DNA of 35,620 nt from Bryobacteraceae bacterium (GTDB lineage: Bacteria; Acidobacteriota; Terriglobia; Bryobacterales; Bryobacteraceae): positions 1 through 35,620 of the forward strand of contig JASHNT010000047.1 of the NCBI GenBank assembly GCA_030041495.1, given 5' to 3'. The position numbers and the translations under genes were made by a program. Shown piece after piece: positions 1-35,620 of the stretch. Position 1 is the first letter of the stretch, and each line of letters begins with the position of its first letter. The notes beneath the pieces are model-generated. The model made no database searches. It saw nothing but the letters and a program-made list of their open reading frames with translations, and was not told where the DNA came from.

Positions 1-376
1 TGACGTTGTCAGTGAGGGTGATGGTCGCCTTGTGCATGTGGGGCTTGGCTTCCGTGCCAATCTCCAACTCGCCGTGGACCATGATCCACTCGGTGGTGAG
101 TTCGAGATCTTTGTTGTCGGCGAAGCTCAGTTTGCCGTCGATCCTTAAACCGTGCAGCTCCGGCGGCGTGACATCGAGGACGACGTTCATATCCCTACCG
201 ATGGTGACAACGTCGTCTTTGCCGGGCACCTTTTTGTCGGGCCAAGTGGACGCATCAGACCAGCGCTTCGCGCGGGCCGTCGAAGCAGGTTGCTGAGCCT
301 TAACGACAGCATCTCCGCCCAGGATTAAAAAGCCTGGAACCACCAACGAAAGGAACAGGAGAGAACGTTTTCGCAT
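1..376 (-). CDS. Secreted G8-domain protein, N-terminal part (runs off the window)
   Basis: Read on the minus strand, an ATG at 376 opens a frame that stays open to base 1 (125 codons), so the gene is cut by the window edge. The first 28 or so residues are a signal peptide: basic start MRKR, a hydrophobic run, then cleavage near VKAQ. The mature part has the pattern RWSDASTWPDKKVPGKDD, then 'HGLRIDGKLSF' and 'HGELEIG', which is the beta-strand and glycine pattern of the G8 domain found in extracellular carbohydrate- or polysaccharide-associated proteins. A GAGG about 8 bases before the ATG is a reasonable ribosome binding site. The start sits 2 bases after the stop of a doubtful upstream ORF. 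Family recognition is by eye; the catalytic or binding role cannot be seen because the rest is missing. Confidence 0.7.
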   Translation of the reverse strand, partial: MRKRSLLFLSLVVPGFLILGGDAVVKAQQPASTARAKRWSDASTWPDKKVPGKDDVVTIGRDMNVVLDVTPPELHGLRIDGKLSFADNKDLELTTEWIMVHGELEIGTEAKPHMHKATITLTDNV

Positions 377-378
377 CG

Positions 379-756
379 TTAAACCTCGACCATCGGTGTA
401 AACAATATCCGGAAATTGATATGCAGCGGCGTGTCCGCTCCATGGTGACTGAACTGGCCCACGATATCAGGTTCCAGAGAGGCCGGCAAGGGACGGGGCG
501 CCCCACTGTCGCGGCCCAGTGAGAAGTTCCTATTTGAGCTAAGTAGAAAGTTTCTATTGACAGCTGAGAGGCTGAAGGATGGAACGAATTCGCCGTCTTG
601 GAGGATGGCTTTAGGTTGGCCATGCTGATCGAGCGGCTGTCGGTCGCAAGCCATACCCTGGCGTTCCTCCTTGGCGGAACACAAGTGTGATGAGACGGCA
701 TTGTCCCGCGAACACCTCCGTGCTGAGTTCGCGACTGTACTTCCCAGCCATGGCAA
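379..756 (-). CDS. Hypothetical protein or decayed fragment
   Basis: A 125-codon frame ends in TAA 2 bases before the ATG of the G8-domain gene. The C-terminal 90 residues (from MACDRQPLDQHG) have a believable amino-acid mix and mostly G/C third positions. The first 35 residues look less natural, so the true start may be the internal ATG near 654. I recognise no family. It could be the 3' remnant of a gene cotranscribed with the G8 protein, or a chance frame. Apart from this ORF the stretch 377-810 shows nothing I can name. Confidence 0.3.
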   Translation of the reverse strand: MPWLGSTVANSARRCSRDNAVSSHLCSAKEERQGMACDRQPLDQHGQPKAILQDGEFVPSFSLSAVNRNFLLSSNRNFSLGRDSGAPRPLPASLEPDIVGQFSHHGADTPLHINFRILFTPMVEV

Positions 757-810
757 GTTTTAGGCCAAACGAAATTGAAACGCGCATCTAGGCGAGAGGC
801 CCGACGACAT

Positions 811-1716
811 CTATCCCTTCGCTTCGGCGGACCTTTGCAAGACCAGGAGCTCTTGAACGTTAAAGATTTGAGCAACCGCCTGCCGTAGGTCGGCAGCAGC
901 CGCGTTATAGGGATTCAGAAGCGGCTGCACCATCGCGGTCGGGACGGTCCGGAACGGCCGCTGGCCCGCCGGCGTTTCAATCAGGTTCACGAACGCGTCT
1001 ACGACCGGTTCCGGACCAGGGGTTTCCGGGGCCTCGTTCGCCGCATCGAAGACACTCTTGACGCGGGCGGCGTATTCGGCCGCCGCGCCATAGTCCGCGA
1101 CACGGATTTGATCGGCGGGAGCGGTGAAGTTCTCAAGGATTGGTGTCCGATGGATGCCCGGCTCCACCACGACGGAGTCCACGCCGAAAGGCGCGAGTTC
1201 GAACCGGTACGCGTCGGCCATCGCCTCCAGCGCGAATTTGCTGGCGCAGTAGACAGCCATGGCGGGAAGCACGACGCGCCCGGCGGCGGAGCTCACATGG
1301 ATGAGCAACCCGCTGCGTTGACGGCGCATGGAAGGCAGCACGGCGCGATTGACGCGCGCTGCTCCAAACAGGTTAACCTCGAATAGCCGTTTGAACTGCT
1401 CGATCGTGTAGGCTTCGGTCAACCCCAGCGCGCCGACCCCGGCATTGTTGATCGCCACGTCGATGCGTCCCGCCTTCTCAAGAGCGGCTTCGACGGCCTT
1501 GCTTACAGAATCGTCGTTGGTGACATCCAGGTCCTGGACCTGAAGCCGCCAGCCTTCTTTGCTGGCGAGTGATTGCAACGCGGCACAATGCAACGCGTTG
1601 CTGCCGGAGCAATTGCGCATGGTTGCAAAGACGGTGTAGCCGCGCCGGGCTAGCGTTTCCGCGGCGGCGCGCCCGAAGCCGGTACTCGCTCCCGTAATAA
1701 AAACGACGCCATTCAT
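811..1716 (-). CDS. SDR family NAD(P)-dependent oxidoreductase
   Basis: A classical short-chain dehydrogenase/reductase of 301 residues. The cofactor motif TGASTGFG is at residues 8-15, NNAG at 90-93, the catalytic serine in HVSSAAG near 142, and the YCASK active site gives Tyr156 and Lys160. All key residues are present. The start at 1716 is chosen because AGGAGGA lies 6-7 bases before it; the frame runs open to 1830 but the extra 38 residues look non-coding. Spacing and the C-terminal region resemble the 'classical' retinol- or ketoreductase-like SDRs of about 280-300 residues. The substrate cannot be told. No operon partner is visible: 811 is preceded by an uncertain ORF and 1716 by decayed sequence. 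Confidence 0.9.
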   Translation of the reverse strand: MNGVVFITGASTGFGRAAAETLARRGYTVFATMRNCSGSNALHCAALQSLASKEGWRLQVQDLDVTNDDSVSKAVEAALEKAGRIDVAINNAGVGALGLTEAYTIEQFKRLFEVNLFGAARVNRAVLPSMRRQRSGLLIHVSSAAGRVVLPAMAVYCASKFALEAMADAYRFELAPFGVDSVVVEPGIHRTPILENFTAPADQIRVADYGAAAEYAARVKSVFDAANEAPETPGPEPVVDAFVNLIETPAGQRPFRTVPTAMVQPLLNPYNAAAADLRQAVAQIFNVQELLVLQRSAEAKG

Positions 1717-1964
1717 GGCGTGTCCTCCTGTCCAGCTCAGAATATCCCATTCTGATCTCCGAGCCGCGCTCGCCAGACTACATGGAACAGAAAGCCGAAG
1801 ACGGCTGCAGGCCACGCTGCGCCGCCGCATTCGCCGCGGTCAGGGTTTCATCCGTTCTATTGCGTGAACATCATCCGGCGTGATGGAGCACCAACCCTTG
1901 ACGGGAAGGCCGCCTTCTCCAAAGCGACACCAACTCCGGGTGCGCGCGCCCGAGATGTACTCGA

Positions 1965-2471
1965 TCAAGCATCGTAGACGTTCGAGCCGGCGGCGGGTAG
2001 GCGCTCGACGCGTCCCTCGAACAGCCTCCCCGCGCAACCGCTGTCGCGCAAGACGTAAACGAGCATGCAGCCATACGACAGATTCATGATTGCGGCTCCG
2101 GGTCGGAACTCGGCTCGCAGGACGGGGCGGGCGCGAAGGGTCGGACTATCTCTGAAAACGTCACGCACGCGAGGCCCCAATCCACGGGCCGCCGAAGGCA
2201 ACTTCCGCGCTGTGGAGCTGCCGGGCGGACCCTGCGGCTGGCCCGGCTCAGATCCGCCGCTCCTTGATTGGGCGACAGCATTCGGATCAGGTCGGTCTTG
2301 AACACGTCGAAGTTCTTTCCATCGATCCTGATCGTTACAAAACGGAAGGATCGCCGGCCCTCCGTCGCCGGACACATTATTTCCTGCGAATCTCTTCAAG
2401 ACGTACGGATAGCTTGCATTCTGGCCAAATGCCGTGGCTGCCACAATCACTCCCGAGAGCGCGCGTAGCAT
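1965..2471 (-). pseudogene. Decayed NHL-repeat/TIGR03437-type secreted protein, N-terminal remnant
   Basis: From an ATG at 2471 the first 40 residues form a signal peptide (MLRALSGVIVAATAFGQ) followed by YPYVLKRFAGNNVSGDGGPA. The 'FAGN..SGDGGPA' phrase is the usual first repeat of acidobacterial NHL-type beta-propeller proteins. After about 2350 the sense is lost: the open frame continues to 1965 but becomes Arg/Pro-rich, and short sensible stretches appear in other frames (for example RIDGKNFDVFKTDL). This looks like a truncated, frameshifted gene. The remaining stretch 1717-1964 shows no recognisable gene. Confidence 0.5.
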
Positions 2472-2481
2472 CGTTCTAGTT

Positions 2482-2679
2482 CTAGACCGTCAGGTACACC
2501 GTCTGCGCGACCCGAGTCGAGCCGACGGTGACGTCGATCTGGTAGTCGCCGTCGGCGACCTGGGGAACCGTGATGTTGAATTGATACAGGCCGACCGCAT
2601 TCGGCGCGAGCTCAAGCTGTACTACCCAGGCTTCGGCTGGCATGCCTTCCATCGCCAGAACATCACTTGGCGGCAACAA
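2482..2679 (-). pseudogene. C-terminal fragment of a TIGR03437-domain protein
   Basis: The frame reads VQLELAPNAVGLYQFNITVP, then QVADGDYQIDVTVG, and ends YLTV*. This matches the end of the TIGR03437 domain ('GLAP..VGLYQ.N..VP...G...V.V.VGG'), which is typical of secreted Acidobacteriota proteins; the intact 16144-18183 protein here ends the same way. Upstream of about 2680 the domain is not continued in any one frame (a stop interrupts it), so only the last 60 or so residues survive. Its stop lies 10 bases before the ATG of the next remnant (2471). It was probably once part of a tandem of such genes. Confidence 0.5.
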
Positions 2680-2912
2680 GTAGGGGGCGCAACTCCGCTA
2701 GAAGCGCAGCGTGCCGCTGGCCACGGGCGCCGGGACATGACGTCTCTGTACACGGTGTGAGAAGGGGGAACGGGAGCGGGCTTAGGGTGGAGGCGAGGTT
2801 CGCAAAAATGATGGAAACCCCGGACGTCACGCCGCAGTGAGAACTTCCAGGGCCGAAAAGGAAATGGCCCGAATGTGGCCCAGCGGCCCGGACCGAACAA
2901 CAGCTAAAAGAT

Positions 2913-2988
2913 TGGTGGACCTGGAGAGATTCGAACTCTCGACCTCTTCCATGCCATGGAAGCGCGCTCCCAACTGCGCCACAGGCCC
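2913..2988 (-). tRNA. tRNA-Ala (GGC anticodon)
   Basis: On the minus strand the sequence folds as a full cloverleaf: acceptor GGGCCTG/CAGGTCC, anticodon arm CTTCC-ATGGCAT-GGAAG with anticodon GGC, and T arm GAGAG-TTCGAAT-CTCTC. The discriminator is A and the CCA end is encoded. It is divergent from the MFS gene starting at 3079. Confidence 0.95.
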
Positions 2989-3000
2989 GCTCGGGTGGGG

Positions 3001-3017
3001 TGTAGCAACCTGCTACA
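3001..3017. promoter_or_regulatory. Inverted repeat upstream of tRNA-Ala
   Basis: Perfect 7-base arms TGTAGCA and TGCTACA separated by ACC. It lies 12 bases upstream of the tRNA-Ala 5' end, where the -10 region of the tRNA promoter would fall, and about 60 bases upstream of the divergent MFS gene. It could be an operator or a chance palindrome. Confidence 0.25.
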
Positions 3018-3064
3018 GTCAGCAGAATAACACGGCCGGCCACGGGGACGCACCTCGAAGCGGT

Positions 3065-3070
3065 TACACT
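3065..3070 (+). promoter_or_regulatory. Candidate -10 element (TACACT) of the MFS gene
   Basis: TACACT ends 8 bases before the GTG start at 3079, which would give a transcript with almost no leader. No clear -35 is visible. Similar hexamers stand close before the starts at 4377 and 9506. Confidence 0.25.
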
Positions 3071-3078
3071 GAGTATAA

Positions 3079-4329
3079 GTGTCGACAAGCACCACTCCGG
3101 CGGGCGCCCCAAGCGTGGCCGCGCCGGTTTCAGCCATCACGCCCGAAAAAACGGCGTTCCGCATCCTGGCGGCCATCAGCTTCTGCCACCTGCTGAACGA
3201 CCTGATGCAGTCTGTCATCCCGGCCGTCTACCCGATCCTCAAAACCACCTACCACCTCGACTTCGGCCAGATCGGCATGATCACGCTGACCATCCAGCTC
3301 ACGGCGTCGCTGTTGCAGCCCTTGATCGGCACGTTCACGGACCGCCGGCCGACCCCTTTCTCGCTTCCCGCAGGCATGGCTTTCACGCTTGCCGGACTGC
3401 TGCTTCTCGCTTCCGCGCCGACTTATCACGCAGTCTTGCTGGCCGTGGGCATGGTCGGCATCGGCTCCTCGGTGTTTCATCCCGAATCCTCGCGCGTGGC
3501 GCGCATGGCCTCCGGAGGCAAGCATGGCCTGGCGCAATCGCTGTTTCAAGTCGGCGGCAATTTCGGAACCTCGCTGGGACCCCTGCTGGCTGCCTTCGTA
3601 GTGCTGCCGGAGGGGCAGCGCAGTATCGCGTGGTTTTCCGCCGCGGCGTTGATCGCGATTATCGTGCTCAGCCGCGTGAGCCTGTGGTACAAGCGCAATC
3701 GCCACTCGGCTGGCAAGGCACACGCCCGCAAGGCTGGCGAAGGCGACCACCCCTCCTCCAACCGCATCGCCATCGCCTTGGCCGTGCTGTGCTCGCTGAT
3801 GCTTTCGAAATTCGTCTACATGGCGAGCCTGAGCAGCTACTACACTTTCTTCCTCATCAACCGCTTCCATGTCTCCGTGCAGAACGCGCAGATTCATCTG
3901 TTCGTATTCCTTGGCGCGGTGGCCGCCGGCACCATCATCGGAGGACCAATCGGCGACCGCATCGGAAGAAAGAAGGTGATCTGGTGCTCCATCCTGGGCA
4001 TCCTTCCGTTTACGCTGATGCTGCCCTACGCGAACCTGTTCTGGACCGGACTGCTCACGGTCATCATCGGCATGACGCTGGCCTCGGCCTTTCCGGCCAT
4101 CGTGGTCTACGCGCAGGAACTGGTGCCCGGTAAAATCGGCGCCATCTCCGGCTTGTTCTTCGGCCTCGCCTTCGGACTGGCCGGATTGGGAGCGGCAGTG
4201 CTCGGCCGCCTGGCCGATTCCACCAGCATCGAGTTCGTCTATCAGGTCTGCTCCGTGCTGCCAGCCCTGGGCCTGCTGACCGTGTTCCTGCCGGACATGG
4301 GAACCGCCCGCGCCCGGCGCGCGTCGTAA
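3079..4329 (+). CDS. fsr: MFS transporter of the fosmidomycin-resistance (Fsr) type
   Basis: A 416-residue inner-membrane protein with about 12 hydrophobic segments. It matches the Fsr family by its first helix region (FCHLLNDLMQSVIPAVYPIL), the loop 'TFTDRRP', and the central GDRIGRKKV loop between helices 8 and 9. The length agrees with E. coli Fsr (about 400 residues). Fsr proteins export fosmidomycin and probably natural metabolites using the proton gradient; the real substrate here is unknown. The start is a GTG at 3079, the first possible start in the frame and preceded by TACACT and TATAAG. The gene stands alone between tRNA-Ala (divergent) and the isomerase gene 47 bases downstream. 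Confidence 0.85.
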   Translation: MSTSTTPAGAPSVAAPVSAITPEKTAFRILAAISFCHLLNDLMQSVIPAVYPILKTTYHLDFGQIGMITLTIQLTASLLQPLIGTFTDRRPTPFSLPAGMAFTLAGLLLLASAPTYHAVLLAVGMVGIGSSVFHPESSRVARMASGGKHGLAQSLFQVGGNFGTSLGPLLAAFVVLPEGQRSIAWFSAAALIAIIVLSRVSLWYKRNRHSAGKAHARKAGEGDHPSSNRIAIALAVLCSLMLSKFVYMASLSSYYTFFLINRFHVSVQNAQIHLFVFLGAVAAGTIIGGPIGDRIGRKKVIWCSILGILPFTLMLPYANLFWTGLLTVIIGMTLASAFPAIVVYAQELVPGKIGAISGLFFGLAFGLAGLGAAVLGRLADSTSIEFVYQVCSVLPALGLLTVFLPDMGTARARRAS

Positions 4330-4369
4330 GCCGGTAGTGAGACAAAGCCGCGCAGAGTAGAAGCGGAGA

Positions 4370-4375
4370 TATAAT
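4370..4375 (+). promoter_or_regulatory. Candidate -10 element (TATAAT) before the isomerase gene
   Basis: A perfect TATAAT ends 1 base before the GTG at 4377 and 7 bases before the ATG at 4383. If used, the transcript would begin at about the ATG and be leaderless. GGAG at 4365-4368 instead supports initiation at the GTG from a longer transcript. Confidence 0.3.
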
Positions 4376-4376
4376 T

Positions 4377-5555
4377 GTGCGTATGCGGTCGTCTCTTCGA
4401 ACCTCTCTGATGCTGGTGTGTGTGCTGGCGCCATCCGCCGTCTACGCCGAGATCACGATCATGGATGAGATCGTGTGCAAGGTGAACGGCGACATCGTCA
4501 CCAAGAGCGAGCTCGACAGGAAAGAAAAGGACCTGGAGCAATTCCTCCACGAAAACGGCTTGACCGGTGAAAAGTTCGAGGAGGAGCTCAAGGGCCAGCA
4601 GCCGAACCTGTTGCGGCAGGAAATCGACGATCTGCTACTCACGCAGAAAGCCAAGGAGATGGATATCAAGGTCGACACCGATCTGAACAAGCAGATGGCC
4701 GACCTTCAGCGGCGGTCCAAGATTACCGACCCGGATAAATTCGAGGCCTTCGTGCAGGAGCAGACCGGCATGCCTTACGAGGATTACCGCGGCATGATGA
4801 AGGACAATCTGCTGCGGCAGCGGGTGATCGGCGAGGAGGTCAGCCGCAAGATCCAGTTCAAGCGCGAGGAGCTGGAGGCTTACTACAACGCCCACAAAGA
4901 TGAGTTCATGCGCCAGGAAGAAGTGTTCCTGCGCGATATTTTCATTTCCACCTTCGGCATGAATGCCCAAGGCGTGGCCGCCGCCGAGAAGAAAGCCAAG
5001 GATCTGGTGGCCCGCGCCAACAAGGGAGAAAACTTCGCCGACCTAGCCTCAGCCAATTCCGACAAAGCCAGCAACGCCGCGCAGGGCGGTGCGCTCCCGC
5101 CTTATACCAAGAACGGCACACCCGGTGATCACATGCCGCCGGAGCTTGAGGGTCTGGTGTGGGACAAGGCCAAGGGCTTCGTCACCGATCCCATCAAGTT
5201 CGACGACGGCTTCGAGATCCTCTACGTGGATGATCACCAAAAGGCCGGATTGGCGACCTTCGACGAAGTGCAGGGCGAAGTGCAGCAGAAGCTGTTTGAG
5301 CCGCGCTTCAACCCGGCCTTGCGCGGCTATCTCAACAAACTTCGCGAGACTGCCTTCCTCGAAATCAAGCCCGGCTACCTGGACACCGGTGCGATCCCCA
5401 ACAAGGACACCAGTTGGGTGGATCCGGCCCAGCTCAAGCCGGAAACCATCAAGAAGGAAGACTACCTGGCGCAGACGCACCACAAGCACCTGCTGGGCTT
5501 CATCCCCATTCCCGGCACCTCCACCAACGCCAAGGGCACTTCCTCTTCGCGCTGA
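4377..5555 (+). CDS. Periplasmic peptidyl-prolyl isomerase, SurA/PpiC (parvulin) type
   Basis: A 392-residue exported protein. The signal peptide is residues 1-25, with cleavage near VYA-E. A SurA-type N-terminal chaperone domain follows (IVCKVNGDIVTKSELDR, residues ~33-165). A parvulin domain occupies about residues 170-290, with the expected pattern: 'VFLRDIFIST', 'AKDLVARANKGENFADLASANSD', 'GGALPPYTKNGTP', then 'DGFEILYVDD'. It should help fold outer-membrane proteins in the periplasm by proline isomerisation. The 60-residue tail ends in a low-complexity Thr/Ser stretch. Start choice: GTG at 4377 has GGAG 8 bases upstream; ATG at 4383 is the alternative. The exoribonuclease gene begins 25 bases after the stop, so the two may be cotranscribed. 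Confidence 0.88.
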   Translation: MRMRSSLRTSLMLVCVLAPSAVYAEITIMDEIVCKVNGDIVTKSELDRKEKDLEQFLHENGLTGEKFEEELKGQQPNLLRQEIDDLLLTQKAKEMDIKVDTDLNKQMADLQRRSKITDPDKFEAFVQEQTGMPYEDYRGMMKDNLLRQRVIGEEVSRKIQFKREELEAYYNAHKDEFMRQEEVFLRDIFISTFGMNAQGVAAAEKKAKDLVARANKGENFADLASANSDKASNAAQGGALPPYTKNGTPGDHMPPELEGLVWDKAKGFVTDPIKFDDGFEILYVDDHQKAGLATFDEVQGEVQQKLFEPRFNPALRGYLNKLRETAFLEIKPGYLDTGAIPNKDTSWVDPAQLKPETIKKEDYLAQTHHKHLLGFIPIPGTSTNAKGTSSSR

Positions 5556-5580
5556 GTCTTTGTCCTGACCTTGCGCGCCG

Positions 5581-6672
5581 ATGAAGTCGCCCTACATTAG
5601 CGAGCTGGAGCCCAACCAGACCATCACCGGAACGTTTTTGGTTTCCCACAAAGACGTTCGCCAGAAAAAATCGGGCGAGCCGTATCTATCTCTGACGCTC
5701 TCCGACCGCACCGGCGACCTCGACGCCAAGATGTGGGACAACGCGGCGGAAGCAATCCCAACTTTCGAGCGCGACAGCTTCGTGCGCGTCAAGGGATTGG
5801 TCCAAATCTTCCAGAACCGGCCACAGTTGACCATCCACAAGATTCAGCCGGTGGCGGATTCCGAGGTCGAATCCTCGGATTACTTCCCGGTTTCCAAGCG
5901 CGACCGCGAGGAGATGTTCCGCGAGATGGAAGGCTGGATCGCAGGCATGAGCAATCCGCACCTGAAGGCTCTGCTTCAGTCGATCTTCGCCGATCCTAAA
6001 ATCGCGCTCGCCTACCGCACCGCACCCGCCGCCAAGAGCGTCCACCACAACTGGATCGGCGGGTTGATCGAGCACGTGCTCTCACTGTGCGTCCTGGCGA
6101 AGTTCACCGCGGCGCATTATGCGGACATCGACCTCGACCTCATGTTGTCCGGCGTCATCCTGCACGACCTGGGCAAGATCCACGAGCTCAGTTACTCGCG
6201 CAGTTTCGCCTATACCGACCAAGGCCAACTGCTCGGGCACATCGTGATTGGTGCGCGGATGGTGGATGAAAAAATCGCCCTGCTTCCGGATTTTCCCGCG
6301 CCGCTCCGCGATCTGTTACTGCACATGATTCTAAGCCATCACGGCCAGCTCGAGTTCGGCTCGCCAAAGGTTCCTGTTTTTCCCGAGGCTCTCTTGCTGC
6401 ATCTGCTCGACACCCTCGATTCAAAGATGGAGTGCATGCGCGCGTTGATCGAGCGCGACCAGATGGTGGAAGGCGCCTGGACCGGCTACAGCAGCGCGCT
6501 CGAACGCAACGCGCTCAAGAAAGCCAAGTTCTCAGAGCCAAAGTCGCCCGCTCTCTCGGCTGCTCCGGCTCCCTCTGCTTCGGGCCGCGCGAAAGCTAAC
6601 GGCGAGCGGCGTCCCGCGCCCAATTCACCGTTCTCGGAAAAATTGCGCGACGCGTTGAACCGGGAAGGCTGA
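5581..6672 (+). CDS. yhaM: 3'-5' exoribonuclease of the YhaM type (OB fold + HD domain)
   Basis: The 363-residue product has an OB nucleic-acid-binding fold at about residues 12-92 (TGTFLVSHKDVRQKKSG, 'YLSLTLSDRTG', 'VRVKGLVQIF'). An HD metal-phosphohydrolase domain follows: His156, His165 (LIEHVLSL), His195-Asp196 (LHDLGKIHEL), His220, His253-His254 (SHHGQLEFG) and Asp280. This is the YhaM/CbfI architecture; such enzymes trim RNA or single-stranded DNA 3' to 5' in the cytoplasm. Length is slightly above the usual 314 residues because of an Ala/Pro/Ser-rich tail of about 50 residues. It lies 25 bases behind the isomerase gene and ends 8 bases from the converging lhgO gene. Confidence 0.88.
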   Translation: MKSPYISELEPNQTITGTFLVSHKDVRQKKSGEPYLSLTLSDRTGDLDAKMWDNAAEAIPTFERDSFVRVKGLVQIFQNRPQLTIHKIQPVADSEVESSDYFPVSKRDREEMFREMEGWIAGMSNPHLKALLQSIFADPKIALAYRTAPAAKSVHHNWIGGLIEHVLSLCVLAKFTAAHYADIDLDLMLSGVILHDLGKIHELSYSRSFAYTDQGQLLGHIVIGARMVDEKIALLPDFPAPLRDLLLHMILSHHGQLEFGSPKVPVFPEALLLHLLDTLDSKMECMRALIERDQMVEGAWTGYSSALERNALKKAKFSEPKSPALSAAPAPSASGRAKANGERRPAPNSPFSEKLRDALNREG

Positions 6673-6680
6673 CCACCTCC

Positions 6681-7877
6681 TTACAAACGTGACGCGACCA
6701 TCCCCGCTATCTCTTCTCCAATGGCCAGCGAAGCGGTCGCGGCCGGACTGGGCGCGTTCACCACGTGGATTTCGCGCTCGCCTTCGACGAAGTTGAAGTC
6801 GTCCAGCAGCGTTCCCTCCGGCAACATCGCCTGAGCGCGCACTCCGGCGCCGCCCGGCAAAAGATCGCCGAGTTGAATCTCCGGCACCAAGCGCCGGAGT
6901 GAGCGGCAGAACAACTCCTTGCTAAAGGAGCGTTGCAGTTCCATCCAGCAGGCTTTGGGATAACGCGCCAGAAATCGCCACAGCCCGCCGAACGTCAGTG
7001 CGTCGAACGAGTCGCGAAGATTGATGTCCGTTCTGGTGTAGCCCTCGCGCGCGAACGCCAGCACGGCATTGGGTCCCGCCTCCACGCCACCGTGAATCAT
7101 GCGCGTGAAGTGCACGCCAAGAAATGGAAACCGCGGATCCGGCACCGGGTAAATCAAGTTGCGCGCCAGATACTGCCGCTCCGGCCGGATCAAATAATAT
7201 TCGCCGCGAAACGGCACGATGCGCGCCTTGCGAGGCCGCCCGCTGAGCGCCGCCAGCCGGTCCGAGTACAAGCCCCCGCAAGTCACCACCCGATCGCAAG
7301 CCAGCTCTCCCTTGGCGTGCTCCACTCGCCAGCCTTTTCCGTCGCGAGCGAGCGCCGTGACTCGCGCACCCGTGACGATTTCGCCTCCGCGCGCGCGAAT
7401 CTCCTCCACCAGGACTTCGCACACGCGCGGATAATCGGCGATGCCTTCTTCGGGAACATGAATCGCCGCAACCCCTGCGGCGTGCGGCTCAAGTATGTGG
7501 ATTTGTTCGGGCGTCAGCAAACGCAAACCGCGAAGCCCGTTCTGCTGCCCACGCTCAAGCAGGGCCTGAAGCCGAGGAACCTCCTCCGCGCTGGTAGCCA
7601 CCACCACTTTGCCGCAGACTTCGTGAGGAATCGAATGAGCACGGCAGAACTCGACCATCTGCCGCACGCCGCTCACAGCGAGCTTCGCGCGCTGCGACCC
7701 CGGCCGGTAATACAAGCCGCAGTGCAGCACGCCGCTGTTGTGGCTGCTCTGGTGCCGCCCGACCGCGTCTTCTTTTTCGAGTACGCTGACCCGCGCATCC
7801 GGAATCCGCTCCAACAGCCGGTACGCTGTGGCCAACCCGACGATGCCTCCGCCCACCACCGCAATGCTTGCGCTCAC
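6681..7877 (-). CDS. lhgO: L-2-hydroxyglutarate oxidase/dehydrogenase
   Basis: A 398-residue FAD enzyme of the DAO family. The Rossmann motif VGGGIVGLATAYRL is at residues 8-21, followed by 'VLEKEDAVGRHQSSHNSGVLHCGLYY', which is the hallmark of LhgO. Later 'VPFRGEYYLI' and 'PDPRFPFLGVHFTRM' also match. It oxidises L-2-hydroxyglutarate, a side product of central metabolism, to 2-oxoglutarate and passes electrons to the membrane. Length is normal (about 400). The start is GTG at 7877, since the overlapping ATG reads into TGA. The divergent membrane-protein gene starts only about 20 bases away, so the promoters must overlap one or both genes. TATGAT at 7892-7887 on this strand could be its -10. 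Confidence 0.93.
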   Translation of the reverse strand: MSASIAVVGGGIVGLATAYRLLERIPDARVSVLEKEDAVGRHQSSHNSGVLHCGLYYRPGSQRAKLAVSGVRQMVEFCRAHSIPHEVCGKVVVATSAEEVPRLQALLERGQQNGLRGLRLLTPEQIHILEPHAAGVAAIHVPEEGIADYPRVCEVLVEEIRARGGEIVTGARVTALARDGKGWRVEHAKGELACDRVVTCGGLYSDRLAALSGRPRKARIVPFRGEYYLIRPERQYLARNLIYPVPDPRFPFLGVHFTRMIHGGVEAGPNAVLAFAREGYTRTDINLRDSFDALTFGGLWRFLARYPKACWMELQRSFSKELFCRSLRRLVPEIQLGDLLPGGAGVRAQAMLPEGTLLDDFNFVEGEREIHVVNAPSPAATASLAIGEEIAGMVASRL

Positions 7878-7898
7878 ATCCGACTATCATATACGGAG

Positions 7899-9461
7899 GT
7901 GAAGCTTGCCTCTTTAAGGGTCCGCCGCACAACGGAGCCTAGCGCGGCCGGACCGAGTGGGCATTCGCGCTGGACGAAGGCCGCGCCGGCCCTGTTCCGC
8001 TCCCGTCTGACCGCGCCCTTGCTACTGCTCGCGGTCCTCGGACTTGGACTTTCCGGCATCCGCCGTAGCCTGTGGCTGGACGAATCCTGGGTGGCGAATT
8101 CGATTCAAGTCCCCACGCTTTCCGCCATGTTCCACTACACGGGCTGGCTGCAAGTCACTCCCCCTGTTTTTCTGCTGCTGGCGCGAGCTGCCGTGCATCT
8201 CACCGGCCCCTCCAACGCGGCGTTTCGCATCGTTCCTCTTCTGTTCAGCCTCGCCGCCGCGGGACTGATGCTAGCCGCGGCGCGACGAGTGTTGACACCG
8301 GCTTTGGCCGCGCTTGCTACCGCGCTTGTGGTTTTCGATCCCACTGCCATCGAATACTCGCACACCTTGAAACCCTACAGTGCGGAGCTTGCTGTGGTGG
8401 CGTGCTTGCTGCTGCTGACCATCCGCTTCTTGGAACGCCCCGATTCACGGCGCTTCGCGTCACTCGCCGCCGCCGTGGCCTTTGCGATTCCTCTGGCCTA
8501 CTCCTCCGTGTTTCTTGTTCCCGGCATCGGGCTCGCCGTTTTCTTTTCCGAAAAGCGTCGCGGGGTATTCTTAAGCGCCCTTGCCGGAACCGTCTTCCTG
8601 GCCACTTATTGGTTTTCGATCCGGCCCAACTTCACCCCGGGACTGCACAGTTTTTTTGCGAGCGGAAGTAGCGCGAGCCTCGGTCTGCTCGCCGCGCTGG
8701 CATTCTGCATAGTGGCTGCGGCCCGCACCGGACGAACTCTCATGCGCAGCGAAGCCGGGCGAAACAGGCAAGCATCGCAAAGAACGTGGACCAGTGCCGT
8801 CTGCCTCCTCCTCTGTCTGTTGCTCGCCGCCAGCGGAGCCCTCGGCTGGTACCCGCTCTCAAATCGCACTCGCCTGTTTGCGCTGCCGTGCTTCGTTCTG
8901 GCGGCGACGATGCTGATCGAAGATGTGCTCTCAAGAATCGCGACCCGCAGGCTGATGGACATCGCCGCAGCAGCTCTGGCGATTGGAGTCGCGGGATTTG
9001 CCATCGCCGGGCACATCACGGGCCCTGGGGAAACTTACGAAGAAGATTTCGACGGAGCAGTCGCTTTCCTGGCCCATTATGCCGCGCCCTCAGACATGAT
9101 CCTGGTCCACGCCTGTTGTAAGGAAGGTTTCCTTCTCTATTCGCGAATGGATCACTGGAATCCGCCGCATCTCGTGTTCGGCGATACCGGATGGCCGTGC
9201 TGCGTCCCAGGCAGGAACGCAGCCGCCGGTTCGTCCACCACGGTAGCGGTTGTACGCGACGTCGACTCAAAGGTTCCGCGCGGCTACTCCGGCCGCGTCT
9301 GGCTGCTCTACACCACTCGCTCTACACACTGGAGCTACACCGGCTTCGACGAAGGCAACCTGTGGCGCGGTCATCTATGGGACCGAGGCTGTCTACCGGG
9401 GCCATACATCCGCTTCGCCAATCTCGCTGTCAGTCCCATGAACTGTGCCCCGGCGCGGTAG
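7899..9461 (+). CDS. GT-C-like integral membrane protein (glycosyltransferase family 39-like)
   Basis: About 520 residues with some nine or ten hydrophobic segments followed by a soluble C-terminal domain of about 150 residues. Just after the first membrane segment comes RRSLWLDESWVANS (Asp61-Glu62), the acidic pair expected in the first periplasmic loop of GT-C lipid-linked-sugar transferases such as the ArnT/PMT group. 'YTGWLQVTPPVFLLLAR' is also typical of bacterial family members. It may transfer a sugar from a polyprenyl carrier at the outer face of the membrane; donor and acceptor are unknown. The start is uncertain: GTG 7899 is the first plausible one, but it overlaps the GGAGG at 7894-7898. 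The open frame extends back to 6933 only as antisense of lhgO. Confidence 0.7.
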   Translation: MKLASLRVRRTTEPSAAGPSGHSRWTKAAPALFRSRLTAPLLLLAVLGLGLSGIRRSLWLDESWVANSIQVPTLSAMFHYTGWLQVTPPVFLLLARAAVHLTGPSNAAFRIVPLLFSLAAAGLMLAAARRVLTPALAALATALVVFDPTAIEYSHTLKPYSAELAVVACLLLLTIRFLERPDSRRFASLAAAVAFAIPLAYSSVFLVPGIGLAVFFSEKRRGVFLSALAGTVFLATYWFSIRPNFTPGLHSFFASGSSASLGLLAALAFCIVAAARTGRTLMRSEAGRNRQASQRTWTSAVCLLLCLLLAASGALGWYPLSNRTRLFALPCFVLAATMLIEDVLSRIATRRLMDIAAAALAIGVAGFAIAGHITGPGETYEEDFDGAVAFLAHYAAPSDMILVHACCKEGFLLYSRMDHWNPPHLVFGDTGWPCCVPGRNAAAGSSTTVAVVRDVDSKVPRGYSGRVWLLYTTRSTHWSYTGFDEGNLWRGHLWDRGCLPGPYIRFANLAVSPMNCAPAR

Positions 9462-9489
9462 CGCAGCCGGGCCGGATGGGTCCGGGCGC

Positions 9490-9495
9490 TATACT
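9490..9495 (+). promoter_or_regulatory. Candidate -10 element (TATACT) of the cytochrome gene
   Basis: TATACT ends 10 bases before the ATG at 9506, implying a very short leader. No convincing -35 is present 16-18 bases upstream. Confidence 0.3.
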
Positions 9496-9505
9496 GCGAA
9501 TAGCG

Positions 9506-10201
9506 ATGCAACGCACTCTGCTCGCGCTCGCGGTTCTTGGCTGCGGCCAGGTCTGGGCCCACGACATCATCACCACCCCGATCACCTTCGACCGCGAGAT
9601 CCTTCGCATCGTCGATTCCCGCTGCGCCTCGTGCCATCGCCCAGGAGGTTCGGCTTTCTCGCTCCTGACCTATAAAGACGCGCGCCCTTGGGCCGAGGCG
9701 ATCAAGGAAGAGGTCCTTGCGCGGCGAATGCCTCCCTGGGGCGCAGTGAAAGGCTTCGGCGATTTTCGCAACGATCAGGCTTTGACACCGGAGCAGCTCG
9801 AGCTCATTGTGAGCTGGGCCGATGGCGGCGTTCCGGAAGGAGACGATAAAGACATCCCGCCCGCGCCGAAGCTCGATGCCTCGGCGGCCGCGGCTCCGCC
9901 CAAAGGCTCGCTCACCGTCAGCGGCGATTTCACCGTCAAGAGCGAATTCACGCTCGACGGGTTATGGCCGCAGCATGTCCCGGATAAAGCTTCGTTCCAG
10001 GTGACCGCTCTGCTTCCCGACGGCAGCCTTCAGCCGCTGCTGTGGATTGAGGAGTACAAGCCCGCCTGGGGTCACCCCTTCCTGTTGCGCAATCCTCTAG
10101 ATCTGCCGAAGGGAACGGTGATTCAAGGCATTCCCAAAGACGCCGGCGTGACTTTGCTAAAAGCGGCGCCTGGTACGGCCGCGGTTAACCCAGCTCGGTA
10201 A
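9506..10201 (+). CDS. Secreted monohaem c-type cytochrome
   Basis: A 231-residue protein with signal peptide MQRTLLALAVLGCGQVWAH and one haem motif, Cys40-Ala-Ser-Cys43-His44, followed by RPGGSAFSLLTYKDARPWA. A likely distal ligand is Met75 in RRMPPWGA. This N-terminal module (about residues 25-115) matches the cytochrome module found in acidobacterial and planctomycete secreted proteins, often joined to Cu-dependent monooxygenase-like domains. The C-terminal half (about 130-231) is beta-rich and unassigned. The start at 9506 gives a clean signal peptide. The gene converges on the metal-binding-domain gene, and the two stop regions overlap by 17 bases. Confidence 0.75.
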   Translation: MQRTLLALAVLGCGQVWAHDIITTPITFDREILRIVDSRCASCHRPGGSAFSLLTYKDARPWAEAIKEEVLARRMPPWGAVKGFGDFRNDQALTPEQLELIVSWADGGVPEGDDKDIPPAPKLDASAAAAPPKGSLTVSGDFTVKSEFTLDGLWPQHVPDKASFQVTALLPDGSLQPLLWIEEYKPAWGHPFLLRNPLDLPKGTVIQGIPKDAGVTLLKAAPGTAAVNPAR

Positions 10202-11057
10202 CCGGCACGTCGAAGTGCGCCAGGTTCACCACGCCTTTACGCTGGAACTGCACCCACACCCGATAACCGCGCGCGCGAGGGAAGGTTACGTCGAACTGCA
10301 CTTCGGGACCTCCGTCGGCGATGAACGGATGGGTGTGGATCATGTCCACCAGATCGTCGCTAGCCACCAGCATGTGCCCCCACGCTCCCAGCCATTTCTC
10401 GAACCCGTCAGCCGGATCCAGCTTGAAATGAAGCTGCGTGGTGAACGCGGCGATCGGTTGCACCGGATCGGTCCAGAACGAGACCTGCATGTTTTCGGCG
10501 CTTTTGGCCGAATAATCCTTGGCGATCTGAATCGGCGCGGGAGCCGGGCCCGGCACCAGCACGGTCTTGGCGATCAACTGCGGCGTCGCGCCATCAGGAT
10601 AGAAATCGCTCAGGATGCGATACATGCCCCCCTGGGGGAACTTGATGGTGTAGTCGAAGCTGCCGTCGGGCTGATAGACCGGATGGTCATGCAGGAAAAA
10701 CTTCATGTCCTGGCTGACCACGTACATGTGATACAGCTTCTCGTGCACCGTCTGGAACGCCGTCACTTGGCGATCTTTATAAGGATCGTGCACGGCGAAC
10801 TCCAGCTTGACCGGCTCACCTGCCTTGATCGCCCGCGGAGTCGTGGTCAGGTCGAGGTGATATTCGACCTGGTCTGGAACCCCGGAGACCAGCTTCATGC
10901 CGCAGCGCTTGCAGACGCCGGGTTGATTGGAGCGCACGTCCGGATCCATCGGGCAGGAGTAAACCGTCTCCTGCGCGCGCAGAAGAGCCGGAAACGGGGC
11001 CAGCGCCGCGAGGCGCGCCGCGAATTGGCGCCGGTTTATTCCTTGCGGGGACCGCAT
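10185..11057 (-). CDS. Secreted protein with N-terminal heavy-metal-binding domain
   Basis: A 290-residue protein. The first 28 residues look like a Tat-type signal (NRRQFAARLAALAPFPALLRAQ, twin Arg at 9-10). Residues 33-57 form a small metal-binding domain: VYSCPMDPDVRSNQPGVCKRCGMKL, with Cys35, Cys49 and Cys52, as seen in copper- and heavy-metal-efflux proteins. The rest (about 65-290) is beta-rich and contains many His and Met residues (KLYHMYVVSQDMKFFLHDHP, 'MIHTHPF'). The twin-arginine signal would suggest export in folded, perhaps metal-loaded form. Its 3' end overlaps the cytochrome gene. A role in copper binding or transfer is inference. Confidence 0.75.
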   Translation of the reverse strand: MRSPQGINRRQFAARLAALAPFPALLRAQETVYSCPMDPDVRSNQPGVCKRCGMKLVSGVPDQVEYHLDLTTTPRAIKAGEPVKLEFAVHDPYKDRQVTAFQTVHEKLYHMYVVSQDMKFFLHDHPVYQPDGSFDYTIKFPQGGMYRILSDFYPDGATPQLIAKTVLVPGPAPAPIQIAKDYSAKSAENMQVSFWTDPVQPIAAFTTQLHFKLDPADGFEKWLGAWGHMLVASDDLVDMIHTHPFIADGGPEVQFDVTFPRARGYRVWVQFQRKGVVNLAHFDVPVTELG

Positions 11058-11112
11058 ACGTCGATTATGTTACTCCTGTTGACGCCCGTCCACCATCCCC
11101 TACTGTCCGTAC

Positions 11113-11143
11113 TTGAGGTTCGCCGGAAATCCTTTGCTATACT
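11113..11143 (+). promoter_or_regulatory. Candidate promoter of the rpmH cluster
   Basis: TTGAGG at 11113-11118 and TATACT at 11138-11143 are separated by 19 bases, slightly longer than ideal. The transcript would have a leader of about 100 bases before rpmH. I see no DnaA boxes in 11058-11247. Confidence 0.45.
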
Positions 11144-11247
11144 GGTTGCGTAGCCGTTGTCGGCCGATGTTACGGGTGCGCCCGCGCTTTTCTTGCGTCA
11201 CGCGCCTCAAAGCCCCGATCACGGAAAGCCCGGGAGAGTCCTCGAAC

Positions 11248-11418
11248 ATGCCTAAAAGAACGTTTCAACCGAATAATCGCAAGCGCGCCAAAAAGCATGG
11301 ATTTCGCGCCAGAATGGAGAGCAAGGACGGCCGGGCGGTGCTGGCGCGGCGGCGGGCTCGCGGACGTCACAAGCTGACGGTGAGCGACGAAAGAGCCGTC
11401 CGCTACGCGCACGCCTAG
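11248..11418 (+). CDS. rpmH: 50S ribosomal protein L34
   Basis: The 56-residue product begins [20 protein letters not shown] and carries the full L34 signature up to 'ARGRHKLTV'. L34 usually ends about there (44-46 residues); here an extra 11 residues, [11 protein letters not shown], follow. A GGGAGAG lies about 9 bases before the ATG at 11248. It is the first gene of the rpmH-rnpA-yidD-yidC-jag-mnmE cluster. Confidence 0.97.
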
Positions 11419-11458
11419 CTCCGGGAAGCCCGGGCGCTCCTTTCCCCGGTCGTCCCGG

Positions 11459-11785
11459 ATTTTACGCTCGGCCGACTTCCGGCATGTTTATGATCACGGA
11501 TTCCGCGTCTCCGGCCCGCTGTTCGCCGCCTTCTGCAAGGCACGCGGTGAGATCGCATTGGAGCCGGGCCCGCGCATTGGACTCACCGTTCCGCGCGCTC
11601 TCGGCGGAGCCGTGGTCCGCAACCGCATCAAACGCCGTCTGCGCGAAGCCTTCCGCCTGCATCGCGATGAGATCGCGCCGCAGTGGGACATCGTTCTCAA
11701 TCCGCGCCGCGCGGCGCTCCATGCCTCTTTCGCCGAAATCGAGCGTGAAATGGGAAAAGTGATCGAAAGATGCAACTCGCGCTAA
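11459..11785 (+). CDS. rnpA: Ribonuclease P protein component (no standard start codon)
   Basis: The frame contains the RnpA family pattern: ILRSADFRHVYDHGFR, 'PRIGLTVPRALGGAVVRNRIKRRLREAFR' (the RNR motif), and ends at 11785. It binds the RNase P RNA for tRNA 5' maturation. The conserved domain starts at about 11462, but the frame is open from 11384 and has no ATG, GTG or TTG before TTG 11558. That TTG would remove the first third of the fold. I give ATT at 11459 as a candidate start (108 residues, close to the usual 110-120); an upstream ACG or CTG-like start, a frameshift from rpmH, or a sequence error are alternatives. A hairpin (CCGGG-AAG-CCCGG, 11421-11433) lies in the gap after rpmH. 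It overlaps yidD by 16 bases. Confidence 0.8.
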   Translation: MLRSADFRHVYDHGFRVSGPLFAAFCKARGEIALEPGPRIGLTVPRALGGAVVRNRIKRRLREAFRLHRDEIAPQWDIVLNPRRAALHASFAEIEREMGKVIERCNSR

Positions 11786-11976
11786 TCCTCCTTCGTATCT
11801 ACAAGCGGTGGATCTCCCCGGCTTTGCCCTCGGCGTGCCGCTATCACCCCACCTGCTCGGAATACATGATGGAAGCGATCGAACGCTACGGGCTGGCGCG
11901 CGGAATCGGCAGGGGGATCCTGCGTCTGCTGCGCTGCCATCCTTTTCATGAGGGAGGGTTCGACCCGGTCCGCTGA
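11770..11976 (+). CDS. yidD: Membrane protein insertion efficiency factor YidD
   Basis: A 68-residue protein with the complete family signature: amphipathic start LALILLRIYKRWISP, then SACRYHPTCSEYMMEAIERYG, and the end HPFHEGGFDPV. It acts at the inner face of the membrane and helps YidC-dependent insertion. The gene overlaps rnpA by 16 bases and precedes yidC by 15, so it is surely translated from the cluster mRNA. Confidence 0.95.
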   Translation: MQLALILLRIYKRWISPALPSACRYHPTCSEYMMEAIERYGLARGIGRGILRLLRCHPFHEGGFDPVR

Positions 11977-11991
11977 CGCGGATGGTCCGCT

Positions 11992-13713
11992 ATGGAGAAA
12001 AAAGAACTCTCGATGGAGGTTCGCCTCCTGCTCGCGTTCGTGCTGGTAGGGCTGATCCTTTTTCTCACGCCCTATTTCTATAAGCAGCCGCCTCCGGCGC
12101 CCGAAGCGAAAGTAACCCCGCCTGTCCCCGCGGCTACGCAGAAATCCAACGCGATTCCGGTTCCGGTGACGGCGCCGGCCGCGTCCAACACGCCGGCTCC
12201 GCCTCCCGCCGAAGTTCCCGGCGCGATCGAGGCTCCGGAAGAGAAGACCTTCGCCATCGACACGAATTATTACCACGTCGAGTTCGACAATCGCGGCGCC
12301 GTGATCCATCGCTGGCAGCTCAAGAAATTCCGCAATCACGACTTCGGCTCGAAGGTTCCCGTCCCAGTTGACCTGGTCAACGCCGCTTCGCTTTCCAAGG
12401 TCCCGGCTCCGTTTTCGGTCGCCTTCAAGCAGGATCAGCATCCCTCCACCGATCCCAATACTCGCCTGTTCCAGGTCCAGCGCCCGGACGATCTCAGTGT
12501 GATCTTCGAATTCTCCGACGGGCACATGGACGTGAAGAAATCCTTCAAATTCCTGAAGGACAGTTACCTGGTCGCGGTCGACTCCAACGTCACCCAAGAC
12601 GGCGCGCCGCTACCTCATTCCTTAAGCTGGCGCGGCGGCTTCGGCGATGAAACCGATAACAACGCCGTCACCAACCAGCACGCGCTGTACTACGACACCG
12701 TCAACTCCAAGCTCAACGTGAAGCAGGTCAAGGAAGCCAAAAACGGTCCCGCATCCTGGGCGGGGCAGTTCTCCTTCGCGGGACTCGAGGATCACTACTT
12801 CGCCGCCGTCTTCATGCCCGAAGGCCGCTCGCTGGTGGAGCTCACGGCGTTCTCCGACAATCTTCCCGACGCCGCCGGCAAGGATCAGGCCCGCATCGGC
12901 GCAGCGGTAGGCGGCGAAGGCTCCAATAGTTTCACGCTGTTCGCCGGACCCAAGGATTACAACCTGCTGGGCAAGATCGATCCCAAGCTGGAAGCGCTGA
13001 TCGACTGGAGCTACGTCGGCGTGAGCCTGGCCTTCCTCGGCAAACCCCTGTTTGTAATGCTGGCCTGGACCGCGGATCATCTCACGCACAACTACGGCTG
13101 GGCCATTGTGCTGGTGACCGTCGCCATCAACACCGTCCTGTTCCCTCTGCGCCTTTCGCAGTTGAAATCCTCGCGCAAGATGCAGGCGATTCAGCCGCTC
13201 ATCAAGCAGCTCAACGAAAAGTATAAAAGCCTTCCACTCAAGGATCCCCGCCAGGCCGAAAAAAACCAGGAGACGATGGATCTCTACAAGAAGCACGGCA
13301 TCAATCCTCTGGGCGGATGCTTGCCCATGCTGATCCAGCTTCCGATCCTGGTGGCGTTCTATAAAGTCTTGGCGGTGATGATCGAGCTGCGCGGCGCAAG
13401 CTGGCTGTGGGTGCACGATCTCTCGCAGCCGGAAACCCTGGCCATTCGTGCGCTGCCGGTAATCCTGATCGTCACCCAGTATCTTCAGTCCAAGATGACC
13501 CCGCAGCCCGGCGTCGATCCCTCCCAACAGCGCATGATGATGTTGCTGATGCCCGTCATGATGGGTTACATTTTCTATTTCTTGTCTTCGGGGCTGGTAT
13601 TATACTACTTGACCAGTAACTTGGTGGGCATCGCGCAGCAAGTCATTTTGAATCGCGCTACACCGGCGCCTGCTCCGGTGGAAGTCAAGCCCGCGTCCAA
13701 GAAAAAGAAATAG
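11992..13713 (+). CDS. yidC: Membrane protein insertase YidC
   Basis: The 573-residue product has the Gram-negative form: an N-terminal membrane segment (about residues 7-28), a Pro/Ala-rich linker (about 30-85), and a large periplasmic domain (about 85-330, with FAIDTNYYHVEFDNRGAVI). The conserved five-helix insertase domain follows from about residue 340, including YGWAIVLVTVAINTVLFPLR and the cytoplasmic loop 'SSRKMQAIQPLIKQLNEKYK'. It ends in a Lys-rich tail useful for ribosome contact. It inserts and folds inner-membrane proteins, alone or with SecYEG. The jag gene starts 9 bases after the stop. Confidence 0.97.
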   Translation: MEKKELSMEVRLLLAFVLVGLILFLTPYFYKQPPPAPEAKVTPPVPAATQKSNAIPVPVTAPAASNTPAPPPAEVPGAIEAPEEKTFAIDTNYYHVEFDNRGAVIHRWQLKKFRNHDFGSKVPVPVDLVNAASLSKVPAPFSVAFKQDQHPSTDPNTRLFQVQRPDDLSVIFEFSDGHMDVKKSFKFLKDSYLVAVDSNVTQDGAPLPHSLSWRGGFGDETDNNAVTNQHALYYDTVNSKLNVKQVKEAKNGPASWAGQFSFAGLEDHYFAAVFMPEGRSLVELTAFSDNLPDAAGKDQARIGAAVGGEGSNSFTLFAGPKDYNLLGKIDPKLEALIDWSYVGVSLAFLGKPLFVMLAWTADHLTHNYGWAIVLVTVAINTVLFPLRLSQLKSSRKMQAIQPLIKQLNEKYKSLPLKDPRQAEKNQETMDLYKKHGINPLGGCLPMLIQLPILVAFYKVLAVMIELRGASWLWVHDLSQPETLAIRALPVILIVTQYLQSKMTPQPGVDPSQQRMMMLLMPVMMGYIFYFLSSGLVLYYLTSNLVGIAQQVILNRATPAPAPVEVKPASKKKK

Positions 13714-13722
13714 GACCAGACG

Positions 13723-14379
13723 GTGGCCGACAAAAAGCTTACCCTTTCCGAAGACGCGCCGCGCATTGAGGAGTTCCTCGATACCGTGCTCGACCTAGCT
13801 GACTTCGATGTGGATTTCGAGGTCAGTGAAGGCGAAACTCTTCATCCCGATTTCGAGAATCCCGACCTGGTGGCCCGCTTCACCGGCCCTGACGTCGATC
13901 TCTTGCTCGCCAACAAGGCCGACTTGTTGCTGGCCCTGGAGCAGCTCACCATGGAGGTGTTGCGGCTGGCGCCCGAGGAGCACTCGCGCATCTGCTTCGA
14001 CGCCAACGACCATCGCATGCTGCGCATCCAGGAGCTGCGCATGAGCGCGCAGGCCGCGGCCGAGCGCGTCAAGAAAACCCGCATGCCCTTCCACTTTAGC
14101 CCCATGAACAGCCGGGAGCGCCGCATTCTGCACCTGGCCTTGCGTGGGGAAACCGAAGTGCGCAGCGAAAGCGTCGGCGAAGGGCCTATCCGGCAAGTGG
14201 TGGTGGTGCCCGCCGACATGAAGACTCTGCCCGAGCCGATCCGCCCTCCGCGCCCCCGTCCGGAAGACGATCGCCCGCGCGACCGCGACCGCCGCGGCGG
14301 ACATGGACACGGCGGCGGCCGGGATCGTCGCGGCGGACATGGACATGGCGGCGGCCGGGACCGCGGCCCCCGCCGCTAA
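13723..14379 (+). CDS. khpB: KH/R3H RNA-binding protein (Jag/KhpB family)
   Basis: The 218-residue product has a KH-like domain (about residues 10-85) and an R3H domain (about 90-165, with HRMLRIQELRMSAQAAAERV and 'FHFSPMNSRERRILHLAL'). This is the Jag/SpoIIIJ-associated family, and the position right after yidC is the conserved one. The N-terminal Jag_N domain is absent. The last 50 residues are an Arg/Gly/His-rich tail built from a 12-residue repeat (RGGHGHGGGRDR). Start is GTG 13723, 9 bases after yidC. It likely binds RNA in the cytoplasm near the translation and insertion machinery. Confidence 0.9.
   Translation: MADKKLTLSEDAPRIEEFLDTVLDLADFDVDFEVSEGETLHPDFENPDLVARFTGPDVDLLLANKADLLLALEQLTMEVLRLAPEEHSRICFDANDHRMLRIQELRMSAQAAAERVKKTRMPFHFSPMNSRERRILHLALRGETEVRSESVGEGPIRQVVVVPADMKTLPEPIRPPRPRPEDDRPRDRDRRGGHGHGGGRDRRGGHGHGGGRDRGPRR
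14295..14366 (+). repeat. Two tandem 36-bp repeats in the khpB tail
   Basis: Two nearly identical 36-base units (starting at 14295 and 14331) encode the repeated Gly/His/Arg peptide. Only a few pyrimidine changes separate them, so the duplication is recent or copy number may vary. Confidence 0.8.
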
Positions 14380-14392
14380 AAACCCGGAACAG

Positions 14393-14398
14393 TACACT
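14393..14398 (+). promoter_or_regulatory. Candidate -10 element (TACACT) for mnmE
   Basis: TACACT lies in the 36-base gap between khpB and mnmE, 17 bases before the GTG start. No -35 is evident, and mnmE may simply be read from the upstream promoter. Confidence 0.2.
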
Positions 14399-14415
14399 CA
14401 TTCCCCGATTTTGCC

Positions 14416-15765
14416 GTGCATCTGAAGGATACGATTGCCGCTGTCTCGACCCCTCCCGGCCGAGGCGGCCTCGGCGTGATTCGCCTTTCCGGCGCCCAGG
14501 CCCGCGAAATCGCCGCACGCGTTCTCCGCTTCCCCGGCGAGCACGAATGGCGCCCGTGGTCTGTCTCCCTTGCCGAACTTCCCGGCGAAGACGGCGCGGC
14601 AGTCGACCGCGTCATCGTCACCTTCTTTGCCGGGCCCCGCTCCTACACTGCCGAAGACGTTATCGAAATCTCTTGCCACGGCTCGCCCGCCGTTCTGCGC
14701 TACGCCTTGGAGCGCCTTTGCGCCGCTGGCGCCCGCCTGGCCGAGCCCGGTGAGTTCACCCTCCGCGCTTACGTGAACGGCCGCATCGATCTTCCGCAAG
14801 CTGAAGCCATCCGCGACCTGATCGAAGCCACCACTCTCTATCAAGCCCGCATCGCCGCGCGCCAGGCCGAAGGCTCCGTCTCGCGCCGTCTCCAGCCCGT
14901 CAAGCAGCGTCTGCTCGATTTGATCGCGCTGCTCGAAGCCGGCATCGACTTTGCCGAAAACGACATCGACGTCGCCTCTCCGGAAGAAATCCTCCAGCGC
15001 ATCGAGCCCATTCATGCCGCCGTCACCGCGCTCATCTCCAGCTTCACCTACGGCAAGCTGGTGCACGATGGGTTCACCCTGGCCATCGTCGGCCGGCCCA
15101 ACGTCGGCAAGAGCAGCCTCTTCAACCGGCTGCTGGAGCAGGACCGCGCCATCGTCACGGAAATTCCGGGGACCACGCGGGATCTTGTATCGGAATCCTC
15201 CTCCATCGACGGCATCCCGGTGCGCTTTCTGGATACCGCCGGAATCCGCACGAGCCAGAATCGCGTCGAATCGCTCGGCATCGAGCGCAGCTACCAGGCC
15301 ATGGCCGACGCCGACTTGACTCTTGTGGTCCTGGATGCCTCCGAGCACCTGACGCCGGAGGATCAGGAAATCCTCCAGCGGGCACGCGAGCAAGGGCGGT
15401 TCCTGCTCGCGGCGAATAAGTCCGATCTCCCACGCGCAACCGCCGTCGAAAATGCCATCGCGGTGTCCGCTCTCACCGGCGAAGGCATCTCCGCATTGCG
15501 CACGGCAATTATTCAAACCCTCGCCCCGCACGGCCAGATCGAGCAAGAAGACGGATTCATTACCACCCTGCGCCATGAGCAACTGTTGAAGGAATCGCGC
15601 GAAGCCCTGGAGCAAGCCCGCCGCGCCACGGAAATCGGCATCCCGCATGAGATGCTGCTGCTCGATCTCTACGCCGCCCTGCGTCCCATTGATGCGATTA
15701 CCGGAGCCACCACGGCCGACGACATCCTCAATCGCATCTTTTCAACGTTTTGTATCGGGAAATAA
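14416..15765 (+). CDS. mnmE: tRNA modification GTPase MnmE (TrmE)
   Basis: The 449-residue product has all the family parts. An N-terminal folate-binding domain starts [23 protein letters not shown] helical domain follows. The embedded G domain has [12 protein letters not shown] (G1), GTTRD (G2), DTAG (G3) and NKSD (G4). The C-terminal end is FCIGK, whose Cys is needed for catalysis. With MnmG it installs the carboxymethylaminomethyl group on U34 of certain tRNAs. The start is GTG at 14416. mnmG does not follow, which departs from the common order; the next gene is convergent. Confidence 0.97.
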
Positions 15766-15767
15766 GT

Positions 15768-16082
15768 CTACGGCTCGATCGCAAATCCCGTAACGCCGTC
15801 CGCTGTATTGGTGATGACCACCACTTGCGGCTCCGCCGGGTCTGGCGTTGCCTGTGCGGATGCGTCCGGGCTGTGGACCGGCAGAGGAGGGACAGGAATT
15901 TCAAGAGTGGGCTGGTCCAGGTAGACGATGCGGACGAAGAGCGGTTTGCCCTCCAGGTGGGTCATCTTAAACGTGACCTCCGGAGCGGGAGCCGGAGCAG
16001 GTCCGGCGGCAGTTTTCAAAATCTCAGGCGAATGCGCAATCGCCCCACCAGCCGCAAACGCGATCAAGAATAGCAGTCCCAC
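15768..16082 (-). CDS. Small secreted hypothetical protein
   Basis: A 104-residue product with a signal peptide (MGLLFLIAFAAGGAIAHS), an Ala/Pro stretch, then VTFKMTHLEGKPLFVRIVYLD and a Pro-rich middle. AAGG sits about 6 bases before the GTG at 16082, which supports expression. It ends 2 bases from the mnmE stop, facing it. I do not recognise the family. Confidence 0.55.
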   Translation of the reverse strand: MGLLFLIAFAAGGAIAHSPEILKTAAGPAPAPAPEVTFKMTHLEGKPLFVRIVYLDQPTLEIPVPPLPVHSPDASAQATPDPAEPQVVVITNTADGVTGFAIEP

Positions 16083-16143
16083 TCACCCTTGATCGGCTGC
16101 CGCTGGGTAGGAAATTAGGGCTGAAATCGTCTTAGGCAGCGAC

Positions 16144-18183
16144 TTAGGAGCCCGCCACCCAGACACTGACCATGTCCGTGCTCCCATCGGCGGTTTGCAC
16201 GCTTATCATCTGTGCTCCGGAAGGAGTGTTCGCCGGAATCTGGATATTGAGCTGATACAGGCTCGCGAGGCCGGGAGACAGCCCTTCGAATTGGATGTCG
16301 GTTACCGGAATCCCGCCGACGGTGACGCTCACCGGAGCCGTCGCCATTGCCAGCGGCTTGAACGGAGCAGCCATTCCATCGCCGACCGTTGGACTCACCG
16401 CGCCCAAACCGGTCAGATACACCCCCACGATTTCGCCTGTCTGCGCCGGACTGGATTGCGAAATCACCGTTCCATCCGCGTGCGTGATCGCCCCCGCTCC
16501 CAATCCATTCGCGCTCAAGCTGAACACACCTGGAGCGGTCGGCGCCAGCGGCACCGTCACCGGATTCGATTGCGCCCCGTTCACCGTCGCCAGGAAGGTC
16601 GCGGTGGATCCCGTGACCTCATACGGAACCACGGCGTTGATCTGGTTCGCGGAGACTGCGTAAATCGGAGCATTGATGCCGTTCACCGTCAGCGTGGTCT
16701 GCCCCAGAAAATTCGGGAACGGAATGCCGGCCTGTTGCGAGATCCCCAGTCCCGTTCCGAACAGGGCCACAAAGCCTCCCGGCGAAACCGGATATCCCGG
16801 GGGAGCGTAACTCGCTGCGTTGAACACTCCCAGCGGATTCAGGAAGGGCAGCGGCCCGACTTGCGACTGCGGCAGCACGCTGGTCCCCGCGAATAATTCA
16901 TACGCCGTCGACCCCGCAGCGCCGGTGGTCGAAAACACCACCGTGTTCGACGCCAGCGCGAGCCGCTCCTGCGTCGATGAGTATGTGCCTGACCCGTCCG
17001 CGTTCAGGGAATACGGCAACAACATGGTCGCATCCGTCAGTGCCGAGCTCGCCGACGTGTGCGTCCGCTGCTCCCACACCGCGCCCTGGCTGGTGGGATT
17101 CACCGATCCTACCACGGCGGTGAACGCCGTCGTGGCTGTGTCGTAGCGCAAGCCCGCCCCAAAGTAGAGCCCGCTCCAGCTCGCGTTGCTGGCGCTGTTG
17201 GCCGACTGTCCGCCGAATTGTTTAATGCCGATAATGATGCCATGCCCTCCCGCCTGGCTGGACCCCGCGATGAAGCAGTTGCCGTCGGCCGAGACGTAGA
17301 GGTCCTTCATCCCTTCGATGAGCTGCGTGGTAACGTCGAGCCCCGAAGCCGCCGGGAAATTCATGGTGCCGCTACCCTGGGTGCCAAGCAGGTAGGTGAT
17401 CGGCCCCACCGTCTGCGTCATCTGTGTGTTGCCCAAATTGGCTGCCTGCCCGCTCACCGTATCCTCCGCGAAACTCCCCGAGCCGTTCGCGGTCAATGTG
17501 AAGTTCGTCTCGCGGATATCCGTCACGCCGCCGTTCGGAAATTCCAGGCTGGAGACCCAGTACGGGCCCAGCAATGCACGGTTGCTCGCAGCCTCAGTGG
17601 ACGCATGAATCGCAATCAGCAGGTCGAATGTGTTCGGTCCCGCTTCGGTGGAGGATCCCACCAATCCCTCTGCCCCCAGCCGCAGATTCATGTTGACTCC
17701 CGGAAGCAAGGGATTTGACATGGTCACGAATCCGCCCGCATTCACCGTGAAGGTTCCCGATCCGGAGAGATTCGTCGCCGCACCAGTCCCGCTGAGCTGC
17801 GTTCCGGTCACCGTGTAATTGCCAAATCCGTCGAAGGTCAAAGTGCCCTCGCCGCTCAGCGTCTGGCTGACCGTTGCGCCGCTGCTGGTCTGAAGGGCCA
17901 CCTCACGGAAAAAGTACTCCCCGTTCAAAGATGACGCCGTTGTCACTTGAGCCCTGGCGGCGACAGCGAGCATCAGCATGCCGCAAAGGGCGCGCAGGCA
18001 CCCGCGTTCCAGACAAGTAAGCTGCCCGCGGGCGGAGCTCGCCTGTTCCGGGTTTTGCGGGCAATGACTTAGTAGAGAGTAGGTTGCGGCGCGCACCACC
18101 GGAGGAATCGGGAACTGTTTCGCGCCGCAATCCGTTTTGCGCGTGTTCCTCAAAAACCCTATGCCCCTGTATCCTGATTTCAT
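16144..18183 (-). CDS. Secreted protein with C-terminal TIGR03437-type domain
   Basis: The frame encodes up to 679 residues. Residues 66-78 (RALCGMLMLAVAARAQ) look like the core and cleavage site of a signal peptide, so the true N-terminus is probably near residue 50-60; only rarer start codons such as CTG are in frame there, and the ATG at 18183 would give an unusually long leader. Residues about 80-460 are repetitive, Ser/Thr/Gly-rich beta structure (NGEYFFREVALQTSSG). Residues about 465-679 form the TIGR03437 region: VFNAASYAPPGYPVSPGGF, 'GTGLG', 'NGINAPIYAVSANQINAVVPYEV', and 'LYQLNIQIPANTPSG'. Such proteins are expanded in Solibacter-like Acidobacteriota; their function is unknown. It is divergent from the MATE gene. 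Confidence 0.8.
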   Translation of the reverse strand: MKSGYRGIGFLRNTRKTDCGAKQFPIPPVVRAATYSLLSHCPQNPEQASSARGQLTCLERGCLRALCGMLMLAVAARAQVTTASSLNGEYFFREVALQTSSGATVSQTLSGEGTLTFDGFGNYTVTGTQLSGTGAATNLSGSGTFTVNAGGFVTMSNPLLPGVNMNLRLGAEGLVGSSTEAGPNTFDLLIAIHASTEAASNRALLGPYWVSSLEFPNGGVTDIRETNFTLTANGSGSFAEDTVSGQAANLGNTQMTQTVGPITYLLGTQGSGTMNFPAASGLDVTTQLIEGMKDLYVSADGNCFIAGSSQAGGHGIIIGIKQFGGQSANSASNASWSGLYFGAGLRYDTATTAFTAVVGSVNPTSQGAVWEQRTHTSASSALTDATMLLPYSLNADGSGTYSSTQERLALASNTVVFSTTGAAGSTAYELFAGTSVLPQSQVGPLPFLNPLGVFNAASYAPPGYPVSPGGFVALFGTGLGISQQAGIPFPNFLGQTTLTVNGINAPIYAVSANQINAVVPYEVTGSTATFLATVNGAQSNPVTVPLAPTAPGVFSLSANGLGAGAITHADGTVISQSSPAQTGEIVGVYLTGLGAVSPTVGDGMAAPFKPLAMATAPVSVTVGGIPVTDIQFEGLSPGLASLYQLNIQIPANTPSGAQMISVQTADGSTDMVSVWVAGS

Positions 18184-18251
18184 GTTCTTAGTTTCTCCAA
18201 CCTTAGATTCTCCAACCTTAAAGCACGCGGCGTATCGGACGGAAATACCGC

Positions 18252-19577
18252 ATGGCTGAAAGCGAACTCTCCGGGACGTTGCGTCTGGCCGGTCCCATCG
18301 TCTTGGCCGAGCTGGGCTGGATGGCCATGGGCAACGTCGACGTCATGATGGTGGGCCGCGTCAGCGGTGAAGCCATCGCGGCCGTCAGTTTGGGAACGAC
18401 CATCTTTTATACGGTAGCCATCTGCGCCAGCGGGATGTTGCTGGGGATGGACACTCTGGTTTCGCAAGCGTTCGGCGCAAAGGATCGGGAGCGCGCTCGC
18501 CATTCCCTGGTGCAGGGCTTATGGATCTCGCTCCTTCTCGTTCCCTCCGTGATAGGGATTGTTGAGGTTTCTGAACCGTTTCTCGCCAAATTCGGGGTAA
18601 ATCCCCTAGTACTACGGGGAGGCCTCCCGTACCTGCGCGTGCTGAACTGGAGCACGCCGCCTTTACTACTGTACTTCTGCCTGCGCCGCTACCTCCAGGC
18701 CGCCGGCGTGGTACGCCCGGTCATGTGGGTGCTGCTCACCGCGAACCTGGTGAATCTGACCGGCAACTGGATTTTGGTTTTCGGACGCTTCGGCCTTCCG
18801 GCTCTGGGGGCGGTGGGCTCGGGTTGGGCCACTTTCGTCTCGCGACTCTACATGGCTGCAGCGCTCGTCGTCATTCTTCGCCGCATCGACCCCGGCATCC
18901 TTCGCGAAACCGACTGGCGCCCCGATCTCTCCGGCATCCGGGCCTTAGCCAAGCTAGGATTTCCCGCCGCCGGGCAGATTGGCGTCGAATACGGAGTCTT
19001 CACCGTCGCCACTTTACTGGTGGGCCGCTTGAATGCTCTCTCGCTCGCCGCGCATCAGCTCGCGCTGAGCACGGTCTACACTACGTACATGCTCCCGCTG
19101 GGCCTGAGCTCGGCCGCAGCCGTGCGGGTCGGCCAGGCTCTGGGCCGCGGCGATGCGCGCTCGGCCTCGCGCTCCGGATGGGCGGCCGTGGGTGTGGGAG
19201 CTGCCGCGATGTCGGCCGCGGCGGTAATCCTGCTCACCGTTCCGCGCTCGATCGCCCGTCTGTTTACGCCGGAGCTGGGTGTGATTGCCGGCGCCGCCAC
19301 GCTGCTTCGCATCGCGGCCTTCTTTCAGCTCTTCGACGGATTGCAGGTGGTCACAACCGGCGCACTGCGCGGAGCCGGCGATACGCGCACGCCCATGCTG
19401 TGCCACTTCGCCGGTTACTGGCTGATCGGATTGCCGGTCGGCGTGTGGCTGTGCTTCGGCCGCAACTGGGGCGCGCCCGGCCTGTGGACTGGCCTGTCGC
19501 TAGCGTTAATCCTGATCGGGAGCGTGCTGACACTGTTATGGCGGCGCGCGGCCTTAAGCTTCGCTCTGCTAAAATGA
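18252..19577 (+). CDS. MATE family efflux transporter
   Basis: A 441-residue inner-membrane protein with about 12 hydrophobic segments in two similar halves. The first helix pattern PIVLAELGWMAMGNVDVMMVGR and 'GMDTLVSQAFGA' are characteristic of MATE exporters; the second half repeats the theme with 'LSSAAAVRVGQALG' and 'GALRGAGDTRTPM'. It would expel cationic drugs or metabolites in exchange for Na+ or H+. The length is normal (440-460). The start is ATG 18252, 68 bases from the divergent TIGR03437 gene. tRNA-Phe follows 26 bases after its stop. Confidence 0.92.
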   Translation: MAESELSGTLRLAGPIVLAELGWMAMGNVDVMMVGRVSGEAIAAVSLGTTIFYTVAICASGMLLGMDTLVSQAFGAKDRERARHSLVQGLWISLLLVPSVIGIVEVSEPFLAKFGVNPLVLRGGLPYLRVLNWSTPPLLLYFCLRRYLQAAGVVRPVMWVLLTANLVNLTGNWILVFGRFGLPALGAVGSGWATFVSRLYMAAALVVILRRIDPGILRETDWRPDLSGIRALAKLGFPAAGQIGVEYGVFTVATLLVGRLNALSLAAHQLALSTVYTTYMLPLGLSSAAAVRVGQALGRGDARSASRSGWAAVGVGAAAMSAAAVILLTVPRSIARLFTPELGVIAGAATLLRIAAFFQLFDGLQVVTTGALRGAGDTRTPMLCHFAGYWLIGLPVGVWLCFGRNWGAPGLWTGLSLALILIGSVLTLLWRRAALSFALLK

Positions 19578-19603
19578 GGAAGTTTCTTGGAGCACCCCCC
19601 TGC

Positions 19604-19679
19604 GGCCAGGTAGCTCAGTTGGTAGAGCGCAGCCCTGAAAAGGCTGGCGTCGGCGGTTCGATTCCGTCCCTGGCCACCA
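19604..19679 (+). tRNA. tRNA-Phe (GAA anticodon), integration site of the element
   Basis: Full cloverleaf: acceptor GGCCAGG/CCTGGCC, anticodon arm CAGCC-CTGAAAA-GGCTG with anticodon GAA, T arm GGCGG-TTCGATT-CCGTC, discriminator A and encoded CCA. The last 21 bases are repeated at 34320-34340, so an element has inserted at its 3' end and restored the gene. Confidence 0.96.
19659..19679 (+). other. attL core (21 bp, tRNA-Phe 3' end)
   Basis: The last 21 bases of tRNA-Phe, including the T loop, acceptor strand and CCA. They are identical to 34320-34340; the identity ends at both edges. Confidence 0.92.
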
Positions 19680-19697
19680 CCCTAACCCGTTCGATCT

Positions 19698-20822
19698 TCA
19701 ACACTTAGCTGTCTGCTCCTCCGTCTGTGCCAAATGTGTGCCATGGATTTCCCGGATCAGCATGTCCTGCTGTGTCTGATACTCAGGAGTCCACTTCGCG
19801 TAGTACCGGCGGACGATGGCGGGGCTGTCCCCGAGAATGGCTGCTACTTTCTCGATGGACCCGTCCTTCTTCCCCAAGAGTTCTGAAGCAAGCGTGTGGC
19901 GAAACCGGTGCGGATGGCCGCCCGCTACACCAGACAGCTTGAAGACAGCGTGCAGGGTGCGCCAGGCGGCCTTTACCAGGGTGCGCTGGCCCGTCGCGTC
20001 GCTATAGAAGAATCGCTGATTGTCTTTGGCGGCCTCTCTCGGGTGCGGAAGAACCGCGAGCGCGTCCAGAACGGAGCTGGGCAACTCCACTCGGATGATC
20101 CTCTTGTTCTTGACTGCGCGCTTTTCAAGGCGGTTTCCTTTGATGTGGTCGCGGGACAGGGTGACGACGTCGCTGATCCGCAGGCCGGCATAGCGCATCA
20201 ATAGGATCATCGCTTTCGCCCGCCGGCGTTCGTAACTACTCGTGCCGATTCGGTCGCAGGCGGAGATGATTTTGATAATCTGATCCCTGGTGTACGGTTC
20301 GACCTGGTTGGGTTCAAGCACACGTGGAATCTTGATAGCCTTGGCTGGATTCTTCGTAGCCCAATCGCGGTCGCGGCAGAACTCGAACAACTGACGGAGC
20401 AGTTCGACGTCTTTCACCCACGATTTGAATCCGCCGCGCATCCCCGCGTACTGGTCCATTGCTTCGACGTTGACCTGATCGACATAGTGCAGCGACTCCC
20501 TCGCGCAGAACTCTGTGAAATAGCGGAGGAGCCTCTTATAGCGGCGTTTCGTTTCCTCTGCGTTCCCCTGGTGCTGCGCCTGAAAGGCTGCTACCGCATC
20601 GAGAATGCGTTTCCGGGGACGTCCAAGAGCGCCGGCTTGCATCTCTTCGAGGCGCCTCGCTGCCCGGGCAAGATCGCGGGTTTTTAGTGTGCGTCGGATC
20701 CTGTGGCCTGCTTCGTTGGTGCCGACGGCATGCAGGACGCATTTCCCTCGGCACTTGAGATAGTTGGGTCCTTTATTTTCGTCGGGGCACTTTGGTGAGT
20801 GCCGTCTTTGGAGTGTTAGCAT
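19698..20822 (-). CDS. int: Tyrosine recombinase (integrase)
   Basis: A 374-residue integrase. The N-terminus carries Cys residues in a zinc-finger-like pattern (SPKCPD...YLKCRGKC). A SAM-like core-binding domain follows (about residues 70-165), then the catalytic domain with Arg215 (RYAGLRISDVVTL), His305-Arg-Phe-Arg308 (HPHRFRHT) and the tyrosine at 340-341 (VRRYYAKW). Start 20822 is chosen over 20894 because MLTLQRRHS begins the recognisable family N-terminus and lies just after the upstream HTH gene (10-base gap). The 3' end lies 18 bases from the tRNA-Phe attL, the usual place for the integrase of a tRNA-targeting element. It should carry out integration and, with an excisionase, excision. 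Confidence 0.95.
   Translation of the reverse strand: MLTLQRRHSPKCPDENKGPNYLKCRGKCVLHAVGTNEAGHRIRRTLKTRDLARAARRLEEMQAGALGRPRKRILDAVAAFQAQHQGNAEETKRRYKRLLRYFTEFCARESLHYVDQVNVEAMDQYAGMRGGFKSWVKDVELLRQLFEFCRDRDWATKNPAKAIKIPRVLEPNQVEPYTRDQIIKIISACDRIGTSSYERRRAKAMILLMRYAGLRISDVVTLSRDHIKGNRLEKRAVKNKRIIRVELPSSVLDALAVLPHPREAAKDNQRFFYSDATGQRTLVKAAWRTLHAVFKLSGVAGGHPHRFRHTLASELLGKKDGSIEKVAAILGDSPAIVRRYYAKWTPEYQTQQDMLIREIHGTHLAQTEEQTAKC
19726..19743 (+). other. Left arm-type site pair (TGTGCCA, 11-bp spacing)
   Basis: Two direct TGTGCCA copies (19726-19732 and 19737-19743) start 11 bases apart, 46 bases inside the attL core and within the 3' end of int. A matching pair with the same spacing and direction is at 34218-34235 inside attR. 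Confidence 0.5.
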
Positions 20823-20832
20823 GACTGACACC

Positions 20833-21075
20833 TTAGCTCTGGGTCCGACGACGGTATTCCTGCATCGCCAACGAGTATGGAATCCGCAGTTCAACGCGCG
20901 ACCGCTTCCCGTTCTTTGCCGGCTCGCCGAGTTTCAGCACGCCAGGCATGTCTTGGAACCAGCGAATGACGCAGGAGGGACTGATTCCCCAAAGCTCAGC
21001 CAAGAACTGCGGTGAATAGTGCTGGTCGACCACGACTGGCTGCGGATCGACAACGCGATTCATCGACCCGATCAC
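20833..21075 (-). CDS. Small HTH DNA-binding protein, excisionase-like
   Basis: An 80-residue basic protein. The segment YSPQFLAELWGISPSCVIRW followed by 'FQDMPGVLKL' reads as a winged or MerR/Xis-like helix-turn-helix, and 'RVELRIPYSLAMQEYRRR' as the typical end. It starts at GTG 21075, which overlaps the stop of the upstream gene (GTGA), or at ATG 21063. It ends 10 bases before int, so int is probably translated from the same mRNA. It may act as recombination directionality factor or regulator of int. Confidence 0.65.
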   Translation of the reverse strand: MIGSMNRVVDPQPVVVDQHYSPQFLAELWGISPSCVIRWFQDMPGVLKLGEPAKNGKRSRVELRIPYSLAMQEYRRRTQS

Positions 21076-21428
21076 TGGTTCACCTCCAACCTAAGGGCCG
21101 ACGCGATCGCCAGGGTGATGGTCCGAGCCTTGTCGCTGCCGACAGCCCTACCTGTATTCCGGCCGACGCGCACAAGCGCGCTGAAGCCTCGTTCTGGAGT
21201 GCTCGATAGACTGTATCGGCTCGCGGCGCTGCTCAGCAGTTGCATCGCGTGTTCGACGCGCTCAAATGGACGGAACCGCGATCTCGCGATCCAGCTGCGG
21301 CCGGAGGTCAGATACCTCCCAGGGGCGGACCGCCAACCCAGGATCGTGCGTGCCAACTCATCTGTCAGACGGGCTTCGTCTGAACGTGTTGGCTTCGAAG
21401 AACGGCCGCGCGACCTTGGATGGCTCAT
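21072..21428 (-). CDS. Hypothetical protein of the integration operon
   Basis: A 118-residue product. Its ATG at 21428 overlaps the stop of the upstream HTH gene (ATGA), and its own stop overlaps the next start (GTGA), which makes it a convincing coupled gene. Content: basic N-terminus, then ELARTILGWRSAPGRYLTSG, 'WIARSRFRPFERVEHAMQLL', and 'VRVGRNTGRAVGSDKARTIT'. I know no function; the position between two excisionase-like genes suggests a role in recombination or its control. Confidence 0.6.
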   Translation of the reverse strand: MSHPRSRGRSSKPTRSDEARLTDELARTILGWRSAPGRYLTSGRSWIARSRFRPFERVEHAMQLLSSAASRYSLSSTPERGFSALVRVGRNTGRAVGSDKARTITLAIASALRLEVNQ

Positions 21429-21664
21429 GCTGCCCGACCTCCGCCGGCCGGCAACTCTCTGATGAAGTCGGCGAGGTCCGGACCAAAATATCGAACACAG
21501 CGACCGATTTTGCGAAACCTCGGTCCGCGGCCCTGCCGACGCCAAGCGCGCAACGTCTCGACGGAGAGGCACAAATATGAGGCGGCCGCCCGCTCGTCGC
21601 AGAACCCTGTGCACCCCAGTATTCCTTGGGTTGGAAGAGGTTGGGTTGGTATTGGCATACTCAA
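21425..21664 (-). CDS. AlpA/excisionase-type HTH protein
   Basis: A 79-residue product with a clear MerR-like (HTH_17) domain at about residues 23-70: DERAAASYLCLSVETLRAWR, then 'GRGPRFRKIGRCVRYFGPDLADFI'. Such proteins act as excisionases or as activators of integrase genes. It heads the chain of coupled genes leading to int. The upstream gene-free stretch 21665-21728 probably holds the promoter. Confidence 0.8.
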   Translation of the reverse strand: MSMPIPTQPLPTQGILGCTGFCDERAAASYLCLSVETLRAWRRQGRGPRFRKIGRCVRYFGPDLADFIRELPAGGGRAA

Positions 21665-21728
21665 TCGTATGCAACCGGGTTTGCGATTGAAATAGCCCCG
21701 AATTTAATAGCCGCTACTGAATTCCAAG

Positions 21729-22283
21729 CTAATTTCGTAGCGTGAACATCTGGCGGTAGATAGCCCCACGAACGCGGTCACGCAATTTTTTTTGCCTGGT
21801 GGGCTTTCTTGTGGCACGGGACCACTCTTCCGGATAAAACTGCGCCGCGAAGTTGCTCAGAACTTCCTTTTCGGGAACGGGGCGTCCCCGCCTCTCCCAT
21901 TCCTGCTGAATCTTTAGGGATTGGTCGGCCGGAGGTCGCCCTCTCAGGTTGGCTCTCGGCACTATTACGCCCTCTGGAGGAGGCGCGTCCAGGTACTGAA
22001 GCAATAGCTTGATCATGTCCCTAAAGACATCTGGGCTGTTTTCCTTGGAGGCTGCCTTAAGGATCCTTCCGAATTCTGTTTTCTTAAGTTGCGCTGCGGC
22101 TATAGCAAACGGTGTGGGTTGAAATAGAAGCTCTCGCAGGCTGCCGATGCTAACCTTGGCTTCGTGACCGTGGATGGTAAACAGCCTCTGCATCCACTCG
22201 CTGTACTCCGGTACAGCCCAGAATTGAGGCCACGAGAGCCTCGGCTGCTGACTGGAAACGGGCGTCCATGGTTTTCTTGGCAT
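21729..22283 (-). CDS. Hypothetical protein, paralogous C-terminal domain (A)
   Basis: A 184-residue product starting directly after the stop of the upstream gene (TAGATG, no gap). The last 65 residues (RGRPPADQSLKIQQEWERRG, 'FYPEEWSRA', 'KKLRDRVRGAIYRQ') align with the end of the 22284-22781 product. The N-terminal 110 residues are unique (SWPQFWAVPEYSEWMQRLF). The C-terminal part is strongly basic and could bind nucleic acid. No family recognised. Confidence 0.6.
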   Translation of the reverse strand: MPRKPWTPVSSQQPRLSWPQFWAVPEYSEWMQRLFTIHGHEAKVSIGSLRELLFQPTPFAIAAAQLKKTEFGRILKAASKENSPDVFRDMIKLLLQYLDAPPPEGVIVPRANLRGRPPADQSLKIQQEWERRGRPVPEKEVLSNFAAQFYPEEWSRATRKPTRQKKLRDRVRGAIYRQMFTLRN

Positions 22284-22781
22284 CTATGGTCTCGGCAGTT
22301 TAGTTCCCGATTTTTGCGCTCGAAGAATTGCTCCGCGCACTCTGTCTCTCAGGCGTTTACGTCCCCGAGTTCCCGCCGCGGCGACCTCCTCGGGATAGAA
22401 TTTTCTGGCCAACTCGTCGCAGACGACTCTTATAACCGACGGACTCCCGAGATCGATCCAGGCCTGAAAAATGGCATCCGTGTGACCTGCCGGGCTCCGA
22501 CCCCGAGGCTTCTTTCCCAGGTGCGCAACCACTTCCCTGCTGACGGTGTCCGCGGTCTTTATGATCTCTACTTTTCGGGCCGCTGCAGCGTTCGACGCCG
22601 ATTGAGTCTCTTTCAGCAATTCCCTGATCTCGCGAACTTGCCGTTCGGCCGCCGCAAGTACAATGCCGTTGTGCGACGTGGGAAGTTGGTCAAATTGCGC
22701 TCGGGCTAGTTCTAGCCGTTCAAACGCGTCAACGAGTTTCTCTTCGAGCCTTCGGCGAGGTTCGGTAGCGTTAGAACTCAT
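22284..22781 (-). CDS. Hypothetical protein, paralogous C-terminal domain (B)
   Basis: A 165-residue product. Residues about 1-75 are a charged, probably coiled-coil helix (RRRLEEKLVDAFERLELARA, 'AAERQVREIRELLKETQSA'). Residues about 92-160 match the end of gene A downstream: RGRSPAGHTDAIFQAWIDLG, 'LARKFYPEE', 'KRLRDRVRGAILRA'. GGGAG precedes the ATG at 22781. It is cotranscribed with gene A and probably with the small gene 22821-23075. Function unknown. Confidence 0.6.
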   Translation of the reverse strand: MSSNATEPRRRLEEKLVDAFERLELARAQFDQLPTSHNGIVLAAAERQVREIRELLKETQSASNAAAARKVEIIKTADTVSREVVAHLGKKPRGRSPAGHTDAIFQAWIDLGSPSVIRVVCDELARKFYPEEVAAAGTRGRKRLRDRVRGAILRAQKSGTKLPRP

Positions 22782-22820
22782 TTCGCGCTCCCTGCCTGCA
22801 TCAGGTTTGTGAAACCAATT

Positions 22821-23075
22821 CTATTGGCCCTCGGGCAATTCTTCGTGCTCAACAGCGGTTCCCCCGGCCTCAGCGATTAGGGCATCGATCTCGTCGTCTT
22901 CGAGATGAATCACCAGTGCTTGGCAAGCCGCCTCGAGGCTTTCATGCGTCAATCGCATTCGTGTCTCGACACGCTTTAGGAATGCCTGTGCACTCAGAGG
23001 TTCCAAAGAGGAAGATCGCTTCGAAAGCGCTGCTGATTCCAAGTCTGCGATTCTGCGTTGGAGAGCCGACCTCAT
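22821..23075 (-). CDS. Small acidic protein, paralogue of 27388-27627
   Basis: The ATG at 23075 gives an 84-residue product that aligns along its whole length with the 79-residue product at 27388-27627; the shared core is FLKRVETRMRL followed by 'ESLE.A.QALV.HLED.E.DAL.AEAG'. The longer frame to 23153 is not shared and looks non-coding. The protein is predicted to be all-helical with an acidic C-terminus. The other copy is coupled to a terminase-small-subunit-like gene and the DUF927-like gene, so these may be small accessory or adaptor proteins. Upstream, 23076-23352 shows no gene. Confidence 0.6.
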   Translation of the reverse strand: MRSALQRRIADLESAALSKRSSSLEPLSAQAFLKRVETRMRLTHESLEAACQALVIHLEDDEIDALIAEAGGTAVEHEELPEGQ

Positions 23076-23352
23076 GACGCGCGGAATCCCCCAAAGGGTT
23101 TCCGAGACAAACATACCATGCCACGAATGTTCGATACCGATAATACGGAACAACAGGCACCTACTGTGCCGCAGTCAAGCGTGCTCCCCTTCACACGCGG
23201 TAGGCGCCCTCGCCGTGAGGGTCTCAAGAATCGCGTCACCTCTGGGACGCGAGCGCGATGAAATTGCGTGCGAGCATGTACAGAGGTTATTGTCCGGACG
23301 AAGCTACCCGTAGGAACACAGTTCACCGCCCTTTTGTTAGTGTTATTAGATC

Positions 23353-23958
23353 GTGCCCGCGCCCAAAGCCAACCCTGGGTTTTCCCCGCCAGAGGAGGGC
23401 CCATCTCATGAAATCTGCTGGGCCAAAACCACGGCCACGGGCGATCCCGGAATAACCGCTTACGATCACTGCCTTAATGTGGGCTGCGTGGCACAAGAAA
23501 TTGTCGATGCCCTCCCACAACACACTCGCGATTTAGCGCCCGCGGGAGCAACCTGCCTCGCCGCATTACACGACGTCGGTAAAGTATCGCCGGGCTTCCA
23601 GGCGAAGTGCGCCCAGTGGCTGGAACGCCACAATTTCTTCGAACGGGCACGCCTGGAAAACTGGGGCGCGGCGGAAGCCGATCATGCGAGGGTGAGCCAG
23701 CTCACGCTTCAACGGCGACTCCCCAACTCCAACATGCACTGCTGGGCAGCCGCTGCCGGCGCTCATCGTAGGACTGTCTTGCACACTCACGGGGCCGACC
23801 AGCGAGTCGTGCTCTTGCCGTTGGGCAAGGGACTGAGCAGGGAACCGCAAGTTTACCCTACGGGTTTTGGTGCTACTTCGCCGGCATATGGGCTCGGCGT
23901 GATTCCGGGAGCAGCGGGAATGCTACTAACGCGTACTCGCCAGGGATCGGCGGCGTGA
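23353..23958 (+). pseudogene. Cas3 HD-nuclease domain fragment
   Basis: Residues 21-140 match the N-terminal HD domain of Cas3: CWAKTTATGDPGITAYDHCLNVG (His39), 'ALHDVGKVSPGFQAK' (His73-Asp74), 'ADHARVSQ' (His111) and 'AAAAGAHRR'. In working Cas3 the last motif is GHHG; here the second His is Arg (residue 139). After about residue 142 the family pattern is lost and no helicase domain follows, against a full Cas3 of 700-900 residues. No other cas gene or CRISPR repeat is near. It is probably a captured and decayed fragment, though a free-standing HD protein cannot be excluded. GTG 23353 is the given start. Confidence 0.6.
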
Positions 23959-24002
23959 CGATTCCGGCGACCAGCATCGAATACGTCGACAAGGCCCGCA
24001 AA

Positions 24003-24356
24003 TGTCACGAAATGTCAGGTTTTTGAATTTTTTGGTAGCCCTACCCAAGCTGATAAGCTAAAGAGAATCTGACAGATAGAAGCTTTCTGGCTTAGCGCCG
24101 TGCCCGAACCCCCTGACATCAAATGGAAGAGTTTTAGGGTCTTCTTCAGCTTCTAAGCGACTGGTAGCCAAGCGTTTGGGGTTCGAACGAGGGGAGAATA
24201 AGCCGCAACCACGATTTGGCCGCGAAGTGGACCAAAAACGGCACGAAAGTGCACGAGATCGGTCAGAAGACCGCACTTTTCGCAACTTTGCCTCCGGTTT
24301 AGTCCACACTTCTGACATCCGCGAAGGGGACCTCTCTGACCTGACAAACCCGACAT
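24003..24356. repeat. Cluster of TGTCAG/CTGACA hexamers in a gene-free region
   Basis: The gene-free stretch 23959-24515 holds five exact copies of one hexamer: TGTCAG at 24013-24018 and CTGACA at 24069, 24113, 24312 and 24341. Near-copies are at 24003, 24336 and 24351. By chance about 0.2 exact copies would be expected in this length on both strands. They may be binding sites for a regulator or replication protein. Confidence 0.45.
24241..24280 (+). other. Stem-loop pair (possible structured RNA or protein site)
   Basis: GCAC-GAAA-GTGC at 24241-24252 closes a GNRA tetraloop. CGGTC-AGAA-GACCG at 24260-24273 forms a second hairpin. AAAGTG at 24246-24251 can instead pair with CACTTT at 24274-24279, so two exclusive folds are possible. 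It is inside the CTGACA cluster. No promoter or terminator is evident. Confidence 0.3.
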
Positions 24357-24515
24357 TTTGATGCGGTGGACCTATACAAGGCTGTCCGGGAGACGGCGCG
24401 GCTGATGGGTGCCTCGGTAGCCTGGTTGGGGCGGGTGCACTCCGCCGGATCGATAGCAGGGTGAACCTAGGGCGTGTCTCTGGCTGCAGCGCGTTTGAGT
24501 GCGGGCGTTCCACGC

Positions 24516-24734
24516 CTAGACGTTCCTCACCAAGTCGCGAACTCGGACTTGAAGCGCGTTAGCGATGCGTTGCAGGCTGCCGATGGTGGTCTTCACCTGG
24601 CCATTTTCTATTCGGTACATGTGGGTGCGGTTGATCCCAGCCAGGTCGGCGAGCTGCTCTTGCGTTACACCCTTCTTGCGACGAATCTTTCGAATCGTCT
24701 CCCCGACTATTTTTTCGGCGTCTTGCAACGCCAT
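24516..24734 (-). CDS. XRE-family HTH regulator
   Basis: The ATG at 24734 gives a 72-residue protein with one Cro/CI-type helix-turn-helix: IRKIRRKKGVTQEQLADLAG, 'INRTHMYRIENGQVKTTIGSL', 'RIANALQV'. The frame also runs open to 24767, but the extra residues look non-coding. It is divergent from the secreted-protein gene at 24797 and could act on the palindrome between them. It is a candidate master repressor of the element. Confidence 0.85.
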   Translation of the reverse strand: MALQDAEKIVGETIRKIRRKKGVTQEQLADLAGINRTHMYRIENGQVKTTIGSLQRIANALQVRVRDLVRNV

Positions 24735-24751
24735 CAGCGTATGGAGTATGC

Positions 24752-24759
24752 TTGCGCAA
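24752..24759. promoter_or_regulatory. Palindrome between the XRE gene and the secreted-protein gene
   Basis: TTGCGCAA, within TGCTTGCGCAAAAGCA, lies midway in the divergent intergenic region. Related TTGCA/TGCAA words flank it at about 24724 and 24775. It is a plausible operator for the XRE protein. Confidence 0.3.
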
Positions 24760-24796
24760 AAGCACACTGCATTTATGCAAGGAGGTGTTGTTACCG

Positions 24797-25303
24797 ATGT
24801 TGATGAAGCGGGCCCTTGTTCTCTGCTCGTCCTTTGCGCTTACGACAACTCTACTGTCATCTGCGGATATTCCGAAGCCACTGAAAAGCCGGTTTGTTGT
24901 GGGCGATCCCGTTTGGCGCGAATTTCCGATCCGTCAAGATTTGCAGAACCAGTACGAGCGCTGCTGGCAGTCCGCCGTGAACACGCTTCTCGACAACAAT
25001 TTCGACGTGGCCACGATGGACAAGGATTCCGGCTACATTCGCACGACACAAAACACCGGCGTTGTCGTGCTCAACGGAAATTGGGTCTACCAAGTTCAGG
25101 TCAGCGTGAAATTCTCTTACACTCCAGGTGATTCGAAAGCTAACCCGCCGACACCCGGAACCGTCGATAAGGTACGCCTTCAAGTCGCCGGAGAGATAGC
25201 CATGAGCAATAAAGGCGCGCTGAAGGAATATTTCCGCGGTTACGATACGGCTTTACTTCAGAACCTTCTTCAAGATCTACAGGCCAAGCTCGGTCCACGT
25301 TGA
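24797..25303 (+). CDS. Secreted hypothetical protein
   Basis: A 168-residue product starting at ATG 24797, with AAGGAGGTG about 10 bases upstream. Signal peptide: MLMKRALVLCSSFALTTTLL with cleavage near SSA-D. The mature part has WQSAVNTLLDNNFDVATMDK, 'SGYIRTTQN' and 'VYQVQVSVKFSYTP', the alpha-beta pattern of small envelope proteins whose domain reads out a residue such as 'G.I.T'. There is no lipobox. It is unlike the surrounding element genes, which are cytoplasmic, so it may be cargo that changes the host envelope. No family recognised. The stretch 25304-25513 holds no other gene. Confidence 0.65.
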   Translation: MLMKRALVLCSSFALTTTLLSSADIPKPLKSRFVVGDPVWREFPIRQDLQNQYERCWQSAVNTLLDNNFDVATMDKDSGYIRTTQNTGVVVLNGNWVYQVQVSVKFSYTPGDSKANPPTPGTVDKVRLQVAGEIAMSNKGALKEYFRGYDTALLQNLLQDLQAKLGPR

Positions 25304-25513
25304 TCGGTGCTTTTCTCCTGACATTGATATCCGCTACGAAACGAGTGGCGGCCCAGAAATCGAGTTCTTCTTACGCGTAAGGGCGCGGATCTTGCAATGT
25401 CGCCCCAAAATCCCCGCAAAAAAGCCGTGAGGCGGGCTGGAGCTTGGTGTCCGCCAGCGGAGATGGCAGCGATGATTGTTTGCGGCGCTAGCTTTCCGCA
25501 TGACGGGGGAAAA

Positions 25514-27391
25514 TTACAGGTCCCGGGCCCTCAGGTGGAGGACTTGCCTGGGACGGCCTTCCAGCGTGCGACGTACCAGCAGCACCTGACGAGCCATGTC
25601 AACGCTGGCCAGAAGGTTGTGTTCGCGAAGCCGATGCCGCAGTGTCTGCTCGGATACGGGTAACCGATCGCTGCCGGCCATCTGCTGGGCGAGTTCGTAG
25701 CTAGCGGTCGGCTCGAGGTACAAATCGGAACCCGCCAGCCACCCGAGTCTGGGCCCTTGGGGCACCCAGCGAACCGACGACTTGCGTTGCCACCCCCAGG
25801 CCGTGGAATCTCCTTCCGGGGGCCTTCCCTCACGATCAGAAACATGCGCCCGGCCGGTGGCGATAGCCGTCTTCAGTAGACTGAGAAACTGTTGCGCCGG
25901 GTCGGCAGCTTGATGATATTTCGCCTGGCGCGCTAGCACTTCGCTCAAAGCGAGGGCGCCTCTCTGTGCAAGCGCTTCGCGCTCGATGGTGTCGACTGCG
26001 TTCGTCTCCTCGGCGAACTCCAGGAAAATCTCAAGACTGGATTCGAGTTCCGCCAATGCCGACGGCAGCCGCCGGTGGGCGGCGCCTCCGAAGGACTGCC
26101 GCAATTCCTCAGCTCGCGCCCGCAGCCTCTGCCGGAGCGAGTCGTAGCGTCCAGCCATCCAAATCAGGAACGCGCCCATGGCCATCGAAAACTGTCCTTG
26201 GAGAGCGGCTTCCTGGCACTCTGTAAGCGCGACTGTGTCGACCTCGCCGGGGTTTACATTAATGATCAGCAGCCGGGAGCGGATGCTCAGTCCCTTGGGA
26301 ACCTCTTCTCCCGTTGCCAGAACTAATGCGCGTGGTGGCTGCGACGAAGCTGACGTCTGCCCGTTGCTCATTCGGCTTCGTCCCTGCTGATTGCCGGCGG
26401 CCCGGAAGATTCGCTCGGCGATGCCACGAAGTTCCCGATCCCCCGGCAGCCCGGTCGGAGCAAAATCATCGACCACCAGCAGCGCGTCCTTGGCTAGAAA
26501 CGCGAGCATCTCCACCGAATTTGCAGTCGAGGCGAAATTGGCGGGCAAATGCGCTGCATCCATCTCCGCTCCAAAGTGCTGCTGGCACAGGGCTGCCATC
26601 GTGCTCTTGAAGACCCCACTGCGCCCGGCAAGAAAAAGGCTAAAGGCAGCGCCTCCCAACGCCGCACGGTACACGCCCGCCAGCAGCGGGAACGTGATCC
26701 GATCCGGCGCCACATCGAGAATGCGCAAGCTGTCACGGATCGCTCGGACACCAGGGTCCGGATCGGAGGGTTCGGCAATCCGATACTCCTGCAGGGCGAT
26801 TGGGACACGCACTTGAACTTCGGAAGCAGTTGGATCTGCTCCCAGCGCTCCGCCGGCGTGTAGATACACCCAATCGGCCCCGTGCTTTCTCCAACCCATG
26901 TGCGTGAACACGCGTTCCTGCCGGATGTTGGTTGAAAGGCACTGAATCGCCGCCCGAGCGTGCTGTTGTTGACCAGGATAGATGATGGCCTCCGGCCCGA
27001 GCATCTTCAGCACCCATGTCATCCGGTTGAACTCCGCCGCGGTGACCGTGACGGCTAGCTTCAGGCCGCCGAGTTCGACCTCGATTTCAAATTCCCGGTG
27101 ATGTTGTTCTCCATCGTCGAGCAGCATGTCTTTCACGATGCGGGCCCGGAAGTTCGCCAGTGTGGTGATCTTCAGGTACCCGTTCCTGAGCCGCTCTTGC
27201 CGGACGATCTCGCCGCCGCGCTCCGCATAGGGAGGCAGGGCTTTGGACGAGCGTGCGATGGCGGAAGTGTTTCGCCCCAAGCTCTCTGGGCGCGGGTCAT
27301 CCTCCGGTCCCATCCACACCATGCGGAAGTTCATAGGCAGAGTCATGCATGGCTCACCCCGAGGGGCAGAGTCAAGCCTGACCTGCCTCAT
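25514..27391 (-). CDS. DUF927-like ATPase (helicase/replication type)
   Basis: A 625-residue product. The centre has an ATPase module: FLAGRSGVFKSTMAALCQQH (residues 253-272) and LLVVDDFAPTG (304-314, Asp308-Asp309). The P-loop reads G-R-S-G-V-F-K-S-T, with Phe where Gly normally precedes the Lys; I recall this form from related mobile-element ATPases. The C-terminus (TAWGWQRKSSVRWVP, 'DLYLEPTASYELAQQM', 'QTLRHRLREHNLLAS') is the winged-helix-like tail of primase-helicase proteins with DUF927. No primase domain is visible. Start ATG 27391 overlaps the upstream stop (ATGA). It probably powers unwinding or replication of the element. Confidence 0.72.
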   Translation of the reverse strand: MRQVRLDSAPRGEPCMTLPMNFRMVWMGPEDDPRPESLGRNTSAIARSSKALPPYAERGGEIVRQERLRNGYLKITTLANFRARIVKDMLLDDGEQHHREFEIEVELGGLKLAVTVTAAEFNRMTWVLKMLGPEAIIYPGQQQHARAAIQCLSTNIRQERVFTHMGWRKHGADWVYLHAGGALGADPTASEVQVRVPIALQEYRIAEPSDPDPGVRAIRDSLRILDVAPDRITFPLLAGVYRAALGGAAFSLFLAGRSGVFKSTMAALCQQHFGAEMDAAHLPANFASTANSVEMLAFLAKDALLVVDDFAPTGLPGDRELRGIAERIFRAAGNQQGRSRMSNGQTSASSQPPRALVLATGEEVPKGLSIRSRLLIINVNPGEVDTVALTECQEAALQGQFSMAMGAFLIWMAGRYDSLRQRLRARAEELRQSFGGAAHRRLPSALAELESSLEIFLEFAEETNAVDTIEREALAQRGALALSEVLARQAKYHQAADPAQQFLSLLKTAIATGRAHVSDREGRPPEGDSTAWGWQRKSSVRWVPQGPRLGWLAGSDLYLEPTASYELAQQMAGSDRLPVSEQTLRHRLREHNLLASVDMARQVLLVRRTLEGRPRQVLHLRARDL

Positions 27392-27627
27392 TCCGGCTCG
27401 TCCTCCGGGGAGATGCCAGCTTCGGCCAAGAGCGCATCGAGCTCGTGATCTTCCAGATGAACGACCAATGCCTGAAAGGCTTGCTCGAGGCTCTCACGCT
27501 TCAATCGCATCCGTGTTTCTACTTGCTTCAAGAACGAATGCGCGCTCACAGGTCCCGAGGGAGAGGCGTGTTCTTGAAGAGCAGCCGATTCCAGACGCGC
27601 GACTCGTTGCTGAAAAGTGGATCTCAT
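27388..27627 (-). CDS. Small acidic protein, paralogue of 22821-23075
   Basis: A 79-residue product overlapping both neighbours by ATGA: the ATG at 27627 with the upstream stop, and its own stop with the next start at 27391. The core FLKQVETRMRLKRESLEQAF and 'QALVVHLEDHELDALLAEAG' is shared with the other copy. Helical and acidic at the C-terminus. The tight coupling to a terminase-small-subunit-like gene and an ATPase suggests one complex or one pathway. Function unknown. Confidence 0.75.
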   Translation of the reverse strand: MRSTFQQRVARLESAALQEHASPSGPVSAHSFLKQVETRMRLKRESLEQAFQALVVHLEDHELDALLAEAGISPEDEPE

Positions 27628-28010
27628 TCCTTACTGTCTTTGGCAGCCTCTTCTAACGCCACCAGCCGTGCTTCGAGGTCTTCGATCTCGATCGCTTTCG
27701 CGGCTTGCTCTAAGATGCTCGTCGCCGCTCGGACCCGGCTGGCAGCAGGCGCTCTGGGGTCAACCAAGACCTTGCCCAAAGCGGAAACGGCCGCGGTCGT
27801 CATCGTGTGGATGCGTGCGATCGCTTGCGAGAAAGCCGCACGCTTGGCCTCGCGATAGGCGGCAGCAAACGCTGGCTCCTGCAACCAACGGAACAGCGTG
27901 CGAGTCGCAATCCCGATTGAGCGGGCAGCTTCCTCGGCGTTGCGCTGGGAAAGCAGAGCCGCAATCGCTTCCTCTTGCTTGCGCCCTAACTTTTCCCGAC
28001 GGCGCGCCAT
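27624..28010 (-). CDS. HTH protein resembling phage terminase small subunit
   Basis: A 128-residue basic protein. An N-terminal helix-turn-helix reads KQEEAIAALLSQRNAEEAAR, 'SIGIATRTLFRWLQEPAFAAAYREAKR'. A long helix follows, with 'PRAPAASRVRAATSILEQAAKAIE' and the acidic end 'EDLEARLVALEE'. This layout (HTH, then oligomerising helices) is that of small-terminase-like proteins. It heads a three-gene chain with ATGA overlaps leading to the ATPase. In a satellite it could redirect DNA packaging; as no large terminase is present, it might equally be a replication or regulatory protein. Confidence 0.6.
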   Translation of the reverse strand: MARRREKLGRKQEEAIAALLSQRNAEEAARSIGIATRTLFRWLQEPAFAAAYREAKRAAFSQAIARIHTMTTAAVSALGKVLVDPRAPAASRVRAATSILEQAAKAIEIEDLEARLVALEEAAKDSKE

Positions 28011-28131
28011 CAGACTTTGCTCCTTGCTGCGCGCTCGGCATAGCCTGCATTCATCGCCCTTCGATCGCCCGCGGCGGCTTGAGCAGAATTACCTTGCATT
28101 TCGAAGCGACCGGAGGGATTCATGTCGTGAC

Positions 28132-28147
28132 CGCGGTGATCACCGCG
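28132..28147. promoter_or_regulatory. 16-bp palindrome before the DUF3489 gene
   Basis: CGCGGTGATCACCGCG is perfectly self-complementary and ends 2 bases before the AGGAG of the gene starting at 28160. It lies in the divergent region between this gene and the HTH gene (start 28010). It may be an operator, or an mRNA hairpin controlling translation. Confidence 0.4.
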
Positions 28148-28159
28148 CAAGGAGAAACC

Positions 28160-28564
28160 ATGAACTCGACACTTACCGAAGAAAACGCGAATGCCCCGGC
28201 CGCAGTGGAAGGGCCCAAAGCTGGCAGGAAGACCGCACGTTCGCCACGTCGCGCGCCCGTTGCGCCCAAAAAGGGAAAGGCGGGGAAGAAGGCCACGCCG
28301 GCCAAGAAAGCGCCCAAGGGAGCGAAGAAAGCCAAGGGCGGCAAGGACGCCAAGGGAGCCCGCGAAGGCAGCAAGACGGCCAAAATCCTGGACCTGTTGC
28401 GGCGCAAGGGCGGCGTCACCGCCAAGGAACTGATGAAAGCCACCGGCTGGCAGCCGCACAGCGTGCGCGGATTCCTGTCCGGGACGGTCGGCAAGAAGAT
28501 GGGCCTGACGGTGGTATCCGCCAAGGGCGAGGACGGGGAGCGCACCTACTCCATCCAAGCCTGA
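28160..28564 (+). CDS. DUF3489-domain protein with basic N-terminal tail
   Basis: A 134-residue product from ATG 28160 with AGGAG 5 bases upstream. Residues about 15-70 are Lys/Ala/Pro/Gly-rich and disordered, like a histone H1 tail (APKKGKAGKKATPAKKAPKG). Residues about 70-134 form the DUF3489 domain, a winged-helix-like fold: 'SKTAKILDLLRRKGGVTAKELMKATGW', 'HSVRGFLSGTVGKKMGL'. Such proteins are common on mobile elements and probably bind DNA. It is the only plus-strand gene among the minus-strand genes here, and it converges on the methyltransferase gene through a strong hairpin. Confidence 0.82.
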   Translation: MNSTLTEENANAPAAVEGPKAGRKTARSPRRAPVAPKKGKAGKKATPAKKAPKGAKKAKGGKDAKGAREGSKTAKILDLLRRKGGVTAKELMKATGWQPHSVRGFLSGTVGKKMGLTVVSAKGEDGERTYSIQA

Positions 28565-28588
28565 ATCATCGCAATTTTGAATCACATG

Positions 28589-28614
28589 CGCCGCCGGGTT
28601 CCGTCCCGGCGGCG
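28589..28614. terminator. Strong hairpin between convergent genes
   Basis: CGCCGCCGGG and CCCGGCGGCG form a perfect 10-bp stem with loop TTCCGT. It lies between the ends of the DUF3489 gene (28564) and the methyltransferase gene (28648). There is no T-run, so it is terminator-like rather than a classical intrinsic terminator. Confidence 0.5.
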
Positions 28615-28647
28615 TTGCTCGTTCTGGAGATTCCCGCCAATCCCGAT

Positions 28648-29949
28648 TCACGAAGCCTCCCGCTGGCGCTCGGCCGCGACCTCCTCAAACGTACGGCCAT
28701 CTCCGTCGAGCGTCGCCTTGTTGCCGGAGAGGCTCTGCCAGCGCTGGACGATGACGTCGACGTACTTCGGATCGAGCTCCAGTCCGTGACAGACGCGCTC
28801 CGTCAGTTCCGCAGCCGCCATTGTTGTGCCCGAGCCGAGGAAGGGATCATAGACGAGCTCGCCGCGCCGGAGATGGTTCAGGATTGGCCGACGCATCAGC
28901 TCGACGGGCTTCTGTGTCGGATGGTCGTACTTGTCTTCGTCGCTGCCACCCATGATGAACTTCGGCGACGGCGAATTCCAGATAGTCGAGTTCTCGCCGG
29001 CCTTGCCGAACCAAGGAGCCTTCGGCTTTCGTAGATACCAGCAAGGTTCGTGTTGATACCAATAATGCGTGCGCGTGAGAACCGTTCTGCCTTTGTCCCA
29101 AATGATCTGTTGCGGATAGAGGAAGCCGATCCGGACGAGGCCGTTCAATACCTCGGTCGTGTGTACGGAAGCATGCCAGACATAAGCGACCTCAAGGCTT
29201 GAAACCAACTCGAATGCCTCGCTCCAGTCGGCACGGGTATCGCCCGAGATGGTCGTATTCGTGTGACCCGATGTGCGGTTCAGCAGGTACGCCGGTTCAG
29301 CGGGTCCGCAGCCATTCAATCCTGCGCGGTCCCTCCAGGATCCGTCGAGTAGAATTCCGTAGGGCGGGTCGCAGACCATGAGTCGCGGTTTCCGGTCGCC
29401 GAGCAGCCTGGCAACCGCTTCCGCACTGGTCGCGTCGCCGCACAGAATCCGGTGCTTTCCGCACAGCCACAGGTCGCCGAGGCGGGAGACGGGATTCTCC
29501 GGAACGGGCGGCGCAGCGTTGGCGCGCTCCTCATCGTCGATCGCGAGCAGGCCATCGATCTCGCCGGGATCGAACCCGCTGAGGCTGAGGTCGTAATCCG
29601 CAGCTTGGAGGTCCTGCAGTTCGAGCGCGAGGAGTTCCTCGTCGAACTCCGCCCACGTCGCGGAGCGATTCACCAGCAGCCTGAACGCCTTCACCTGCGC
29701 CGGTGTCCATTCATCGCAGAGCAGCACCGGAACCTCGGTGATGCCGAGCTTCCGCGCGGCCTTCAGGCGCAGATGGCCGTCGACGACTTCGCCATCGCTG
29801 CGCGCCAGCACTGGGATCTTGAAACCGAATTCGCGGATCGAGCCGCACATCCGGTCGACTGCGGCGTCGTTCTTGCGCGGGTTGCGCGGATAGGGGACCA
29901 GCTTGTCGATCGGCCAGATCTCGATTTTGGCTACAGCGGGTGCCGTCAT
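28648..29949 (-). CDS. ParB-domain/DNA methyltransferase fusion protein
   Basis: A 433-residue product from ATG 29949 (the longer frame to 30099 is not shared by the second copy). Residues about 8-110 form a ParB/Srx-type domain (PIDKLVPYPRNPRKNDAAVD, 'DGEVVDGHLRLKAARKLG'). After a linker comes an N6-adenine or N4-cytosine methyltransferase: motif IV 'MVCDPPYG', and near the end 'DKYDHPTQKPVELM' and motif I 'DPFLGSGTTMAAAELT'. Motif IV before motif I is the beta-class order. No restriction enzyme gene is next to it, so it is a solitary phage-type methyltransferase that may protect or regulate the element. A homologue lies at 34648 outside attR. Confidence 0.92.
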   Translation of the reverse strand: MTAPAVAKIEIWPIDKLVPYPRNPRKNDAAVDRMCGSIREFGFKIPVLARSDGEVVDGHLRLKAARKLGITEVPVLLCDEWTPAQVKAFRLLVNRSATWAEFDEELLALELQDLQAADYDLSLSGFDPGEIDGLLAIDDEERANAAPPVPENPVSRLGDLWLCGKHRILCGDATSAEAVARLLGDRKPRLMVCDPPYGILLDGSWRDRAGLNGCGPAEPAYLLNRTSGHTNTTISGDTRADWSEAFELVSSLEVAYVWHASVHTTEVLNGLVRIGFLYPQQIIWDKGRTVLTRTHYWYQHEPCWYLRKPKAPWFGKAGENSTIWNSPSPKFIMGGSDEDKYDHPTQKPVELMRRPILNHLRRGELVYDPFLGSGTTMAAAELTERVCHGLELDPKYVDVIVQRWQSLSGNKATLDGDGRTFEEVAAERQREAS

Positions 29950-29979
29950 GATCCCTCGATAGCAATTGCCAAGTTCAGT

Positions 29980-29985
29980 CGTCAA
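29980..29985 (-). promoter_or_regulatory. Conserved -35-like TTGACG upstream of the methyltransferase
   Basis: TTGACGACTGAAC begins 36 bases before the ATG, exactly as in the second copy (34612 to 34648). Conservation of this leader between the copies suggests a promoter or binding site; the -10 is not clear. Confidence 0.35.
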
Positions 29986-30017
29986 CAGAAATCGCGTCGT
30001 CGACTGGCTTCCAATAG

Positions 30018-31100
30018 CTACCGAGAGTTCATCTGAACCACTGCGGACGAATGAACCGAAGTTACTCCATGTGCCTCCGTGATGCTCCTCAGTAGCCACA
30101 TGGGTATGCCTAAGTCCCGCCGTACTTTCCTAAGGTCGATCGGACTCCCATAAGTGGACTCCAGCATCCTAAGCAGTAGCTGAGGACTCTCCTGTGGAAT
30201 CGCATCGTCCCCAGGTTCTCGCTTGGCCGTCCTCCACCCTTTAGCGGAGACCTGCTGCATCAGGTACTTGAACTGGTTATCCGTAGTGATCCCTAGCTGA
30301 TTAGAGCGCTTTGCCAGGAATTGAATCGACGCCCCCCACCTGTGTCGGAGTGAGGCTAGTGACGCCAGGGTGACGGGGGCAATCATCTCCCGATGCATCG
30401 CCTCCTCGGGTAATACAAACTCGCCGACGAAGGCTTTTACCTCCTCTTCAGCCTCTGCGACGGTTCCTTGCAGGGGGGCGTGCATTATCAGATGACCCAC
30501 CTCCTCGGAACTGGTGTAACGATCTCGGTATCCAACTCCCCGACCGACAACGCAAATCACGGGGACGTCCTTATCCCGGCCGACCCATGCCGAAAATCCG
30601 TCCAGGCCATCAATGTCCAAGGGCACGCGGATTATTAGAACTCCAGCTCGTTCTAGAACAGACGTGACGTTTTTTATCGGAGTGTCAGGAGACAAGCCTA
30701 GGTGGCTACGCGTCAAACGGGCGGCTTCTGTTGCAGATTCCGCTCCAAACCTCGGCAGTGTTACGGGAATCGGACGGAATCGCGCCTTCAGAGAGAGCAC
30801 AATCTCAAAAACCAACTGCGCGAGCTTGTGTGCCTTCGTCTTGTCCTTTGGAGAGACCTTCGCCTTACCACGATAGAGGAGCGAGCCCACGGGGAACTCC
30901 TCCGGCGGATTTGGATCATTCAGGAACCTGAGGTCGAAGCCAGTGTGAGTGGACAGTAATTCTGCGACCGTATCCGTAGGCTGAAACAAGCCGGCCTCGA
31001 TCTGAGCAATCGTGGATTGGGCAACTTCCGCAAGATCCGCCAGTCCCTGCTGAGTTAGGCCGCACAGCTCGCGCGCCTGTCGCAGGCGCTCGCCATTCAT
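30018..31100 (-). CDS. XRE-ImmA/IrrE (COG2856) protein with altered metal motif
   Basis: A 360-residue product. Residues 3-55 form a Cro/CI helix-turn-helix (RLRQARELCGLTQQGLADLA, 'VAQSTIAQIEAG'). Residues about 125-240 match the ImmA/IrrE peptidase domain: 'ERAGVLIIRVPLDIDGLDGFSAW' and 'RYTSSEEVGHLIMH', then 'EEEVKAFVGEFVLPEEAM'. The usual HExxH is Glu199-Glu-Val-Gly-His203, so the first zinc ligand is lost and peptidase activity is doubtful. Its start overlaps the stop of the 31097 gene (ATGA). Such proteins act as antirepressors, or as the antitoxin-like half of two-gene modules; here it may work as a sensor-repressor. Confidence 0.82.
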   Translation of the reverse strand: MNGERLRQARELCGLTQQGLADLAEVAQSTIAQIEAGLFQPTDTVAELLSTHTGFDLRFLNDPNPPEEFPVGSLLYRGKAKVSPKDKTKAHKLAQLVFEIVLSLKARFRPIPVTLPRFGAESATEAARLTRSHLGLSPDTPIKNVTSVLERAGVLIIRVPLDIDGLDGFSAWVGRDKDVPVICVVGRGVGYRDRYTSSEEVGHLIMHAPLQGTVAEAEEEVKAFVGEFVLPEEAMHREMIAPVTLASLASLRHRWGASIQFLAKRSNQLGITTDNQFKYLMQQVSAKGWRTAKREPGDDAIPQESPQLLLRMLESTYGSPIDLRKVRRDLGIPMWLLRSITEAHGVTSVHSSAVVQMNSR

Positions 31101-31774
31101 TTACCAGCCTTTCGCTTTCTCTCTTCTTCGGATAACTTAACCAAGATGCCATCGAGATCGTCCAGTGGCGGAATCGGTGGCGCAGGAACACCTCGCAAGC
31201 CCTCTTCTGGACGTGGCATCCGCTCGCACCAAAAAGCGGAGACGTCGCCAGCCCTCGACCCGCCGATTGCAGGCAAGGCGAGCCATAGACCGGATAGCCC
31301 GTAGACGGAATCAAAGTCCCACAGGACTAGCAGATTTGCGGTCGTCTGCACGGACTTCTTACCAGCCAAATAAAAGGAAGGTATCTGGCCGTAAAAGGCG
31401 ATTTTCCGTTGAGACGTACCGCACCCAGGCAGCACGCCACCAGCGCCTTTCAGTATCTTGACGTGGTATCTACCGTAGTGAAACGAGAGGCCTAGGAAGG
31501 GAAGAGGGTCCACCGTCCAGTCGTCCTCTAATTGAGCATCGATCCCCTTGTCCTTGAGAAGTCGTGTCGCGTGGAAGCGTAGCATCGATGCAGCAAATCC
31601 CTCATCGATCCGCTCCCCTGGACACTCAGAATCACGGTAAGCTGCTACTTTTGCAGCCCCAAACTCCAGGGCTTGATAAAGGATCAAAGGAACTCGGTCC
31701 AGGTTCTCCATTGCCGCGCCAAACGTAGGAAGATCAGGAGGCAGCTGGACCAGTGTTGTTTGGTTTTCCGCCAC
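31097..31774 (-). CDS. Hypothetical partner of the XRE-ImmA/IrrE-like protein
   Basis: A 225-residue product starting at GTG 31774. It contains DDWTVDPLPFLGLSFHYGRY, 'HVKILKGAGGVLPGCGTSQRK' and 'YGQIPSFYLAGKKS', then a middle 'NLLVLWDFDSVYGLSGLWLALP'. There is no signal peptide and no family I recognise. The stop overlaps the next gene by ATGA, so the two are coupled. It could be the effector of a toxin-antitoxin-like or defence module; this is inferred only from the arrangement. It appears to be leaderless and to have an operator over its -10. Confidence 0.6.
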   Translation of the reverse strand: MAENQTTLVQLPPDLPTFGAAMENLDRVPLILYQALEFGAAKVAAYRDSECPGERIDEGFAASMLRFHATRLLKDKGIDAQLEDDWTVDPLPFLGLSFHYGRYHVKILKGAGGVLPGCGTSQRKIAFYGQIPSFYLAGKKSVQTTANLLVLWDFDSVYGLSGLWLALPAIGGSRAGDVSAFWCERMPRPEEGLRGVPAPPIPPLDDLDGILVKLSEEERKRKAGK

Positions 31775-31775
31775 G

Positions 31776-31810
31776 ACTGATATTATCAGTTAAAAAAGAA
31801 AATCCGTCAA
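31776..31810 (-). promoter_or_regulatory. Promoter with overlapping operator palindrome
   Basis: On the minus strand TTGACG (31810-31805), a 17-base spacer and GATAAT (31787-31782) form a near-consensus sigma-70 promoter. The first base of the GTG start (31774) is 7 bases after the -10, so the transcript is probably leaderless; no ribosome binding site is present. A perfect palindrome ACTGATA-T-TATCAGT (31776-31790) covers the -10 and the start point, as expected of autoregulation by the XRE protein. Confidence 0.65.
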
Positions 31811-33150
31811 GCCCCGCGCTCCACGAATTTTGCATGTCGCTTCGTGAACCTCAGCGGGACTGAAACATTCTGCGGGCCATTGCGCTGCTTGGCAATGATC
31901 AAATCCATTTCAACGACGTTGGATTGATCTTCCTGACCGGCACGTCGGGCCGGCAGCAAGACGACGTCGGCATCCTGCTCGATGGACCCGGAGTCGCGGA
32001 GGTCGCTCAACCGTGGCCGGCGATCCTCGCGCTCCAGGTCCCTGTTGAGCTGGGCCAGAACTACCACGGGGAGATTGAAATCACGAGCTAACCGCTTTAT
32101 CCCCCGCGAAATCTCGCTCACTTGCTCGTAGCGGCGTCGCTCGGACCCTCCACTGGTCTCCACGAGTTGAAGGTAGTCGATGACGACCAAGCCGATGTTG
32201 TGGCGGGCCGCAAGGCGGCGAAGGGCGGAACGCATCGCTGGAATGGTGCAGCCGGTCGTATCGTCGATCCAGAGTCGACATCCGTCCTCGTCCGTGAGGT
32301 CCGCGTATGCCGAGCTCAGCGCCAACTTCTCGGATTCCATCGCAAGTCCCTGCGTGAGCTTCAGTGTGTCCACTTCCGCGCGTGCAGCCGCCATTCTCAT
32401 CAGGATCGCCGCGTCCGACATTTCCAGAGTGAAGAACGCGACTCCCACGCCGTGTGTGGCTGCGTGACCCACGATCTGACAAGCCAGCGCCGTTTTCCCC
32501 ATGGAAGGTCGAGCCCCGATCACGGTCATTTGCCCAGGCAAAAGGCCACCACCCACCAGCATTCGGTTCAGCCCGGGCCATGGTGTCGGGATCCCGCGGG
32601 CGCTGTCGGGGGACAGAATTGTTGTAATGCCTCCCGCGCGGTTCACCACCTCCATCGGCGTTCGGAAGCCCGCCGGAACAGTCTCCGCGGTGAGATCTGA
32701 TATCGCTTGCTGCGCGCGAGCCAGGATCTCGCTTGTGGGGTCGGTGGCGTGGAAACAGTCCTGGATGAGCGTGTGGTAGCGGATGATGGCCTGCCGGAGA
32801 ATCGATTTGTCTCGAACCATGGAAACGTAGCTATCCAGGTGTGCCAGTTCCGGCATCCCCTCGGTCAACGAGGTGATGTACGACATGCCATCGACGGATT
32901 CGAGTTGTCCCCGCCGCGCCAGTTCGTCGACCACGGTGACGTAGTCTATAGCGGTGCCTGTCTCGGCAAGGTGGAGGATCGCCAGGTAGATGCGTTTGTG
33001 TCTTTCAAGACTGAAGTCGCCGGGCTGGAGCGTTGCTGCAACGTTCTCGACAGGTTGATGGCCGAGCAAGAGGGACGCCAGGATGTATCTTTCGGCGTCA
33101 GGGGATGACGGCAGACCGCTTTCGAAGAGTGCATCGAGGTGGGTTTTCAT
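31807..33150 (-). CDS. dnaB: Replicative DNA helicase, DnaB family
   Basis: A 447-residue product with both DnaB parts: an N-terminal helical domain (about residues 15-120, SPDAERYILASLLLGHQPVE) and a RecA-like ATPase. Walker A is 'GARPSMGKTALA', followed by 'VAFFTLEMS', 'IGLVVIDYLQLV' (Walker B) and 'DLRDSGSIEQDADVV'. Length is normal. Its ATG overlaps the stop of the upstream initiator-like gene (ATGA). Being within the element, it is a mobile-element copy, not the host gene, and should unwind the element's own origin. Confidence 0.95.
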   Translation of the reverse strand: MKTHLDALFESGLPSSPDAERYILASLLLGHQPVENVAATLQPGDFSLERHKRIYLAILHLAETGTAIDYVTVVDELARRGQLESVDGMSYITSLTEGMPELAHLDSYVSMVRDKSILRQAIIRYHTLIQDCFHATDPTSEILARAQQAISDLTAETVPAGFRTPMEVVNRAGGITTILSPDSARGIPTPWPGLNRMLVGGGLLPGQMTVIGARPSMGKTALACQIVGHAATHGVGVAFFTLEMSDAAILMRMAAARAEVDTLKLTQGLAMESEKLALSSAYADLTDEDGCRLWIDDTTGCTIPAMRSALRRLAARHNIGLVVIDYLQLVETSGGSERRRYEQVSEISRGIKRLARDFNLPVVVLAQLNRDLEREDRRPRLSDLRDSGSIEQDADVVLLPARRAGQEDQSNVVEMDLIIAKQRNGPQNVSVPLRFTKRHAKFVERGA

Positions 33151-34136
33151 TCGTTCATGAGCCTTCGCCAGTACTCGTCCGCGCTACAGAAAGCGGTCTC
33201 AGTTACCGTCGGTTGTTGATGCTGCCAAGCCCGGTCTTCCAGGAACCGTGACAGGTTGGGAGCGAAGCGGCCGCCCTGCTCCTTCCAACGTTCGCCAGCC
33301 TGCGATTTGGCCACGGCATAACCCGCGTCGAAGTCGGCTCGTGCCAGCACGCCGGCGAGGATCAGGTCGAGGGCCTTGCCCTTCGCCTCCGCATTGCGGT
33401 TTCTGTTGGGGTGTCGCCAGACTAGCGCGTTCCACCAGGCATCGAAGTCCGCCTCACTCGCCCAGCCGCCGATGGGCCATACGGGAGACGGAGGCTGGGG
33501 GTTCGCTTCGGAGTCACCGCGCGTGCGCGCGGACACCCCGGTGGAGGGCGGCGCCTCGGCCGGCCCGCTCCGCTGATCCGAGGAAGATGTACGTGCTTCC
33601 TCTGTACGAGCTTCTTCCTTATATAGAGGGTGCTCGTTTTTGCACTTCAAAACGGGCGAATCTTGCACTTCAAAATTGCCGGGATTGCACTTCATAATCC
33701 GTATCCGCGTTTGGGGCCGGACCTCGTAAATCTGGTGCCAGAGGAACGTGTACTCGTTCTCCAGACCGCGGCCCCCGTGTCCACGGCCTCGTCGGCGATG
33801 ACGAATCAGACCGAAGGCCTCGAGGTCCGCCACCCAGGTTTTAACCTGGCGGACTGATCGCCCAAGGTCCGCCGCCAACGACGCGTAGGAAGGGAAGCAG
33901 CGACCGTCCTGGCCGGCGCGACGAACCAGGCGTATGAACAGGTTCTTGTGTCCGTCCGTGAGGCGGTGGCGGGTTCCGAGGATTACGACGCCACGAAGCC
34001 GGGACAGGCAATCCGGGGGATAGAAGCCGCAAGAAACCCGCCAGGGATTGAACGGCTGACCGACTTCTAAAGCACCGGCCCGGGTTGGTCCCTGGCGCGG
34101 TGCGTCGTTGGTTTCGAATGCGCGCGCGGCGAGCAT
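33147..34136 (-). CDS. HTH replication protein (initiator or helicase-loader-like)
   Basis: A 329-residue product. Residues about 55-125 form a winged helix: 'TDGHKNLFIRLVRRAG', 'CFPSYASLAADLGRSVRQVKTWV', 'LEAFGLIRHRRRGRG'. A charged, Pro/Ser-rich linker follows (about 165-215). The C-terminal part (about 220-329) contains 'EADFDAWWNALVWRHPNRN' and 'FAPNLSRFLEDRAWQ', typical of phage O-like and DnaD-like replication proteins. GGAG precedes the ATG at 34136. Directly upstream of, and coupled to, dnaB, it is the likely initiator that recruits the helicase. The origin may lie within this gene, as in lambda O, but I saw no clear iterons there. Confidence 0.75.
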   Translation of the reverse strand: MLAARAFETNDAPRQGPTRAGALEVGQPFNPWRVSCGFYPPDCLSRLRGVVILGTRHRLTDGHKNLFIRLVRRAGQDGRCFPSYASLAADLGRSVRQVKTWVADLEAFGLIRHRRRGRGHGGRGLENEYTFLWHQIYEVRPQTRIRIMKCNPGNFEVQDSPVLKCKNEHPLYKEEARTEEARTSSSDQRSGPAEAPPSTGVSARTRGDSEANPQPPSPVWPIGGWASEADFDAWWNALVWRHPNRNRNAEAKGKALDLILAGVLARADFDAGYAVAKSQAGERWKEQGGRFAPNLSRFLEDRAWQHQQPTVTETAFCSADEYWRRLMNE

Positions 34137-34217
34137 GCTCGTTCTCCATGAGCCGCCCGCCAGCGGCGCTCTTCAATTTCCCGGAGACAAGAAACGGCAT
34201 CAGCCGGAAACGCAAAG

Positions 34218-34235
34218 TGTGGCAAAAGTGTGCCA
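34218..34235 (+). other. Right arm-type site pair (TGTGGCA, TGTGCCA, 11-bp spacing)
   Basis: TGTGGCA at 34218-34224 and TGTGCCA at 34229-34235 repeat the left-end pair at 19726-19743 in spacing and direction. They lie 84 bases inside the attR core. The interval 34137-34319 has no gene. Confidence 0.5.
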
Positions 34236-34319
34236 GGAAACTGCAAAACTGGCGCTTCTAGCCCATCTGGTGCGACGAAGAAACAGTAACTTACGTGTTA
34301 TCAGAGGGGCTAGGGGGAC

Positions 34320-34340
34320 CGATTCCGTCCCTGGCCACCA
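34320..34340 (+). other. attR core (21 bp copy of the tRNA-Phe 3' end)
   Basis: Exact copy of 19659-19679. The rest of the tRNA is absent here, so this is an integration scar rather than a second tRNA gene. Confidence 0.92.
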
Positions 34341-34347
34341 TATCTTT

Positions 34348-34551
34348 TCAACAACTTACAACGAATTCCGAGCCGTAGGTGCCTCTCCGTGGAGTCCAAA
34401 CGGAGTCCAACTCCGGTGCGGCTGCGTTCGTGGTAGCCGTGGTAGCCATCGTGGGAGCCAAGATTGTCGAACTATGTCTTTGCTCTTCAATGCGATGGTA
34501 TCCATGGTAGCCACCTGCTGAGATTTTGTTGTTCTCTGTTTCGCGAGACAA
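34348..34551 (-). pseudogene. Possible 3' remnant of a second integrase gene
   Basis: A minus-strand frame ends ELDSVWTPRRGTYGSEFVVSC with its stop 7 bases from the attR core. In the intact element int ends in Lys-Cys-stop, 18 bases from attL, and the sequence around both stops is similar (TAAGTGTTGAAGAT against TAAGTTGTTGAAAAGAT). The preceding residues come from simple repeats and show no integrase motif. This may be the relic of the integrase of a neighbouring element, or chance. Confidence 0.25.
34391..34512 (+). repeat. Short direct repeats next to attR
   Basis: GGAGTCCA occurs at 34391 and 34402, 11 bases apart. TGGTAGCC occurs at 34431, 34440 and 34505, with variants TGGGAGCC at 34452 and TGGTATCC at 34496; pairs are 9 bases apart. 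The region 34341-34647 otherwise holds no clear gene. The repeats may be arm-type or regulatory sites of the adjoining element. Confidence 0.45.
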
Positions 34552-34611
34552 ACTGATTTCTCCTATATAGGGAACCCCACCCCCGCCCCATCCAATCGAT
34601 GCGGTTATCTG

Positions 34612-34617
34612 TTGACG
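34612..34617 (+). promoter_or_regulatory. Conserved -35-like TTGACG of the second methyltransferase copy
   Basis: TTGACGACTGAAC starts 36 bases before the ATG at 34648, the same distance and sequence as for the first copy (29985 to 29949). AAGGAG follows just before the start. Confidence 0.35.
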
Positions 34618-34647
34618 ACTGAACGTCGCAACTGCTATCGAAGGAGC

Positions 34648-35620
34648 ATGACCGCATCTTCAGCCGCCAAAATCGAGATCTGGCCGATCGAGAAGCTGGT
34701 TCCTTACCCACGCAACCCGAGGAAGAACGACGCCGCGGTGGATCGGATGTGCGGTTCGATCCGTGAGTTCGGATTCAAGATTCCAGTGCTGGCCCGCAGC
34801 GACGGCGAGGTGGTGGACGGGCATCTGCGGTTGAAGGCCGCGCGGAAGCTCGGCATCACGGAAGTTCCGGTTCTGCCGTGCGATGAATGGACCCCGGCGC
34901 AGGTGAAGGCGTTCCGGCTGCTGGTGAATCGATCGGCCACCTGGGCGGAGTTCGACGAAGAGCTGCTCGCTCTCGAACTTCAGGACCTGCAGGATGCAGA
35001 TTTCGATCTAAGCCTCAGCGGGTTCGATCCCGGCGAAATCGATGGCCTGCTCGCGATCGACGATGAGCAGCGCGCCAACGCTGCCCCGCCGCTGCCGGAG
35101 AATCCGGTTTCGCATCTCGGCGACCTGTGGCATTGCGGCAAGCACCGGATCCTGTGCGGCGACGCTACGAGCTCGGAAGCCGTCGCCAGACTGCTGAGCG
35201 ACCGGAAACCGAAGCTCATGGTGACAGATCCCCCTTACGGGATCGAGTTGGACTCAGAATGGCGCGATCGTGCAGGACTCAACGGCCACGGGCCCGCGGA
35301 GCCGTCGTACATGAAGAAGCGCACCGCCGGCCACACCGAGACCACCATCTCCGGTGACACGCGGGCCGACTGGTCGGAGGCCTTCGCGTTGGTGCCCTCG
35401 CTCGAGGCGGCCTACGTCTGGCACGCGAGCAAGTTCACTCGCGAAGTGCTCGACGGTCTGTTGCGCATCGGTTTCGTGCACCACCAGCAAATCATCTGGG
35501 ACAAGACCCGGACGGTCCTCACCCGCACGCTCTACTGGTTCCAGCATGAACCCTGCTGGTTCGTGAGGAAGAAAAATGCACCGTGGTATGGCAAGGCCGG
35601 CGAAAACTCGACCATCTGGA
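34648..35620 (+). CDS. ParB-domain/DNA methyltransferase fusion, second copy (runs off the window)
   Basis: From ATG 34648 (AAGGAG upstream) the frame is open to the window end, 324 codons. It aligns along its length with the 28648-29949 product: the ParB-type domain (PIEKLVPYPRNPRKNDAAVD, 'GEVVDGHLRLKAARKLG') is almost identical. The methyltransferase part, with 'MVTDPPYGIELD', 'NGHGPAEPSYMKKR' and 'WFQHEPCWFVRKK', is more diverged. The C-terminal motif I would lie past the edge. It is outside the first element and in the opposite orientation, which suggests a second, related element. Confidence 0.9.
   Translation, partial: MTASSAAKIEIWPIEKLVPYPRNPRKNDAAVDRMCGSIREFGFKIPVLARSDGEVVDGHLRLKAARKLGITEVPVLPCDEWTPAQVKAFRLLVNRSATWAEFDEELLALELQDLQDADFDLSLSGFDPGEIDGLLAIDDEQRANAAPPLPENPVSHLGDLWHCGKHRILCGDATSSEAVARLLSDRKPKLMVTDPPYGIELDSEWRDRAGLNGHGPAEPSYMKKRTAGHTETTISGDTRADWSEAFALVPSLEAAYVWHASKFTREVLDGLLRIGFVHHQQIIWDKTRTVLTRTLYWFQHEPCWFVRKKNAPWYGKAGENSTIW

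Follow-up and report, generated by a model that had tools for sequence, protein, structure and literature searches.

A unit bounded by repeats of the tRNA-Phe end

The stretch of DNA analysed, 35,620 nt long (the window), contains a tRNA-Phe(gaa) gene (19604..19679, plus strand; identified with ARAGORN), which is the target gene of an integrated element and whose final 21 bp form the attL core (19659..19679, plus strand). This sequence, CGATTCCGTCCCTGGCCACCA, is repeated exactly at 34320-34340, 14,661 bp away start to start. The initial annotation had proposed that an exact 21-bp repeat of the tRNA-Phe end bounds a unit of this size, and both the repeat search and ARAGORN bore this out. No other 21-bp sequence is directly repeated without mismatch in the window, and none of 50 first-order Markov sequences had such a repeat; with up to two mismatches allowed, CGATTCCGTCCCTGGCCACCA occurred at just two sites in the whole 6.1-Mb, 144-contig assembly. 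At the right end it is part of an element-type 22-mer (attR, 34319..34340, plus strand) which begins with C where the tRNA gene has T; further exact copies of this 22-mer were found in genomes G030 (two), G022 (two) and G019 (one).

Two 18-mers resembling integrase arm sites lie near the ends: TGTGCCAAATGTGTGCCA (19726..19743, plus strand), within the 3′ end of the integrase gene, and TGTGGCAAAAGTGTGCCA (34218..34235, plus strand), which has an equivalent position in the right ends of G022 and G019. With up to three mismatches the motif occurred only at these two sites in the window, against a mean of 0.05 in random sequence, for a motif picked after the ends had been inspected. Outside the core, the right end was 74% identical to those of G022 (88/119 positions) and G019 (88/118), which are two other species. 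Since it was recovered independently in both, an assembly accident was rejected. The view that the unit is complete was thus upheld, its ends being kept in other species and arm-like sites being present on both sides. The base composition of the 14,661-bp unit showed no clear contrast with its surroundings, and 88% of the element was coding according to the gene list of this analysis.

The contig stops at 35620, 1,280 bp past attR. This DNA includes the end of another tRNA-Phe element, outside the unit (34348..34551, minus strand), perhaps an integrase 3′ remnant; the ORF gave no family match, and DNA of the region was 79% identical over 68 bp to that right of the att copies in G019 and G005. 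Also outside the unit is a second ParB-methyltransferase gene (34600..35620, plus strand), 85% identical, inverted and cut by the contig end. Two copies of the right end are present in G022, followed by two different DNAs, and in G019 the right end is followed by DNA like that of the window. Additional copies of the tRNA-Phe 3′ end, partial or cut by a contig end, were seen in at least 10 of 23 genomes of the genus.

Gene content of the element

The tyrosine integrase gene (int, 19698..20894, minus strand; PF00589, 3.7e-16) has its stop codon adjoining the tRNA gene; its relatives in G022 (66% identity) and G030 (47%) adjoin tRNA-Phe as well. The gene g2 (20833..21075, minus strand), for a small HTH-like protein, is also the neighbour of the integrase gene in G022, G013, G030 and G126. 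Beyond it are a gene for an AlpA/Xis-like HTH_17 protein (21425..21664, minus strand; PF12728, 1.8e-7; phrog_66, 8.6e-7), two related ORFs, g4 and g5, 33% identical and of no known family (21729..22781, minus strand), and g6 (22821..23075, minus strand). These are followed by a truncated orphan Cas3 HD domain gene (23353..23958, plus strand; PF18019, 2e-14; TIGR01596, 50.3 bits against a cut-off of 43.5), a gene for an Xre/Cro-type regulator (24516..24767, minus strand; PF01381, 8e-14) and a 183-aa ORF with no family match (24752..25303, plus strand).

Replication genes were found in two places. The first encodes a DUF927-like AAA+ helicase/primase-like protein (25514..27391, minus strand), a weak assignment (phrog_1139, 2.2e-6; PF06048, 0.012, below the cut-off); long homologues (39–57%) were present in G011, G003 and G049 and on contigs C63 and C52 of the same assembly, and as a single query the protein found no relative in viral contigs. 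The second comprises a gene for a DnaB-like replicative helicase (31807..33150, minus strand; PF03796, DnaB_C, 3.6e-74) and one for a lambda-O/DnaD-like replication initiator, Rep (33147..34136, minus strand; HTH_36, 2e-13; phrog_270, 1.2e-18; phrog_391, 4e-10). Three 13-bp iterons spaced 22–23 bp apart lie within rep (33640..33697) and form a candidate origin; none of 100 synonymous shuffles reproduced them. Rep gave no match in phage records.

Between the two replication modules lie terS and the following genes. A DUF3489 winged-helix protein (28160..28564, plus strand; PF11994, 4.6e-24; phrog_10315, 5e-22) is encoded between terS and the methyltransferase gene, on the strand opposite to theirs; the methyltransferase is a fusion of ParB with an N6/N4 DNA methyltransferase (28648..29949, minus strand; phrog_498, 1.2e-124). 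Both genes adjoin phage genes in viral contigs too. An RmrA-type Xre-ImmA antitoxin of the RosmerTA kind is encoded next (30018..31100, minus strand; PADLOC RmrA, 9e-62; NF052239, 5e-27, below its cut-off), with a 4-bp overlap with the gene for a 225-aa putative RmrT toxin (31097..31774, minus strand). The latter had no family match, its assignment following from its position, and no match in plasmids. The pair resembles RosmerTA, as described in passages of PMC10440598, in having an antitoxin with a protease domain coupled to another gene, and differs from it in that the putative toxin partner matched no family.

The family scan (Pfam and PHROGs) took in 18 ORFs of the element and left out ORF 21072-21674 and shorter ones. 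Among those 18, no large terminase, portal, capsid, tail, lytic or conjugation family was recognised, nor did any match a relaxase family. The gene set announced by the initial annotation (integrase, AlpA-like regulator, replication genes, TerS-like protein and methyltransferase, with no visible virion genes) was confirmed. None of the TerL, portal, capsid and tail genes of a complete prophage was recognised among these ORFs, while the general features of a phage satellite were seen: att boundaries, an integrase, replication genes, no recognised virion genes and a length within 7–20 kb.

The predicted small terminase subunit

The gene terS (27624..28010, minus strand; phrog_7344, 1.3e-7; PF13022, 1e-7) is directly followed by a 79-aa ORF (27388..27627, minus strand), a paralogue of g6 (66%). 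The structure model of its product (pLDDT 81.7) showed an HTH and a helical hairpin. In Foldseek searches its top PDB match was the phage protein 2AO9 (probability 1.00, E 5e-3), TM values were 0.42–0.52 across the seven best chains, and no PDB match reached E 0.001; several of its viral structure matches carry the name terminase small subunit. A PDB search with a single-sequence model (pLDDT 66.6) was uninformative.

Gene neighbourhoods pointed the same way. A relative of TerS adjoins TerL in G132, in the order MTase-DUF3489-TerS-TerL; viral contig L221 has MTase-DUF3489-TerS(phrog_57)-TerL-portal, and phage MW202613 has replisome organizer, MTase, DNA-binding protein, terminase and portal. 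The model and the TerL-adjacent relative strengthened the prediction that the protein is a small terminase subunit, and the satellite-like content claimed earlier for the unit was sustained. TerS had no relative in phage records; two relatives were found in viral contigs, none of them when TerS alone was the query. Viral contigs L207 and L208 carry, besides the TerS-like gene, another TerS gene of a different type (phrog_309; phrog_83 plus a phrog_9 TerL). Members of the TerS family were also present at loci that had neither an integrase relative in view nor an att repeat, and the 3′ ends of eight tRNA genes on other stretches had no second copy of 16–26 bp in the DNA examined; the lack of integrase relatives and att repeats at such loci fits prophage leftovers.

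Relatives at tRNA genes

A prophage of 42.7 kb occupies tRNA-Phe in G030, from the same bacterial family, and carries TerS, TerL, portal and major head protein genes. Its integrase and g2 are each 47% identical to those of the element and its 22-bp att core is identical, although int and g2 are the only genes common to both; the element was accordingly rejected as a deletion derivative of this prophage. A structural module in relatives, which the initial annotation had named as evidence against its reading, was thus found in part: the G030 prophage has one, but shares only those two genes. In G019, DNA before its copy of the element's right end holds DUF3489 (76%) and a methyltransferase fragment (81%). 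The Rep search listed no Rep there, and the idea that the start of rep is retained was rejected, as sequence searches gave no match.

Two small att-bounded units repeat part of the gene set. That in G181, 5.5 kb at tRNA-Arg with exact 45-bp att repeats, contains int, Rep and a TerS-like ORF, the last a weak assignment (phrog_2538, 3e-3; 32% to the TerS of the window; missed by tblastn at E 0.01). That in G102, 11.6 kb at tRNA-His, contains int, Rep and TerS (phrog_57, 3.8e-7). No recognised virion gene was seen among the scanned ORFs of either. An int-g2-Rep relative lies at tmRNA in L203, where large ORFs resemble, by eye, defence genes, and 2.5 kb from a Rep relative in G133:C19 there is a weak match to TerL, which was counted against the satellite reading. 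In the element's own genome, a search with phrog_2 returned a TerL with stops on C63, short ORFs on C61 and C76 and a weak match on C100. As a TerL probe phrog_2 matched all 36 genomes probed and missed the TerL of the G030 prophage (phrog_9); a failure to match therefore says little about the absence of a helper.

Interpretation

With a probability of about one half, the element is a TerS-carrying, satellite-like integrative element of Acidobacteriota (Terriglobia). This reading draws on the two conserved ends, the att core, the arm-like sites, the initiator with iterons, DnaB and TerS, and on the repetition of the int-Rep-TerS set in the G181 and G102 units. It is weakened by the use of the same integrase/att family by the G030 prophage, by the separate TerS genes on L207 and L208, by a TerS model whose PDB matches stay above E 0.001, by the weak TerS of the G181 unit, by the TerS-family loci that fit prophage leftovers, by the two viral-contig relatives and no phage-record relative of TerS, and by the lack of any viral-contig relative of the DUF927-like protein.

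The main rival, less probable but to be taken seriously, is an immobile prophage that lost the genes from TerL to the tail and kept those for integrase, replication, methyltransferase and TerS. In its favour are the G030 prophage of the same integrase/att family with its TerS, TerL, portal and head protein genes, the order of replisome organizer, methyltransferase and TerS position, which is that of phage MW202613, the truncated Cas3-HD gene and the reduced version in G019; against it stand the restriction of shared genes in G030 to int and g2, the retention of both ends, arm-like sites and iterons at 88% coding, and the recurrence of the int-Rep-TerS set in small units at other tRNA genes. 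That the element is an IME mobilised by conjugation, or spreads with the host chromosome, and that the TerS-like protein is just an HTH regulator, is improbable: the best Pfam match, PF13022, bears a transposase HTH name and the tmRNA relative has defence-like ORFs, but no relaxase family was matched and both the fold and the TerL-adjoining relative argue for TerS. Improbable as well, finally, is a larger true unit, a composite island of at least two tandem tRNA-Phe elements, the tRNA-proximal one being that described in the initial annotation. The second att-proximal end and second methyltransferase gene right of attR, where the contig stops, and the extra tRNA-Phe 3′ ends across the genus would suit it, whereas the right end behaves as a sharp boundary, with different DNAs after the two G022 copies and window-like DNA in G019.

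If the satellite-like reading is right, the integrase would insert the element at tRNA-Phe and, aided by the AlpA-like protein, excise it as a circle. Rep would recognise the iterons within rep and load DnaB, and TerS would bind a site on the element and hand it over to a co-resident or infecting phage, whose large terminase and heads would take it up. Methylation by the ParB-methyltransferase would mark the element's DNA, and RmrA and its overlapping neighbour would act as a RosmerTA-type anti-phage system. In that case a 14.7-kb element of an uncultured bacterium may be carried in shells made by other viruses.

Comparison with known satellites

According to passages of Fillol-Salom 2018 (PMC6092414), Gram-negative PICIs are ∼15 kb long, with int, an AlpA-like regulator, a replication module and, in some, TerS; they are recognised by an att site peculiar to them, in which prophages are never found, the absence of structural and lytic genes, PICI-unique genes and a conserved origin organisation, and also by phage-dependent induction, interference and packaging in phage particles. 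The element resembles them in its 14,661 bp, int, AlpA-like regulator, replication module with candidate origin and TerS, and in the absence of structural or lytic genes among the 18 scanned ORFs. It differs in sharing its integrase family and att core with a prophage and in having a lambda-O-like Rep and DnaB rather than Pri-Rep. As for the origin, the element has its iterons inside rep but an initiator unlike Pri-Rep. It further differs from PICIs as portrayed there by the ParB-methyltransferase and DUF3489 beside TerS and by its host phylum. The label PICI-like held for size and, among the 18 scanned ORFs, for the missing structural and lytic genes, but not for the att site, which a prophage occupies in the family-level relative G030. 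The element also shows the features that passages of PMC13376191 list for phage satellites generally (7–20 kb, att repeats, integrase, regulation, replication, no structural genes), as far as these can be read from DNA.

More tentatively, and rather doubtfully, there may be a TerS-satellite family native to Acidobacteriota, with a lambda-O-like initiator, iterons in its gene and diverse TerS proteins; at tRNA-Phe its integrase family, att core and site would be common with prophages, so that satellite and possible helper would compete and recombine there. Acidobacteriota are abundant in soils; if the reading is true, it would establish that the phylum has satellites. No paper mentioning both phage satellites and Acidobacteria was found in the literature search. 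In the passages of PMC5900883 (2018), 6 of 35 predicted Acidobacteria prophages lack virion-associated genes and could be satellite phages, an idea given one sentence, virion-less prophages being treated as likely degraded; those passages describe no element family and count terminase as a virion marker. If the satellite reading holds, the units of 5.5, 11.6 and 14.7 kb form a defined set in which to ask whether a TerS without TerL reflects packaging hijack or a relic.

Boundaries of the element and occupancy of the tRNA-Phe site

The element is a bounded unit with conserved ends, an intact-looking replication module and a small terminase subunit (TerS) gene, and no virion genes were found in it. 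It lies on a contig that is the entire window (35,620 bp), one of the 144 contigs of a 6.1 Mb genome. ARAGORN placed the tRNA-Phe gene at 19604-19679, and an exact 21-bp duplicate of its 3′ end at 34320-34340 closes a unit of 14,661 bp. The exact repeat reported in the initial annotation was borne out, these being the only two sites for the core in the assembly when up to two mismatches were allowed. A scan of named genomes with the integrase alignment returned two loci (JANXYJ010000046.1 and JAIQFI010000042.1), both in MAGs labelled 'Terriglobia bacterium'; by its relatives, the host thus belongs to Terriglobia, Acidobacteriota.

A 22-mer of the element type, in which the tRNA's T is replaced by C, occurs exactly twice in relative G030, twice in G022 and once in G019; with up to one mismatch it was present in 18 of 61 genomes, mainly as tRNA copies. 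The bases to its left match those of the window in 88 of 119 columns on each of the two G022 contigs and in 88 of 118 columns in G019, but in only 62 of 117 in G030. An integrase-arm-type 18-mer is present once at each end of the element, these two being its only occurrences in the window (random mean 0.05); it recurs at the corresponding ends in G022, G019 and G018, and was not found at the ends in G013 or G030. Since this motif was chosen after the ends had been inspected, and its left copy falls within the integrase gene (int), only the right copies provide an independent check. In G030, which is of the same bacterial family, the DNA to the right of tRNA-Phe recurs to the right of the core at 128801, while the DNA to the left of that core recurs at 171520, an N gap intervening. 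Together these repeats make up a junction of a right end with a left end, of the sort that tandem copies or a circle would give. The integrase/att family thus functions as one unit, although this junction comes from G030 and not from the window's element.

The first 70 bases past attR show 79% identity over 68 columns to the DNA right of the att copies in G019 and G005 (C42), and 16-17 of the first 20 recur after the full tRNA-Phe gene in G020 and G001. This DNA may derive from the 3′ terminus of another integrase gene; HMM searches with the ORF just right of attR returned no match. Further right begins a second gene for a ParB-N6/N4 methyltransferase fusion (ParB-MTase; 34600-35620), within which the contig stops. 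A second copy of the tRNA-Phe 3′ end, either partial or truncated where a contig stops, was present in at least 10 of 23 genomes of the genus (G000, G004, G005, G009, G010, G013, G017, G019, G020 and G022). The second att-proximal end and methyltransferase gene beyond attR, together with these repeated copies in relatives, thus mark tRNA-Phe as a stacking site; a clean empty site was not demonstrated. In several relatives, contigs (G009:C25/C93, G010:C10/C14, G017:C296 and G019:C5) stop where the tRNA-Phe gene or a second copy of its 3′ end stops, a pattern that assembly breaks at repeated att copies would produce.

Gene content and replication module

With three exceptions, the listed genes point from attR toward int, in the order Rep, DnaB, a 225-aa ORF (putative toxin), the RosmerTA-type antitoxin RmrA (30018-31100), ParB-MTase, TerS, a 79-aa ORF, a DUF927-like protein, regulators, an AlpA-like protein, the small HTH-like protein g2 and the integrase. 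The opposite strand carries genes for the winged-helix protein DUF3489, a truncated Cas3-HD protein and a 183-aa ORF. Four neighbouring gene pairs overlap by 4 bp. The Rep protein is of the phage O/DnaD type, and its gene contains three 13-bp iterons spaced 22-23 bp apart, an arrangement equalled by none of 100 synonymous shuffles. In six further rep homologues, such copies number three or four in two cases, two in three cases and zero in one. In phage lambda, the origin sits inside gene O. The Cas3 HD domain (23353-23958) is an N-terminal, truncated orphan.

TerS and its cassette

A TerS model built from three sequences showed an HTH and a long helical hairpin (pLDDT 81.7). In the PDB, the phage protein phBC6A51 (2AO9) matched best, with eight of its chains at the top (lowest E 5e-3, probability 1.00), ahead of a TetR-type regulator (E 0.27) and the Sf6 TerS (E 0.42); none of the PDB matches passed E 0.001, and TM-scores were ∼0.4-0.5. 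We take 2AO9 to be a terminase-like ring, although the title of the structure does not say so. Against viral proteins, three unnamed entries matched at E <0.001, and several of lower rank bear the name terminase small subunit.

Of 150 family genomes, 41 contain a TerS relative, the window's own among them. On the 18 stretches that hold the 19 strongest matches outside this genome, several of them cut by contig ends, TerS is accompanied by MTase and DUF3489 in 11, by DUF3489 alone in four and by neither in three. The large subunit (TerL), probed with phrog_2 only, directly follows TerS in one of the 18 (G132). On viral contig L221, the MTase and DUF3489 genes stand ahead of another TerS type, TerL and portal. 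We take the MTase-DUF3489-TerS cassette to be a packaging entrance of phages; viral contigs L207 and L208, on which the TerS-like gene is found alongside a second type of TerS, count against so simple a picture. The window's own genome contains ten ParB-MTase matches including the window's two, six of which span most of the protein, with one cut by the window's end; further copies are on contigs C9, C61, C36, C49 and C63, and on C9 and C49 MTase, DUF3489 and TerS-like genes are clustered. Where cassettes lie near tRNA genes (tRNA-Pro on stretches L169, L170 and L048; tRNA-Ala on L175 and L180), neither an integrase relative between them nor an att repeat was found.

Small relatives found through Rep

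Rep relatives were present in 21 of 237 family genomes, the window's own included; 22 sites outside the window were listed and 12 examined as stretches. Three of the 12 carry a tRNA or tmRNA according to ARAGORN; an att-type repeat was sought on two of these and was present on both: an exact 45-bp repeat 5,536 bp apart at tRNA-Arg (G181), and 49 identical bases within a 73-column match 11.6 kb apart at tRNA-His (G102). The G181 unit carries int, Rep and an ORF that weakly resembles TerS, and that of G102 int, Rep and a TerS of phrog_57; TerL, portal and capsid were not found among the three and six ORFs scanned, respectively. By eye, G181 also has AlpA-like and resolvase ORFs. At the Rep sites, the phrog_2 TerL probe gave a weak match 2.5 kb away in G133:C19 and a match ∼31 kb away in G099:C157. 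On viral contig L233, the Rep, DnaB and MTase genes keep the order of the window, DUF3489 lies another 4 kb along in the same orientation, and ten of the ORFs showed no virion family. On L203 (G126:C147, 2639-15500), relatives of int, g2 and Rep adjoin a tmRNA; very large ORFs on this stretch (1365 and 1170 aa) appear defence-like by eye.

Satellite or prophage remnant

As a satellite, the element would excise and replicate as a circle, and another phage's TerL and heads would package it; the RmrA pair may act in defence (RosmerTA is described in the available text of PMC10440598). The main rival is a prophage that has lost its late genes. The 42.7-kb prophage at tRNA-Phe in G030 favours this, in that it and the element have an integrase/att family in common, but int and g2 are all that the two share. 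The same prophage bears on the likeness to phage-inducible chromosomal islands (PICIs) drawn in the initial annotation: the satellite-type content stands, whereas an att site never occupied by prophages, one of the defining PICI features (taken from the available text of PMC6092414), does not. For this reason, membership of the PICIs is not claimed.

A literature search joining phage satellites and Acidobacteriota found no paper, and broader searches named no Acidobacteriota satellite among the matches listed. The satellite idea for Acidobacteria has nevertheless been published, since PMC5900883, in its available text, counts 35 prophages across 19 Acidobacteria genomes, six of them lacking virion-associated genes, and raises the possibility that the latter are satellite phages; that text describes no element. 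In the available text of PMC8262856, such islands occur only among the references.

Elsewhere in the window's own genome, short TerL-like ATPase ORFs are present at C61:38363 and C76:100817, in contexts that seem chromosomal by eye; similar orphans may be common, since phrog_2 matched all 36 genomes probed.
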